Part shown: positions 1-56,286 of the stretch, one piece after another
Position numbering within the stretch: position 1 is the first letter of the stretch
Layout of the letters: every line of letters starts with the position of its first letter
Assembly (NCBI RefSeq): GCF_013376095.1
Contig: NZ_JAAMFN010000030.1
Coordinates: 1-56,286, forward strand
Length of the DNA: 56,286 nucleotides
Direction of reading: 5' to 3'
Source: Arthrobacter sp. SDTb3-6
GTDB taxonomy: Bacteria > Actinomycetota > Actinomycetes > Actinomycetales > Micrococcaceae
Notes under the pieces: generated by a model
The model's input: the letters and a program-made list of their open reading frames with translations, nothing else
The model's database searches: none
Told to the model about the DNA's origin: nothing
Made by a program: the position numbers and the translations under genes

Positions 1-1867
1 GGACGATGAAAGCGTGTTGTGGCAGTCGCGGACCAGCCAGTCCGGCATCAGCATTGCACTGGCCCTGCGCACCAGCGTCTACGACGCCCAGGGGGAGCAG
101 ATGGCCTGCACCCGCCGGCCACTGCCTGAGGCTGGCCGGGCAGGCAGTATGGTGTCGTTCTGCCTGGCGCCAGGCTTTCCGGTCACCATCGAACGAACGG
201 CCGCGGCGTCCACCTCTCGCGACCGGGCCGTATCGACGGCAGCGCTCTCCGCCAGCAGCCGCGTTCGCCGGGCGCCACGTGCAGAGGCGCTCCTCTCGGC
301 CCATCTGCGCGCTTGGGACAGGTTGTGGAAACGGTTCGGGGTCGAACTGGGAGCTGGACGCCAGCAGTGCAAGGCCCTGAACCTCAACACCTTCCACGTC
401 CTGCAATCCATTGCCATGGCCGACCCGGACCTTGACGCTGGCGCCCCGGCGCGCGGTTTGCACGGTGAAGGGTACCGTGGCCACATATTTTGGGACGAAC
501 TCTTCATTTATCCGATGCTGACCCTGCGTCGGCCCGAGCTCACCCGGTGCCTTCTGCTGTACAGGTACCGCCGCCTCGACGAGGCCCGTGCTGCAGCTCT
601 GGCGGCGGGTTTCACCGGGGCCATGTATCCCTGGCAGAGTGGAAGCGATGGCCGGGAGGAGACCCCCACGGCGCTCTTTAACGTGCGCGACCAACAGTGG
701 ATGCCGGACAACTCCCATCTTCAGCGCCACGTTGGCCTGGCCGTGGCCTACAATGTGTGGCAATACTTCCAGGCCAGCGGCGACATGACGTTCCTGGCCC
801 GCTATGGTGCGGAAATCCTGGTTGAGGTGTCCAGGTTCTTCGCCGGCCTGGCCACGCTCGATCCGGCAGGGGACCGATACGACATCACGGCGGTCATGGG
901 GCCCGACGAGTTCCACGATGGTTATCCGGGCCATCCGGGTGAAGGGCTGCGTAACAACGCCTACACGAACGTGCTGACAGCCTGGGTGTTGGCGAAGACA
1001 GGAGAAGCGGTTGGGCTCGTCGCTGAGCAGGACGGCGGTGCTTTGAATCGGCGGCTGAACCTGGGGCCAAGGGAACTCGGCGAATGGGACACAATCAGCC
1101 GGCGGCTGCGGGTGCCATTCCATGCAGACGGCGTCATCAGTCAATTCGAGGGGTACGAGGATCTGGAGGAATTCGATTGGGACCGGTACCGGGCCCTGTA
1201 TGGTGACATTGCCCGCCTGGACCTTATCCTGCAGGCGGAAGGCGATTCGACCAACTGCTACAAGCTGTCCAAACAGGCCGACGTGCTCATGCTGTTCTAT
1301 CTGCTGTCCGCAGAGGAACTTAGCGGCGTGTTCGAGCGGCTTGGCTATCCGATGCCCCCGGACTTGGTGCCACGGACAATTCGATACTTCCTGGCCCGGA
1401 CCAGCCACGGCTCAACCTTGAGCAGGCTCGCGCACAGTTGGGTGCTCGCCCGCGGCGACCGTGAGCAGTCGTGGGAGCTATTCACCCAGGCGTTGGAATG
1501 CGATGTCCAGGACACGCAGGGTGGCACAACACGCGAAGGCGTCCATCTCGGGGCAATGGCCGGAACCTCGGATATGGTGCTGCGGTGTTATGGCGGTGTG
1601 GAAACCCGCGACGACACGCTCCGGCTGCACCCGTTGCTGCCGCATGAGGTTTCACACGTGAACTTCCAACTTTCGTACCGTGGCCAGGCCATATCCGTCA
1701 GCCTCACCCCGGATGCCATTTCAGTGCTCCTGGCATCCGGCCACGCCGCGCCCATCCGTCTCAGCGTTGAGGAAGTGGCGCAGACGCTGGGCCCGGGTGA
1801 CAGCCTGCACGTGTCACTGGAAACACAAGAGTGCACTGTTGTGCGCCACCAGGCTGTGCCCAACTAA
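1..1867 (+). CDS. Glycoside hydrolase family 65 sugar phosphorylase, C-terminal part (5' truncated by window edge)
   Basis: The reading frame is open from base 2, so the true start lies upstream; 621 codons are present. The segment GHIFWDELFIYPML near base 480 and GPDEFHDGYPGH near base 900, which carries the expected general-acid Glu, are GH65 hallmarks. KQADVLMLFYLL near 1275 and SHGSTLSRLAHSW near 1400 fit the phosphate-binding loop. The C-terminal beta-sandwich closes the protein. GH65 enzymes phosphorolyse alpha-glucosides such as trehalose, maltose or kojibiose to beta-glucose 1-phosphate; the substrate cannot be told from this part. Related actinobacterial proteins often carry an N-terminal beta-phosphoglucomutase domain, which would be outside the window. 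It converges on the PPOX gene that follows. Confidence 0.88.
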   Translation, partial: DDESVLWQSRTSQSGISIALALRTSVYDAQGEQMACTRRPLPEAGRAGSMVSFCLAPGFPVTIERTAAASTSRDRAVSTAALSASSRVRRAPRAEALLSAHLRAWDRLWKRFGVELGAGRQQCKALNLNTFHVLQSIAMADPDLDAGAPARGLHGEGYRGHIFWDELFIYPMLTLRRPELTRCLLLYRYRRLDEARAAALAAGFTGAMYPWQSGSDGREETPTALFNVRDQQWMPDNSHLQRHVGLAVAYNVWQYFQASGDMTFLARYGAEILVEVSRFFAGLATLDPAGDRYDITAVMGPDEFHDGYPGHPGEGLRNNAYTNVLTAWVLAKTGEAVGLVAEQDGGALNRRLNLGPRELGEWDTISRRLRVPFHADGVISQFEGYEDLEEFDWDRYRALYGDIARLDLILQAEGDSTNCYKLSKQADVLMLFYLLSAEELSGVFERLGYPMPPDLVPRTIRYFLARTSHGSTLSRLAHSWVLARGDREQSWELFTQALECDVQDTQGGTTREGVHLGAMAGTSDMVLRCYGGVETRDDTLRLHPLLPHEVSHVNFQLSYRGQAISVSLTPDAISVLLASGHAAPIRLSVEEVAQTLGPGDSLHVSLETQECTVVRHQAVPN

Positions 1868-1927
1868 AGGACAGCCGGGCAGCTCATAGCCAAGCGGCGC
1901 CCCCTACCGGAGCCACCCGTACCGGGA

Positions 1928-2398
1928 CTATTCGAGTCCTGCCCGGATGGCTTCGTCCAAGGGTACATGCCAGGTCATGGACGCGTCGAGGGTGAATCGC
2001 CTGCCAGTCACAGTTTCAGGAACGATCCGCACCAGGCGGTCCTTTCCGACGCCCTGCCACGGAAAAAGCCCTTGTGCGGTGCTGTTGAGAGCAGTGCCTG
2101 AGTCCTTCGAAACTTCTGCCCGGCCCTTGACCACCACGCTCCACGCCAGGCCAAACTCTGCGCTCACGGCGTCCGCCTCGACCGCCACGAGGGCGTCCGC
2201 CGAGATGGCGTCGAGCTTGGTGCCGCCACCGGTTCGGAAAAGGAGGGTCTGTTCATCGATCCGGTAATTGACAGGGAAGACGTCAGGGCGGCCCTCAACC
2301 GTCACAGCGAGTCGGCCAACGGAAGTTTCGGAAAGGAGCTTCCAGCATTGCTCGGTGGTGAGGATACTTGCTTTGGGTGCCACGGCGTTGTCTCTCAT
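1928..2398 (-). CDS. PPOX-family split-barrel flavoprotein-like protein (paralogue 1)
   Basis: A 156-residue protein of the pyridoxamine 5'-phosphate oxidase-like family, a split beta-barrel that usually binds FMN or F420. Visible segments are CWKLLSETSVGRLAVTVEG, then DVFPVNYRID and WSVVVKGRAEV, and finally VTGRRF near the C-terminus. The open frame extends upstream to 2530, but I place the start at the ATG at 2398. The residues before it are unlike the family, and a DevR-like box with a -10 hexamer sits immediately upstream, leaving no room for a ribosome-binding site. Paralogues lie at 22708-23178 and 26839-27261. The substrate is unknown; family members in the mycobacterial hypoxia regulon are also uncharacterised. 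Confidence 0.82.
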   Translation of the reverse strand: MRDNAVAPKASILTTEQCWKLLSETSVGRLAVTVEGRPDVFPVNYRIDEQTLLFRTGGGTKLDAISADALVAVEADAVSAEFGLAWSVVVKGRAEVSKDSGTALNSTAQGLFPWQGVGKDRLVRIVPETVTGRRFTLDASMTWHVPLDEAIRAGLE

Positions 2399-2405
2399 GA
2401 GGTAA

Positions 2406-2448
2406 ATCCTACGGTGCCGCCGGGAGCGGGAACAGGGACCAAAGGCCT
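2406..2448 (-). promoter_or_regulatory. DevR-like box and -10 hexamer for PPOX paralogue 1
   Basis: On the minus strand AGGCCTTTGGTCCC (2448-2435) matches 11 of 14 positions of the mycobacterial DevR core GGGACTTTAGTCCC. Exactly 23 nt later comes TAGGAT (2411-2406), then 7 nt and the ATG at 2398. The geometry puts the box centre near -42.5 from a start site at or next to the ATG, so the transcript would be leaderless. Confidence 0.7.
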
Positions 2449-2557
2449 GAACAGCATGGAAACAGGCCTGCCGGGTCTTCCCGCGGCGACAACGCCGAGC
2501 GGCCCCAACCGTGAGGTTGGGGCCTCCCATGCCGCGGATTCCTTGGCAGGCTGGGTG

Positions 2558-3223
2558 TCATTCGGATCCGACAGTGATGTTGTTGCGGACGGCCCGGACG
2601 CCTGGCGAGGACCAGGCGACCAGGCCGGCCTGCTTCTTTTCGAGCCAGGTTGGCAGATGCCCGCTGAGCGTCACTTGATCGTCATCGACGTCGATGTGCA
2701 CCTCCTTGGCGGCCAGGGCCGCGTTGCGTGCCAAGGCGTCCTTGATCTTCTCTGCCAAGGCCTCGCGGGAGGGACGGACCGGCAGCGTGATGTGGTTCTC
2801 AACATAGCCCACGCCCGCGATCGCCCCCACGGCACGGACAGCCGCGTCCCGCTGAAAATTCCACGGCACGGAACCGGTGAGGGTGACGGTGTGGTTGCGC
2901 ACGCTGGCCTTGACGGATCCGGCGGGTATGACGGCGCTGGACTCCAACACGTGCGAGATCGATTGGGCGATGTCGCTGTCCGTGAGTGCAGCACCTGCAT
3001 AGTGGACGGTGAGTTCATCGGCTACGGCACTGACGCGCTTGACCCGCTGTGCCGCACGCCGGGCAGCCATCCTTTCAGGAAAGCTGCTGACGGTTCCAGT
3101 CAAGGTGACAGCGTGGTTCTCAACGCTGACGCCAATTCGGGCCGCTTGCACGTCCGGTGTCCATTGGAGTTCCGATTCAACTTCGCGCTGGATCTTGCGA
3201 TCTGTTGCCGTGTCTTGCTTCAT
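2558..3223 (-). CDS. Triple BON-domain protein
   Basis: A 221-residue soluble protein made of three successive BON domains, at about residues 5-75, 78-145 and 150-218. Each has the alpha-beta pattern ending in a V-T-L-(T/S)-G strand: AVTLTGTVSSF, TVTLTGSVPW and QVTLSGHLPTW. BON domains are small modules thought to bind membranes or other macromolecules and are common in osmotic and stress proteins. There is no signal peptide. It lies 67 bp downstream of the Hsp20 gene on the same strand and is probably co-transcribed with it from the shared box at 3845-3858. Confidence 0.85.
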   Translation of the reverse strand: MKQDTATDRKIQREVESELQWTPDVQAARIGVSVENHAVTLTGTVSSFPERMAARRAAQRVKRVSAVADELTVHYAGAALTDSDIAQSISHVLESSAVIPAGSVKASVRNHTVTLTGSVPWNFQRDAAVRAVGAIAGVGYVENHITLPVRPSREALAEKIKDALARNAALAAKEVHIDVDDDQVTLSGHLPTWLEKKQAGLVAWSSPGVRAVRNNITVGSE

Positions 3224-3290
3224 GTCTCGCTCATTTCAGTCTGGGGGTTAGCGCCGACGGTAGTGGTGCCTGCCGTGTAACTGGCGGTGG

Positions 3291-3758
3291 CTAGGCACGG
3301 GTGATGGCCACTTTTGCCGGGGCAGCCGGGACTGCCTTGGCCGGAAGCGGTGTGCGGACCTCCAGGATGCCGTCCTTGTAGGAGGCCTTGATGTCGGTGT
3401 CGCTGACGCCGTCCGGGAGCGCGATCCTCCGCTGCAGGGATCCGTAGTGGAACTCCGTGCGGTAGCTGCCGTCCGTGCGCTTCTCGGTCTTCTGCTCACG
3501 CGTGGCGCTGATGTTCAAGACTCCGTCGGCGATGGACACGTCGACATCCTTGTCGGGATCAACCCCGGGCAGTTCGGCGCGGACCACCAGCATGTTGTCT
3601 TCGATGGCTTCCTCGACGCGCATGGCGGTGTTCTCTGTGCCCCCGTCGAAAAGGCGCTGGAACGAATCCAAGACGCTAAACGGCGACCTCGTGAACAGAT
3701 CGAACGGGGCGGCCCATCGGGCGGCGTCAAAGGGGGTCCAACTCAGCAATTCAGTCAT
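3291..3758 (-). CDS. Hsp20/alpha-crystallin small heat-shock protein
   Basis: A 155-residue small heat-shock protein. The N-terminal arm (MTELLSWTPFDAARW) is followed by an alpha-crystallin domain from about residue 45 to 140, with VRAELPGVDPDKDVDVSI and the terminal G-I-L-E-V-R motif. Such proteins hold unfolded clients in ATP-independent oligomers. The start at 3758 is preceded by GGAGGAAG at good spacing; the longer upstream open frame has no support. In Mycobacterium tuberculosis the homologous class (HspX/Acr) is a main DevR target. Here a DevR-like box lies about 90 bp upstream, between this gene and the divergent P-type ATPase. Confidence 0.93.
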   Translation of the reverse strand: MTELLSWTPFDAARWAAPFDLFTRSPFSVLDSFQRLFDGGTENTAMRVEEAIEDNMLVVRAELPGVDPDKDVDVSIADGVLNISATREQKTEKRTDGSYRTEFHYGSLQRRIALPDGVSDTDIKASYKDGILEVRTPLPAKAVPAAPAKVAITRA

Positions 3759-3815
3759 GGTGCTTCCTCCTGTCAGTTGAAAGGTTGCGGCCGCGCAAGT
3801 GCAAGCCGTACTTCC

Positions 3816-3887
3816 AGTAGACGCCCGCCCGGGAGACGTGAATAGAGCCCAAAGCCCCTTTGCCCGTCCTGCCGCCGCTGGCACGAT
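3816..3887. promoter_or_regulatory. Shared DevR-like box between divergent hsp20 and P-type ATPase genes
   Basis: The box at 3845-3858 reads GGGGCTTTGGGCTC on the minus strand. Leftward, TCTACT (3821-3816, 4 of 6 to TATAAT) begins exactly 23 nt away and would serve hsp20. Rightward, CACGAT (3882-3887) begins 23 nt away and would serve the ATPase. One palindrome could therefore sit at about -42.5 for both promoters. The leftward promoter is the better supported of the two. Confidence 0.55.
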
Positions 3888-3926
3888 GAAGTGGAGATCA
3901 GTCACTACCCACCATGGATGGAGCCA

Positions 3927-6722
3927 ATGGCTACTGACAGTTCCGACGGGGTCCTCGCCGTGCCCGGTGGGGACGCAGGGGACCCTGTCCTGAATCCACA
4001 GGAGCCCCTCGAACGGCTGTTGCGTGACCTTCGGGGGCGCCGCGAGGGGCTCTCAGCACGCGAAAGCGAGCGGCGCCTGCTGGTCCATGGACGCAATGAA
4101 CTGGTCAGGCGCGGAGACAAGCATTGGTCAAGGGAGCTTGGAAAGCAGTTCGTGCATCCGCTTGCCCTCCTGCTGTCGATGGCCGCCGTTCTCTCGTTGG
4201 TGACCGGGACGATCCCGCTTTCCATTGCCATCGTCGCCGTGATTGTCCTCAACGCCTTGTTTGCTTTCTTTCAGGAACGCCACGCCGAGCGCGCCGTGGA
4301 GGCTTTGAGCGCCTACCTGCCGGCCCAGGCCAGGGTGCTGCGGGAGGGTGAGGAAGTTCTTGTCGACGCCGCACTGCTTGTGCCGGGCGACGTGATGATT
4401 GTCCGCGAGGGTGACCGGGTCTCCGCGGACGGACGGCTTCTGAACGGCTCACTGGAAATGGATGTCTCAACGCTCACCGGCGAGTCGCTCCCGGTATTCC
4501 GCACTGTCGACATCGGCATCGGCAGTGTCAGGCCAGGACCGCTACTGCAGGCGCCCGACGTTGTGTTCAGCGGCAGCTCGTGCACCGGCGGGGAGGCCGC
4601 GGCGGTGGTCTTTGCCACCGGGATGCAGTCGGAGATGGGCCGGATTGCGGCCCTCACCCAGCGGGCCGGGCATGACCTGAGCCCCCTGGAGAAGCAGGTG
4701 GGACGGGTGGCCCAGCTGATCGCCGTCGTCGCCGTCTCCATGGGACTCGCCTTCATCCCCGCCGGCATGCTCCTGACCGGCTTGTCGCTGGGGGACACCC
4801 TGAACTTTGCCATCGGGCTGCTGGTTGCCAACGTGCCCGAAGGGCTGCTGCCGACCATTACGCTTGCCCTGGCCGTTCGCGTCAGGCTTCTGGCGCGGCG
4901 CGGGACCCTTGTCAAGCGGATCTCGGCCGTGGAGACGCTGGGTTCCACGAGCGTGATCTGCACGGACAAGACAGGCACGCTGACCATGAACCGCATGAGG
5001 GTCCTCAACTACTGGATGCCGACTGGGACGGGCGGGCATCGCGCGGATGAGCTGCCGCCGCCCCACGACGTGTGGGTGGCTCGTTTCACCGCCGCCTGCG
5101 TCGCCTGCAACAACGCCCGTCTTGGACTCACGCCAGAAGCAGCCGAGGCTGGGGACCCAACCGAACTGGCGCTCCTGCACTTGGCCGCCGGCATGGGCGT
5201 GACAGCTGGCAGCCTCCACGCCGAGCGGCTGGCGCAATTCCACTTCGATCCAACGCTAAGGCGCATGTCCACCGTGGACAGGATTGGCCCCACCATCGCC
5301 GTCCACGCCAAGGGCGCGCCGGAGGACCTGCTCCCGCTGTGCACGCGCATTGCCGCCGCGGATGGCGACCGGGACCTCACGGAAGGGGACCGCGTGTCGA
5401 TCGGGGCGGCCGTCGACCGGTGGGCGGCCGAGGGCCTGCGGGTCCTGGCCTTGGCGGACAGGCCGACGCCGGACGCGCTCCCAGGGCTCCCGCGCGGGGC
5501 GGTGGAACGCGAGCTGACCTTCCTGGGGCTTGTCGCCATGTTTGACCCCCCGCGGCCGCAGGTTCCCACGGCCGTTGCACGTTGCCATTCGGCCGGCATC
5601 CGGTTGATCATCATCACGGGCGACAACGGGCTGACGGCGGCCGGCATCGCCCGGCGGGTGGGCATTGGCGGGGACGGGCTGCAAACCGTCACCGGCGACG
5701 AGCTGGACAGGATGAGCGAAGCGGGCCTTGACAAGTTGCTGGAAGCTGGCGGTGAGCTTATTTTTGCCCGCAGTTCCCCGGAAGCCAAGCTCCGCATCAC
5801 TGATGCCCTGCAGGACTTGGGACACGTTGTGGCCATGACCGGTGACGGCGTCAACGATGCACCTGCCCTGCGCCGGGCAGACATTGGCGTGGCGATGGGA
5901 AAGTCCGGGACCGATGTGGCCCGGGAGGCGGCAACCATGGTCCTCACGGATGACGACTTCGCCTCCATTGTCAGCGCTGTGGAGGCGGGGCGCCGGGTGT
6001 ATGACAACGTGCGCAAGTTCATCGTCTACATATTTGCCCATGCCACGCCCGAAGTCGTTCCGTTCCTCATCTACGCGGCATCCGGTGGCCAGGTGCCGCT
6101 ACCCCTGACCGTGATGCAGATCCTGGCCATAGACCTCTTTACCGAAACCCTGCCGGCGCTCGCGCTTGGGAGGGAGGCTGCCGAACCAGGCCTGATGCAG
6201 CGCCAGCCCCGCCCACGGACGGAGAACGTGATCAGCGCCTTGATGTTGGCCCGTGCCTGGGGTGTGCTCGGCGGCATGTCCGCACTCCTTGTTTCCGGGG
6301 CCTTCCTGGTCACGTTGCTGGCTGGCGGCTGGGTTCCGGGCAGGGACGTGTCAACGGGGCAGATGCACGTGCTCTGGCAGCAGGCCACCACGATGACCTT
6401 CCTCGGGATCGTAGCCTGCCAGGTGGGAACGGCCATGGCGGCCCGCACCCAGACCGTCTCGCTGCTCAGGATCGGGGTGACCACCAACCGCATTCTTCTC
6501 GGGGGCATCGTGTTTGAACTCGTGTTCAGCGCCGCCGTGGTGGGCATCGCGCCTTTGCAGCTGGTATTTGGCACTGCGGTTCCGGAACCGTGGCAGTTGC
6601 TGTTGCTCTTGCCGTTCCCGTTCCTTGTGTGGGGCGCCGATGAAGTGTTCAAGTCCTTCCGTCGCAAGCGGGCACACGCTGCCACGCCGGCTTCGCCAGG
6701 GACCTTGTCCCCTGTCACGTGA
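3927..6722 (+). CDS. Cation-transporting P-type ATPase (P2 type)
   Basis: About 931 residues with the full P2 architecture: N-terminal cation ATPase domain, TM1-2, actuator domain with TLTGES, TM3-4 containing [11 protein letters not shown], phosphorylation motif DKTGTLT (Asp near residue 347), nucleotide domain, hinge [11 protein letters not shown] and the C-terminal TM5-10 block ([14 protein letters not shown]). The TM4 sequence resembles Na,K/Ca-type pumps rather than heavy-metal pumps; the ion is not determined. The start is uncertain: GTG 3891, ATG 3918 and ATG 3927 are in frame. The predicted transcription start near 3894 argues against 3891. A P2 ATPase, CtpF, belongs to the mycobacterial DevR regulon. 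Confidence 0.88.
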
Positions 6723-6760
6723 AGGCGGACGGCCGTAGCCTGATTTAAGGAGGAATGATC

Positions 6761-7009
6761 ATGATGTATCAATGGGACGGGGCCGGCTGGGGGATCGGCC
6801 CATGGTTGGTCATGGCGGCGGTGATGCTCGTTGTCGGGGGTGCGGTGGCGGTAGCCATGGTGGTGCTGGCCAGGGGTTCATACTCCGGTCGGGGCGGGCT
6901 GACGCCGCACCACGACGCCGAGCGCATACTCACAGAACGTTTCGCCCGCGGGGAAATTGACGAGCAGGAGTTCCTTGCCCGGCGCGCGGCGCTCAGGAGC
7001 CCGGACTGA
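6761..7009 (+). CDS. Small membrane protein with C-terminal SHOCT domain
   Basis: An 82-residue protein. One hydrophobic helix (about residues 10-38) is followed by a charged C-terminal SHOCT motif, AERILTERFARGEIDEQEF, a short module often found at the end of small actinobacterial membrane proteins. The start at 6761 is chosen because AAGGAGG lies 7 nt upstream; an in-frame ATG at 6755 is too close to it. It follows the P-type ATPase by 38 bp on the same strand and may be co-transcribed. Function unknown. Confidence 0.8.
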   Translation: MMYQWDGAGWGIGPWLVMAAVMLVVGGAVAVAMVVLARGSYSGRGGLTPHHDAERILTERFARGEIDEQEFLARRAALRSPD

Positions 7010-7110
7010 TCACCTAGATTGGTCTGCCGGGACTGGGTCATCAATGCCTAAGCCATCCATCTCCGGACTGTTGACCCGCCCGTTCCCCAATCCTTTGTTG
7101 GCGATGGTGG

Positions 7111-7836
7111 CTACAGGACCCCGCTCGCACCGAGGACCGTGCCGATGCCGTAGGTTGCGGCGAGTGCCAGGCCACCGCCGATGACGAGACGGGTGGCCGA
7201 GGTGCTCTTGGAGCTGCCCCCGATGCCGGCGCTCAGCGTTCCAGTCAGTGCAAGGGCAACCAGGACGGCGAGGAATGTCACCGGGATTCGGAAGGCGCCG
7301 GGTGGGAGCAGGATGGCCAGCAGTGGCAGGATGGCACCAGCGGTGAAGGCGGCCGCCGAGGCGTAGGCGGCTTGCCATGGGTTGGCCGGCTCGTCTTGGT
7401 CTATGTTCAATTCGGTGGACAGGTGGGCGGCCAGGGCGTCATGTTCGGTAAGTTCCTCGGCCACGCGCTGGGCCGTTTCAAGACTGAGACCCTTGGACAT
7501 GTAGAGTCCAGCGAGCTCGGCCAGTTCTGCTTCCGGGGCATCGGCCAACTCGCGCCGCTCAATTTCCACGAGGGCCCGCTGGCTGTCGCGTTGGCTGCTG
7601 ACCGATACGTATTCGCCCAAGGCCATGGAGATTGCACCACCCACCACGGCGGCGATGCCGGCCACCATAATGGGCGTGGGCGAGTTGGTCACGCCCGCAA
7701 CGCCCACGACGGTGGCGGCGACCGAGACGATGCCGTCGTTTGCGCCCAGAACCCCGGCCCGCAGCCAGTTTAAGCGTCCGGCGATGTTGTAGGCATGAGG
7801 TTCGCCGCTGTGCGCGCCCGGACTACCGGTTGGCAT
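7111..7836 (-). CDS. VIT1/CCC1-family iron/manganese transporter
   Basis: A 241-residue integral membrane protein of the VIT1/CCC1 family. The N-terminal pair of helices carries LRAGVLGANDGIVSVAATVVG and ALGEYVSVSSQRD, the family signature. A hydrophilic, Glu-rich insert of about 60 residues follows (residues 92-155), which in this family can bind metal, and then three helices. Such proteins export Fe(II) or Mn(II) from the cytosol. The start at 7836 overlaps the preceding gene by 14 bp and has GGAAGGA just upstream, so it is the last gene of the phosphoketolase-cytochrome b operon. Confidence 0.9.
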   Translation of the reverse strand: MPTGSPGAHSGEPHAYNIAGRLNWLRAGVLGANDGIVSVAATVVGVAGVTNSPTPIMVAGIAAVVGGAISMALGEYVSVSSQRDSQRALVEIERRELADAPEAELAELAGLYMSKGLSLETAQRVAEELTEHDALAAHLSTELNIDQDEPANPWQAAYASAAAFTAGAILPLLAILLPPGAFRIPVTFLAVLVALALTGTLSAGIGGSSKSTSATRLVIGGGLALAATYGIGTVLGASGVL

Positions 7837-8776
7837 AGTAGTCCTTCCAGATCACCCGGTGGACGGGAATCTTTCGGGGGAGGGAGCGCAGCCCGGGGAT
7901 GAAGGGCAGCAGCAAAAGCAGGAGCGAGAGCACCAGCATTGTTGCGACTACGAGGATGTCTGCATTGGGTGATGACTTGTAGGGTTCCACTTGGTACAAG
8001 AGCGAGAACAGCCAGAGCCAGGATTGGCCCGGTGTGTTGCCTGTTTCGTTCATGACGCCCCATTTGTCTCCTGTCAGGTGTGCCGCCGCGGCCAGGTTGG
8101 GAAAGTAGTTGCCGTCCCCAAGAAACAGGATGGTGGGCGTGTAGTCGAGGTTGTAGGGCTGCCCGCTGTTTTGCAAGGCGCCGTCCAAGTTGCCGGCGGT
8201 GGCCATGCCGAGCAGGGCCCCCGTCAGGGCCGGAACGGGTCCGTAGTTGCCGCTGGGGACCCGGGCAGGATCGCCGTCGGGCGCGGCCGCGAGTGCTGCA
8301 CTGTAGTCGGCTGTCCACTTCGCTTGCTGGGCGGCCGTGGCGGCAGTCCATGTTGCCAGCGCAGGCGGCGGGGTCGGCAGCGTCTTGAGCGGGTTGATGA
8401 CGAAGTCCTGGGCCGTGTCGATGGGGAGTCGAACGCCGGACAGTTCCTGCGGGTTGAAGAACCCCAGGTGCTGCGATGCGTCCGCCGTCGAATTGTAAGG
8501 TGGCCCGTATCCCGCGGTTCCGCTGGTGCCGCCAAGTTCAGAGGCGGCCGTGGCGACAAAGTCCGACGGCGCCGCCGCTGCCCAAGATTTCAGCGTCACC
8601 CCGGGCTCGTCCGGTGAACTGAATATTGCCGAGAGGCCGACCACGAGCAGCCCGACGACAATGACTCCGATCGTCAGTTCCTTAAACAGGTCGTAGTCGC
8701 GGACGCGTCCCCGCCACGGCCTGCCCGCGATGTTGTCGCCTTTCCGCCACGACATTGGTGAGGGGGACTTGTTCAT
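7823..8776 (-). CDS. Cytochrome b-associated membrane protein with large extracytoplasmic domain
   Basis: A 317-residue protein of no family I can name. A cytoplasmic N-terminus is followed by TM1 (about residues 33-53), a soluble domain of about 215 residues predicted outside the membrane, TM2 (about 275-296) and a basic tail. There is not one cysteine, so neither haem c nor a Rieske cluster can be bound through Cys. The start overlaps the end of the cytochrome b gene by 4 bp (ATGA), so the two are translationally coupled and probably form a complex. It may replace subunit IV or the electron-acceptor subunit of a bc-type complex; this is inference from position. Confidence 0.75.
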   Translation of the reverse strand: MNKSPSPMSWRKGDNIAGRPWRGRVRDYDLFKELTIGVIVVGLLVVGLSAIFSSPDEPGVTLKSWAAAAPSDFVATAASELGGTSGTAGYGPPYNSTADASQHLGFFNPQELSGVRLPIDTAQDFVINPLKTLPTPPPALATWTAATAAQQAKWTADYSAALAAAPDGDPARVPSGNYGPVPALTGALLGMATAGNLDGALQNSGQPYNLDYTPTILFLGDGNYFPNLAAAAHLTGDKWGVMNETGNTPGQSWLWLFSLLYQVEPYKSSPNADILVVATMLVLSLLLLLLPFIPGLRSLPRKIPVHRVIWKDYYANR

Positions 8777-9480
8777 GGCTGATCAGCCTCGTTTTCGGGT
8801 GCGCTACCGCTGGGATACTTAAGTTGCGCATCAGTTTCTGCAGCATCCAGTGGTGGGACCACCCCGTGGGCGCGGACCAGCACGACATGCAGGGCGACAA
8901 CGGCGCCGACGGCCAGTGGCAGCAGCATGATGTGCCACATAAAGACCTGCCCGAGATTGGCCACGTTAAACCACGCCCCAACGCCCACGGCATTCAGTGC
9001 GTCCTTGGCCTCGAAAGCGATCCACTGGGAGTCAAAGTTGGTCTGCAACAAGTAACCGGTGAACGCTGTCACGATGGAAACGAGAAATGCCACCATGCCG
9101 GTGATCCAAGTCAGCACGCGGCCTCCGCGCCATGCGGCCATCCAGAATTTGAGCCACAGGTGGACCACCATGAACATGAAGAACAGTTCCACGCTCCACA
9201 GGTGGGCGCTGTTGAGGAAATGCCCCAGCCCAGAGACGTGGTACCACTGCGGTCCATTGAGGCTCAGCACCACCCCCGAGCCAATGATGAATATCAATGC
9301 TGCTACGGCGCCCATGCCGAAGACATAGGCCCATGAGGCGACGTAGCTTGGCTGGTCCTCAGGCAGCAGCTTCTCGGGTGGGAGCTGTTTCAGCAGCCAG
9401 CGGCGGGATTTGCCCGTCCACGTGTAGAGGCCTGTTTCGAGGTCCGGGGTTTCCGGCGCCGGGCCGGTGTGCCGGTTCAC
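8773..9480 (-). CDS. Cytochrome b (N-terminal, b6-type) membrane subunit
   Basis: A 235-residue di-haem cytochrome b with four transmembrane helices. His93 and His107 (H-x13-H) and His183 and His198 (H-x14-H) are the spacings of the cytochrome b6/bc1 haem ligands. The GTG start at 9480 has GGAAGGAG six bases upstream and overlaps the stop of the small gene before it; the open frame upstream to 9588 is not needed. Family members carry electrons from quinol. No Rieske protein, cytochrome c1 or cytochrome c is encoded nearby, which makes this an atypical module. Confidence 0.88.
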   Translation of the reverse strand: MNRHTGPAPETPDLETGLYTWTGKSRRWLLKQLPPEKLLPEDQPSYVASWAYVFGMGAVAALIFIIGSGVVLSLNGPQWYHVSGLGHFLNSAHLWSVELFFMFMVVHLWLKFWMAAWRGGRVLTWITGMVAFLVSIVTAFTGYLLQTNFDSQWIAFEAKDALNAVGVGAWFNVANLGQVFMWHIMLLPLAVGAVVALHVVLVRAHGVVPPLDAAETDAQLKYPSGSAPENEADQP

Positions 9481-9644
9481 TTTCGGCTCCTTCCCCCGGG
9501 AAAGGGCAATAGCAGTGCGAGGACAAACAATGCCAGCATGGCGATGATGATGACCAGGTTCCCCGACTGGATTGTCACCTCGCCCCAACCAAAATACGTA
9601 CCAGGCGTAATTGCGCGTCCGGCCTGCCTCAGCAGCTCATGCAT
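9477..9644 (-). CDS. 55-residue single-helix membrane protein of the cytochrome b operon
   Basis: A short protein beginning MHELLRQAGRAITPG, with one membrane helix (IIIAMLALFVLALLLPF, about residues 31-47) and a basic tail. AGAGAGGAAA precedes the ATG at 9644. It overlaps the stress-protein gene upstream by 8 bp and the cytochrome b gene downstream by 4 bp, so it is translated as part of the operon. Its size and place suggest a small accessory subunit of the cytochrome b complex. No family is recognised. Confidence 0.72.
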   Translation of the reverse strand: MHELLRQAGRAITPGTYFGWGEVTIQSGNLVIIIAMLALFVLALLLPFPGGRSRK

Positions 9645-10110
9645 GGTGGTTTCCTCTCTTGCCTGCGCCGTTTCCATCGTGGACTACCAGCACCGGGCAG
9701 TGGGCGTGCGCGATGCAGGCCGAGCTGACGGATCCCATGAGAAGTCCCCGGAATCCGCCGAAGCCGCGCCGGCCCAGGACGAGCATCATGGCGTGGCGGC
9801 TTTCCTCGATCAGCGTCTCGCGCGTGGGCCCTCGGACCAGCCGTGTTGTCAGGTTCTCCGGCCAATCGACCCCGAAGGCTTGTTCTACGGCCTGATCAAG
9901 CACCTTTTGGGCACTCTTTTCGTAGTCGACAAAGCCCACACCGTAGGGATCTTCGTAAATCGTGGGGACGGCCCAGCAGGTCAGTGCCTGGACTTGAGCC
10001 CCCATGCGTATGGCGAACCGTTCGGCCTGGCGCAGCGCCTCGATCGAGGACGCTGATCCGTCAACGCCGACCATCATGATCGGTGGTTCCCTGCGTTCAT
10101 TCATTTTCAT
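9637..10110 (-). CDS. Universal stress protein (single UspA domain)
   Basis: About 157 residues with one UspA domain. The first strand carries MMVGVDGSASSIEAL, and the ATP-binding loop GRRGFGGFRGLLMGSVSSAC has the G-x2-G-x9-G-S pattern of nucleotide-binding members. It overlaps the end of the phosphoketolase gene by about 14 bp. ATGs at 10113, 10110 and 10104 are in frame; 10110 has GAAGG at the best distance. It is one of six Usp genes in the island and lies between phosphoketolase and the cytochrome b genes. In mycobacteria several Usp genes are DevR-dependent. Confidence 0.9.
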   Translation of the reverse strand: MKMNERREPPIMMVGVDGSASSIEALRQAERFAIRMGAQVQALTCWAVPTIYEDPYGVGFVDYEKSAQKVLDQAVEQAFGVDWPENLTTRLVRGPTRETLIEESRHAMMLVLGRRGFGGFRGLLMGSVSSACIAHAHCPVLVVHDGNGAGKRGNHHA

Positions 10111-12559
10111 CATTACCTTCGACATTTCGGTTGATGCCGGCGCCACCCGTGGGGGGAGGCGTCCATGTCCAGTCGCGGATCTCGGGGAGGTCTTCAAAAT
10201 GTTCGTGCACGTAGGCTTCGTGTCTTGTTAGCATTTCCCCGCAGTGGGCCCGCAGCCGGTCCACCCCGGGGATGAAGCGGTTGATGCGGTTCAAGGCCTC
10301 AAGCACCAGGTGGTAGCGGCTCATCCTGTTCAGCACCACCATGTCAAACGGGGTTGTCGTGGTTCCTTGTTCGTTGTATCCCCGGACGTGGAACCGGCCT
10401 GGACTTTTCCTGCCGTGCAGGAGTTGATGGAACGCCCGGGCGTATCCGTGCCAGGCCACGACCACGTCACGTTCCGCGGTGAAAAGCGCGTCAAATGCGT
10501 CGTCGGACAGGCCGTGCGGATGGACGTCCCGCGGCGGCAGCACCAGCAGGTCCATGACGTTGACCACCCTGACACGCAACTTCGGCACGTGGCGTTGGAG
10601 CAGCCAGGCGGCCGCCAGTGTTTCCTCGGTGGGAACGTCGCCGACACAGGCCAAGACAATGTCCGGCTCGGCTGCTCCAGCGTTCCCGGCCCAGGACCAG
10701 ACGGAGGCACCGGCAGCGGCATGTGCCCGGGCGTCGTCGAGGTTCAGGTACTGCGGGTGGACCTGCTTGTCCACGACGATCAGGTTCACATGGTCCTTGC
10801 TCGAGAGAACGCGGGCCGCGGTGGCGAGCAAGGTGTTGGAGTCCGGTGGCAGGTAGACGCGGACCACGGAACCGGAAAGCGACAGCACGGTGTCAATCAG
10901 GCCCGGACCTTGATGGCTGAAGCCGTTATGGTCGTTGCGCCAACAGGTGGAGGTCAGGAGGATGTTCAGGCTTGGAACGGGCCTGCGCCACGGCAGTTCC
11001 CGGGCATGCTGGAGCCACTTGACATGCTGGACGGTCATCGACGCACTCACCATGGCAAAAGCCTCATAGCTGGCAAAGAACCCATGCCGCCCCGTCAGCA
11101 GGTACCCCTCCAGCCATCCCTGGCATAGGTGCTCGGAAAGGACCTCCATGACCCGACCGTGCGGGGAAACGTGGTCATCCCCTTCCCGGGACGGTTCCAT
11201 GAGGCATCTATCGGTGGCTTCGAAAACAGCGCCGAGCCGGTTGCTGTTGGTCTCATCGGGGCAGAAGAGCCGGAATCGGGGGTCTCGGGCGGTATCCGTG
11301 TAGATGTCCCTGAACATTTCGCCCAGCGGCCTGGTGGTTTCGTGCTTGACGGCCCCCGGAGCGGGCACGTCAAGAGCGTAAAGATCGAGGGGACGCAGCG
11401 GCAGCGGGGCGCTGCCGCTGATGCCGTTCGCCGCGGGGTTGGCGCCCATGCGCAGCTTTCCCTGCGGGACGAGGGCAGCCAGTTCTGGGACCAGCCGCCC
11501 GGCGTCGTCAAACAGGGTTTCCGGTTTGTAGGAGAGCAGCCAGGACTCCAGCTGGGCCAAGTGGGCGGGATTCTCCCGCACACCGGTTAGCGGCACCTGG
11601 TGGGCGCGGAAGGTGCCTTCCACCTGCATGCCATCCACTTCACGTGGGCCGGTCCACCCCTTGGGCGTGCGCAGGATGATCGCCGGCCAGCGTGCCGGGC
11701 CGCTCACGCCATGCCGACGCGCTTGTTTTTGTATTGCGAGAATCCCGGCATGGGCGTCCTCGAGGGCCTTGGCCAGTTGCGGGTGGACCACGGCGGGGTC
11801 GCTGCCGGAAACAACGACGGGGTCCCAGCCGTGTGCCCGGAGCAGGTCCAGGACCTGCCCGTCGGACTGTCGGCCGAGCACGGTGGGTCCGGAAATCTTC
11901 CAGCCGTTGAGGTGCAGGATGGGCAGCACGGCCCCGTCCCGGCTGGGATTCAGGAATGCCGGCGCCTTCCACGAAGCTTCCAGGGGCCCGGTTTCAGCTT
12001 CGCCGTCGCCCACGACGCAGGCCGCGATGAGCCCGGGGTTGTCCAGTACCGCTCCTGCGGCGTGCATGAGCGAGTATCCCAGTTCCCCTCCTTCGTGGAT
12101 GGAACCGGGGGTGGGCGGGCCGACGTGGCTGGGTATGCCCCCGGGGGTTGAGAATTGGCGGATGAGGCGGCGGAGCCCGTCGGCGTCCCGGCCGATCTGC
12201 GGGTACGTTTCGGAGTAGCTCCCCTCGAGGTAGAGGTTTGCCACCACTGCAGGTCCGCCGTGGCCAGGGCCGGCCACGAACAACAATTGGGCGCCCGTCT
12301 TGTTGATCAGCCGGTTGAGGTGCGCGTAGATCAACGACAGCCCCGGGCTGGTTCCCCAATGTCCAAGCAGCCGCGGCTTGATGTCGGCAACGCCCAGCCT
12401 GTGACGGAGCAGTGCGTTTTCCTGTAGGTATATTTGCACCACCGTCAAGTAGTTGGCCGCATCCCAGTACCGGCCCAAGAGGGCCCACTCCTCGTGCAAA
12501 CCGGCGGACGTGGCTGCGTTTGGAGCATGCTGCGTGAAGGGCTGGCGAATGCTGTTCAA
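10097..12559 (-). CDS. xfp: Phosphoketolase (Xfp family)
   Basis: An 820-residue thiamine-diphosphate enzyme that cleaves xylulose 5-phosphate or fructose 6-phosphate with phosphate to acetyl phosphate and an aldose phosphate. LLGHWGTSPGLS near the N-terminus and GDGEAETGPLE, the TPP/Mg site, are diagnostic, and the length matches the family. The frame is open to 12934, but family similarity begins just after 12559. There a TTG codon is preceded by GAAGGGGG six bases upstream, so I take TTG as the start. It is the first gene of an operon with usp, a small membrane protein, cytochrome b, its partner and the VIT transporter. Acetyl phosphate would allow ATP gain during oxygen limitation. Confidence 0.92.
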   Translation of the reverse strand: MNSIRQPFTQHAPNAATSAGLHEEWALLGRYWDAANYLTVVQIYLQENALLRHRLGVADIKPRLLGHWGTSPGLSLIYAHLNRLINKTGAQLLFVAGPGHGGPAVVANLYLEGSYSETYPQIGRDADGLRRLIRQFSTPGGIPSHVGPPTPGSIHEGGELGYSLMHAAGAVLDNPGLIAACVVGDGEAETGPLEASWKAPAFLNPSRDGAVLPILHLNGWKISGPTVLGRQSDGQVLDLLRAHGWDPVVVSGSDPAVVHPQLAKALEDAHAGILAIQKQARRHGVSGPARWPAIILRTPKGWTGPREVDGMQVEGTFRAHQVPLTGVRENPAHLAQLESWLLSYKPETLFDDAGRLVPELAALVPQGKLRMGANPAANGISGSAPLPLRPLDLYALDVPAPGAVKHETTRPLGEMFRDIYTDTARDPRFRLFCPDETNSNRLGAVFEATDRCLMEPSREGDDHVSPHGRVMEVLSEHLCQGWLEGYLLTGRHGFFASYEAFAMVSASMTVQHVKWLQHARELPWRRPVPSLNILLTSTCWRNDHNGFSHQGPGLIDTVLSLSGSVVRVYLPPDSNTLLATAARVLSSKDHVNLIVVDKQVHPQYLNLDDARAHAAAGASVWSWAGNAGAAEPDIVLACVGDVPTEETLAAAWLLQRHVPKLRVRVVNVMDLLVLPPRDVHPHGLSDDAFDALFTAERDVVVAWHGYARAFHQLLHGRKSPGRFHVRGYNEQGTTTTPFDMVVLNRMSRYHLVLEALNRINRFIPGVDRLRAHCGEMLTRHEAYVHEHFEDLPEIRDWTWTPPPTGGAGINRNVEGNDENE

Positions 12560-12621
12560 GGTACACCCCCTTCGGGCAAAGTGGACTTGTGGCAATGTGT
12601 TCGATCGTTCCGGTTGGTGCC

Positions 12622-12664
12622 AGCCTTCCACCGCTTCCGAGTCGGCGTTAGGGTCCTTGTACCC
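12622..12664 (-). promoter_or_regulatory. Possible DevR-like box upstream of phosphoketolase
   Basis: GGGTCCTTGTACCC at 12651-12664 has perfect GGGT/ACCC arms. On the minus strand the hexamer AAGGCT (12627-12622) begins exactly 23 nt beyond it, keeping A2 and T6 of a -10 element. The predicted start near 12615 would give a leader of about 55 nt with the Shine-Dalgarno before TTG 12559. The box core fits the mycobacterial consensus less well than the others, so this one is tentative. The rest of the divergent gap 12560-12803 shows no other clear signal. Confidence 0.35.
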
Positions 12665-12803
12665 TGTGCAGCCTGGCGGGGCTGCAGGCAGCATGGGAAT
12701 GGCAGCAAGGACAGCTGGACCACAGCCCCCAAGTCCGGGGCCGGTTCCACAGGTGCCGGTGGGAGTGGGGCCGGCTGCGGATGGGCACAGAACGAAGGAA
12801 GTC

Positions 12804-13319
12804 ATGGACGATTCAACGCAAGGCATCGGCCTGCCGATTGTAGTGGGAGTGGACGGCTCGCCGCAGTCACTGCTGGCATTGAAGTGGGCAAAAAAGCTGG
12901 CCGTCCCACTGGGTGCCGGTATCAAGGCCGTCACGACGTGGCATCTGGAAGTGACGTACGGCCCCTACACGGCTTCCGACTGGGACGCCGAAGCCGTGGC
13001 ACACCAGGTGCTGGCCCAGGCGCTGCTTGACGCCTTCGGGGACGGACCACCGGACGGCCTGACTGCCGAATGCCACCGCGGCCAGCCGGCGCAGGTGTTG
13101 ATGGAACAGGGGAAGTCTGCGCAGTTGCTCATCCTTGGCTCACGCGGCCATGGCGGATTCGCGGGCCTGCTGCTGGGATCTGTCAGTTCGGCCTGTGTCG
13201 CCCACGCCAAGTGCCCCGTCCTTGTGGTCCATGCGTCGGACGACCCCGATGCGGCACAGGGAGCCGCCATCCAGCGATCGGAGCGGCGGGATGTCGATGA
13301 GCCGGCTGGAGGCGTCTAA
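12804..13319 (+). CDS. Universal stress protein (single UspA domain)
   Basis: A 171-residue UspA-domain protein. IVVGVDGSPQSLLALKWAKK forms the first strand and helix, and LGSRGHGGFAGLLLGSVSSA is the nucleotide-binding loop. ATG 12804 is preceded by GAAGGAAG; the longer open frame upstream has no family similarity. The gene is divergent from phosphoketolase, and its last 29 bp overlap the start of the magnesium ATPase, so the two are translationally linked. Confidence 0.92.
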   Translation: MDDSTQGIGLPIVVGVDGSPQSLLALKWAKKLAVPLGAGIKAVTTWHLEVTYGPYTASDWDAEAVAHQVLAQALLDAFGDGPPDGLTAECHRGQPAQVLMEQGKSAQLLILGSRGHGGFAGLLLGSVSSACVAHAKCPVLVVHASDDPDAAQGAAIQRSERRDVDEPAGGV

Positions 13320-15948
13320 GCCATCCGCGACAAGGGTTCGGGCGCTCACAGCGGCAGATGCTTCACGGCAGGAGCCCGGGCAGGCCCTTTTTGCATTGGG
13401 CTCCACCAGCCACGGGCTTTCCACTGCCGAGGCGCACCGGCGGCTGGCCGAATCCGGCCCCAATGCCCTGCGCACACACGGGGCCAGCCCTTGGCCGGTG
13501 CTGTGGCGCCAGCTCAAAAGCCCCATCCTGATCCTGCTGATTGTCACCGCCGGCGTTTCCCTGTTTCTGGGGGATGCGACGAATTCGACAGTCATCGGCG
13601 TCATTTTGGTGGCCAGCGTTGGCCTGGGATTCAGCAATGAATTCCGGGCCGAGCGGGCCGCCGAGGCATTGCACTCCCGCGTCACGCACACCGTTGTGGT
13701 CCTCAGGGACGGCAAGGAATGCCAGATCGGCGTAGTGGATTTGGTGCCCGGCGACGTTGTCCGGCTGACACTGGGTGCTGTCATCCCCGCCGACATCCGG
13801 CTGCTGGCCAGTGAGGGCCTGTTGTGTGATGAAAGCATCCTCACGGGGGAGTCGCTTCCGGTGGAAAAGGCACCCGCCGCCGTCTCAGGGGATGCGGCCA
13901 TCGGGGACCTAACGAGCTGCATCTTTATGGGGACGGTCGTCCAGGCCGGGAGCTGCACCGGCGTGGTCGTCAGCACGGGCGGCCGGGCGGAATTTGGCCG
14001 GATCGCCATGGGACTCGGCGAGCGCCAGCCCCAAACTGAATTCCAGCTGGGCCTGAAGCGCTTCTCGTACCTGCTGTTGCAGGTTGCAGTGGTCCTGACC
14101 ACGCTGATCTTCATTGCAAACCTGCCGCTTGGACGGCCCCTGTTCGATTCGCTGTTGTTTTCCCTGGCCATCGCCGTCGGCATCACGCCGCAGCTCCTCC
14201 CCGCCGTGGTCAGCACCTGTCTGGCTGCCGGCACCAGGGTGCTGGCGGCCAGACGGGCGCTCGTTAAGCGCCTCGTCTGCATCGAGGACCTGGGAGACAT
14301 GGATGTGCTCGTCACGGACAAGACCGGCACGCTGACCGAAGGGCATATCAGCTTCACCTCCGCACTGCCCGTCCGTTCGGACCTCACGGCGGCAGCCCTT
14401 TTTATGCTGGGGCTCGTGGCCACGGAGGCCGACTACTCCCACGGTGCCGTCTCCGCCATTGGCCAGAATCCCCTGGACGCGGCGTTGTGGGAGGCTCCGG
14501 CAGCCCGCGGCTTTGATCCGACCGCCTACTGCAGGTACGGCATCATTCCGTTTGACCACCAGCGCCGCCGGACCAGTACGTTGGTGGGTGATGCGGCCGG
14601 CAACCGGACAATGGTCACCAAGGGCTCGCCGGAGGATGTCCTGCTCTTGTGTGAAGACATTCCGCCGGCAACCCAGGCCCTGCTCGAGCGCCTGTACGAC
14701 GCCGGTTCCCGCGTGGTTGCTGTAGCCTCCAGGCCTGCCACGGGACTGGCTGCGATCGAACCGGCGGATGAGCGCGGACTGGCCTTGGCCGGCTTCCTCG
14801 TTTTCCTGGACCGGCCCAAGGCGAATGCGAAGGACTCCCTGGTCGGGCTCGCCAGGCTGGGCATCACCGTCAAGATTGCCACTGGCGACAATGGCCGGGT
14901 CGCCGAAAAGGTATGCCGGGACTTGGGACTGAGCACCGGAAGAACGTTGACCGGCGTCCAGATTGACGCCCTGGAGGATGCGGAACTTACTGGTGTGTTG
15001 CGGGAGGCAGGAATCTTTGCCCGTGTTTCGCCGGAACAGAAGGCCCGCGTCATCGGCCTTTTACGCGGGCAGGGCCGTTCAGTCGCTTTTTTGGGCGACG
15101 GCGTGAACGACGCCCTGGCCCTGCACCATGCCGACGTCGGCATCTCCGTTGACAGCGCCACCGACGTCGCGAAGGATGCCGCGGACATCGTCCTGATGGA
15201 CAAGGACCTCGGCGTCCTGGCCGAGGGCGTCCGGGAGGGCAGGAGGATCTTTGCCAACACCATCAAATATGTCCTCATGGGAACCTCCAGCAATTTCGGC
15301 AATATGTTCAGTGCCGCTGCAGCATCGGTGGTCCTGAATTTCCTGCCCATGCTGCCGGGCCAGATCCTGCTCAACAACCTGCTCTACGACAGCGGGCAGC
15401 TGGCCATCCCCGGAGACCGGGTGGACAAGGAACAACTGCTTGCCCCGTCGCACTGGAACATTGCCTTCATCAGGCGCTTCATGCTTGTCTTCGGTCCGAT
15501 CAGCTCGTTGTTCGACTTTGCCACCTTTGCCCTCATGTTGATGGTTTTTCACGCGATGCCGGGTGAGTTTCGCACGGGCTGGTTCATCGAATCCATAGCG
15601 ACACAGACGCTGATCATCTTTGCCATCCGGACCCGGAGGGTGCCGTTCCTGCGCAGCCGCCCCTCTGCGGGGCTGCTCTGGGCGTCACTGGGGGTTGTCG
15701 CCGCTGGAGTCGTGCTGCCGTTGTCGCCGCTTGGAAGGGTTCTGGGCTTCGACCCGGTGCCCGTTGTCTTCTTCGTTGCGCTGCTGGCAACGGTTGTCAT
15801 ATATCTCGTCCTGGTGGAGGGGACAAAGACATGGTTCTTTTCCCGCCCCGTGCCACTGCCTGCCACGGCACGCCATCGCGGCCATATGCACCGCATCCAA
15901 CGCCGTGCGGCCAGGTTCAGCGTTGCGCATTCACTTGCGCGCCGCTGA
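13291..15948 (+). CDS. mgtA: Magnesium-translocating P-type ATPase (MgtA/P3B type)
   Basis: An 885-residue P-type ATPase of the Mg2+-import class. It has an N-terminal cation ATPase domain, an actuator domain with [12 protein letters not shown], the TM4 signature GITPQLLPAVVSTCLA that defines the MgtA group, DKTGTLTEG with the phosphorylated Asp near residue 343, and FLGDGVNDALALHHADVGIS in the hinge, followed by C-terminal membrane helices. The length matches MgtA. ATG 13291 lies inside the preceding usp gene with GGAG eight bases upstream; ATG 13297 is an alternative. No mgtA-type leader is possible, since the start is within usp. Confidence 0.9.
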   Translation: MSMSRLEASKPSATRVRALTAADASRQEPGQALFALGSTSHGLSTAEAHRRLAESGPNALRTHGASPWPVLWRQLKSPILILLIVTAGVSLFLGDATNSTVIGVILVASVGLGFSNEFRAERAAEALHSRVTHTVVVLRDGKECQIGVVDLVPGDVVRLTLGAVIPADIRLLASEGLLCDESILTGESLPVEKAPAAVSGDAAIGDLTSCIFMGTVVQAGSCTGVVVSTGGRAEFGRIAMGLGERQPQTEFQLGLKRFSYLLLQVAVVLTTLIFIANLPLGRPLFDSLLFSLAIAVGITPQLLPAVVSTCLAAGTRVLAARRALVKRLVCIEDLGDMDVLVTDKTGTLTEGHISFTSALPVRSDLTAAALFMLGLVATEADYSHGAVSAIGQNPLDAALWEAPAARGFDPTAYCRYGIIPFDHQRRRTSTLVGDAAGNRTMVTKGSPEDVLLLCEDIPPATQALLERLYDAGSRVVAVASRPATGLAAIEPADERGLALAGFLVFLDRPKANAKDSLVGLARLGITVKIATGDNGRVAEKVCRDLGLSTGRTLTGVQIDALEDAELTGVLREAGIFARVSPEQKARVIGLLRGQGRSVAFLGDGVNDALALHHADVGISVDSATDVAKDAADIVLMDKDLGVLAEGVREGRRIFANTIKYVLMGTSSNFGNMFSAAAASVVLNFLPMLPGQILLNNLLYDSGQLAIPGDRVDKEQLLAPSHWNIAFIRRFMLVFGPISSLFDFATFALMLMVFHAMPGEFRTGWFIESIATQTLIIFAIRTRRVPFLRSRPSAGLLWASLGVVAAGVVLPLSPLGRVLGFDPVPVVFFVALLATVVIYLVLVEGTKTWFFSRPVPLPATARHRGHMHRIQRRAARFSVAHSLARR

Positions 15949-16127
15949 CGTGGAGCCAGGGACCGGGGATCCGGTTCAGTTCGCTGAATGAATCAGGCGG
16001 GACGTTGTCCTCTATCGAAACCTTCACCCGGCTGTTGTAGTTGAGTTGAAACGACCGCCACGCGGCCTTTTGGCTGGCAGGGGCGGCCAGGACCCATGTG
16101 CGCCCATTGCCGGCAGAAAGGAAAACC
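15949..16127. other. Intergenic 179 bp between mgtA and the MBL exonuclease gene
   Basis: No gene is assigned here. CGGCCTTTTGGCTG (16063-16076) resembles a DevR-like box in 8 of 14 positions, but no hexamer with A2 and T6 lies 23 nt downstream. An A-rich AGAAAGGA Shine-Dalgarno precedes the ATG at 16128. The segment is visibly richer in A and T than its neighbours. Confidence 0.4.
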
Positions 16128-17513
16128 ATGACAGAGGACCAGTTTCCAACCCTTCGGTTTCTTGGCGCGGCAGGAACCGTTACGGGTTCCAAATACCTCC
16201 TGGACACGGGCCATCGCCGAGTCCTGGTCGACTGCGGCTTGTTTCAGGGCTACAAGGCGTTGCGTGAGCGCAACCGGACCCCGCTTCCTGTGCGCGCAAG
16301 CTCCATCGACGCTGTCATCATCACCCACGCCCATCTTGACCACACCGGATACCTGCCAGCCCTGGTCCGGGACGGGTACGGCGGCCCGATCCATGCCACG
16401 GACGGAACGGCACAGCTGAGCGGACTTATTTTGCCGGACAGCGGCCACCTGCTTGAAGAGGAAGCCCAGTTTGCAGCCCGGCGCGGATCCTCCATGCATC
16501 ATCCGCCCAAGCCGCTCTATACGGCGGCCGATGCGGTCAAGGCGCTGAAGAGCTTCCAGGTGCATGATTTCGATGCGCCGTTCGAACCGGCGGAAGGAGT
16601 TGAAGCCACCTTGGTTCCCGCCGGCCATATTCTTGGGGCAGCCCAGGTGCACCTGCAGCTCGACGGGGCCGCCATCCACTTCACAGGGGACCTTGGGCGT
16701 GCCGACGACCCACTTATGAATCCTCCCCGTGCGCTGGAGTCTGTTGACGTATTGGTGACCGAGTCAACCTACGGCAACCGGACGCACGCCCACACGGACC
16801 CCACCGAGGAGCTGGGGCAACTGGTAGGCAGGGTGGCCAAGCGCGGAGGAGTGGTGCTCATCGCGGCCTTTGCCGTGGGGCGCGCCGAGACAATCCTGCT
16901 GGCGCTGTCCCGTCTGCTGGCCCGCGGCAAGATCCCGTCCCTGCCGATCTTCCTCAACAGCCCAATGGCCATTGACGCCTCCAACATTTACCAACAGCAC
17001 CGTGACGAGCACCATCTGAACCAGCGGGACTTTTCGGCCATGTACCAGCTCGCCACCATGACCCGGACAGCAGATGAATCCAAGCTTCTTAACCTTCGCG
17101 GCGGACCGATGATCATTATCTCCGCCAGTGGAATGTTGACTGGCGGTAGGATCCTCCACCACATCAGTGCCTACGGCAGTGACCCCAGGAACGCAATTGT
17201 CCTGGCCGGCTACCAGGCTGCGGGAACGCGTGGCGCGGCCCTGGCCCGGGGCGGGACGACCTTGAGAATCTACGGCGATGACGTGCCGATCAGGGCGGAG
17301 GTCGCTGCGATGGACGGCTTCTCGGCCCACGCCGATTCGGATGCGCTGGTGCACTGGATGCGATCCGCACCCAAGGCACCGCGGATGACCTACATCACCC
17401 ACGGGGAACCCGACTCGGCCGATGCCCTCAGGCTCCGCATCAAACACGACTTGGGCTGGCCCGCCCGCGTCCCGGAACACCTGGAAACGGTCAGCCTGCA
17501 GCATCCACGGTAG
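16128..17513 (+). CDS. MBL-fold/beta-CASP RNA exonuclease-like protein
   Basis: A 461-residue metallo-beta-lactamase-fold protein of the beta-CASP group. The metal-binding HAHLDHTGYLP motif is near residue 70, the aspartate of TGDLG follows, and the beta-CASP insert lies at about residues 245-365. The C-terminal RMMBL segment holds DGFSAHAD and the histidine of YITHGE. Such enzymes cut or trim RNA (CPSF-73, RNase J and YsgA-like groups). The ATG at 16128 has AAAGGA upstream. A two-domain Usp gene follows after 49 bp and is probably in the same operon. A role in RNA turnover during dormancy is inference. Confidence 0.87.
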   Translation: MTEDQFPTLRFLGAAGTVTGSKYLLDTGHRRVLVDCGLFQGYKALRERNRTPLPVRASSIDAVIITHAHLDHTGYLPALVRDGYGGPIHATDGTAQLSGLILPDSGHLLEEEAQFAARRGSSMHHPPKPLYTAADAVKALKSFQVHDFDAPFEPAEGVEATLVPAGHILGAAQVHLQLDGAAIHFTGDLGRADDPLMNPPRALESVDVLVTESTYGNRTHAHTDPTEELGQLVGRVAKRGGVVLIAAFAVGRAETILLALSRLLARGKIPSLPIFLNSPMAIDASNIYQQHRDEHHLNQRDFSAMYQLATMTRTADESKLLNLRGGPMIIISASGMLTGGRILHHISAYGSDPRNAIVLAGYQAAGTRGAALARGGTTLRIYGDDVPIRAEVAAMDGFSAHADSDALVHWMRSAPKAPRMTYITHGEPDSADALRLRIKHDLGWPARVPEHLETVSLQHPR

Positions 17514-17562
17514 ATTCACACCAAGGAGCACAAATCCGGCCCCACACAGCACAGGAGTGCAC

Positions 17563-18429
17563 ATGTCCAACACCATCGTCGTCGGCAGCGACGGGTCACC
17601 CGCGTCCAAGGCCGCAGCGGACTGGGCTGCCCGGCGAGCGCACCGGTACTGCAGCGACATGCGCCTTGTCTTCACCGTACCTGACGCCACGGACCCGGGC
17701 TTGGCATCCCGGTCCAGGGCCGGTTTCGAAGCGGCTGCCCACACCCTTGATGAGGAACGGGCCCGGTTGGCGGCACTGTTTCCAGGATTGACGATCCATA
17801 CGACCATCAAACACGGTGAACCCGTCGCGGTCCTGGGGGGACTTTCCCATGAGGCCGGCATGGTGGTGGTGGGCAGCGACAAGCCCGCCGACGCACATGG
17901 CGAGGGCTTCGGCGCCGTCGGCCCGCAACTAGTGATCCGCAGTGCCTGTACCGTGGCGATCATTCCCGTCCTCGAAACAGCCCGAACCGGCGTGGTCGTG
18001 GGGGTTGACGGCTCCCCGGAAGCGGACCTGGCACTCCAGGTGGCCTCGGGAGAGGCAGAGATGTCCGGGCAGGCACTGACCGTTGTACACGCCTTGACCC
18101 ACACCGGACCGGGGACGCCGGGCAAGCCCCGGGACGGGCAGGTAATGCCTGGCGCATTGGAGGCCGGAGAAGAGGTCCTCGCAGCCGCCGTGGCTGCCAT
18201 CGCGGCCCGCCATCCACGGCTGGAGGTTCACCGCGTGCTTGACACACGGCACACCCCTGCCCAAGCCTTGGCCTCGGCCGCCGGGGGATCGGGATTGCTG
18301 GTTGTGGGCAGCCGGGGCCGCAAGAGCGTCAGGCACATGCGGCCCGGCGCCATCGGCTCGGTTGTCCTGGCCCGCATTGGCTGCCCCCTGCTCGTGACCA
18401 CGGGCCCAGGCACGTCAGGAAATGCCTAG
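17563..18429 (+). CDS. Tandem-domain universal stress protein
   Basis: A 288-residue protein with two UspA domains, about residues 1-140 and 143-285. Domain 1 begins TIVVGSDGSPASKAA but its loop (VVVGSDKPADAHGEGFG) lacks the usual glycine pattern. Domain 2 has VVVGVDGSPEADLAL and GSRGRKSVRHMRPGAIGS, which keeps it. AGGAG lies just upstream of ATG 17563. Tandem Usp proteins such as Rv2623 of M. tuberculosis bind ATP and belong to the DevR regulon. The 3' end overlaps the convergent ATPase gene by 4 bp. Confidence 0.92.
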   Translation: MSNTIVVGSDGSPASKAAADWAARRAHRYCSDMRLVFTVPDATDPGLASRSRAGFEAAAHTLDEERARLAALFPGLTIHTTIKHGEPVAVLGGLSHEAGMVVVGSDKPADAHGEGFGAVGPQLVIRSACTVAIIPVLETARTGVVVGVDGSPEADLALQVASGEAEMSGQALTVVHALTHTGPGTPGKPRDGQVMPGALEAGEEVLAAAVAAIAARHPRLEVHRVLDTRHTPAQALASAAGGSGLLVVGSRGRKSVRHMRPGAIGSVVLARIGCPLLVTTGPGTSGNA

Positions 18430-20320
18430 TCTGAAATCGTCCCGTCCGCACCCGTCCGGTCCTCGTGTACCTGCACCGTGGGGCGGGCTGGCAGTGGCGC
18501 TGCCGATGGCGTGGCGGCCGGACCTGCCGCGGTGGCCTTTTCCCTCGGTTTCAGTGACCGCAGCGCATTGAGAATGGTGGCGAGATCGACGAGTTCCTGG
18601 CTCAGCGCACCGGGCACGGCAGGTATGAGTCCAACGGCGGCCGCGGCCATCAAGCCTACGCTCAGCCCGATTCCGATCCAGATGCTTTGGACGGCAATGC
18701 CGATGGTTTTCTGGCCGATCCGTACGGACGTGGCAGCCTTGGCCAGGTCATCGACCATGATGACGACGTCGGCAGACTCGCTGGCCGCCGTGGATCCCTT
18801 TGCACCCATGGCCATGCCAACGTCGGCAGCGGCCAGCACGGGTGCGTCGTTGATGCCGTCCCCGACCATCATGACCGGGCGTGGCGACAGCATCCGGACT
18901 ACGGCGACTTTTTCCTCGGGCCGGCAGCCGGCTCGCACCTCCGCAATCCCTGCCAGGTCGGCGACATGCCCCGCTGTCGACGGTGCATCGCCGGTCACCA
19001 CCATCGTGCGTTGCACGCCCAAGCCCGCCAAGGAGGAGAGCGTTGCCTTGGCGTTTTCGCGCAGGGGATCCCTCATGATGAGGGCGCCGGCATAGGTGTG
19101 GTCAATCCCGACATAAACGGCGAACTGGCCGCCGGCAAGGTCTTCCTCGGCAATGGGCCCGCAGTCCACTTGGAGGAAGGAACGCTTTCCCACGGCAACG
19201 TGGTGCCCGTCCACCATTGCGCAGATGCCCTCGGTTGCATGTTCCACTGCTTCAGAGGGCCGTGAGAGGTCCAGGCCCCGGGCCAACGCCGCGCCGACCA
19301 CCGAGGAGGCGAGGACGTGCGAGGAATGTAGTTCCGCCGAGGCGGCGAAGGCCAGCAGCTTTCCGAAAGTGAGCGCAGGTGCCAGCCCACGGGCCGGCCT
19401 GATTTCCTCCAGTGCCAGACGTCCGTGCGTCAGTGTTCCCGTCTTGTCGAAGACCGCGGTCCGGATCTGGGTGAGCTGTTCAAGGGTTCCGCCATCTTTG
19501 ACAATGATCCCGTTTCTGGCTGCCCTGCTCATGCCGCCGAGAAATGCCACGGGGCGGCGATCAGCAGCGGGCAGGGGGTGGCCACGACGAGCACTTCCGC
19601 GAATCGCAGCGCCTGGCCGCTGATCAACCAGGCCACGCCGCCAAGGACCAGTCCCAGGACTGTGAAGGGGACCGCATAGCGGTCCGCGAGGCGGACCACA
19701 GGTGCCCCGCTGGCGGCTGCATCCCGGACCAGGGCCACAATTCGGCTGTATTGTGAGTGTTCTGCGGCCGCGGTGGCAGCAAGCCGCACGGCGGCCGCGC
19801 CATTGCCGGAACCGCTGAGAACGCTCCCGCCCCGGACCAACTCCACCGGCAGGCTTTCGCCCGTAATGGCGGACTCGTCGAAGGACCCGGCGGCGGAGAG
19901 CAGCCTTCCGTCGACCGGCACCACCTCGGCCGGGCGGAGCACCAGGACATCCCCCGGCACGATCTGGGTTGCAGCGACATCTTCCAGCTTCCCTCCGGGT
20001 TGCTCCCGGTGCGCTGTTTGTGGGACACGGTCCAGCAGCGCACTGAGCTCGCCCTTGGCCCGCGCCGTGGCATAGTCTTCCAGTGCCGAGCCTCCATAGA
20101 GCATCAGCACCACGATCAGGGCCGCAATGTATTCGCCGACTGCGACAGTACTGACAATGGCGGTGAGAGCCAGGATGTCAACTCCCCAGCGGCCGTGGAC
20201 CATGTCACGGATCATGACCGCCCCGCGCTGAACGGCGGCGGCCCCGGCGAAAACGCTGCCCAGGACTTGGGCACGGCCCTGGTGGCCCAGAACCCATAAC
20301 ATCAGGACAACGCCGCCCAC
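18426..20320 (-). pseudogene. P1B-type metal ATPase interrupted by a -1 frameshift
   Basis: Two minus-strand frames together encode one metal-transporting ATPase. Part 1 (20320-19529) has four membrane helices, the actuator motif AITGESLPVE and the TM segment ATPCPLLIAAP. Part 2 (19550-18426) continues with AFLGGMSRAARNGIIVKDGG, DKTGTLTHG and MMVGDGINDAPVLAAADVG. The frame changes at about 19550, where one C or G seems to be missing from CCGTGG; adding it restores A-A-P-V-A-F-L-G-G. No ATG, GTG or TTG with a ribosome-binding site precedes the GTG at 20320. The TM6 motif is TPCP, not CPC, as in the P1B-5 group. A sequencing error at the GC run remains possible. Confidence 0.8.
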
Positions 20321-20410
20321 AAGGAGAGTGGCTGCGAACGTGGGGTGGCGGTGGATGAAGCCCCCTGATGCCGCGCGTGATCTGCCCCGCCGTTGGCTGT
20401 CGATGGCTGT

Positions 20411-20866
20411 CTACTCCGGCCCGTTGACGACGACCACGGGACAGTGGGCGTGGGCGACGCAGGCCGCGGACACTGATCCCAGCCGCAGTCCGAGGAACCC
20501 GCCGCGGCCACGCCGGCCCAGTATCAGAAAACGGGCGTTGGCGCTTTCTTCCACGAGGATCTGGCCTGGATGGCCGTACCTGATGCCAATGGACATCCCG
20601 GAAGGACGTTCCGGACCAAAGGCACGCTCTACGGCGTCGTCTACCAACCGGGTGGCTTCACGTTCGAGCAGGTCGGCCTCCGGAAAGCCGCCAACGGGAA
20701 TTTGGGCCGCGAAGTAGATGTCCGAGCGGCTCCAGCAACTGATGGCCACCAGTGGCAGGTTTAGGGCTGCGGACAAGTCTGCTGCGGTTTGCAAGGTGCC
20801 AGTGGAGTAGTCAGAGCCGTCAATGCCAACGACAATGCGCTGTGAACGGTGCGTTGCGGGGTTCAT
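20411..20866 (-). CDS. Universal stress protein (single UspA domain)
   Basis: A 151-residue UspA-domain protein with IVVGIDGSDYSTGTLQTA at the N-terminus and LGRRGRGGFLGLRLGSVSAA as nucleotide-binding loop. ATG 20866 lies 7 bp after the stop of the reductase gene before it, so the two share a transcript. The metal ATPase frame follows after about 90 bp. Confidence 0.92.
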   Translation of the reverse strand: MNPATHRSQRIVVGIDGSDYSTGTLQTAADLSAALNLPLVAISCWSRSDIYFAAQIPVGGFPEADLLEREATRLVDDAVERAFGPERPSGMSIGIRYGHPGQILVEESANARFLILGRRGRGGFLGLRLGSVSAACVAHAHCPVVVVNGPE

Positions 20867-20873
20867 GGCTGTC

Positions 20874-21515
20874 CTATGGGAGGATTTTCAGGGACGTGTC
20901 CCAGTTGAAGTTGTCCTGGTCAGGGCTGAGCTGCAGGCCCATCACAAGGAGCATGATGGCCTCGAGTTCACGTGCCCTGCGCAGCGGACCGACGTCGATG
21001 GGACGCAGTCCCGAGGCCGCCGCGACGGCACTGACCTTGACCTTGGCCTGTTCGGAGTCTCCGGAGATGAAGACGTCCAGGGGGAGTCCGGCTACGGATC
21101 CTGCCTCCAACGGCTTGGCCAGACAGGTGTTGAAGGCCTTGACAATGTGGGCGTCCGGACTGGCGTGCCGTGCGATTTCCTCGACCGCGGAAGTCCCGGC
21201 CGGGACCAGCAGGCGGTCGAAGGTGGACAGGTCAACGGGATTGCTGATGTCGACGATGACCTTTCCGGCCAATGCCTCGCCGTAGACAAGCACCGTGTTT
21301 TTGCCCTCCTCGAAGGGTACGGCAAGGAACACTATTCCTCCTTCGATGGCTGCGCCTTCGCCGCCGCCTTGCGCTCCGGCACCCAGAAATTCGACGAGCT
21401 CCCGGGTCTTTTGACCGTTGCGCCCCAGTATTTGCACTGAATGCCTGCCCGCAAGCATGCGGACCGCTATGGCCCGGGCCATGTGCCCGCTGCCGATGAT
21501 GGTGACTTGTTCCAT
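20874..21515 (-). CDS. NAD(P)-binding reductase, F420-dependent NADP reductase-like
   Basis: A 213-residue single-Rossmann protein. The N-terminal glycine motif is TIIGSGHMARAIAVRMLAG, followed by the segments GIVFLAVPF and VIVDISNPVD and by IVKAFNTCLA, all typical of the Fno/COG2085 group that uses NADPH with F420 or acts on other substrates. Use of F420 is not shown by the sequence alone. It lies 11 bp after the zinc dehydrogenase and 7 bp before a usp gene, in a four-gene minus-strand operon headed by the dehydrogenase. Confidence 0.82.
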   Translation of the reverse strand: MEQVTIIGSGHMARAIAVRMLAGRHSVQILGRNGQKTRELVEFLGAGAQGGGEGAAIEGGIVFLAVPFEEGKNTVLVYGEALAGKVIVDISNPVDLSTFDRLLVPAGTSAVEEIARHASPDAHIVKAFNTCLAKPLEAGSVAGLPLDVFISGDSEQAKVKVSAVAAASGLRPIDVGPLRRARELEAIMLLVMGLQLSPDQDNFNWDTSLKILP

Positions 21516-21526
21516 GGTGGCGCCTT

Positions 21527-22597
21527 TCAGGACTGGACGGGAACGCGTTCGATGATGACCTTCAGGGCCTTCGTTTCCGCGGCTCGGGCAAAGGTGTCGT
21601 AGGCCTCAAGCGCCTGGTCGAAGGTGAAGGTGTGGGTGGCGAACTTGGCCGCCGGGATTTTGTGCCGGGCCACGAGCTTGAGCAGCATCGGGGTGGTGTT
21701 GGTATTGACCAGGCCCATGCTGATGTTGATGTTCCTGATCCACAGTTCCTGGAGGGGAAGCGCGACGCCGGTGCCGTGGACGCCGACATTGGCAACGTGG
21801 CCGCCCGGGCGGACCAGGGCAAGGGCCATGGAAAAGGTTTCAGGCAGGCCTACGGCCTCAATGGCCACGTCCACCCCTGCACCATCAGTCATGGCGGTTA
21901 CCTTTTCCTGCCACCCGGTGCTGCCGGAGTCGACGGCATCCGTAGCCCCAAACTCCATTGCCTGACGAAGCCTGTTGGCGTCGCGGTCAATCGCGACGAT
22001 GGTTCCGGCACCGCACAATCCGGCCGTGGTGATGGCGGCCAACCCCACGGGGCCGGACCCGATGACGGCAACGACGTCCCCCGGGCTCACCTTGCCGGCG
22101 AGGACGCCGATCTCAAAGCCGGTGGGGAGAATGTCGGAGAGCATGACTGCTTCGACGTTGCTGACGCCCTCCGGGACTTTGTACAGGGAGTTGTCTGCAT
22201 AGGGAACCCGGACATACTCTGCCTGCGTACCGTCGATGAGGTGACCGAAGACCCAGCCGATGCCTGCCTGGCCCTCTTCGCCCAGGCAGTGGGAATAGAG
22301 GCCCGAACGGCAGTTCGGGCAGTGGCCGCAGGACTTGATGCAGGAAATCAGCACCCGGTCGTCCACCACAAAATCGTGCACTCCCGGACCAGTTTCCACC
22401 ACCGTGCCCACTCCTTCGTGGCCAAGGATTCGCCCCGGCTGCACGGCGGGGACATCGCCCTTGAGGATGTGAAGGTCGGTGCCGCAAATGGTGGTGGTGT
22501 CAACTTGGACTATGGCGTCGCCTGGGTTGAGGACCTCAGGACGGGGTGCCTCCGACCAGGACATGCTGCCGGGGCCATGGTAGATCAGCGCTTTCAT
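21527..22597 (-). CDS. Zinc-dependent alcohol dehydrogenase (MDR family)
   Basis: A 356-residue medium-chain dehydrogenase. Catalytic zinc ligands lie in TICGTDLHI and GRILGHEGVG; the structural zinc site is CIKSCGHCPNCRSGLYSHC; the Rossmann motif is VIGSGPVGLAAI near residue 170. The substrate is probably a short alcohol or aldehyde, with NAD as cofactor. The start at 22597 (MKALIYHGPG) is the family start; the upstream extension to 22651 is not. It heads the operon with the Fno-like reductase, usp and metal ATPase, and has a DevR-like box 84 bp upstream. Confidence 0.9.
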   Translation of the reverse strand: MKALIYHGPGSMSWSEAPRPEVLNPGDAIVQVDTTTICGTDLHILKGDVPAVQPGRILGHEGVGTVVETGPGVHDFVVDDRVLISCIKSCGHCPNCRSGLYSHCLGEEGQAGIGWVFGHLIDGTQAEYVRVPYADNSLYKVPEGVSNVEAVMLSDILPTGFEIGVLAGKVSPGDVVAVIGSGPVGLAAITTAGLCGAGTIVAIDRDANRLRQAMEFGATDAVDSGSTGWQEKVTAMTDGAGVDVAIEAVGLPETFSMALALVRPGGHVANVGVHGTGVALPLQELWIRNINISMGLVNTNTTPMLLKLVARHKIPAAKFATHTFTFDQALEAYDTFARAAETKALKVIIERVPVQS

Positions 22598-22651
22598 GAT
22601 GGGTCCATTCGTCGGGTGCCGGCTCGGGCGGCTGCGGGGCCGATATCCCAA

Positions 22652-22694
22652 ACGCTACGGCGGACGTACGCCGGTGGTTAGGGTCTTTGGGCCC
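22652..22694 (-). promoter_or_regulatory. DevR-like box and -10 hexamer for the zinc dehydrogenase operon
   Basis: GGGTCTTTGGGCCC (22681-22694, plus strand) matches the DevR core in 11 of 14 positions. On the minus strand TAGCGT (22657-22652) begins exactly 23 nt beyond the box. The predicted start near 22645 gives a leader of about 48 nt before ATG 22597. The box lies in the gap after PPOX paralogue 2 ends at 22708. Confidence 0.65.
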
Positions 22695-22707
22695 CTTGGC
22701 CGCGGGC

Positions 22708-23178
22708 CTATTCCGGCGCTGCGCGGTGCGTATTTGCCTGGGCGGTCCACCATTCCGCAGGCTGGGTGACTTGGAACCGGCGCCCCGTCACCGCTGTTGG
22801 CACGATGCGCACAAAATTGTCCTTCCGGCCCGAATGCCACGGGAAGAGCCGGAGCGAAAAACTGTCGAGCAGGTCTTCGGTGGACGTGAGCAGTTGGCCT
22901 GAGCCCTTGACCACCACACTCCAGGCAATGCCCGTGTCCGGGTCGACGCCGTCGGCTTCCAACGCGACCGGGTGGCCGCCACGGACGGCTGTGAGTTTGG
23001 TGCCTTCGCCGGTCCGAAAGATGAGCGTGCCGTGGTCCACGGTGTAATTGATGGGGAAGATGTCCGGATGGTCCCCGTCCCACACTGCGAGCCGGCCCAC
23101 GGATACGCCGCGAAGCAGGGCCCAGCATTCGTGGATGGCCAGGTCTTCCGTTCGTGTGGCTGCTGGTTTGTGCGTCAT
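22708..23178 (-). CDS. PPOX-family split-barrel flavoprotein-like protein (paralogue 2)
   Basis: A 156-residue paralogue of the proteins at 1928 and 26839, with CWALLRGVSVGRLAVWDGD, DIFPINYTVDH and IAWSVVVKGSGQL, then VTGRRFQV. The same FMN/F420 split-barrel fold is expected. ATG 23178 follows a -10-like hexamer by 6 nt and has no Shine-Dalgarno, so translation is probably leaderless. It is divergent from the sensor kinase gene. Confidence 0.83.
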   Translation of the reverse strand: MTHKPAATRTEDLAIHECWALLRGVSVGRLAVWDGDHPDIFPINYTVDHGTLIFRTGEGTKLTAVRGGHPVALEADGVDPDTGIAWSVVVKGSGQLLTSTEDLLDSFSLRLFPWHSGRKDNFVRIVPTAVTGRRFQVTQPAEWWTAQANTHRAAPE

Positions 23179-23184
23179 GGGCTG

Positions 23185-23227
23185 AGCGTATGGCATCCTG
23201 CCCTGTCCCGGTAGGGCCATAGGGCCC
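23185..23227 (-). promoter_or_regulatory. DevR-like box and -10 hexamer for PPOX paralogue 2
   Basis: On the minus strand GGGCCCTATGGCCC (23227-23214), 23 nt, TACGCT (23190-23185), 6 nt, then ATG 23178. The box shares 9 of 14 positions with the mycobacterial core but 13 of 14 with the box of the usp gene at 29079. Confidence 0.65.
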
Positions 23228-23237
23228 GTCCGGCCCA

Positions 23238-25048
<1,811 letters not shown>

Positions 25049-25063
25049 ACGTACCCCTCGGGA

Positions 25064-25720
25064 CTATTTCCGGGTGATGTAGACGGCTGCCTGCGTCCGC
25101 CGCTCGAAACCAAGCTTGGCCAATAGCGAGGAAACGTAGTTCTTGACCGTCTTCTCGGCGAGGAAGAGCTCCTGGCCGATTTGGCGGTTGGTCATGCCTT
25201 GTCCTATCAGTGCCAGGACCCTGCGCTCCTGGGCTGTCAGGGTGGCGGTGCGGGGATCCAGCTGGGCGGGCTCACTGAGCCCTTCAATGATCTTCTGCCG
25301 AAGGCCCCGGTCGAAGAGCGATTCGCCGTGGGCAGCGAGCTTGATCGCCGTGACCAGGTCAGTGCCGCCGATTTCCTTCAGGACGTACCCGGACGCGCCG
25401 GCCAGCACGGCCCCCCTGAGGGCTTGTTCGTCGTCGTAGCTGGTCAGGATCAGGCACTTGAGGGAGGGGTCAACGGAGCGCACGTCACGGCACACCTCAA
25501 TGCCGGTACCGTCGGGCAGCCGGGCATCGAGCACGGAGACGTCAGGGCGCAGCGCCGGGATCAGCCTGGCCGCTTCCGCCGCGGAGCCGGACGAACCCAC
25601 CACTGTGAAGCCATGTCCCTCCAGCAGGTCCTGGAGTCCCAACCTCACGAGTTCGTGGTCGTCAAGGACGAAGACGCGGATGGCCGGCGGAGCGCCGGAG
25701 GCCTGCCGTGCTGTGTCCAT
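25064..25720 (-). CDS. devR: DevR/DosR-type NarL-family response regulator
   Basis: A 218-residue regulator. The receiver domain has the acidic pair in VFVLDDHE, phospho-acceptor Asp65 in SVLDARLPDGTG and LTSYDD. A LuxR-type helix-turn-helix follows at about residues 150-210. Its recognition segment LAEKTVKNYVSSLLAKLG is, as I recall the sequence, almost the same as in M. tuberculosis DevR, including the Lys and Asn that contact the GGGAC half-site. ATG 25720 has GAGGGA upstream; ATG 25738 is an alternative. It is convergent to devS, not in an operon with it, and is the obvious activator for the boxes listed here. Confidence 0.93.
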   Translation of the reverse strand: MDTARQASGAPPAIRVFVLDDHELVRLGLQDLLEGHGFTVVGSSGSAAEAARLIPALRPDVSVLDARLPDGTGIEVCRDVRSVDPSLKCLILTSYDDEQALRGAVLAGASGYVLKEIGGTDLVTAIKLAAHGESLFDRGLRQKIIEGLSEPAQLDPRTATLTAQERRVLALIGQGMTNRQIGQELFLAEKTVKNYVSSLLAKLGFERRTQAAVYITRK

Positions 25721-25756
25721 GGTTTCCCTCACTTCCATCGCTTAAGCGTGCCAGCC

Positions 25757-25770
25757 CCACCTGAAGGTGG
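25757..25770. promoter_or_regulatory. 14-bp palindrome CCACCT-GA-AGGTGG upstream of devR
   Basis: The perfect 6-bp arms lie 18 bp before ATG 25738 and 36 bp before ATG 25720. Between them and 25738 lies CACGCT (25750-25745), a -10-like hexamer 6 nt from that ATG. The palindrome would fall in the promoter spacer, where a repressor could act, or it could be a short hairpin after the DUF3040 gene. Confidence 0.35.
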
Positions 25771-25855
25771 CGCTGAACCAGGTGCAAATTTTGATGCCGC
25801 TGGCGAAGGCCCATTCTCCAACAGGCAGGTCCGCCGGGCAAGGCGTCCTGGCAGG

Positions 25856-26182
25856 TTACTGGTCTGCGGCCTTCCTGTCGTGGGCCGCATTCCAGACATG
25901 TGCACGCCGCGTGCCGAAAGGGGTGCGCGGAGGCGACGCGACAAACGCGCCGGCAGTCATTGCGGCAAAGGCCACGGCGCCCATGGGGGCTGACCTGAAG
26001 GCAAGGGCAAGGACCATCAGGGCGATGCCAATTCCCATGCCTGCTGTGCCCAGCACGAGGCGACAGACAGCGCTGCCCGGTTTGCCGGGCGCGCCCAACG
26101 CCCGCGCCAGTCGGGGGCTTCCATCCTTTAAGTCCTCTTCGAGTTCGTGAAGGATGCGCAATTCATGCTCAGAGAGTTCCAT
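25856..26182 (-). CDS. DUF3040 small membrane protein
   Basis: A 108-residue protein. It starts MELSEHELRILHELEEDLK, the DUF3040 signature of actinobacteria, and has two adjacent membrane helices at about residues 38-80 followed by a charged tail. GGAAGG precedes ATG 26182. Function unknown; DUF3040 genes are scattered in actinobacterial genomes and are not confined to the hypoxia regulon. Confidence 0.88.
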   Translation of the reverse strand: MELSEHELRILHELEEDLKDGSPRLARALGAPGKPGSAVCRLVLGTAGMGIGIALMVLALAFRSAPMGAVAFAAMTAGAFVASPPRTPFGTRRAHVWNAAHDRKAADQ

Positions 26183-26245
26183 GATGCCTTCCTTGGGTCT
26201 TTCCTCAGTTGTGAATACGAAGCAATGGCGAGGCGTCAGCGGCCT

Positions 26246-26263
26246 GGCCCCGTTAACGGGGCC
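26246..26263. terminator. Perfect 18-bp palindrome after the SPW gene
   Basis: GGCCCCGTTAACGGGGCC is fully self-complementary. It lies 22 bp after the stop of the SPW-repeat gene (26285) and 64 bp before the DUF3040 start, both on the minus strand. It could be a terminator hairpin without a U tract, or an operator. Confidence 0.4.
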
Positions 26264-26284
26264 GGCCGGCGCTTCCCGTTCCCC

Positions 26285-26641
26285 TTAGTGCGATGGGATC
26301 GCGTGGTGGTGGGCGGCAGTGCTCGGGCTGATGGCCAGGCCGGTGGCAACCACCACAACGGCCCCGGCGATCCATGACGTCCAGGCCGCTCCGGAGTGTC
26401 CAGTGTAGGATCCGGCCCAGGGTGAAACGACCAGGGCTGCGCCCAGGACGACCTGTAGCCACTCAATCCATGGCGCGTCCGGTGCGGCAAGGTTGACTGC
26501 ACCGCTGGCTGCGATGAGCACGCCGAGGGCAACCATCAGCCACGTCGATGACGTGGTCTGTGTTGTCCAGAGTGTGGAAAGGGCGGCCACTGCTCCTGCC
26601 GCCACGGCAGCCCAGTCCTGCCAACGGGTCCATTTCTTCAT
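26285..26641 (-). CDS. SPW-repeat membrane protein
   Basis: A 118-residue protein with four membrane helices arranged as two SPW repeats: KKWTRWQDWAAVAAG with the first pair, then WIEWLQVVLGAALVVSPWAG with the second. SPW proteins are small bacterial membrane proteins of unknown function. AAGGAGG lies about nine bases before ATG 26641. Two abutting DevR-like boxes upstream place it in the same regulon. Confidence 0.87.
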   Translation of the reverse strand: MKKWTRWQDWAAVAAGAVAALSTLWTTQTTSSTWLMVALGVLIAASGAVNLAAPDAPWIEWLQVVLGAALVVSPWAGSYTGHSGAAWTSWIAGAVVVVATGLAISPSTAAHHHAIPSH

Positions 26642-26689
26642 GGGAACCTACCTCCTTGATGGTTGCCCGCCCGGTGGCGGGATATTTCC

Positions 26690-26732
26690 ATGGTCGCTCC
26701 GGCAATGGCCCAAAGCCACGGTCCAAAGTCCC
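26690..26732 (-). promoter_or_regulatory. Two abutting DevR-like boxes and -10 hexamer for the SPW gene
   Basis: GGGACTTTGGACCG (26732-26719, minus strand) matches the DevR core in 11 of 14 positions and has the best left half-site in the window. GTGGCTTTGGGCCA (26719-26706) abuts it. From the first box 23 nt leads to GACCAT (26695-26690), which keeps A2 and T6. The strong Shine-Dalgarno before 26641 shows that this transcript has a leader. Confidence 0.62.
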
Positions 26733-26789
26733 CAATGCGGGGTGGATGTTCGGTACCGGTTCCCGGCGGTTGTATAAAGTGTGCAACAG

Positions 26790-26832
26790 TGGACCTTGGA
26801 CCCTAGGCACCAGCACGGATCGGCGCCATGAT
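26790..26832 (+). promoter_or_regulatory. DevR-like box and -10 hexamer for PPOX paralogue 3
   Basis: TGGACCTTGGACCC (26790-26803) matches 10 of 14 core positions. Exactly 23 nt later comes CATGAT (26827-26832), then 6 nt and ATG 26839. No Shine-Dalgarno fits, so the mRNA is probably leaderless. Confidence 0.7.
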
Positions 26833-26838
26833 CAGTCC

Positions 26839-27261
26839 ATGAACCGTGATGAGGATCCTGGAGTTGTCTTGACCTGTGACGAGGCTTGGAGGCTGCTTGA
26901 GGGCAGCCGGTTTGGCCGGCTGGCCGTGAGCGTCGCCAACCAACCGGACGTTTTTCCGCTGAATTTCTTCGCTTCGGGGGACAAGGTCTGGATCCGGACC
27001 AATCCAGGCAGCAAGCTTGCCGAGCTGACCATTAATTCCCGGGTTGCGTTTGAGGCCGACGAAGTCAGCGACGGTGCCGCCTGGAGCGTCGTGGTCAAAG
27101 GCACCGCCAGAATCCTGGAGTCCCAAACGGAAATTGACGCCGCCGACCGTCTCCCGCTTGAGCCCTGGCTTAAAACCCGCAAGTGGACGTACGTGGAAAT
27201 CACCCCATCCAGCGTGAGCGGACGTAAGTTCCAGCTGGGTGCGGAGCCGGAGCGCTACTAA
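26839..27261 (+). CDS. PPOX-family split-barrel flavoprotein-like protein (paralogue 3)
   Basis: A 140-residue paralogue, somewhat shorter than the other two. It has CDEAWRLLEGSRFGRLAVSV, DVFPLNFFASG and AAWSVVVKGTARI, with VSGRKFQLG at the end. The start at 26839 is set by the box geometry and by family similarity; the long in-frame extension to 26548 is upstream of the promoter and is not coding. The last 4 bp overlap the convergent AarF-like gene. Confidence 0.83.
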   Translation: MNRDEDPGVVLTCDEAWRLLEGSRFGRLAVSVANQPDVFPLNFFASGDKVWIRTNPGSKLAELTINSRVAFEADEVSDGAAWSVVVKGTARILESQTEIDAADRLPLEPWLKTRKWTYVEITPSSVSGRKFQLGAEPERY

Positions 27262-28901
27262 CGGCGCGCCCGCAACCCTGGCCGGCCCGTCCAGGCCAGA
27301 TACCCGCCCATGACGCCCATCGCCCCCACTCCGCCAGCCAGCAGCCTGTCTTGCCAGGAACGCAGGTGTTCACGGTCGGCGGCCGTCAAGTCGCCGATGC
27401 CGCGGATGAAGGCTGCAAGCAGAAGCCCTGCAAGCAACCGATTGCCGATTCGTTCGGCCCGGGCAACCAGGGGCACGATTTCCTCCGTGCGCAGGTGGAC
27501 CTCCACGCCGCGGTCAAGCTGTTGCAGGATTCGTTCCAGCCGCTCTGGGAATTCGGCGCCCAGGTCGGCCGCTTCGAGGCCAAGTTTCTTGATCATTGCG
27601 GGCAACCTGTTTGGGCTGAGCCGTTCCAGCGCCAGCCGCGTGGCAAAGGGCTTGAGAACTTCGCCGAGATTGAACTCCGGGTTCAGGCGCACTCCCATGC
27701 CTTCGGTCATGACGACCATTTTCGCGAGCATGGCAATTTCGCTGGACAGCTGCAGGTGGTGGCTGCGTAGGATGGCCACCAATTCGTTGATCAACGGGGC
27801 GAGGTGAATTTCGCCCAGGCGCCTGCCTTGGTACTGCTCCATAAAATGGGCCACATCCAGCGTCAGGAGGGCGCGGTCAGGTGCGGCACCGTTGACAGAG
27901 AGGTCTAGCAAGGCACGGCTGATCCGCCCAGCGTCGTTCCGGCTGAAGGCGAGCAGGAGCCTGCCCAGCCGGTCCCTGAGCTGTTCGTCCACTTCACCGA
28001 CCATCCCAAAGTCAATCAGGCCAATTCGTCCGCCCGATTCAACAAAGAAATTCCCAGGGTGTGGGTCGGCGTGGAAGAACCCGTCTTCAAAGATCATCTT
28101 GGCAGCCGCGTTGGCGGCCAGGGCGGCCAGGTTGTCCCTGTCAACGGCAGCCATCGCGGCGACTTGCGGATCGTCGATCCTCAGGCCATATATCCTTTCG
28201 ATCGTCAAGACCCGGGATGTGGTGGTGTCCCAGTATATTTTCGGTATGTGGATGCCGGTGCGGGTCGAAAAATTCCGGGCGAACCTCTCCGCGTTGCGTC
28301 CTTCGTGCAAATAATCCAACTCGGCCCGCAGGGTTTCCGAGAAAGCGGCAGCGACGCCCTCAACATTAAAGTCGGCGGCCGCCGCCCAATTACGGCTGGC
28401 CCGGTGCGCCAGGTTTTGCAGGATCTCCAGATCCTCCTGCACCTGGGACACGACGCCGGGCCGGCGCACCTTCACCACGACGGCGGTGCCATCGTGCAGT
28501 GTGGCCGCGTGCGCCTGGCCGATTGACGCGCTGGCCAGAGGCGTGTCGGTGAACGTGCCAAAGACTTCATCCGGAGGCGCCCCCAGCTCCTGTTCAATGA
28601 GGGACCGGACAACAGCCGTCGGCACGGGCGGGGCACCATCCTGCAGCCTTGACAATGCCACGATGTAGTCCCGGGGCAGGATGTCAGGGCGGGTTGACAG
28701 TACCTGCCCGAGCTTGATGAACGTGGGTCCCAGCTCCTCCAGCGCCAGTACCAGGCGGTCCGGATTGGCCAGCGCGCCCGTCCCGCGCGGCAGGGTGCCC
28801 AGGCGCAACCGTCCAAGGCCCAATGCGGCAGCCACTGACCCCAACCCGTGGCGGGCCAGTATCTCGGCAACTTGGGCGTAGCGTTCGAAGTGGTTGGGCA
28901 T
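27258..28901 (-). CDS. AarF/UbiB (ABC1) atypical kinase-like protein
   Basis: A 547-residue member of the UbiB/ABC1 family. It has FIKLGQVLSTRPDILP, the KxGQ signature, near residue 80. The Ala-rich loop is LASASIGQAHAA, the catalytic segments are FFHADPHPGNFF and LIDFGMVGE, and two C-terminal membrane helices lie at about residues 490-540. UbiB proteins support quinone biosynthesis, perhaps through ATPase activity; actinobacteria use menaquinone, so the client here is unclear. ATG 28901 has no Shine-Dalgarno and lies 6 nt after TACGCT, itself 23 nt after a DevR-like box. Quinone supply would fit the nearby cytochrome b and nitrate reductase. Confidence 0.9.
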   Translation of the reverse strand: MPNHFERYAQVAEILARHGLGSVAAALGLGRLRLGTLPRGTGALANPDRLVLALEELGPTFIKLGQVLSTRPDILPRDYIVALSRLQDGAPPVPTAVVRSLIEQELGAPPDEVFGTFTDTPLASASIGQAHAATLHDGTAVVVKVRRPGVVSQVQEDLEILQNLAHRASRNWAAAADFNVEGVAAAFSETLRAELDYLHEGRNAERFARNFSTRTGIHIPKIYWDTTTSRVLTIERIYGLRIDDPQVAAMAAVDRDNLAALAANAAAKMIFEDGFFHADPHPGNFFVESGGRIGLIDFGMVGEVDEQLRDRLGRLLLAFSRNDAGRISRALLDLSVNGAAPDRALLTLDVAHFMEQYQGRRLGEIHLAPLINELVAILRSHHLQLSSEIAMLAKMVVMTEGMGVRLNPEFNLGEVLKPFATRLALERLSPNRLPAMIKKLGLEAADLGAEFPERLERILQQLDRGVEVHLRTEEIVPLVARAERIGNRLLAGLLLAAFIRGIGDLTAADREHLRSWQDRLLAGGVGAMGVMGGYLAWTGRPGLRARR

Positions 28902-28907
28902 GGGGGC

Positions 28908-28950
28908 AGCGTAGCCCCCGAACCGCGTGAATTCCAGAGGCCAAGGTCAC
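28908..28950 (-). promoter_or_regulatory. DevR-like box and -10 hexamer for the AarF-like gene
   Basis: On the minus strand GTGACCTTGGCCTC (28950-28937) matches 9 of 14 core positions and is close to the box at 26790. Exactly 23 nt later lies TACGCT (28913-28908), the same hexamer as at PPOX paralogue 2, then 6 nt and ATG 28901. Confidence 0.55.
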
Positions 28951-29030
28951 TGCCGTGGTGATGCAGGCCCGGGTGAGGCTGCTACGCTCCCGGGCCTGCC
29001 GGGCCATGGCTCCACTGCCCGCCCCCAAGA

Positions 29031-29073
29031 GGGCCCTTTGGCCCTGTACACCGTCGCGCGGCCCCAGCAGTAT
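29031..29073 (+). promoter_or_regulatory. DevR-like box and -10 hexamer for the usp gene at 29079
   Basis: GGGCCCTTTGGCCC (29031-29044), 23 nt, CAGTAT (29068-29073), 5 nt, then ATG 29079. The box has full GGGCC/GGCCC arms. The hexamer is weak but keeps A2 and T6. Confidence 0.6.
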
Positions 29074-29078
29074 TGGGC

Positions 29079-29591
29079 ATGAACCGGGAAAACGACGACG
29101 GGAAAAGCCGCATGAACACCGATACAGGCATGGGACGCATAGTGGTTGGTGTCGACGGGTCCGCCGCTTCGGTTGAGGCCCTCACGGCCGCTGCCCGCAT
29201 TGCAGGTGCGACGGGCGCGAGGGTTGACGCGGTTGCCTGCTGGAGTGTGCCCACCGCACTCGCGGTCGCCTATGCACTGGGCACCGTGAAGCTGGAGGAC
29301 GGTGCCCGGAAGGTCCTCGACGAGACCATGAGGCAGGCGTTTGGGGAGCGCCTCCCGGAGAACGTTTCCGCCCTGCTGGTCAAGGGTCACCCCCGGCAGG
29401 TGCTGCTGGAGGCCAGCGAAGGCGCCGAGATGCTGGTGGTGGGTCGGCGCGGGCGCGGCGGCTTTCCCGGTCTGCTGCTGGGCTCGGTCAGCCAGGCCTG
29501 TATTGCCCACGCACGGTGCCCCGTCCTGGTCACCAGCCAGGAAGCCCCGCCGGACGGCGCGGCACCCGGCGATTCCCGCGGCCCGCGGTGA
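29079..29591 (+). CDS. Universal stress protein (single UspA domain)
   Basis: A 170-residue protein with RIVVGVDGSAASVEALTAAA and the nucleotide-binding loop GRRGRGGFPGLLLGSVSQAC. Two starts are possible. ATG 29079 follows the -10-like hexamer by 5 nt, as in the other leaderless genes; ATG 29112 (MNTDTGMG) is closer to where family similarity begins and has a weak GGGAAAA upstream. I prefer 29079 because of the promoter geometry. It is the last gene of the hypoxia island before narG. Confidence 0.9.
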   Translation: MNRENDDGKSRMNTDTGMGRIVVGVDGSAASVEALTAAARIAGATGARVDAVACWSVPTALAVAYALGTVKLEDGARKVLDETMRQAFGERLPENVSALLVKGHPRQVLLEASEGAEMLVVGRRGRGGFPGLLLGSVSQACIAHARCPVLVTSQEAPPDGAAPGDSRGPR

Positions 29592-29736
29592 GCGGCCGTG
29601 TGGCGGAATTGTTCCCTTGCTCCCGGAACCCGTTGGATGATGAAAGCAGTATTAATCAGGCAAGAATTGGCGCAGCGAATTGTTGACTAATTCCCGCACC
29701 CTAGCAATGTGTTTTGCTCCGTCCTACTGTGGGACC
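29592..29736 (+). promoter_or_regulatory. narG upstream region
   Basis: TTGACT at 29683-29688 could be a -35, with CAATGT 16 nt on. TACTGT (29725-29730) lies 6 nt before ATG 29737, the spacing seen in the leaderless genes, but the sequence 23 nt above it (29688-29701) is not a DevR-like box. AATT-N9-AATT near 29665-29681 is a loose repeat. No clear FNR/CRP-type site is seen. Confidence 0.3.
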
Positions 29737-32700
29737 ATGACTGCTGAACCATTTGTTGCCGGTCTTGACGGGCCGGCCTCGGACGCGATGTTGAAGCTGG
29801 GACGGTTCTTCACCAAGTGGGATGAGACGGACGATTCCCGTGCGGTGTTCCGTGAGGGCGGCCGCAAGGGCGACATCTTCTACCGCGACCGGTGGAGCCA
29901 CGACAAAGTGGTGCGGTCCACCCACGGCGTCAACTGCACCGGGTCGTGTTCGTGGAAGATCTACGTCAAGGACGGGATCATCACCTGGGAGTCGCAGCAG
30001 ACGGACTACCCGTCCGTCGGGGCGGACAGCCCGGAATACGAACCGCGCGGCTGCCCCCGCGGCGCGGCCTTCTCCTGGTACACGTATTCACCCACGCGGG
30101 TGCGCTTCCCCTACGCCCGCGGCGTGCTCGTGGACATGTACCGCGAGGCCAAGGCCCGCCTGCACGACCCCGTCCTGGCGTTCGCCGACGTGGCCGGGGA
30201 CCCGGAGAAGCGCCGGCGCTACCAAAACGCCCGCGGCAAGGGCGGGCTGGTGCGCACCACCTGGGCCGAAGCCCTCGAAATCGCAGCCGCCGCCCATGTG
30301 AACACGATCAAGAACTACGGCCCGGACCGGGTCTCCGGTTTCTCGCCCATCCCGGCCATGTCCATGGTCAGCCACACCATCGGCACCCGCTTCGTCCAGC
30401 TCATCGGCGGGGTCATGACCTCCTTCTACGACTGGTATGCCGACCTGCCCGTGGCCAGCCCGCAGGTGTTTGGCGACCAGACCGATGTGCCGGAGTCCGG
30501 TGACTGGTGGGACGCCACCTACCTGATGATGTGGGGCTCCAACGTCCCCGTCACCCGCACCCCCGACGCCCACTGGATGACCGAGGTGCGCTACCGCGGC
30601 ACCAAGATCATTGCGATCAGCCCCGACTACGCGGACAACACCAAGTTCGCGGACGAATGGCTGCCCGCCCAGGCCGGCAGCGACGCAGCCCTGGCCATGG
30701 GCATGGGGCACGTGACGCTTAAGGAATTCTTCGTGGACCGGCAGGTGCCGTTCTTCCAGGACTACGTGCGCAGGTTCACGGACCTGCCCTTCCTGCTCCG
30801 CCTGGAGAAGCGCAGCGACGGCAGCTACACGGCGGGGAAGTTCCTCACGGCAGCTGACGTTCCGGCCCTGGCAGGTACGGAGGACGCCGGCTTCCGGACC
30901 ATGATGTTCGACAAGGCCGCCGGCCGGCCCGTGGTGCCCAACGGCACCTTGGGCGACCGCTATTCCACCTCGGGGGAGGGCAAGTGGAACCTGGACCTTG
31001 AAGGCATCGACCCGGCGCTGAGCCTGCGCGAGGTTTCCACCGCGTCCGCGGAAGTCCTGATGCCCTGCTTTGAAGACCCCCAGGGCGCCGGATCGGTGCT
31101 GCGGCGCGGCGTGCCCACCCTCACGGTGGAAGGCCACCTGGTCACCACGGTCTTTGACCTGATGCTGGCCCAGTACGGCGTGGGCCGCGACGGCCTGCCG
31201 GGGGACTGGGCCACGGACTACAACGACGCGGCCACCCCCTACACGCCTGCCTGGCAGGAGGAGATCACGTCCGTCCCCGCCGAGGCGTGCATCCGCGTGG
31301 CCCGCGAGTTTGCCCGCAACGCCGAGGCGTCCAAGGGCCGGTCCATGATCATCATGGGCTCGGGCATCTGCCAGTGGTTCCACGGCGACGCCACCTACCG
31401 GGCCGTGCTGGCCATGGTCATGCTCACGGGCTGCATGGGCCGCAACGGCGGAGGCTGGGCCCACTACGTGGGGCAGGAGAAGACCCGCCCGCTCACCGGC
31501 TGGGTGTCCCTGGCCAACGCGCTGGACTGGTCCCGCCCGCCGCGGACCATGATCGGCACCGCCTACTGGTACATGCACACCGACCAGTGGCGCCAGGACG
31601 GCTACTCCGCCGACGCCCTGAAGTCCCCGTTGTCCACCGGCCACCTGGACGGACTGCACACCGCCGACGCCATCGCCCAGTCGGCCCGGCTCGGCTGGAT
31701 GCCGTTCTACCCCTTCTTCGACAAAAACCCGATGGACATTGCCGACGACGCAGCTGCCGCCGTCGCTGCGGGGGAGGCCCCGGACGAGGCCGCATGGGTG
31801 GCCCGGTCCTTGAAGGAGCGGACCCTGACCCCCGCCATCGAGGACATCGACGCCCCCCAAAACTGGCCGCGCACGCTGATCCTGTGGCGCTCGAACCTGT
31901 TCGGCTCCTCCGCCAAGGGCAACGAGTACTTCCTGCGCAACCTGCTCGGCACCCACAACAACGTGATGGGCAAGGACAGCGATCCCTCGCTGAAGCCCCG
32001 GAACGTGAGATGGCAGGAAAAGGCCCCCGAGGGGAAGCTGGATTTCCTGATGTCCGCCGACTTCCGCATGACCAGCACCACCCTGCTCTCCGACGTCGTG
32101 TTCCCGGCCGCCACCTGGTATGAAAAGCACGACCTGTCCTCCACCGACATGCACCCCTTCGTGCACGCCTTCAGCCCGGCCATCGACCCGCCCTGGGAAA
32201 CCAAGACCGACTTTGAGATGTTCACGCTCCTGGCGGAGGAGCTGTCCCGCCAGGCCGCCACGCACCTGGGCACCCGCCGGGACCTCGTCACGGTGCCGAT
32301 GATCCACGACACGGTGGGCCAAATTGCCCAGCCGGGAGGCACGGTCCAGGACTGGCGTGACGAAGGGGTCGACGGCGTCCCCGGGTACAACATGCCCAAC
32401 TTCACCGTCGTCGAACGGGACTACACGGCCATCGCCCACAAGCTGGCCGCCGTCGGGCCCCTGGCGGACACGCTCGGCTTCACCGTCAAGGACGTCAACT
32501 ACAAGCTCGACGCCGCCCTGGGCCACCTGGCCAAGGCCAACGGCGTCATGATGGGCGGCTTTGCGCACGGGCGGCCGGCCATCGACACGGATGCGAAGCT
32601 GGCGCAGGCCATCCTGACCTTCTCCGGCACCTGCAACGGCCAGCTCGCCGTCGCCGGGTTCAAGGAACTGGAAAAACGCACCGGAATGAAGCTGGTGGAC

Positions 32701-33450
32701 CTGGCCGAGGGGAGCGAGGAGAAGCACATCACCTTCGCCATGACCCAGGCCGGGCCGGTGCCCGTCATCACCTCCCCGGAATGGTCCGGCTCGGAAACCG
32801 GCGGCCGGAGGTACTCGCCGTTCACGCAGAACATCGAACGGCTCAAGCCCTTCCACACGCTGACGGGGCGCATGCACTTTTTCCTGGACCACGACTGGAT
32901 GATCGACATCGGCGAGGCGCTGCCGATCTACCGGCCGCCGCTGGACATGCAGCGGCTGTTTGGGGAGCCGAAGTTCGGCCCCCACGGGGAAAAGGAAGTG
33001 GTGGTCCGCTACCTGACGCCGCACTCGAAGTGGTCCATCCACTCCGAATACCAGGACAACCTGCTCATGCTGTCGCTCTCCCGCGGCGGCCCGACGGTGT
33101 GGATGAGCCCGCAGGACGCCGCTTCCATCAAGGTCGTGGACAACAACTGGGTGGAATGCGTGAACACGAACGGCGTGTTTGTGGCCCGCGCCATCGTCAG
33201 CCACCGCATGCCGGAAGGGGTTGTCTACGTTTACCACGCGCAGGAGCGCACCATCGACGTGCCAAAGTCGGAGGCCACCGGCCGCCGCGGAGGCATCCAC
33301 AACTCGATCACCCGCCTGCTGGTCAAGCCCTCGCACCTGATCGGCGCCTATGGCCAGCTGACGTATGCGTTCAACTACCTCGGCCCCACGGGCAACCAGA
33401 GGGACAACGTCACCACCATCCGCCGTCGTTCCCAGGAGGTGCAGTACTGA
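29737..33450 (+). CDS. narG: Respiratory nitrate reductase alpha subunit
   Basis: A 1237-residue molybdopterin enzyme, full length for NarG. The N-terminal FS0 cluster site is THGVNCTGSCSWK with GCPRGA (His plus three Cys). YDWYADLPVASPQ carries the Asp expected to bind molybdenum, and GDQTDVPESGDWWDATY follows as in NarG. There is no twin-arginine signal, as expected for the cytoplasmic-facing enzyme. It reduces nitrate to nitrite with electrons from menaquinol through NarH and NarI. The start (MTAEPFVAGLDG) is the family start; the stop overlaps narH by one base. Confidence 0.97.
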   Translation: MTAEPFVAGLDGPASDAMLKLGRFFTKWDETDDSRAVFREGGRKGDIFYRDRWSHDKVVRSTHGVNCTGSCSWKIYVKDGIITWESQQTDYPSVGADSPEYEPRGCPRGAAFSWYTYSPTRVRFPYARGVLVDMYREAKARLHDPVLAFADVAGDPEKRRRYQNARGKGGLVRTTWAEALEIAAAAHVNTIKNYGPDRVSGFSPIPAMSMVSHTIGTRFVQLIGGVMTSFYDWYADLPVASPQVFGDQTDVPESGDWWDATYLMMWGSNVPVTRTPDAHWMTEVRYRGTKIIAISPDYADNTKFADEWLPAQAGSDAALAMGMGHVTLKEFFVDRQVPFFQDYVRRFTDLPFLLRLEKRSDGSYTAGKFLTAADVPALAGTEDAGFRTMMFDKAAGRPVVPNGTLGDRYSTSGEGKWNLDLEGIDPALSLREVSTASAEVLMPCFEDPQGAGSVLRRGVPTLTVEGHLVTTVFDLMLAQYGVGRDGLPGDWATDYNDAATPYTPAWQEEITSVPAEACIRVAREFARNAEASKGRSMIIMGSGICQWFHGDATYRAVLAMVMLTGCMGRNGGGWAHYVGQEKTRPLTGWVSLANALDWSRPPRTMIGTAYWYMHTDQWRQDGYSADALKSPLSTGHLDGLHTADAIAQSARLGWMPFYPFFDKNPMDIADDAAAAVAAGEAPDEAAWVARSLKERTLTPAIEDIDAPQNWPRTLILWRSNLFGSSAKGNEYFLRNLLGTHNNVMGKDSDPSLKPRNVRWQEKAPEGKLDFLMSADFRMTSTTLLSDVVFPAATWYEKHDLSSTDMHPFVHAFSPAIDPPWETKTDFEMFTLLAEELSRQAATHLGTRRDLVTVPMIHDTVGQIAQPGGTVQDWRDEGVDGVPGYNMPNFTVVERDYTAIAHKLAAVGPLADTLGFTVKDVNYKLDAALGHLAKANGVMMGGFAHGRPAIDTDAKLAQAILTFSGTCNGQLAVAGFKELEKRTGMKLVDLAEGSEEKHITFAMTQAGPVPVITSPEWSGSETGGRRYSPFTQNIERLKPFHTLTGRMHFFLDHDWMIDIGEALPIYRPPLDMQRLFGEPKFGPHGEKEVVVRYLTPHSKWSIHSEYQDNLLMLSLSRGGPTVWMSPQDAASIKVVDNNWVECVNTNGVFVARAIVSHRMPEGVVYVYHAQERTIDVPKSEATGRRGGIHNSITRLLVKPSHLIGAYGQLTYAFNYLGPTGNQRDNVTTIRRRSQEVQY

Positions 33451-35180
33451 TGAGAGTCATGGCCCAAATGGGCATGGTCATGAATTTGGACAAGTGCATC
33501 GGCTGCCACACGTGCTCGGTCACGTGCAAGCAGGCGTGGACCAACCGGGCGGGGGTGGAATACGTCTGGTTCAACAATGTGGAGACCCGTCCCGGCCAGG
33601 GTTATCCGCGCCGCTATGAGGACCAGGAAAAATGGAAGGGCGGCTGGGAGCTGAACCGGCGCGGCCGGCTCCAGCTCAAGGCCGGCGGGCGCGTGAAGAA
33701 GCTGTTCGGCCTCTTTGCCAACCCGGTCCAGCCGGAACTGAAGGACTACTACGAGCCCTGGACGTATGACTACCGGACGCTGGTGGACGCGCCGCTGGGC
33801 GACGATTTCCCGGTGGCCCGGCCCAAGAGCCTGATCACCGGCCAGGACACCAAGATTACCTGGAGCGCCAACTGGGACGACGACCTCGGCGGCACCACGC
33901 AAATGGGCCACCTGGACCCGATCGTTGAAAAGGTGCGCCGCGAGTCCGAGGATGCGATCAAGCTTGAGTTCGAGCAGACGTTTATGTTCTACCTGCCACG
34001 CATTTGCGAGCACTGCCTGAACCCGTCCTGCATGGCCTCCTGCCCGTCCGGCGCCATTTACAAGCGCGTGGAGGACGGCATTGTGCTGGTGGACCAGGAC
34101 CGGTGCCGGGGCTGGCGCCAGTGCATGACCGGCTGCCCGTACAAGAAGATCTACTTCAACCACAAGACCGGCAAGGCCGAGAAGTGCACGTTCTGCTACC
34201 CGCGCATCGAGGTGGGCCTGCCCACCGTGTGCTCGGAAACCTGTGTGGGACGGCTGCGGTACCTGGGCCTTTTCCTGTACGACGCCGACGCCGTCACCGC
34301 CGCCGCGTCCGTCACCGACCCGCGGGACCTGTACCAGGCGCAGATGGACATCCTGCTGGACCCCAACGACCCGGCAGTCATGGCCGCCGCCCGGCAGCAG
34401 GGCATCGCGGAGGACTGGATTGACGCGGCCCAAAAGTCGCCCGTCTACGCGCTGGCCAAGGTGTACAACGTGGCCCTGCCGCTGCATCCGGAATACCGCA
34501 CCATGCCGATGGTGTGGTACATCCCCCCGCTCTCCCCCGTGGTGGACCTGCTGCGCGACCAGGGTCACGACGCCGAGGACCGGGACGTCCTTTTCGGTGC
34601 CATCGACGCCCTGCGCATTCCGGTGGAATACCTGGCCGAGCTGTTCACTGCCGGCGACACGGACCGGGTCACGGGCGTGCTGCGCAAGCTGGCGGCCATG
34701 CGCTCGTACATGCGGGGCATTTCCCTCGGCGGCGAGGCGGACGAGTCAATCCCGGCCTCGGTGGGCATGGACGGGGCCACCATGTATGAGATGTACCGGC
34801 TGATGGCCATCGCCAAGTACAGCGAACGCTATGTTATCCCCAAGGCGCACGCCGAGCAGGCCCACGACCTGGAGGAGATGGGCTGTTCCCTGGACTTCGA
34901 CGGCGGCCCCGGCATGGGTGCCATGGGCCATTCGCCGTTTGGCGAGGCCAGCGGACGCCCCACCCCGGTGGCCGTGGAAACCTTCCACGCCCTCCAGGAC
35001 CGGCAGACCTCCGATTCCGTGGCCGGTGGGGACACGCTCCGCGGGCGCGTGAACCTGCTGAACTGGGACGGCAACGGCGCCCCGGCGGGATTGTTCCCGC
35101 AGCGCCATCCCACCGAGCCGCCCGCCGCCGACGCGGACGACGCGGTGGCCGGGGCATCCGGGAGCGGTGGGGGCTCATGA
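33450..35180 (+). CDS. narH: Respiratory nitrate reductase beta (iron-sulfur) subunit
   Basis: A 576-residue ferredoxin-like electron-transfer subunit with four Cys groups: CIGCHTCSVTCK, CEHCLNPSCMASCP, CRGWRQCMTGCP and CTFCYPRIE. The Trp in the third group marks the [3Fe-4S] site of NarH. The C-terminal 25 residues are Ala/Asp/Gly-rich and overlap the narJ start. It passes electrons from the NarI haems to NarG. Confidence 0.97.
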   Translation: MRVMAQMGMVMNLDKCIGCHTCSVTCKQAWTNRAGVEYVWFNNVETRPGQGYPRRYEDQEKWKGGWELNRRGRLQLKAGGRVKKLFGLFANPVQPELKDYYEPWTYDYRTLVDAPLGDDFPVARPKSLITGQDTKITWSANWDDDLGGTTQMGHLDPIVEKVRRESEDAIKLEFEQTFMFYLPRICEHCLNPSCMASCPSGAIYKRVEDGIVLVDQDRCRGWRQCMTGCPYKKIYFNHKTGKAEKCTFCYPRIEVGLPTVCSETCVGRLRYLGLFLYDADAVTAAASVTDPRDLYQAQMDILLDPNDPAVMAAARQQGIAEDWIDAAQKSPVYALAKVYNVALPLHPEYRTMPMVWYIPPLSPVVDLLRDQGHDAEDRDVLFGAIDALRIPVEYLAELFTAGDTDRVTGVLRKLAAMRSYMRGISLGGEADESIPASVGMDGATMYEMYRLMAIAKYSERYVIPKAHAEQAHDLEEMGCSLDFDGGPGMGAMGHSPFGEASGRPTPVAVETFHALQDRQTSDSVAGGDTLRGRVNLLNWDGNGAPAGLFPQRHPTEPPAADADDAVAGASGSGGGS

Positions 35181-35797
35181 GCCGCAAGGTGCAGGTGACG
35201 TTTTTGGCGGCGGCCTGGTGCCTGTCCTATCCGGACGAAGAGCTGCGGGGCAGGGTGCCGCTGATGCGTGCCGCACTGGCCGAGTTTCCGCACGCCGCCG
35301 CTCCGTTCGCCGCCGTGCTGTCCGAGTTGGAGGCCACGGAGCTGACGGTGCTCCAGGCCCGCTATGTCCAGGAATTTGACCTCGGCAAGCGCCATGCCCT
35401 GCACCTGTCGTACTGGACCGACGGGGACACCCGCCGCCGCGGGGAGGTGCTTGGGGCGTTCAAGCAGGCGTACCGGGACAGCGGCATGCTCGTGGACACG
35501 GGCGGGGAACTGCCGGACTTCCTGCCCATGGTGCTGGAGTTCGCGGCCACCGTGGACCTGCAGGCGGGCCGGGACCTGCTTCAGCGCTACCGGCCCAGCC
35601 TGGAGCTGATCAAGTTTGGGCTCCGGCGCGACGCCCTGCCGCACGAATCCATCGTCCAGGCCGTCTGTGACGCCCTGCCCGGGGCCTCGCCGGCGGACGA
35701 ACAGGCCGTCATGCGCATGGCGGGCTACGGCCCGCCGGTCGAATCCGTGGGGCTGGACCCCTATGACCCGCGGCTGCTGCCGCTGAAAGGGGCCTGA
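35177..35797 (+). CDS. narJ: Nitrate reductase assembly chaperone (delta subunit)
   Basis: A 206-residue TorD/NarJ-type chaperone. FLAAAWCLSYPDEELRG at the N-terminus and YVQEFDLGKRHALHLSYW are typical of NarJ. It escorts NarG during molybdenum cofactor insertion and is not part of the final enzyme. The start overlaps the narH stop by 4 bp (ATGA). Confidence 0.94.
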   Translation: MSRKVQVTFLAAAWCLSYPDEELRGRVPLMRAALAEFPHAAAPFAAVLSELEATELTVLQARYVQEFDLGKRHALHLSYWTDGDTRRRGEVLGAFKQAYRDSGMLVDTGGELPDFLPMVLEFAATVDLQAGRDLLQRYRPSLELIKFGLRRDALPHESIVQAVCDALPGASPADEQAVMRMAGYGPPVESVGLDPYDPRLLPLKGA

Positions 35798-35799
35798 GA

Positions 35800-36546
35800 A
35801 TGAACGTCGTCCTGTGGGGGGTCCTGCCCTACGTCATGTTCGTGGTGCTGGTGGGGGGACTCATCTGGCGTTACCGCTACGACCAGTTTGGCTGGACCAC
35901 CCGGTCCTCCCAGCTGTACGAATCCCGGCTGCTGCGCATCGGCTCACCCGTTTTCCACTTTGGCCTGCTGGCGGTCATTGCCGGGCACGTCTTTGGCCTG
36001 TTCATTCCGCAGACCTGGACGGCGGCGGCGGGTATGAGCGAGGCGCTCTACCACTTCAACGCCCTGCTGGTGGGCACCATTGCCGGGGTCGGCACACTGG
36101 GCGGGATCATCATCCTGCTCTACCGACGCCGCAAGACCGGTCCGGTGTTCATGGCCACCACGAACAACGACAAGCTCATGTACATCGTCCTGGTGGCCGC
36201 GATCGTCTTCGGCCTGTGGACCACGGTGGCCAGCGTGTTCACCAACACCCACGGGATGACCTACCGCGACACCGTCTCGCCTTGGTTCCGTTCCCTGTTC
36301 ATCCTCCAGCCCGACGTCGCCGCCATGGCCGCCGCGCCCCTGGCGTTCCACATCCACACCCTCGTCGGCATGGTCCTGTTCACCATCTGGCCGTTCACGC
36401 GGCTGGTCCATGCCTTTACCGCCCCCCTCCACTACCTGTTCCGCCCCTACATCGTCTACCGTTCGCGTGACAGGGGTGCCAGCGTCCCGGCCCGCAGCGG
36501 CTGGTCCAACGTGGGCACGCATGACCGGGACACCAAAAAGCGATAG
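35800..36546 (+). CDS. narI: Respiratory nitrate reductase gamma (cytochrome b) subunit
   Basis: A 248-residue di-haem membrane protein with five helices. Histidines in FHFGLLAVIAGHVFGL and near PLAFHIHTLVG are the expected haem ligands. It oxidises menaquinol and anchors NarGH on the inner face of the membrane. It starts 2 bp after the narJ stop. Confidence 0.95.
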   Translation: MNVVLWGVLPYVMFVVLVGGLIWRYRYDQFGWTTRSSQLYESRLLRIGSPVFHFGLLAVIAGHVFGLFIPQTWTAAAGMSEALYHFNALLVGTIAGVGTLGGIIILLYRRRKTGPVFMATTNNDKLMYIVLVAAIVFGLWTTVASVFTNTHGMTYRDTVSPWFRSLFILQPDVAAMAAAPLAFHIHTLVGMVLFTIWPFTRLVHAFTAPLHYLFRPYIVYRSRDRGASVPARSGWSNVGTHDRDTKKR

Positions 36547-36573
36547 AACCGCCACCGCCGTGAAGGAGCCAGC

Positions 36574-37812
36574 ATGCCGCAGACAAGGCCGGAAGTCCGG
36601 ACAGCGCAACTGCATGTGAAAGGCCGGGCACTCAACCTTGCGCTGGCAACCGCCGCCTCCGTGGTGGGCTTTTGGGCCTGGAACGCGGTGGCCACGCTCA
36701 GCACCCACTACGCCAGGGCCATGGACCTGTCTGCGGGGTCCATGGGCGTCCTGGTGGCCATGCCCATCTTTGTCGGCTCGTTGGGACGCATCGTGGTCGG
36801 CATCCTCACGGACCGGTATGGCGGGCGCGCCCTCTTCACCTTCGTGCTCGCCGCCACCATTGCGCCCATTCTGCTGGTGGCATGGGGCGGCGCCCTGGAT
36901 TCCTATGTCTTCGTACTCGTGGCGGGCTTCCTCCTGGGCGTCGCCGGCACCGTGTTCGCTGTCGGGATCCCCTTCGTCAGCGCGTGGTACCCGCCGGATC
37001 GCCGCGGCTTCGCCACAGGGGTGTTTGGTGCCGGCATGGGCGGGACGGCGCTGGCCGCGTTCCTGAACCCGCGCCTGGTGGCCTGGCTGGGCTATGTGCC
37101 GACCCACCTGGTGATCGCCTGCTTTCTTGCGGCCACGGCCGTACTGGTGTGGTTCTTCATGCGGGACGCCCCCGGCTGGGAGCCGAACACGGCGGCCGTG
37201 GTGCCCAAGCTGCTGGACGCCGCCAGGCTGGCCGTCACGTGGAAGCTCTGCTTCCTATACGCCGTGCTGTTCGGCGGGTTCGTCTCCTTTGCCACGTACC
37301 TGCCCACCTACCTGCGCGATGTCTATGCCTTTTCCCCGACCGACGCCGGCGCCCGCACCGCCGGCTTTGCGCTGGCCGCCGTCGTCGCCCGTCCCGTCGG
37401 CGGGGTCCTGGCGGACAGGATCGGCGCCAAGCCCGTGGTCCTGGCGGCAACGGCCGGCGTCGCCGTCCTGGGCTGGCTGGTCGCCCTGCAGCCGGTCGCC
37501 GACGTGCAGGCCGGCCCGGTGTTCCTGGCCATGGCAGCGGCGTTGGGGCTGGGGGCCGGCGGCGTGTTTGCCTGGGTGGGCGCGCTGTCCCCTGAAGGGA
37601 AGATGGGCACCATCAGCGGCATCGTCAGTGCCGCCGGGGGACTGGGCGGATATTTTCCGCCCCTGGTCATGGGCTGGTCCTACAACCCCGAGGCCACGCA
37701 CTACAAATACGCGATCGGCCTCTCGCTGCTCGTGGCCACGGCCGTCGTCGCACTGGTCTTCACGGCCGTCTTCGTCAAGAATCCGGCCCGTCAGGACGCC
37801 AGCGGCGCCTAA
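36574..37812 (+). CDS. narK: NarK-type nitrate/nitrite transporter (MFS)
   Basis: A 412-residue major facilitator with 12 predicted helices. GRIVVGILTDRYGGR after TM2 is the MFS loop motif, and FGAGMGGTALAAFLNPRL resembles the glycine-rich nitrate signature of TM5. It lies 27 bp after narI on the same strand. It brings nitrate in, exchanges it for nitrite, or exports nitrite; which of these cannot be told from the sequence. Confidence 0.9.
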   Translation: MPQTRPEVRTAQLHVKGRALNLALATAASVVGFWAWNAVATLSTHYARAMDLSAGSMGVLVAMPIFVGSLGRIVVGILTDRYGGRALFTFVLAATIAPILLVAWGGALDSYVFVLVAGFLLGVAGTVFAVGIPFVSAWYPPDRRGFATGVFGAGMGGTALAAFLNPRLVAWLGYVPTHLVIACFLAATAVLVWFFMRDAPGWEPNTAAVVPKLLDAARLAVTWKLCFLYAVLFGGFVSFATYLPTYLRDVYAFSPTDAGARTAGFALAAVVARPVGGVLADRIGAKPVVLAATAGVAVLGWLVALQPVADVQAGPVFLAMAAALGLGAGGVFAWVGALSPEGKMGTISGIVSAAGGLGGYFPPLVMGWSYNPEATHYKYAIGLSLLVATAVVALVFTAVFVKNPARQDASGA

Positions 37813-37861
37813 AGGGCGGCGTTGGCGGGCTGGGCACCTTCACCAACCATCAGGGAGCAAC

Positions 37862-38893
37862 ATGGAATACCGCACATTGGGCAACAGCGGCGCCGTGGTC
37901 TCCAGCTACGCGCTGGGCACCATGACCTTCGGGGCGGAGGCCGCCGAGGACGCCTCACACACCATCCTGGACTGCTACGTGGCTGCCGGCGGCAACTTCA
38001 TCGACACGGCAGACGTCTACAGCGCCGGCGCCTCCGAGGAAATCATCGGCAGGTGGCTGGCCCGCAGGCCCGACGCACGCGAAACGGTGGTCCTGGCCAC
38101 CAAGGGGCGCTTCCCCATGGGGGCCGCCCCGAACGACGTCGGCACCTCGCGCCGGCATTTGTCCCGGGCCCTGGATGACTCCCTGCGCCGCCTCGGCGTG
38201 GAGCAGATCGACCTGTACCAGCTGCATGCCTGGGACCCCATCACCCCGCTGGAGGAGACGTTGCGCTTCCTGCACGATTCCGTCTGCAGCGGCAAGATCG
38301 CCTACTACGGCTTCTCCAACTTCCTGGGGTGGCAGTTGACCAAGGCAGTGCACATGGCCCGGGCCCACGGCTGGAACACCCCCGTCTCGCTGCAGCCCCA
38401 GTACAACCTGCTGGTCCGGGACATCGAGTTTGAGGTGGTCCCGGCCGCCCTGGATGCGGGGATGGGACTGCTGCCGTGGTCGCCGCTGGGCGGGGGCTGG
38501 CTGTCGGGGAAATACCGGCGTGACGTCCCGCCCGCCGGCGCCACACGCCTGGGTGAAAACCCCACGCGCGGCATGGAGGCCTGGCAGGGACGCAATGACA
38601 ATCCACGCACCTGGGAGGTGATCGGTGCCGTGGAAGGCATCGCCGCGGCCCGGGGCGCCAGTGCGGCCCAGGTGGCGCTGGCATGGCTGGCCGCGCGCCC
38701 TGCCGTCACCTCCGTGATCCTCGGCGCCCGCACCATCGAACAACTCACGGACAACCTTGCCGCCGCCCGGCTGGAACTCACGGATGCCGAAACCCGGCGG
38801 CTCACGGACGCCAGCCGGCCGGACGCCGGCGTGTACCCCTACGGGCCCGGGGCCCGGGAACAGCGCAGCCGCAAGATCGAAGGCGGCCGGTGA
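37862..38893 (+). CDS. Aldo/keto reductase
   Basis: A 343-residue (beta/alpha)8 oxidoreductase of the AKR superfamily. The catalytic tetrad is visible as Asp and Tyr in FIDTADVYSAGASE, Lys in VLATKGRF and His in LYQLHAWDP. The NADPH-binding end is SVILGARTIEQL. ATG 37862 has AGGGAG upstream. It follows narK by 49 bp and might be read through from the nar operon, though no functional link is evident. Confidence 0.92.
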   Translation: MEYRTLGNSGAVVSSYALGTMTFGAEAAEDASHTILDCYVAAGGNFIDTADVYSAGASEEIIGRWLARRPDARETVVLATKGRFPMGAAPNDVGTSRRHLSRALDDSLRRLGVEQIDLYQLHAWDPITPLEETLRFLHDSVCSGKIAYYGFSNFLGWQLTKAVHMARAHGWNTPVSLQPQYNLLVRDIEFEVVPAALDAGMGLLPWSPLGGGWLSGKYRRDVPPAGATRLGENPTRGMEAWQGRNDNPRTWEVIGAVEGIAAARGASAAQVALAWLAARPAVTSVILGARTIEQLTDNLAAARLELTDAETRRLTDASRPDAGVYPYGPGAREQRSRKIEGGR

Positions 38894-38905
38894 GCCGGCG
38901 CCAGC

Positions 38906-39856
38906 CTAGCCCGGCGCCCCGGCCCCTGCCTGCCGGGCCGCGGTCCTGATGGTGAGCGCGCCCGGCTCCACGGCCACCCTCAGGTGGCGGGCGGAGCCGA
39001 GGTGGTCGCCGTCGAGCTGGAACTCCTGGGCCTCCGCCAAGGTGATCGCGGCGGACTTCCCGGCCAGGTAGTCCACCGAGCGGTTCCTGGCGGCGGCGGG
39101 GCCGAACACGCCCGCCAGCACGCCCAGCCAGCCCAGCCGCCCGCGCGGCGAGAGTGCCACGAGGTCCAGGACGCCGTCGTCGATCCTCGCATCGGGGAAC
39201 ATCTCCACGCCGCCCATGAGCTGGCCGCAGTTGCCCACCATCACGCTGCGGATCCGGCGCCGGACCTCCCGCCCGCCGTCAATGCTGATCCGTGCACGCA
39301 CCGGCCGGCCGGGCAGCTGGCGCATGCCTGCCTCCACATAGGCCAGCCAGCCGATGCGGTCCTTCAGTCCGTCCACCGTGTTGGCCATGATGGCCGCGTC
39401 ATAGCCCAGCCCGGCCATGACCAGGAACAGCTGCCCCTGGTCGGAGTGGTCAAGGTGGGCCCGCACCACGTCAATGGTGATGTCGCGTCCGGCCAGGATG
39501 CCACGGGCGGCACCCAGCGGGTCCGCCACGTCGATGCCCAGGTTGCGCGCCAGCAGGTTGCCGGTGCCCAGCGGCAGCAGGCCCATGGCCACGCCGGTCC
39601 CCGCCAACACCTCAGCCACACACCGGACAGTGCCGTCACCGCCGGCGGCAATCACGACGTCGGCCCCGGCCTCAAGTGCCTCGCGCGCCTGCCCGGCGCC
39701 GGGGTCGTCCTCCGTGGTCTCAAGCCAGAGCGGTTCGCCCCAGCCTTCCTCACGGCACAGCGACTGGAATTCATCGCGGAACCCGTCACCCGGGGACTTG
39801 ACAGGGTTGATCACGACGGCGGCGAGGCCGGCCGCCCCGTTGTTGCGCTGGGTCAT
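38906..39856 (-). CDS. Diacylglycerol/lipid kinase family protein
   Basis: A 316-residue DAGK-catalytic-domain protein. VVINPVKSPGD starts the fold, AAGGDGTVRCVAEVL is the nucleotide-binding GGDGT motif, and LPLGTGNLLARNLGID and DDGVLDLVALSP follow. Such proteins phosphorylate diacylglycerol or related lipids at the membrane. It converges on the aldo/keto reductase with a 12-bp gap. Confidence 0.92.
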   Translation of the reverse strand: MTQRNNGAAGLAAVVINPVKSPGDGFRDEFQSLCREEGWGEPLWLETTEDDPGAGQAREALEAGADVVIAAGGDGTVRCVAEVLAGTGVAMGLLPLGTGNLLARNLGIDVADPLGAARGILAGRDITIDVVRAHLDHSDQGQLFLVMAGLGYDAAIMANTVDGLKDRIGWLAYVEAGMRQLPGRPVRARISIDGGREVRRRIRSVMVGNCGQLMGGVEMFPDARIDDGVLDLVALSPRGRLGWLGVLAGVFGPAAARNRSVDYLAGKSAAITLAEAQEFQLDGDHLGSARHLRVAVEPGALTIRTAARQAGAGAPG

Positions 39857-39961
39857 GGCGTCCTTTGCGGCAGGGATGGGGGGAAGTTTCCCTGGCCTGA
39901 TCCTAGCCGCATTCCCCGCCGGGCGCCGGGCTCCGCGCCGCGTGGGTCCGCCTGAGGGGCA

Positions 39962-40657
39962 TTATGGGGAGTGCGGCTGGCCGTCCGGGCCGTGGTGGAT
40001 GAACTTGTCCGGCCCGCCGCGGGGGCGCGGGCGGGACTGCAGCCAGGCCTCCAGCCCGTCGGGGTCCCTGCGCTCGAGTTCGTCCAGGTAGGCCTGGCGC
40101 AGGGCCACGACATAGGCCTGCAGGGCCAGCGTGTGGGCGCCCTCGAGCCACCGGTAACTGCCGCGCCACGCCTGGCAGAGGCCGCCGTCGTCGAGCGCCC
40201 GGACGCAGGGTGCGAAGCCTTCCGCATCGACGGGGATGGCCGGCAGGGCGGCCGCTTCGGACCGGCGGGGTTCCCGGCAGGCGTCATCCGACGGGGCGGG
40301 GGGCATGCGCGACGGCGTGTGCCTGAGCACCTTCCGGACGGCCCAGGGGGAGGTGGCAACGGCCATGGGGACGAGTGCCCAGACCCACCCCCGGAGGGCG
40401 CCGGCGAAGCCGCCGACAGCCAGGACCACAACGCCGGTCTCCAGGGCGTTGACGCCCGCGCGGTGCAGCCTGTACGCCCTGCGCCGCGGGACATCGGCCG
40501 GCGCGTGGGCCGCCAACGTGGCCAGGGCCCCCACCGCGGCACCTGTGCAGGCCAGGGCGGCCACCGAAGCCAAGGGGTAGATGATGAGTCCCACGAGTGC
40601 CCCCGTGACGGCGAGGAAGCCCGTCAATAGAAGCCACGCATGGCGATACTGGTTCAT
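39962..40657 (-). CDS. Hypothetical four-helix membrane protein
   Basis: A 231-residue protein with two pairs of membrane helices in the first 120 residues (YPLASVAALACTGAAVGALA and NALETGVVVLAVGGFAGAL are examples). A soluble C-terminal half contains GGLCQAWRGSYRWLEG. The start at 40657 has GGGGGGAGG upstream; the longer frame to 40897 is not supported. I do not recognise the family. Confidence 0.7.
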   Translation of the reverse strand: MNQYRHAWLLLTGFLAVTGALVGLIIYPLASVAALACTGAAVGALATLAAHAPADVPRRRAYRLHRAGVNALETGVVVLAVGGFAGALRGWVWALVPMAVATSPWAVRKVLRHTPSRMPPAPSDDACREPRRSEAAALPAIPVDAEGFAPCVRALDDGGLCQAWRGSYRWLEGAHTLALQAYVVALRQAYLDELERRDPDGLEAWLQSRPRPRGGPDKFIHHGPDGQPHSP

Positions 40658-40754
40658 GCCTTCACACCTCCCCCCGGCGGGTACGTGCCCTTCAAGGCAG
40701 GAGGTTGCCTGCATCCCCTGCGGCGTCCGCGCGGGGAGGCTGTTTCGTTGTTGG

Positions 40755-40769
40755 TGATCATCATGATCA
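40755..40769. promoter_or_regulatory. 15-bp inverted repeat, possible operator
   Basis: TGATCAT-C-ATGATCA has perfect 7-bp arms around one base. It lies about 100 bp upstream of the membrane protein start at 40657. Its symmetry suits a dimeric regulator; the regulator is not identified. Confidence 0.4.
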
Positions 40770-40859
40770 GGTCCTCGGATAGCTCTGCCTAAAGCGGCTT
40801 GCCGAGGTCTAGGCATCGATTTAACGTTACCTCGCCGGGCCCTGCCGGGAAAGGGGGAG

Positions 40860-40894
40860 GCGGCGTCCCGGGGGTGTGGGCCGGGACGCCGCCG
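40860..40894 (-). terminator. Strong GC hairpin after the FBP-domain gene
   Basis: A 13-bp perfect stem, GGCGGCGTCCCGG pairing with CCGGGACGCCGCC, encloses a 9-nt loop. It begins 8 bp after the stop of the minus-strand gene at 40903. There is no U tract, which is common in high-GC actinobacteria. Confidence 0.7.
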
Positions 40895-40902
40895 CACGGG
40901 CG

Positions 40903-41385
40903 CTAGCCGTCGTCGCGCACCTTGCGCACAAAGCTGGCAAAGTTGCCGCGCAGCCCTACAATGCGCCGCTGCCGCCCGGATTCCAGGTCAAACCCGGGGT
41001 ACGGCAGGGGTGGCAGGCGGCGTGCGTTGGCGGAGCATTCAAAGTGTGAACAGGCGAGTGTGCCCACGGTGTTTCCGTTGCGCCCTGCCTTGCCGGCGCG
41101 CCTGGCGTTGAAGTACACCACGTCGTTGGGCAGCAGCACGTCCTCGCACCAGGAACACTGGGGCCGCGAGCGTGCCTTGCTGTCCACCTCGCGGAGCATG
41201 ATGCCCACCGGTCCGCCTTCGCACGCCCCGACGACGTAGCCGACGGCCGGCAGTTTGGCGTCGCGCCAGCCGAGGAAGTCAAGGTTCTCCCAGTCAAGGG
41301 TGTCAAAGTCCGCGGGCAGGGCAAGTGCCGTCCGCTCGCGGCGGGAGGCGTTGATCAAGGAGTCCCGAAGATCGTTTTCTGTCAT
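40903..41385 (-). CDS. FBP-domain (FusB/EF-G-binding type) zinc-finger protein
   Basis: A 160-residue protein with an N-terminal helical part (MTENDLRDSLINASRRERTA) and a C-terminal treble-clef zinc finger: CSWCEDVL, then CSHFECSANAR, matching the FBP/FusB C-terminal fold. FusB-type proteins bind elongation factor G and free it from stalled ribosomes. Actinobacterial FBP proteins are uncharacterised. The start at 41385 is where family similarity begins; the upstream extension to 41526 is Pro/Arg-rich and unlikely. Confidence 0.8.
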   Translation of the reverse strand: MTENDLRDSLINASRRERTALALPADFDTLDWENLDFLGWRDAKLPAVGYVVGACEGGPVGIMLREVDSKARSRPQCSWCEDVLLPNDVVYFNARRAGKAGRNGNTVGTLACSHFECSANARRLPPLPYPGFDLESGRQRRIVGLRGNFASFVRKVRDDG

Positions 41386-41766
41386 GGGTTGCACTGCGTT
41401 GCCTTGTCTGTCTGGTCCCGGCCCGTCCTGCAGCGGGCGCAGGGGTCGCAGGGGTCGCCAAAGACGACCACGAGGGGGCCGGCGGATGAAAATCGGATGG
41501 TTTGGACCGGCGTCGGCGGGGCCCACACTGGCGGACGCCGCAGCGGTCCAGGCGCATCACTGCGCAGGGGAGATCACCGAAGGGAAAACGGCACGATTCT
41601 GGTGCCGGCGAACAGCACGCCGACAACCTCCCAACGGCCCACGGGCCAAGAGCGTAAAACAGGCAAAGTCACAGGCAGTAGCCTACACCCGCCCCGGCGC
41701 CTGCCCGCCGGGGGATAATGGCACCAGGACGGTGGCCGTGCCGCCCCACATCCACCGAAGGAAGCC
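41386..41766. other. Intergenic 381 bp between divergent FBP and YqeY genes
   Basis: The only signals I can point to are GATAAT at 41714-41719, a good -10 for the YqeY gene with a predicted start about 40 bp before its ATG, and a short direct repeat GCAGGGGTCGCAGGGGTCGC near 41440. Open frames crossing this gap have no recognisable protein character. Confidence 0.45.
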
Positions 41767-42231
41767 ATGTCCACGCTGAAACAGCAGTTGAAGTCCGACG
41801 TCGTCACCCACATGAAGGACGGCAACAAGGTTGCCCTGGCCACGCTGCGCAACGTCCTGGGCGAGATTGAGACCCGCGAAAAGTCGGGCAAGGTGCCGGT
41901 GGAACTTGACGACCTGCAGGTGACGTCCCTGCTGCAAAAGGAGGCCGCGAAGCGCCGGGAGACCTCGGCCATCTACGCGGAGGCCGGCGAGCCAGGACGC
42001 GCGGCGGCGGAAATTGCCGAGGCCGAAGTCATTGAGGCCTACCTGCCGCAACCCCTGACGGCCGCCGAGGCTGAAGCCATCGTCGACGACGTCATTGCGG
42101 GGCTTGAAGCGTCCGAGGGGCCGCTGGCCATGCGCCAGATGGGGCTGGCCATGAAGCCGATCACGGCCAGGATCGCCGGCCGTTTTGACGGCAAGGCCGT
42201 CTCCGACATGGTCCGAAAGCGCCTGTCCTAG
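41767..42231 (+). CDS. GatB/YqeY-domain protein
   Basis: A 154-residue helical protein of the YqeY family: STLKQQLKSDVVTHMKDGNK at the N-terminus, LLQKEAAKRRETSAIY in the middle and the C-terminal GatB/YqeY tail domain ending VRKRLS. Members resemble the tail of amidotransferase subunit GatB and may bind tRNA; their role is not established. GAAGGAAG precedes the ATG. Confidence 0.93.
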   Translation: MSTLKQQLKSDVVTHMKDGNKVALATLRNVLGEIETREKSGKVPVELDDLQVTSLLQKEAAKRRETSAIYAEAGEPGRAAAEIAEAEVIEAYLPQPLTAAEAEAIVDDVIAGLEASEGPLAMRQMGLAMKPITARIAGRFDGKAVSDMVRKRLS

Positions 42232-42273
42232 CCTGGCCCCGGTCCGCCGCGTGCCCCTGTCCGTGGTGTTTAT

Positions 42274-42340
42274 GCGCCAAACCCATGCCGGGTTTGTCGC
42301 CACAGGTCCGCTTGCGCCAAACCCGGCCCGGGTCCGGAGC
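42274..42340. repeat. Two tandem 27-bp hairpin units (GCGCCAAACCC type)
   Basis: Unit 1 (42274-42300) is GCGCCAAACCC, 5-nt loop, GGGTTTGTCGC, an 11-bp stem with one mismatch. Unit 2 (42314-42340) starts with the same 11 bases but its right arm has diverged (GGGTCCGGAGC), so the stem is broken. The units are 40 bp apart. They lie 43 bp after the YqeY stop. They could be a terminator pair or copies of a REP-like element. Confidence 0.55.
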
Positions 42341-42509
42341 ATAAGCGAACCGCCGCGGCACATAAAGGCCCGTCCGACCCCACAACGGCACCGAATCAAC
42401 CCTTGTCAATGCCGGCACACAGGAGTGAACTGGAGTGAGGGCGATTGCTGCAGGGATTTGGGAGCGGCGGGCCCGGTGCAAGTTCGCAAAACAACCCAGG
42501 GAGGAACCC

Positions 42510-42749
42510 ATGTCCACAGCAACCATTGAGAAGAAGGCCGTCCGCCGCGCGGTTTACCATGTGCGCCCCTGCGACGGTGCCGACGGGATGAAGTGGGAGC
42601 TCCACAAGTTCCGCACCACCCAGCACGAGCACTTCCACAGCCAAAAGGATGCCGTGGCCGCCGCCCACCTGGAGTGCGGGGACCGTCCGTCCCACATCGT
42701 GATGCATGCCCTCGACGGCCACACCTACCGGGAGTACGACGTCAACTGA
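42510..42749 (+). CDS. DUF2188-like small protein
   Basis: A 79-residue protein. The C-terminal half reads HSQKDAVAAAHLECGDRPSH, then IVMHALDGHTYREYDVN, the pattern of DUF2188 (a beta-alpha-beta fold with a terminal D-G-x-x-x-x-E-x-x-Y strand). GGGAGG precedes ATG 42510. Function unknown. Confidence 0.78.
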   Translation: MSTATIEKKAVRRAVYHVRPCDGADGMKWELHKFRTTQHEHFHSQKDAVAAAHLECGDRPSHIVMHALDGHTYREYDVN

Positions 42750-42797
42750 ACCGGACGCAAGACTACGGTCTCGCGAACGAACAACGGGCGTCAAACA

Positions 42798-42829
42798 GTG
42801 GGGCACCGCCGGCTCCGGCGGTGCCCCAC
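42798..42829. terminator. Bidirectional terminator hairpin
   Basis: A perfect 14-bp stem (GTGGGGCACCGCCG and its complement) closes a GCTC loop. It sits between the convergent ends of the DUF2188 gene (42749) and the cox cluster (42843) and would serve both. Confidence 0.75.
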
Positions 42830-42842
42830 ATCCATGCTCCGG

Positions 42843-43598
42843 CTACTTCCTGCGGCCACGCTTTCTCCGGCGCATGCACAACCCCAGTGCGATGGCGCCG
42901 AGCACGGCCAGGACGGCCGGCGCAAAGCGTTTCGCCAGGACCGGCCACATGGCCGAACCCAGGTTTAGTTCCGCGGCCGCCTGGACCGGTGCAGCCTGCG
43001 GACGGCCTTCGCTTCGAGCCGGCGGGGCGGCACCCTGCCCGACGGGCGCGGACCCGGCGTCCTGTGCCCCAGCCGCGGGAGGTTCGGCCGCGGTGCCACC
43101 GGCCGCGGTGGCCCCGGCGGCAGGAGGTGCCGCCGGCGTAGCCTCTTCCGCCGCCGGTTGGCCGACCTTGCCAATGACACACTGCACGAACTGCCCGAGC
43201 AGCTTGTCCGAGATGTCCTGGATGACGCCGCGGCCAAACTGTGCCGGTTTGCCCGTGATGTTCATGTCGGTCGTGACATCCACGGTGGTGCCGTCGCCGT
43301 CGGCAGCCAACACGGCGGTGACGGTGGCTCCCGCCGTGCCGTTGCCGCGCTTGTCCTTGCCCTGCGCCTCAATGACCACGGTATGCGTGGCCTCGTCACG
43401 GGTGGTGAACTCGCCCGTGCCGGCGTACAGCATGGCGATCGGCCCCAGCTTGACCTTGACAGTACCGGTGAAGGTGTCGCCCTCCACGGCGGTCAAGGTG
43501 GCGCCGGGAAAGCAGGGCGCTATCTCCTCCAACTGGTTGAAGGAGTGCCACGTGTCCGCCAGCGGGCTGGGGACGCTGAAGTGGTGCTTGAGTTCCAT
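42843..43598 (-). CDS. coxG: CoxG-like SRPBCC-domain membrane-anchored protein
   Basis: A 251-residue protein. Residues 1-145 form an SRPBCC/CoxG domain (LKHHFSVPSPLADTWHSF, then AVEGDTFTGTVKVKLGPI). An Ala/Pro-rich linker of about 70 residues follows, then one membrane helix (VLAVLGAIALGL) and a basic tail. In Afipia (Oligotropha) carboxidovorans CoxG anchors CO dehydrogenase to the membrane, which fits the helix here. It is the last gene of the cluster, 35 bp after the medium subunit. Confidence 0.86.
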   Translation of the reverse strand: MELKHHFSVPSPLADTWHSFNQLEEIAPCFPGATLTAVEGDTFTGTVKVKLGPIAMLYAGTGEFTTRDEATHTVVIEAQGKDKRGNGTAGATVTAVLAADGDGTTVDVTTDMNITGKPAQFGRGVIQDISDKLLGQFVQCVIGKVGQPAAEEATPAAPPAAGATAAGGTAAEPPAAGAQDAGSAPVGQGAAPPARSEGRPQAAPVQAAAELNLGSAMWPVLAKRFAPAVLAVLGAIALGLCMRRRKRGRRK

Positions 43599-43633
43599 TG
43601 CTTCCTTTCCGTCCGTATCCCGGTGCCCGGGGC

Positions 43634-44497
43634 CTAAAGTCCGACGGCGGCCAGCACCGCGCGCTTCGTGAGCACCTGGGCCAGGTGGGCCCGGTAGGCG
43701 GCGTCCCCGTTGAGGTCGCTCGCCGGATCGGTGCCTTCTGCGGCATGGGCGGCGGCTGCGGCAATGGCGTCAGCCGTGGCAGCCCCGCCGGCGAGCGCGG
43801 CCTCCACGGCGGTGGCGCGCAGCGGGGTGCTGGCCATGTTCGTCAGTCCGATCCTGGCCTCGGCGATGGTGCCGCCCTCCACCCGGACCTGTGCCGCAAC
43901 GGCCACAATGGACCACTGCTGCGCCACGCGGGTGAACTTTTCATAGTGCGAGCCCCAGCCGGTGTACTTGGGTACCCGGATGGCGGTGAGGATTTCCCCC
44001 TCCGCCACGGCGGTGGTGAAGTAGCCTTCGAAGAAGTCCGCCGCGTCCACGGTCCGCTGGCCGCCGGGCCCGGCAATCATGAACGTGGCTCCCGTGGCGA
44101 GCACGGGTGCCGGCAGGTCCCCGGCAGGGTCCGCGTGGACCAGGGCGCCGCCAAAGGTGCCGCGGTGGCGCACCTGGGGGTCGGCCACGGTGGCCGCCGC
44201 CTGGGCGAGCAGCGGCACGTGCCGGGCAATGAGGGGATCGGTGGCGACCACATGGTGGGGTGTCATGGCCCCGATCAGGAGGGAGTCGCCGTCGTCGGTG
44301 ACGCCGGAGAGCCCGGCGACCCGGCCCAGGTCCACCACCATGGAGGGGTCGGCCAGGCGCAGTTTCATGACCGGGAGCAGGCTTTGCCCGCCGGCGAGCA
44401 GCTTGACGTCGTCCCCGGCTGCGTCGGCGGCCGCGAGCAGGCCCAGGGCCTCCTCGACGGTGGATGGCGCCGCATAGTCGAATGCGCTCGGGATCAT
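43634..44497 (-). CDS. coxM: Molybdenum hydroxylase medium (FAD-binding) subunit
   Basis: A 287-residue FAD subunit of the CO dehydrogenase/xanthine dehydrogenase family. KLLAGGQSLLPVMKLRL is the first flavin-binding motif and RHRGTFGGALVHADPAGD the second. It carries electrons from the iron-sulfur subunit to the respiratory chain. ATG 44497 overlaps the large-subunit stop by 4 bp (ATGA). Confidence 0.92.
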   Translation of the reverse strand: MIPSAFDYAAPSTVEEALGLLAAADAAGDDVKLLAGGQSLLPVMKLRLADPSMVVDLGRVAGLSGVTDDGDSLLIGAMTPHHVVATDPLIARHVPLLAQAAATVADPQVRHRGTFGGALVHADPAGDLPAPVLATGATFMIAGPGGQRTVDAADFFEGYFTTAVAEGEILTAIRVPKYTGWGSHYEKFTRVAQQWSIVAVAAQVRVEGGTIAEARIGLTNMASTPLRATAVEAALAGGAATADAIAAAAAHAAEGTDPASDLNGDAAYRAHLAQVLTKRAVLAAVGL

Positions 44498-46866
44498 TGC
44501 ACACCTCCGGTGGTCTTTGCGTCCTGCAGGGCATGCCACACACGCGAGGGCGTGCACGGCATCTTGATATCCCTCACGCCCAAGTGTCGCACGGCGTCCA
44601 GGACGCCGTTGACGATGGCCGGGGTGGAGGCGATGGTGCCGGCCTCGCCGACGCCCTTGGCACCGAGCTGGTTGGACGTGGCCGGGGTCTCGGTGCGGCC
44701 GGTGATGTAGTGGGGCAGGTCGGGGGCGCTGGGGACCAGGTAGTCCACGAAAGAGCCCGTGACCAGCGTGCCGGCGTCGTCGTACGCAGCCTCCTCATAG
44801 AGGGCCTGCGCGATGCCCTGCGCCAGGCCGCCATGCACCTGGCCCTCGACGAGCAGGGGGTTGACCACCACGCCGACGTCGTCCACGCACACGTATTTGA
44901 GGATGCCCACGTGCCCCGTCTCGGTGTCGACCTCGATGGCGGCCAGGTGGGTGCCGTGCGGGTAGGAGAAGTTCACCGGGTCGAAGGTGGCGTCCGAGTC
45001 CAGGTTGGGCTCGAAGCCGTCGGGCAGGTTGTGCGCGGCAAAGGTGGCCAGGGCAATCTCGCCCAGCGTGGTGGACTGGTCGGTGCCCTTGACCGTGAAG
45101 CTGCCGGCCGCGAATTCAATGTCCGCTTCGCTGGCCTCCATCAGATGGGCGGCCACCACCTTGGCCTTTTCAATGACCTTGTCGGCGGCAGCCAGCACGG
45201 CCATGCCGCCCACCGTCAGTGAGCGCGAGCCGTAGGTGTCCAGGCCGCGCTGGGATATTTGGGTGTCCCCGTGCAATACCTCGACGTTTTCAAACGGGAC
45301 GCCCAGCCGGTCCGCGACCAGCTGGCTCCAGGCGGTCTCATGCCCCTGCCCGTGGGCGGAGGAACCGGTGACGACCTCGATGTTCCCGGTAGGCAGCACC
45401 CGCACCTGGGCATGTTCCCAGCCGCCGGCGCCGTAGCTGAGCGAACCAAGCACCCGCGAGGGGGCCAGGCCGCACATTTCGGTGAACGTGGAAACGCCGA
45501 TGCCGAGCTGGACGGGATCGTTGGCGTCCCGGCGCCGCTTTTGTTCGGCCCGCAGGCCCTGGTAGTCGAAAAGGTCCACGGCCTTGGCCGTGGCGGCCTC
45601 GTAGTTGCCGGTGTCGTACTCCAGCCCGGCCACGGTGGTGAAGGGGAACTCCTCGTGCCGGATCCAGTTCTTCTCCCGCACGGCCAGCGGGTCCATGCCC
45701 AGCTCGGTGGCCAGCTCGTCCATCATCCGTTCGATGGCGAAGGTGGCCTCGGGCCGGCCGGCGCCGCGGTAGGCGTCGGTCCAGGTCTTGTTGGTGAAGA
45801 TGTTGTGGCATTCGAAGCGGTACGCCGGGAACTTGTAGATGGAGTTGTACATGAAGGCGCCCAGGATGGGTATGCCGGAGGTGACCAGGCCCAGGTAGGC
45901 GCCCATGTCCGCCAGCAGGTTCACGCTCAGGCCGGTGACGGTGCCGTCCTTCCGGGCGGACAGCTTCAGCCGCTGCACCTGCGCCCGGCCGTGGTGGCCG
46001 GCCTGCAGGGATTCGCTGCGGGTCTCGGTGTACTTGCACGGCTTGCCGGTGTGCCGGGCCGCCAGGACGGTGATGACCTCCTCGGGGGTGACCTGCAGTT
46101 TCCCGCCAAAGCCGCCGCCCACGTCCGGGGCGATCACGCGGACCTTGCTTTCCGGGATGCCCAGGGTCAGGGCGAGCATGAGGCGCAGGATGTGCGGGAT
46201 CTGCGTGGCCGACCACATCGTGATCTGTTCGCCCGTGGGGTCCACCACCGTAGAGCGCGGCTCCATGAACGCGGGGATGAGGCGCTGCTGGTACAGGGTG
46301 CGTTCGATCAGCACCTCGGCGTTGTCGATGGCGTCCTGCACGGAGCTGCCGGTGCCGGCCTCCGCGGAGTCGAACACCCAGGTGGCGGACAGGTTGGACT
46401 CCAGTGCCGTGTGGGCCAGGACCTTGTCCGTGAAGGCCTCCTCCAGGTCCATGACCACCGGCAGCTCCTCGTAGCTGACGTCGACGAGTTCGACGGCGTC
46501 CCGTGCGGCTGCCGCGCTGCGCGCCACGATCACGGCGACCACCTCGCCGGCAAAGGCGACCTCCTCGACGGCGATGGCGCCGTGGGCGGGGGCCTTCTGG
46601 TCCGGCGTGATGGGCCAGGCGTTCGGCAGGCTGCCCTGCTCCCCGGCCACGTCCGCGCCGGTGAGCACTGCCATGACCCCGGGGGAGGACTTGGCGGCCG
46701 CGGTGTCGATGGCGGTGATCTTTGCGTGGGCGTAGGGGCTGCGCACCATGGCCAGGTGCAGCATGCCCGGCAGCACCATGTTGTCGGTAAAGCGGGAACG
46801 GCCAGTGACCAGGTGGCGGTCCTCCTTGCGGAGCCGGGCCTTGCCAATTTCTGCGGTGGCGGTCAT
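44494..46866 (-). CDS. coxL: Molybdenum hydroxylase large subunit, form II CO dehydrogenase-like
   Basis: A 790-residue molybdopterin-cytosine-dinucleotide subunit. [19 protein letters not shown] and GVGEAGT (with the active-site Glu) mark the family. The active-site loop near residues 363-369 is AYRGAGR, the form II signature, rather than the AYxCSFR loop of form I enzymes whose Cys binds copper. True CO oxidation is therefore not assured; form II enzymes may use other aldehydes or heterocycles. The frame open to 47106 is longer, but ATG 46866 fits the family and overlaps the small subunit by 4 bp. Confidence 0.92.
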
Positions 46867-47393
46867 TTCACACCTGCCGTTTCGGTCTCGTCCGCCGTGG
46901 CTGAAACCCCGGAGTCGTCGTAGACGGTGCCGTCGGCCACACTCTTCACGGCGGCCACAATGTTTTGGTAGCCGGTGCAGCGGCACAGGTTGCCTTCCAG
47001 CCCGTCGCGGATCTCCGCCTCGCTCGGGTGCGGGTTTTCCGTCAGGAGGGAGGCCGACTGCATGATCATCCCGGGGGTGCAGAAGCCGCATTGGAGTGCG
47101 TGGCACTGGTGGAAGGCTTCCTGCAGCGGTGCCAGCTTGCCGTCCCGGGACATGCCCTCGATGGTGGTGACCTTGTGCCCGGCCGCCTGTACGGCCAACA
47201 TGGTGCAGGACTTCACGCTCACCCCGTCCAGGTGGACGGTGCAGGCGCCGCAGTTGGTGGTGTCGCAGCCAATCAACGTCCCGGTCTTGCCGAGGCGTTC
47301 GCGAAGGTACTGGACCAGCAAGAGCCGTGGCTCGACGTCGTCGGTGTATTCCACCCCGTCAACTTCGACAGTGATGGTCTTGGAACTCGCCAT
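46863..47393 (-). CDS. coxS: Molybdenum hydroxylase small ([2Fe-2S]) subunit
   Basis: A 176-residue protein with two [2Fe-2S] clusters: the plant-type site [15 protein letters not shown] near residue 43 and the second site [12 protein letters not shown] with [11 protein letters not shown] near residues 100-145. It relays electrons from the molybdenum site to FAD. The preceding XdhC-like gene ends 93 bp upstream, so this may start a new transcript. Confidence 0.94.
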
Positions 47394-47486
47394 TGAGATC
47401 TCCTTAGTGTCACTGTGGAGAGGCGCACGCGACTGCCCCGCTCCAGCCCTGGTGTGAGCCACGTTACCCCACGGCCGAAGTTTTAG

Positions 47487-48653
47487 TTAGGGCACGTTCG
47501 AATTCACGCCCGGGTCCCCGCCGGCGCCGTCGGTGAGGGGTTCGTGGTGGATCCGCACGTTCATGTGGCTCAGCCGCCCGCCCTTGCCGCCCCACCGCAG
47601 TGAAATGATTTCCGCCGCAATGGACACCGCCGTTTCCTCCGGCGTGCGCGAGCCCAGGTCCAGGCCGATGGGGCTGGAGAGGCGTTCCAGCTCCGCCTCC
47701 GACAGCCCCGCCCCGCGCAGCCTCGCCAGCCGGTCCACGTGCGTGCGCCGCGAACCCATGGCACCGATGTAGGCGACGTCGTGGCGCAGCGCCACCTCCA
47801 GCAGCGGGACGTCAAACTTGGGGTCGTGCGTCAGGACGCAGATCACGGTCCGCGGGTCGATCTGGCCGGCGTCAAGCTGGGCCTGCAGGTACCGGTGCGG
47901 CCACTCCACCACCACCTCGTCGGCCGAGGGGAAGCGCGCCTTTGTGGCAAACACCGCGCGGGCGTCGCACACCGTGACCCGGTAGCCCAGGAAGCTGCCC
48001 TGCCTTGCCACGGCCGCGGCAAAGTCGATGGCGCCAAACACGAGCATGCGCGGCTGCGGGGCGAAGCTGACGACAAACACGCGCATGCCGTCCCCGCGGC
48101 GCTCTCCGTCGGGGCCGTACATCAGCGTGGTGTTCCGCGCCGCGGCCAGCAGCCCCTGGGCGTCATCGCTGACGGCATGGTTGGCGCGGTCGCTGCCCAG
48201 GGAACCGGAGAAGCCGTCGGCGTGCACCACCAGGTGCCGTCCCAGCCAGGCCGGGTCGGGGTGTTCGATCACGGTGACCACGGCCACCGGCACGCCCGCG
48301 TCGACGTCGTCGGCCACGCCCTGCAGCTCCGGGAACGACTCCTGGGAGACGGCTTCGACAAAGACGTCCAGGATGCCCCCGCAGGTCAGCCCCACCTCAA
48401 AGGCGTCGTTGTCGCTGATGCCGTAGCGCTGGAGCACGGGGGTGCCGTCGGCCACGACGCTCGTGGCCAGTTCGTACAGGGCCCCCTCCACGCAGCCGCC
48501 CGAGACGGAGCCCACTGCCCGGCCGTCGGCGTCCACCATCATGGACGCCCCGGCAGGGCGCGGGGCGGAGCGGAAGGTGCGCACCACCGTCCCCAGCCCC
48601 ACCGTCTGGCCTGCCGCCAGTGCGGCGCCTAGATCCTTCAACACTTCACGCAT
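47487..48653 (-). CDS. XdhC/CoxF-family maturation protein
   Basis: A 388-residue protein with an N-terminal XdhC/CoxI domain (GTVVRTFRSAPRPAGASM, GSVSGGCVEGALYELA) and a C-terminal Rossmann-type XdhC domain (LVFGAIDFAAAVARQG, YIGAMGSRRTH). XdhC binds molybdenum cofactor and helps make and insert its sulfurated form. ATG 48653 overlaps the VWA gene by 8 bp. Confidence 0.9.
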   Translation of the reverse strand: MREVLKDLGAALAAGQTVGLGTVVRTFRSAPRPAGASMMVDADGRAVGSVSGGCVEGALYELATSVVADGTPVLQRYGISDNDAFEVGLTCGGILDVFVEAVSQESFPELQGVADDVDAGVPVAVVTVIEHPDPAWLGRHLVVHADGFSGSLGSDRANHAVSDDAQGLLAAARNTTLMYGPDGERRGDGMRVFVVSFAPQPRMLVFGAIDFAAAVARQGSFLGYRVTVCDARAVFATKARFPSADEVVVEWPHRYLQAQLDAGQIDPRTVICVLTHDPKFDVPLLEVALRHDVAYIGAMGSRRTHVDRLARLRGAGLSEAELERLSSPIGLDLGSRTPEETAVSIAAEIISLRWGGKGGRLSHMNVRIHHEPLTDGAGGDPGVNSNVP

Positions 48654-49770
48654 TGGAAACCACGCCCAACAACTCCTCGAAGCTTTTTAGTGAATGGCCG
48701 TCAACAAAGTGGTCAACGTGCGGCAGGACGGCCATGATCCCCTGCTGCACCGGCCGGTAGCCGTCCTTGCCGCGGTGCGGGTTGGACCAGATGACGCGGC
48801 GCGCCACATGGTGCAGGCGCTCCACCTGGCGGCCCAGGAGCGCAGGGTCCCCGCGTTCCCAGCCGTCGCTGGCGATGACGACGACGGCGCCCCTCGCCAC
48901 GGCGCGCTGCCCCCACCGGTCGTTGAACGCCCGCAGCACCTCACCCAGCCGCGTGCCGCCGGACCAGTCCGGCACGGTCCTGCCCGCAACGGCCAGCGCG
49001 TCGTCGGGATCCGGCAGGCGCAGGGCGCCTGTCACGCGGGTCAACCGGGTGCCGAGCGTGAACACCTCGACCTCGTGCGGGGCTGCGGACACGACGCGGT
49101 GGGCCAGCCGCAGCAGGCTGTCGGCATAGGGCGCCATCGATCCGGATACGTCCACGAGCCAGACAACCCTGCGCAGCCGGCGGGGGGCGCGCGCCCGGCG
49201 CAGCGGCCCCGGCTCGCCGCCGCGCCGCAGCTGGTCGCGCAGGGTGCGGACCCGGTCCACCTGGCCGTGCGGGTTCAGCTTCCGGCGCCGGCCCGGGCGT
49301 GTGGGCAGGCGCACCGCCAGCCCGGCAAACAGTTGGCGCAGCAGGGCCGTGCCGTCCGCATCCAGCGTGGCCACGTCCCGGTGCCGGAGCAGTTCGCGCC
49401 GGCTGGCCAGCGCACGTGCCTCCTCCCCGGTGCCGTCCGAGGATCCGGCACCGTCCTCCAGCGAAGCCTCGGTGACCGTTGTGGCCGCCGTGTCCCGGGC
49501 CGTTGCCGCAGCATGTTCCGGGGCAAACCAGGCCTCAAAGGTGCGCTGGTAGGCGGCGAGTTCCTCCGGCGCGGCGCATAGCGTGGCCCGGCCGGCCCAG
49601 AAGACGTCCTGCCGGCGGCCCACGTCAAGCCGGGCGGCGGCCTCAACGAAGCTGCGGGCCCGGTCGGCCGTCACCTTGACACCGGCAGCGCGGACGGCGG
49701 AGGCGAAGGCCAGCAGGATCTCCTCGGCGCTGTGGGTGCCGGCGGGCGGCGCGGCGGTTTGGGCAGGCAC
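48646..49770 (-). CDS. VWA-domain CoxE-like protein
   Basis: A 374-residue protein. The C-terminal half is a von Willebrand A domain with the metal-site motif WLVDVSGSMAPYADSL near residue 205. The N-terminal half is helical with an Asp/Glu- and Ser-rich segment around residues 95-120. CoxE works with the AAA+ protein CoxD to mature the active site. The GTG start at 49770 lies 3 bp after the CoxD-like stop. Confidence 0.88.
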   Translation of the reverse strand: MPAQTAAPPAGTHSAEEILLAFASAVRAAGVKVTADRARSFVEAAARLDVGRRQDVFWAGRATLCAAPEELAAYQRTFEAWFAPEHAAATARDTAATTVTEASLEDGAGSSDGTGEEARALASRRELLRHRDVATLDADGTALLRQLFAGLAVRLPTRPGRRRKLNPHGQVDRVRTLRDQLRRGGEPGPLRRARAPRRLRRVVWLVDVSGSMAPYADSLLRLAHRVVSAAPHEVEVFTLGTRLTRVTGALRLPDPDDALAVAGRTVPDWSGGTRLGEVLRAFNDRWGQRAVARGAVVVIASDGWERGDPALLGRQVERLHHVARRVIWSNPHRGKDGYRPVQQGIMAVLPHVDHFVDGHSLKSFEELLGVVSNA

Positions 49771-49773
49771 GTC

Positions 49774-50658
49774 TCACCCCAGCATCCGGGCCAGGGCGGC
49801 GGTGACCCGCTCGGTGTCCTCACGGTACTTGCACAGCGCCCCAATGGTCGCGGCAGCGCTGGCCAGGTCCAGTTCGGCCCGGCCCAGCTGCTGGAGGGCC
49901 CGGGCCCAGTCCAGGGTTTCGGCGACGCCCGGCGGTTTGAGGATCCCGTCCGTGGCGCGGATCTGCTGCACGGTGCGCACCACCTGTTCGGCCAGCAGGG
50001 CGGGCACGTGGGGGAGCCGCGAACGCACAATCTCCACCTCACGGGCCAGCCCCGGGTGGTCGATCCAGTGGTAGAGGCAGCGCCGCTTCAGCGCGTCGTG
50101 GAGGTCGCGCGTGCGGTTGGAGGTCAGCACCACGATGGGTGCGGTGTCCGCCTTGACCGTGCCAAACTCCGGGATCGAGACCTGGTAGGTGGAGAGGACC
50201 TCGAGCAGGAACGCCTCAAATTCGTCGTCGGCCCGGTCGATCTCATCGATGAGCAGCACGGCCGGGCTTTCCTGGAGCGCCTTGAGGATGGGGCGGGCCA
50301 GCAGGAAGCGCCGGTCATAGAGGCTGCTTTCCAGCTCGGCCGTGCTCAGCCCGGAACCGCCGCCGGCCTCGACGCTGCGCAGGTGCAGGATCTGCGCCGT
50401 GAAGTCCCAGTCGTAGAGCGCCTGGGAGGCGTCAATGCCTTCGTAGCACTGGAGCCTGATCAGCGGCAGCATAAACGCCTCGGCCAGCGCCTCGGCCAGG
50501 GAGGTCTTGCCGGTGCCGGGCTCGCCCTCGAGCAGCAGCGGCCGCTCCATGGCCAGGGCGAGGTAGCCGATGGTGGCCAGGCCGTCGTCGGCCAGGTATC
50601 CGGTGGCGGCCAGCATGTCCTGCAGTGCGGTGGCGGAAAGGATCGACGTCTTCGTCAT
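49774..50658 (-). CDS. MoxR/CoxD-type AAA+ ATPase
   Basis: A 294-residue AAA+ protein. Walker A is GEPGTGKTSLAEALA near residue 42, Walker B is AVLLIDEIDRADDEFEAF, and SNRTRDLHDALKRRC holds sensor 1 and the arginine finger. CoxD of A. carboxidovorans helps insert copper and sulfur into the Cox active site; here the form II loop makes the copper step doubtful. It is the first gene of the cluster and divergent from a DUF503 gene. Confidence 0.9.
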   Translation of the reverse strand: MTKTSILSATALQDMLAATGYLADDGLATIGYLALAMERPLLLEGEPGTGKTSLAEALAEAFMLPLIRLQCYEGIDASQALYDWDFTAQILHLRSVEAGGGSGLSTAELESSLYDRRFLLARPILKALQESPAVLLIDEIDRADDEFEAFLLEVLSTYQVSIPEFGTVKADTAPIVVLTSNRTRDLHDALKRRCLYHWIDHPGLAREVEIVRSRLPHVPALLAEQVVRTVQQIRATDGILKPPGVAETLDWARALQQLGRAELDLASAAATIGALCKYREDTERVTAALARMLG

Positions 50659-50723
50659 GGCACCAGCATAGGGCCATCGGCGGGGTGCGGGACGGCCGTG
50701 GCGGGCAGGAGGACGATGGAAGC

Positions 50724-51017
50724 ATGTGGATTGGCTGGATTGAATTCGACCTGTTGCTTGGCGACGTCCATTCGCTGAAGGGGAAGCGCTCGGTGCTGCG
50801 CCCCCTGAGTGCGGAGGTCCGCAGGCGCTTCGAGGTGTCCGTTGCGGAGGTGGACCTTCAGGAGCTGCACCGGCGCACGGTCCTTGGGGCGTGCCTGGTC
50901 GCCGCCGACCGGGCGCACGTGGTGGCGGTGCTGGATGCCGTCGAAAGGCATGTCGCCGCCCGTCCCGGCGTCGAGCTGCTCAGCGCGCGGCGCCGGGAGG
51001 TCACCAGTGACGACTGA
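50724..51017 (+). CDS. DUF503 protein
   Basis: A 97-residue protein of the DUF503 (YlxP-like) family, with DVHSLKGKRSVLRPL as its signature and a compact alpha/beta fold. AGGAGG precedes ATG 50724. In other bacteria such genes lie near translation factors; here it stands alone. Function unknown. Confidence 0.88.
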   Translation: MWIGWIEFDLLLGDVHSLKGKRSVLRPLSAEVRRRFEVSVAEVDLQELHRRTVLGACLVAADRAHVVAVLDAVERHVAARPGVELLSARRREVTSDD

Positions 51018-51075
51018 CGGGGCCTGTTGTGCGGCGGATAATGGGCGACGCCTTGTGGGAAGGCCGCCGCCGCGG

Positions 51076-51285
51076 TCAGCGTTCCAGCCGGAAGCCCACC
51101 TTGATGGTGACCTGCCAGTCGGCGATGGTGCCCTCGTTGATGTGGCCCCGGATTTCCTTGACCTCGAACCAGTCAAGGTTCCGCAGGGTCTGTGACGCCG
51201 CCGCGATGCCGTTCTTGATGGCCGCGTCGACGCTTTCGGAGGAGGTGCCGACGATTTCGGACAGGCTGTATGTTTGGTCCGCCAT
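51076..51285 (-). CDS. Dodecin family flavin-binding protein
   Basis: A 69-residue dodecin: SLSEIVGTSSESVDAAIKNG, the flavin-stacking Trp in LRNLDWFEVKEIRG, and DWQVTIKVGFRLE. Dodecins assemble into hollow dodecamers that store FMN or riboflavin. ATG 51285 is the family start; the upstream frame to 51504 is not coding. It converges on DUF503. Confidence 0.95.
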   Translation of the reverse strand: MADQTYSLSEIVGTSSESVDAAIKNGIAAASQTLRNLDWFEVKEIRGHINEGTIADWQVTIKVGFRLER

Positions 51286-51493
51286 GATTGCTCCCGTTGT
51301 CCAAGGGCCGATGATTGTGCGGCCCGCCCCACCGGCGGCCCGTTGTTGCAGACTAGCCGACGGCGGCCCGGTTGGAAATGGTTGGGGCGTGAATCCCGCG
51401 ACTGGGCCTACGGGACCATGCCAGCCCAGTCCGGTGCGACGTAGGCTGGAAGGCAGGGCGGCAGCACCCCGGCAGAAGGGCGATGGGCAAACC

Positions 51494-52030
51494 GTGGACA
51501 GCACTTCGGTCTATTTGGACGTGGACGGCGTTCTCTGTCCGTTTGGGCCGGAAGGGGCCTCGGACTGGGGGACGGACTATGACTACGCGGACATTGGCCT
51601 GTTGGGCGTCCACTATGCGCCGGAGCTGGTCGACGCACTCAACGTTCTCTCGCGCCGTCCCGGCGTGCGTTTTGTCTGGTTGACCAGCTGGGAGGACCTG
51701 GCGCCCAAATACCTGTGCCGGGCCATCGGGCTGGACGGGCGGCACTGGCCGGTGCTCCGCAGCGGCGGGCAAGGCGGGGTACACGACTGGTGGAAGCTGG
51801 AGGCCATCCAGGGCGACATTGAAAGGCACCGCCCGGCCCGTGCCGTGTGGATTGACGACCAGCTCGACTTCGAGGAGGCCGCGGTGGCGTGGATGGGCTT
51901 TATGGGCCGCGGCATCCTGGGCGTGTCGCCGGATCCGCGGCGCGGGATCTCCCGTGCCGGGCTCGGCCGGATCACGGCGTTCCTCGACGCCGGCGCGGGA
52001 ACGGCACCCCCGCACCCGACGGGCGCGTGA
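51494..52030 (+). CDS. HAD-like protein related to the SAK RNA-repair HAD domain
   Basis: A 178-residue protein with the HAD nucleophile motif VYLDVDGVLCPFG, a Thr/Ser motif in FVWLTSWEDLAP and the acidic motif AVWIDDQLDFEEAA. The short form without a cap, with WLTSW, resembles the HAD domain of Swiss Army Knife RNA-repair proteins. The start is the GTG at 51494; the long upstream frame is not supported. The substrate is unknown. Confidence 0.72.
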   Translation: MDSTSVYLDVDGVLCPFGPEGASDWGTDYDYADIGLLGVHYAPELVDALNVLSRRPGVRFVWLTSWEDLAPKYLCRAIGLDGRHWPVLRSGGQGGVHDWWKLEAIQGDIERHRPARAVWIDDQLDFEEAAVAWMGFMGRGILGVSPDPRRGISRAGLGRITAFLDAGAGTAPPHPTGA

Positions 52031-52065
52031 GCGCCGGCCTTGATGTGCAGCTCCCGGGAGGACGC

Positions 52066-52719
52066 TCAGCCCCCCAGTTCCGGGAGGTACAGTTCTCCGA
52101 CGGCGATGGTGGCGGCAAGCCTGTTCGCCGGCCCCGGCAGCGGGCAGGCCCAGGCCTCGTCATAGGCGCACGACGGGTTGTAGGCGAAGTTGAAGTCCAG
52201 GGTGAAGGTGTTGCCGGAGCAACCCAGGAACGCGCCCTTGATGGTGTCCAGCAGGTAGCGGCCGGCACCGTAGCTGCCGCCGGGCTTCCCGGAGCCGCCA
52301 TCCCGGAACGGGACAAAGAGGCCGCCGCCGTAGCTGCGCAGCTGCCACACGGCCAGGGTGCCGAGGCCGGGGACAGTGAAGGTGCCCAGTCGCGTAAAGG
52401 GCACCGTGCCGTCGGTGCCGGTCCGCACCAGCATCTCCTCGCCGGCGCCCCCGGCGTCGAGCACCGACTCCACGCGGAACGCGGGGTCGTAGGGGGCCAC
52501 GCGCAATCCCTTGAAGCGGGCCTTTTTCTCCGCGTCCAGGGCCGACGCCGGATGCCCGGCGAACAAGGCATCCCGTTCCCGCACCCACAGCGCGTGGGCG
52601 GCGGCGGCGCCGTCGGCCGCGGCTGTGCTGCGGACCCCGGCGTACAACTCGAAGGTGCGCAGCCGCCAGTCCATGACGGCGGTTGCAGCCGCCCCCGCGG
52701 ACGTTCCGACGGCGCCCAC
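52066..52719 (-). CDS. DUF1684 protein
   Basis: A 217-residue protein of the DUF1684 family, with WQLRSYGGGLFVPFRD and the C-terminal NFAYNPSCAYDEAWACPLP. It has no predicted signal or membrane helix. The GTG at 52719 and ATG at 52674 are both possible; the residues between are Ala/Gly-rich and neither has a good ribosome-binding site. It follows the oxygenase gene by 6 bp and is probably in the same operon. Function unknown. Confidence 0.82.
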   Translation of the reverse strand: MGAVGTSAGAAATAVMDWRLRTFELYAGVRSTAAADGAAAAHALWVRERDALFAGHPASALDAEKKARFKGLRVAPYDPAFRVESVLDAGGAGEEMLVRTGTDGTVPFTRLGTFTVPGLGTLAVWQLRSYGGGLFVPFRDGGSGKPGGSYGAGRYLLDTIKGAFLGCSGNTFTLDFNFAYNPSCAYDEAWACPLPGPANRLAATIAVGELYLPELGG

Positions 52720-52725
52720 GGCGGG

Positions 52726-53748
52726 CTACCCGCCGAGTTCCGGGTAGTGGATGGCCGCCGTCTGCGGGTGGGCACGGACCCAGCCCTTGAGCACATTGGC
52801 TCCGTAGGAGGACAGCATGGGGTTCTCGGGGTCGTCACTGACGCCCCGGGCCTCGGCGGCGAGCCCGGCGGGCAGCGGCACCGTCCCGATGACGGCGTCC
52901 AGGCGGGGGGACCAGAAGAACGGCACGGAGTATCGGTCCACGCCCGGCGCGGGGGCGGTGACGCGGTGGATGGTGGCCATGAGGTAGCCGTTGGTGGCAA
53001 CTTCGAGCATTTCGCCCAGGTTCACCACCAGCGCCCCGGGGATGGGCTCCACGGCAATCCATTCCTCCTGGCCGTGCGGCTGGACCTCCAGCCCGCCCAC
53101 CCCGTCCTGGAGCAGCAGCGTCACAAAGCCGTAGTCGGCGTGTGAGCCCACGCCCTGCGTGCCGGCCTCCGGCACCTGCCCGCCCACGTAGTGGACCAGC
53201 TTCCCCATCCAGGCCGGTGACTGAGCGAACGGTTCGGCAAAGTAATCCTCCGGCAGGCCCAGGGCGGCACTGATGCCCGCCAGCAGTTCCATGCCAACGC
53301 CGGACATGAGCGCAGCCCAGCGTTCGGCGGCCTTTTCAAGTTCCGGGTAGCCATCCGGCCATTGGTTGTGGCCCTGCAGCCGCAGGAAGAGCTTGTCCGC
53401 GGGGACCTCGGCCAGCGGCTCGCGGTCCGGGCCGAAGTCGATTTGCTCACGGGAATCCGCGCGGCCGCGGGTGATTTCGGTGCCCAGGCGGGTGTAGCCG
53501 CGGAACTGGGCGGAATTGCGGTTGTCCAACGCCAGGCGTTGTTCCAGGGGCAGCCGGAAAAAGGCGGCGATGGTGTCCAGGAGGTCCTGCGCCTGGCCGG
53601 GCGTGGCACCGTAGTTGGTGACCTGGAAAAAGCCCACGTTGTGTGCGGCATCCCGGAGGGCGTCGATGAATTCCGGGCTGAAGGCACCGTCGGGGGTGCG
53701 GGCCGTGGAGAGATCCAGGACAGGGACGGAAGTGCGTGTTGTGCTCAT
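52726..53748 (-). CDS. 2-oxoglutarate/Fe(II) oxygenase, isopenicillin N synthase-like
   Basis: A 340-residue enzyme with the N-terminal DIOX_N domain (FFQVTNYGATPGQAQDLL) and a C-terminal jelly-roll. The iron ligands are His and Asp in GSHADYGFVTLLLQD and His in MATIHRVTAPAP; RYSVPFF contains the Arg and Ser that hold 2-oxoglutarate. The substrate is unknown. It is not in a recognisable natural-product cluster. Confidence 0.92.
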   Translation of the reverse strand: MSTTRTSVPVLDLSTARTPDGAFSPEFIDALRDAAHNVGFFQVTNYGATPGQAQDLLDTIAAFFRLPLEQRLALDNRNSAQFRGYTRLGTEITRGRADSREQIDFGPDREPLAEVPADKLFLRLQGHNQWPDGYPELEKAAERWAALMSGVGMELLAGISAALGLPEDYFAEPFAQSPAWMGKLVHYVGGQVPEAGTQGVGSHADYGFVTLLLQDGVGGLEVQPHGQEEWIAVEPIPGALVVNLGEMLEVATNGYLMATIHRVTAPAPGVDRYSVPFFWSPRLDAVIGTVPLPAGLAAEARGVSDDPENPMLSSYGANVLKGWVRAHPQTAAIHYPELGG

Positions 53749-53843
53749 GTACCCAGACTGCCCCCATCCGGGCCCAAATGGCTAAGGAATATTTCCGATT
53801 GTTTCGCGCCCGATTTGCACAGCCGAAACCGTTGTGCCTCCAT

Positions 53844-53885
53844 AAGTTCGACGGCGGCACCACCGCGGGTGCCGCCTTCGAACTT
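53844..53885 (-). terminator. Very long hairpin after the Old Yellow Enzyme gene
   Basis: An 18-bp stem with one mismatch (left arm AAGTTCGACGGCGGCACC, right arm its complement) closes a 6-nt loop. It begins 30 bp after the stop of the minus-strand gene at 53915 and ends 96 bp before the oxygenase start. Confidence 0.75.
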
Positions 53886-53914
53886 CCTGCAGGGAAACAT
53901 GGAAATCGGCCCTT

Positions 53915-54988
53915 TTAGTTCTCCCAGAACGGGTAGTCGGTGTATCCGGCGGGGCCCTCGCTGTAGAACGTGGTGTGGTCGGCCTCGTTGAGGGGCAGCC
54001 CTTCGCTCCAGCGCCGGACCAGGTCGGGGTTTGCCAGTGCGGGGCGGCCCACCACCACGGCGTCGCCCCAGCCGTTGGACGCGACGGCCTGCGCGTCCGC
54101 CAGCGTGGTGATGGTGCCAAAGCCCGTGTTGACGAGGAACGGGCCGCCAAAGGCTGCGCGCACTTCCTGGACCAGGGCCCCGGCAGGGTCGTGGTGGAGG
54201 ATGCTCAACCCGCCCAGGCCCAGCGGCGCCAGGCCCTCGGCCAGGGCCAGGTAGGTGGCGAGCGTGTCGGCCGGGTCGGTCTCCAGGGCACCCTGGACGT
54301 TGTGCCCGGGGGAGACGCGCAGCCACGTCCGGGCCGCGCCAATGGCGGCGGCCACGGCCGTCACGGTCTCGACGACGAAGCGGGCCCGGTTCCCGGGGGT
54401 TCCGCCGTAGGCATCGCTGCGGTGGTTTGAGGACGGGGCCAGGAACTCGTGGAGAAGGTATCCGTTGGCGCCGTGCAGCTCGACGCCGTCAAACCCGGCC
54501 TCCATGGCGTTGCGCGAACCCTGGACGAATTCCCCAATGATGGACGGCAGTTCCGCCGTGGTGAGTGCGTGCGGGACCGGGAACGGCTGTTTGCCGTCAT
54601 AGGTGCGGGTGACGCCGTCGATGGCGATGGCGCTGGGGCCCACCACCGTGCGCCCGCCCGTGGTGCCCGGGTGCGTGACGCGCCCGGAGTGCATCACCTG
54701 GGCAATGATCAGGCCGCCCTCGGCGTGGACGGCGTCGGTGACGCGCTTCCAGCCCGCAATGTGGTCGGCGGTCACCAGGCCGGGCTGGCGTACGAAGGCC
54801 TGGCCCGCAAAGCTCGGGTAGGTGCCCTCGCTGACCAGCATCCCCATGGAGGCGCGCTGCCGGTAGTATTCGGCCACGTCGGCCCCCGGTACGCCGTCGC
54901 GGCCGGAGCGGGAGCGGGTGAGCGGGGCCATGACCAGCCGGTTGGCCAGCTGGAGGTCGCCAAGGGTGACGGGGGAAAACAGGTTCAC
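53915..54988 (-). CDS. Alkene reductase (Old Yellow Enzyme family)
   Basis: A 357-residue FMN-dependent (beta/alpha)8 protein. NRLVMAPLTRSR starts the barrel, VELHGANGYLLHEFLAPSSN holds the substrate-binding His and Asn pair, and AVVVGRPALANPDLV binds the FMN phosphate. It reduces activated C=C bonds with NAD(P)H. The GTG at 54988 has GGAG six bases upstream; ATG 55006 falls inside the predicted promoter, so GTG is preferred. The promoter region carries an inverted repeat, suggesting control by a local repressor. Confidence 0.93.
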   Translation of the reverse strand: MNLFSPVTLGDLQLANRLVMAPLTRSRSGRDGVPGADVAEYYRQRASMGMLVSEGTYPSFAGQAFVRQPGLVTADHIAGWKRVTDAVHAEGGLIIAQVMHSGRVTHPGTTGGRTVVGPSAIAIDGVTRTYDGKQPFPVPHALTTAELPSIIGEFVQGSRNAMEAGFDGVELHGANGYLLHEFLAPSSNHRSDAYGGTPGNRARFVVETVTAVAAAIGAARTWLRVSPGHNVQGALETDPADTLATYLALAEGLAPLGLGGLSILHHDPAGALVQEVRAAFGGPFLVNTGFGTITTLADAQAVASNGWGDAVVVGRPALANPDLVRRWSEGLPLNEADHTTFYSEGPAGYTDYPFWEN

Positions 54989-55004
54989 GTGCAGCTCCAA
55001 AAAC

Positions 55005-55052
55005 ATAAAAGGTCAGGGGTTCCGCAGGTGACAACACGCCGGACCACCTGCG
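55005..55052 (-). promoter_or_regulatory. Old Yellow Enzyme promoter with overlapping inverted repeat
   Basis: On the minus strand TTGTCA (55034-55029, 5 of 6 to TTGACA), an 18-nt spacer and TTTTAT (55010-55005). CGCAGGTG (55023-55030) and CACCTGCG (55045-55052) form a perfect 8-bp inverted repeat with a 14-nt spacer that covers the -35, as expected of a TetR- or MarR-type operator. Confidence 0.55.
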
Positions 55053-55112
55053 CTATTCCGCGCCGCCGCGCCACACGGCCTGCGGGCCCTGCCTGCCACT
55101 GGACGGGCGGGG

Positions 55113-55118
55113 TAGATT
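55113..55118 (+). promoter_or_regulatory. -10-like hexamer TAGATT before the zinc dehydrogenase
   Basis: TAGATT lies 7 nt before ATG 55126 and there is no Shine-Dalgarno, so this gene may also be read from a leaderless mRNA. No DevR-like box is present above it. Confidence 0.35.
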
Positions 55119-55125
55119 GAATGCC

Positions 55126-56262
55126 ATGAACGACCAACTGATGGACTGCGCCGTGCTCCACTCATTCGGGGCCGACCGGCCCTATGCCGCCAGCCGGCCG
55201 CTGGTCCTGGAACGGATCCCCGTGCCCGTGCCGCGGGCAGGGGAACTGCTGGTAAAGGTGGAGCGGGCGAGCCTGTGCCACTCGGACCTGTCCGTCATTG
55301 ACGGCTCCCGGCCCCGGCCCCTGCCCATGGCACTGGGGCATGAGGCCAGCGGGACGGTTGCCGCCGTCGGGCCGGGCCTGTCCGGGGTGGAGGTGGGCGA
55401 GCGGGTCGTGACGGTGTTTGTGCCCGGTTGCGGGGAGTGCCGGGCCTGTGCCGCCGGCCGTCCGGCACTGTGCCACCGCGGTGCGGCGGCCAACGGCAGC
55501 GGCGACCTGCTGCACGGTGAAGCGTTGCTGCGCAGCGCACAAGGGGAACGGATCAACCACCACCTGGGCGTCTCCGCGTTTTCCAGCCACGCCGTGGTGG
55601 CCCGGGAATCCGTGGTGGTGGTCGACCCCGATGTCCCCTTTGACATCGCCGCCATGTTTGGCTGCGCCGTCCTGACAGGCATGGGGGCCGTGATCCACAC
55701 GGCCCAGGTCTCCGCCGGCCAGTCGGTCATTGTGTTCGGCCTGGGCGCTGTGGGGCTGGCTGCCGTCATGGGGGCCGCCCAAATCCCCGGCACCACGGTC
55801 ATCGGCATCGACCCCCTGCCCGCGAAGCAGGAGCTGGCCCTGCGCTGCGGGGCGCACTTTGCCGGTGCCCCGGCCGACGCCGCAGGGCTCGTCGCCCAAC
55901 ACGCGGACGACGGCGTCGACGTCGCCATCGAGGCCGTGGGCAGCGCACGCGTCATGGAATCCTGCCTGGCCCTGCTGACCCGCGGCGGCGCCCTGGTTTC
56001 CGTGGGGCTGCCCCATCCGGACCAGGTCCTCAGCGTCCAGGCGCTCCAGTTTGCCGGCACCGGCAAGCGGCTGCTGGGCTCCTACATGGGCGATGCGAAC
56101 CCGGCACGTGACATCCCGGCCTATCTCCGGATGTGGCGTGAGGGCCGCCTGCCCGTGGAGCTGCTGCACACCGACACCCGGCCCCTGGCAGAGATCAACG
56201 AGGGCCTGGACGCGCTCGCCGACGGCCGGGTGGTGCGCCGGCTGTTCACACCGGCCCCGTAG
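55126..56262 (+). CDS. Zinc-dependent alcohol dehydrogenase (class III-like MDR)
   Basis: A 378-residue medium-chain dehydrogenase. Catalytic zinc ligands are in SLCHSDLSVIDG and ALGHEASGTV; the structural zinc site is CGECRACAAGRPALC; the NAD-binding motif is VFGLGAVGLAAVMG, followed by IGIDPLPAKQ. It is the class III/aryl-alcohol type with a long zinc lobe. The start is ATG 55126, or TTG 55117 three codons earlier. It is divergent from the Old Yellow Enzyme, and the two may act on related carbonyl compounds; this is inference. It ends 24 bp before the window edge. Confidence 0.92.
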   Translation: MNDQLMDCAVLHSFGADRPYAASRPLVLERIPVPVPRAGELLVKVERASLCHSDLSVIDGSRPRPLPMALGHEASGTVAAVGPGLSGVEVGERVVTVFVPGCGECRACAAGRPALCHRGAAANGSGDLLHGEALLRSAQGERINHHLGVSAFSSHAVVARESVVVVDPDVPFDIAAMFGCAVLTGMGAVIHTAQVSAGQSVIVFGLGAVGLAAVMGAAQIPGTTVIGIDPLPAKQELALRCGAHFAGAPADAAGLVAQHADDGVDVAIEAVGSARVMESCLALLTRGGALVSVGLPHPDQVLSVQALQFAGTGKRLLGSYMGDANPARDIPAYLRMWREGRLPVELLHTDTRPLAEINEGLDALADGRVVRRLFTPAP

Positions 56263-56286
56263 GCGGCACCTTCAGGGCCGGACCCC

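Follow-up and report, generated by a model that had tools for sequence, protein, structure and literature searches.

Probable DevR-type promoters in the Arthrobacter window

Why does a 14-bp palindrome recur at one fixed distance from a -10-like hexamer in a single part of an Arthrobacter genome? The window analysed here is the whole stretch of 56,286 nt from Arthrobacter sp. SDTb3-6 (NZ_JAAMFN010000030.1, positions 1 to 56,286; genome size, 4.31 Mb). The first-pass annotation had listed eight such boxes, and it was found that all eight are present where claimed, each 23 nt from its hexamer. The hexamer has A at the second position in seven of the eight sites and T at the sixth position in all eight; the exception without A2 is TCTACT of the 3845 site. 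The eight fixed bases of the core GGGNC-N4-GNCCC are fully matched in three of the eight sites and carry one mismatch in four and two mismatches in the 28937 site. The sites look like class-II-like promoters of the DevR/DosR/OsdR type, and they may serve a low-oxygen stress island.

In four of the eight sites, an ATG lies 6 to 8 nt after the -10 hexamer (three PNPOx-like genes and one ABC1 kinase-like gene), each with at least one agreeing orthologue. On the reverse strand, the putative promoter at 2406..2448 consists of the box AGGCCTTTGGTCCC (2435-2448), a 23-nt spacer, and the -10 hexamer TAGGAT (2406-2411). The ATG of a PNPOx-like gene (1928-2398), predicted to be leaderless, follows TAGGAT by 7 nt, and the orthologues retain the box-N23-TANNNT-N6/7-ATG arrangement. 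Another PNPOx-like gene (22708-23178) has its ATG 6 nt past the -10 hexamer TACGCT of the reverse-strand promoter at 23185..23227 (box GGGCCCTATGGCCC at 23214, N23) and is likewise predicted to be leaderless. The third one (26839-27261) lies behind the forward-strand promoter at 26790..26832 (box TGGACCTTGGACCC, N23, CATGAT), with a predicted leaderless ATG 6 nt past the hexamer; N23-GATGAT-N6-ATG is retained in the two closest orthologues. The ABC1 kinase-like gene (27258-28901), also predicted to be leaderless, starts 6 nt past TACGCT, the -10 hexamer of the reverse-strand promoter at 28908..28950 (box GTGACCTTGGCCTC at 28937, N23), and its closest orthologue retains N23-TACGCT-N6-ATG.

The remaining sites have longer or less certain leaders. 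The reverse-strand promoter at 3816..3858 (box GGGGCTTTGGGCTC at 3845-3858, N23, TCTACT) precedes an Hsp20 gene (3291-3758) whose leader contains AGGAGG; there are few orthologues for comparison, with three matches among those listed. A reverse-strand promoter at 22652..22694 (box GGGCCCAAAGACCC at 22681, N23, -10 TAGCGT) precedes an alcohol dehydrogenase gene (21527-22597) with a 54-nt leader, which is followed on the same strand by genes for an F420-type oxidoreductase, a universal stress protein (USP), and a P-type ATPase. The weaker reverse-strand promoter at 26690..26732 (box GGGACTTTGGACCG at 26719, N23, GACCAT) lies upstream of a gene for an SPW membrane protein (26288-26641) whose leader contains AAGGAGG; in its closest orthologue the box is retained and AACCAT lies 24 nt away. 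The forward-strand promoter at 29031..29073 (box GGGCCCTTTGGCCC, N23, CAGTAT) precedes a USP gene that starts at 29079 or 29112 and ends at 29591, with narGHJI following from 29680. A fifth leaderless start at this site is doubtful: several orthologues have a box and, 23 or 24 nt from it, CAGCAT, without an ATG 5 nt downstream, and there is an in-frame ATG at 29112. For the 3845, 26719, 26790, 28937, and 29031 promoters, the orthologues compared were the best 14 or fewer per gene, leaving out the records L174 and L177.

Two more sites belong to this family. The reverse-strand site at 12622..12664 (box GGGTACAAGGACCC at 12651, N23, AAGGCT), called weak in the first-pass annotation, lies upstream of a phosphoketolase gene (about 10097-12559), and N23-NANNNT is kept in several orthologous promoters. 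The forward-strand site at 6699..6741 (box GGGACCTTGTCCCC, N23, -10 TAGCCT) was absent from that annotation. It precedes a gene for a SHOCT-domain protein (6755-7009; AGGAGG leader), for which no orthologue was found among the DevR loci compared.

The spacing in other loci and genomes

Is the spacing beyond chance, as had been claimed? Of the window boxes that differ from GGGNCN4GNCCC at no more than one position and precede a TANNNT, six have spacing 23; the 54 remaining spacings between 5 and 59 average 0.41. The peak repeats elsewhere. For 80 further loci with a DevR gene, the distance from box to TANNNT has its maximum at 23 (n = 32; other spacings, mean 4.0, sd 2.5). A strict form of the pattern gave 25 matches at spacing 23 versus 2 at spacing 20 in 38 genomes (the own genome and 37 relatives), and 79 matches (51 genomes) versus 15 (14 genomes) in 197 Actinomycete genomes. 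The strict form stands out less against the reversed pattern than against other spacings: at spacing 23 it gave 25 versus 10 in the 38 genomes and 79 versus about 47 class-wide, and at spacing 20 it gave 2 versus 14 and 15 versus about 55, respectively (reversed-pattern counts made by hand). Since the base rate of the reversed pattern itself seems to be higher, the spacing control was relied on. In orthologous promoters, the letters of the box and the spacer vary and the spacing of 23 stays. The claim of exactly 23 nt holds for the eight sites but not for relatives, where a minority are genuine 24s; some apparent 24-nt spacings there are one-base register shifts. The counts indicate that the DevR box-to--10 spacing rule would hold across the class and could be read from DNA alone.

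The loose form of the pattern shows no enrichment genome-wide. With up to one mismatch, box-N23-NANNNT has 487 matches in the genome versus 706 for the reversed pattern, and the loose consensus was rejected as a genome-wide diagnostic. With zero mismatches there are 12 matches in the genome, of which the three in the window have a T directly after the box and the other nine do not. The trailing T was found in 41 of 42 Arthrobacter-type sites, and specificity rose when this T and TANNNT were demanded, or when a trained model was used.

A weight matrix from 21 training sites of other genomes, which include no window sequence, recovers all eight claimed sites, and its ten best spacing-23 sites in the window are these eight plus 12651 on the reverse strand and 6699 on the forward strand. 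A sequence model (R1) trained on the same 21 sites was run over the whole 4.31-Mb genome, scoring 150 of 1895 first-look candidates, and reported eight matches at E<=10, only two of them below 0.05. Seven matches lie in the window and correspond to six distinct sites (the 29031 palindrome was matched on both strands), five of which are claimed sites. The binomial test of this clustering (six of seven distinct sites) gave 3e-11. Judged by eye, the sequence at C1:37100, the one match beyond the window, contains no proper box. In 10 relatives with devR and at most four contigs, a hand count placed 24 of 29 R1 matches (E<=0.5) no more than 100 kb from devR; the training sites of R1 lay no farther than about 10 kb from devR, and orthologous neighbours are favoured by this. 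The sites in relatives are not independent and are partly common by descent.

DevR, DevS, and the proposed mechanism

A DevS-type sensor kinase with GAF, HisKA_3, and HATPase domains is encoded at 23297..25048 on the forward strand. Its GAF domain (residues about 57-203) best matches heme GAF domains of the mycobacterial DevS type, with E values from 3e-52 to 8e-48, and is predicted to be of the heme type. Next to it, at 25064..25738 on the reverse strand, is the gene for a DevR-type response regulator, whose best PDB match is Mycobacterium tuberculosis DevR (3c3w, E 2.2e-63). Its recognition helix AEKTVKNYVS is identical to that of M. tuberculosis DevR, in agreement with the claim that the encoded helix fits this type of site. 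The same helix is found in 19 of the 21 loci L031-L051, with I in place of V in the other two.

Does devR have its own box? In the 560 nt searched upstream of the window devR, no box with a -10 hexamer at 23-24 nt was found, unlike several relatives, where exact-core boxes precede devR. A one-mismatch box about 520 nt upstream was rejected as an autoregulatory candidate; it precedes a DUF3040 gene and has no hexamer at 23 nt. Autoregulation was not treated as defining for a DevR/DosR/OsdR-controlled regulon. Among same-genus genomes, the best model match is a strict site in 15 of 18 with DevR and in one of four without (Fisher p about 0.046), a weak test given that only 4 of the 22 genomes lack a DevR match above 42% identity. 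Of these four, G007 and G013 have best matches with two box mismatches, G012 has a strict site, and G010 has no match.

From the boxes, the spacing, the gene content, the helix identity, and the single-box layout, all read from the DNA, I infer binding, induction, start sites, and leaderless translation as follows. It is highly probable that the sites are operators of the DevR encoded at 25064-25738 for class-II-type activation of the stress island. As in other members of its family, the heme-GAF kinase DevS would sense low oxygen, NO, or CO and phosphorylate DevR, which would then bind the 14-bp palindrome GGGNC-N4-GNCCC. With 23 and sometimes 24 bp between it and a -10 hexamer of the sigma-A type (NANNNT, often TANNNT), the box would sit immediately upstream of the -35 position. 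DevR bound there may replace a poor -35 element and, in the manner of a class-II-type activator, make contact with RNA polymerase. Of the activator-like distance claimed previously, the fixed spacing to a sigma-70-type -10 was borne out; the box centre, presumably at -42.5 as that claim had it, would fall near this position if transcription starts 6-7 nt past the -10 hexamer, and the figure depends on this assumed start site. The genes for Hsp20, universal stress proteins, the three PNPOx-like flavoproteins, phosphoketolase, alcohol dehydrogenase, and the ABC1 kinase would thus be switched on together as one island. Judged only from its position, narGHJI may also be induced, perhaps by read-through; most shuffled versions of the stretch that separates the USP gene from narG fold more stably than the stretch itself.

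Relation to known systems and other explanations

The operator and the fixed distance are already known in kind. The M. tuberculosis DevR consensus has the same palindromic core, and its regulon includes Hsp20, USP, P-type ATPase, and nitrate genes. The window shares with that species the identical recognition helix, the adjoining DevS-type kinase, the core palindrome, and these gene types. It differs in having no second box, in having targets mostly in one island, and in having three PNPOx genes and one ABC1 gene predicted to be leaderless. In the mycobacterial work cited, proximal DosR sites overlap the -35 element and keep a canonical distance to the start (PMC5360333, PMC3029386), and M. 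tuberculosis DevR targets are described as having one, two, or more boxes, with cooperative binding being important (PMC3029386). The stringent consensus given for M. smegmatis DosR, GGGACTTNNGNCCCT, resembles the window boxes in its core, in a centre whose first half is T-rich, and in the T that follows the box (PMC6448022). The consensus given for Streptomyces coelicolor OsdR, AGGGCCGATCGGCCCT, contains the GGGNC-N4-GNCCC core, and OsdR is described there as a DevR orthologue amid USP, alcohol dehydrogenase, and stress genes, a gene content that the window resembles (PMC5069765). By the same account, the OsdR box centre is GATC, in contrast to CTTT/CCTT in the window, and the positions of two sites relative to the gene starts are -81 and -100, so that these are not leaderless (PMC5069765). 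A literature search (titles and abstracts, among the matches listed) returned no report of a DevR regulon for Arthrobacter relatives, and a query combining DosR and Micrococcaceae had no match.

Could the constant spacing be a coincidence, the eight sites having been picked by a reader from GC-rich DNA full of GGGNC...GNCCC palindromes? Loose matches are indeed plentiful, with 214 oriented boxes (up to one mismatch) in the window besides the 487 box-N23-NANNNT matches of the genome. However, the spacing peak recurs in sequences that the first-pass annotation never saw, the outside-trained matrix recovers the sites, and orthologous promoters retain the spacing; the independent spacing counts speak strongly against coincidence, and this explanation is hardly credible.

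Another NarL/LuxR-family regulator might bind the boxes, with DevR being a mere neighbour. Searched with DevR, the genome gives 23 matches by overall sequence, DevR itself among them, yet the best paralogue is only 37% identical, model matches in relatives concentrate around devR, and OsdR, a distant DevR orthologue, is reported to bind boxes of the same form (PMC5069765). I consider such a regulator quite improbable, and repression by DevR from these boxes, for example as a redox-controlled repressor beside the -35 element, marginally more so. Sigma region 4 could be kept off by a box that abuts -35, and several hexamers are weak, so the direction of control is unreadable from the sequence; the fixed distance to a weak -10 is nevertheless an activation layout, and mycobacterial DevR/DosR is described as activating from the same position (PMC3029386, PMC5360333).

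Single boxes and predicted leaderless starts

The Arthrobacter-type set consists of L031-L051, L172-L183, and the window, and includes one Cryobacterium record (L051, two sites); in the counts of start codons and box centres it gave 42 or 43 sites depending on the duplicate rule, L174 and L177 being duplicates of L031 and L032. A second box 21-23 bp upstream was found in 2 of 55 Arthrobacter-type sites (control 2.5) versus 6 of 15 sites of other lineages (control 0.95). Because single-box targets have been reported, a second box was not treated as defining. A single box would apparently be sufficient in Arthrobacter-type promoters. The first-pass annotation mentioned neither the missing second box nor the 6-8 nt distance from -10 hexamer to start codon.

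Such an ATG is found in 27 of 43 Arthrobacter-type sites versus 1 of 11 in other lineages. These 27 sites precede 23 PNPOx genes, two ABC1 genes, one alcohol-dehydrogenase-type gene, and one other gene. The PNPOx and ABC1 genes would have their start codon at the predicted transcription start, and leaderless mRNAs are predicted for them. As a trait of the whole regulon, leaderless starts are weakened; the contrast between lineages may reflect the PNPOx family alone. It is a tentative and rather doubtful idea that Arthrobacter and its relatives have a DevR regulon rebuilt on single-box promoters, with the PNPOx/ABC1 genes as a rigid box-23/24-hexamer-6/8-ATG block (about 35 nt from box to ATG); its probability was lowered because 23 of the 27 sites belong to PNPOx genes.

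If this is true, oxygen control would work without a cooperative box pair, no Shine-Dalgarno sequence would be needed at the PNPOx/ABC1 genes, and DevR alone would determine transcription there as well as mRNA form. The proposed need for two close boxes in DosR activation would not be general if single-box promoters work, and a harmless soil genus would be available for studying a pared-down version of the tuberculosis dormancy switch that uses one box. The spacing rule may also predict DevR targets and correct start codons in unannotated genomes.

The claimed lineage-specific operator shrinks to a modest shift of the box centre, which is modestly supported, as CTTTGG, CCTTGG, and CCAAAG centres are also found class-wide and the consensus published for M. 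smegmatis DosR is GGGACTTNNGNCCCT (PMC6448022). Centres of the TTTG or CAAA type are present in 11 of 43 Arthrobacter-type sites versus 8 of 77 class-wide (p about 0.04), and G at box position 6 occurs in 4 of 42 versus 28 of 77. T-rich centres face the promoter in a ratio of 31:7 in Arthrobacter-type sites versus 38:27 class-wide. The missing second box appears to be a more distinctive trait of the Arthrobacter relatives than this operator shift.

Fixed spacing of the box and the -10 hexamer

The first-pass annotation described a family of promoters in which a DevR-type palindrome (box, GGGNC-N4-GNCCC) lies exactly 23 nt from a -10 hexamer. All eight claimed boxes (2435-, 3845-, 22681-, 23214-, 26719-, 26790+, 28937- and 29031+) were found 5′ of genes, pointing at them, and 23 nt from hexamers with T6 in all eight and A2 in seven. 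The spacing was then counted without these sites in 1.51 Mb of sequence, made up of 80 loci around DevR genes from other Actinomycetes. There, TANNNT follows a box with at most one mismatch at 23 nt in 32 cases, while the remaining spacings between 5 and 59 average 4.0 (sd 2.5); the same count in the window gives 6 against a mean of 0.41. The 59 loci that do not belong to the Arthrobacter group have a smaller peak (11 at 23 nt versus 2.2), which is gone when two mismatches are allowed (26 versus 17.9). A weight matrix was trained on 21 sites from the Arthrobacter-type loci L031-L051, with no window site in the training set, and its ten best window sites at spacing 23 are the eight claimed ones, the weak site 12651- and a new site, 6699+. 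The observation of fixed-spacing promoters is confirmed and extended.

A sequence model built on these same 21 sites (R1) was compared with the whole genome, which is 4.31 Mb in 144 contigs, the window being one of them. At E≤10 there were eight matches (150 of 1895 first-look candidates scored), seven of them in the window and representing six distinct sites; only two matches have E below 0.05. Six of seven distinct sites falling in the window has p ~3e-11 under random placement. A further site at 55076-55118 (+), far from the DevR island, has the box CGGCCTGCGGGCCC, N23, TAGATT and an ATG 7 nt beyond. The ORF behind it matches the alcohol dehydrogenase query, a usual target type, and the site is absent from the trained matrix's list for the window at spacing 23.

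Is this geometry common outside the Arthrobacter relatives? The strict form box-T-N22-TANNNT was compared with the pattern shortened by three bases (spacing 20). It occurs 25 times versus 2 in 38 genomes (this one and 37 relatives), and 79 times in 51 genomes versus 15 times in 14 among 197 genomes across the class, this one included. Thus, the geometry is a property of the class, not of the Arthrobacter-type lineage. Counted by hand, the reversed pattern occurs 10 times at spacing 23 and 14 times at spacing 20 in the set of 38, and about 47 and 55 times class-wide. Relative to this control the forward pattern has a smaller excess at 23 but lies well below it at 20; comparing spacings is the fairer test. 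The loose form box-N23-NANNNT (at most one mismatch) was not enriched in the scan of this whole genome, with 487 matches against 706 for its reversed control. Thus, the consensus alone does not pick out targets.

Single boxes and predicted leaderless promoters

Pairs of boxes (one exact, the partner with at most one mismatch) whose starts are 22-23 bp apart were found in 27 cases in the 59 loci of other lineages, where the average for any one distance is about 1. Of 15 promoters in these loci, 6 carry another box 21-23 bp 5′ of the proximal one (control 0.95). In contrast, such a second box was found at only 2 of 55 promoters of the Arthrobacter-type loci and the window (control 2.5; Fisher p ~8e-4 for the contrast, with sites that are not independent). 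At least two close sites have been proposed as the minimum for activation by DosR, as cited in PMC5360333. DrrS, in the same paper, is itself a single-site case.

Among Arthrobacter-type sites whose TANNNT lies 23 nt from the box, 27 of 43 have an ATG 6-8 nt past the hexamer, versus 1 of 11 others. A scan over spacings 12-35 (box with at most one mismatch, TANNNT, ATG 4-9 nt on, ORF of 100 codons) gave 28 cases at 23, 9 at 24, part of which are register shifts, and 2 at all other spacings combined; the background is higher when boxes and hexamers are defined less strictly. Since 23 of the 27 ATG-proximal sites precede homologues of PNPOx-like genes and 2 precede ABC1 kinase-like genes, the predicted leaderless geometry may be a trait of these gene families. 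Four window genes fit this layout with orthologue support, namely the PNPOx-like genes starting at 2398, 23178 and 26839 and the ABC1 gene at 28901; no such support was found for a start of the universal stress protein gene at 29079. The one-box form of Arthrobacter relatives, with PNPOx and ABC1 genes predicted to be leaderless, is plausibly a new version of a promoter type that is already known.

In the nearest orthologues of the PNPOx gene at 23178, the letters of box and spacer vary upstream while box-N23-TANNNT-N6/7-ATG is kept; the one exception is locus L035, with N24. At least one orthologue also keeps the 23-nt spacing at the promoters of alcohol dehydrogenase, phosphoketolase, ABC1 and the 2398 and 26839 PNPOx genes, with at most the best 14 matches compared for some of the genes. 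Few orthologues were available for Hsp20 (3), SPW (5) and ABC1 (3). Leader length ranges from 46 to 71 nt among alcohol dehydrogenase orthologues with a site, and many more distant homologues had no convincing site in this upstream comparison. Phosphoketolase may be an old target of the regulon, since its promoters at Actinoplanes and Micromonospora-type loci (L061, L063, L071-L074 and L077) also have a box and a NANNNT hexamer at 23 nt.

Operator and regulator

T follows the box directly in 41 of 42 sites and A precedes it in 10 of 42, while both stand at 25% over all boxes. This asymmetry suggests that the T is part of the -35 position, not of the palindrome. The proposed preference for a CCTTTGG centre is a real shift but a small one: TTTG/CAAA-type centres make up 11 of 43 in the Arthrobacter-type set versus 8 of 77 class-wide. 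G at box position 6 occurs in 4 of 42 versus 28 of 77, and T-rich centres face the promoter 31:7 versus 38:27. A published mycobacterial consensus has CTT at the same position of the centre (PMC6448022).

The best solved-structure match of the window DevR (25064-25738, -) is M. tuberculosis DevR (3c3w, E 2.2e-63), with an identical AEKTVKNYVS helix. This helix is exact in 19 of the 21 loci L031-L051, with I for V in two, and was found by the motif scan in 54 of the 59 other loci but not in the remaining 5. The GAF domain of the kinase (23297-25048, +) matches mycobacterial DevS-type GAF structures. The proximal DosR site of M. tuberculosis overlaps the -35 and has a canonical spacing to the start, and the single-site DrrS promoter has been compared to class-II CRP promoters (PMC5360333 and PMC3029386). 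In S. coelicolor, OsdR binds sites of the type AGGGCCGATCGGCCCT around a gene cluster like this one (PMC5069765). Because of the helix identity, the DevS-type GAF match and these DosR and OsdR precedents, activation by DevR from a fixed distance is well founded as a mechanism, and I infer that DevR binds the boxes of the window. No convincing box was found upstream of the window devR (25739-26300, -), where a DUF3040 gene (25856-26182, -) precedes it; an exact-core box lies before devR in relatives such as L034, L035, L036, L038, L042, L044, L046 and L183.

The DevR island

In ten relatives with DevR and at most 4 contigs, a hand count places 24 of 29 R1 matches (E≤0.5) no farther than 100 kb from devR. 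Thus, the detectable regulon in this genus is mostly one island, although the R1 training sites were taken near devR, which biases towards clustering. Strict sites are present in 15 of 18 genomes with DevR and in 1 of 4 without, an agreement of only p ~0.046.

The closest proteins to the window DevR are those of Arthrobacter, with 86% identity in Arthrobacter silviterrae and 82% in Arthrobacter sp. H35-D1. From the left end to ~29.6 kb, the window encodes PNPOx-like flavoproteins, a BON protein, Hsp20, P-type ATPases, a VIT-family protein, a cytochrome b-like protein, universal stress proteins, phosphoketolase, alcohol dehydrogenase, an F420-type oxidoreductase, the DevS-type kinase, the DevR-type regulator, an SPW membrane protein and the ABC1 kinase; a nitrate reductase operon and an MFS transporter lie to the right. 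The gap from the universal stress protein gene to narG (29591-29680) is only ~90 nt and has no fold of unusual stability, and therefore transcription from the 29031 promoter may continue into narGHJI. Likely genes have a third-position GC of ~0.70-0.81 in 1-29600 versus 0.77-0.92 in 29600-56286, and overall GC is 0.647 versus 0.690. The DevR island may have another origin or be subject to a different codon selection. One P-type ATPase is split across two overlapping ORFs (18426-20320, -; HAD part 18426-19550, E1-E2 part 19529-20320), apparently through a frameshift or an error in assembly.
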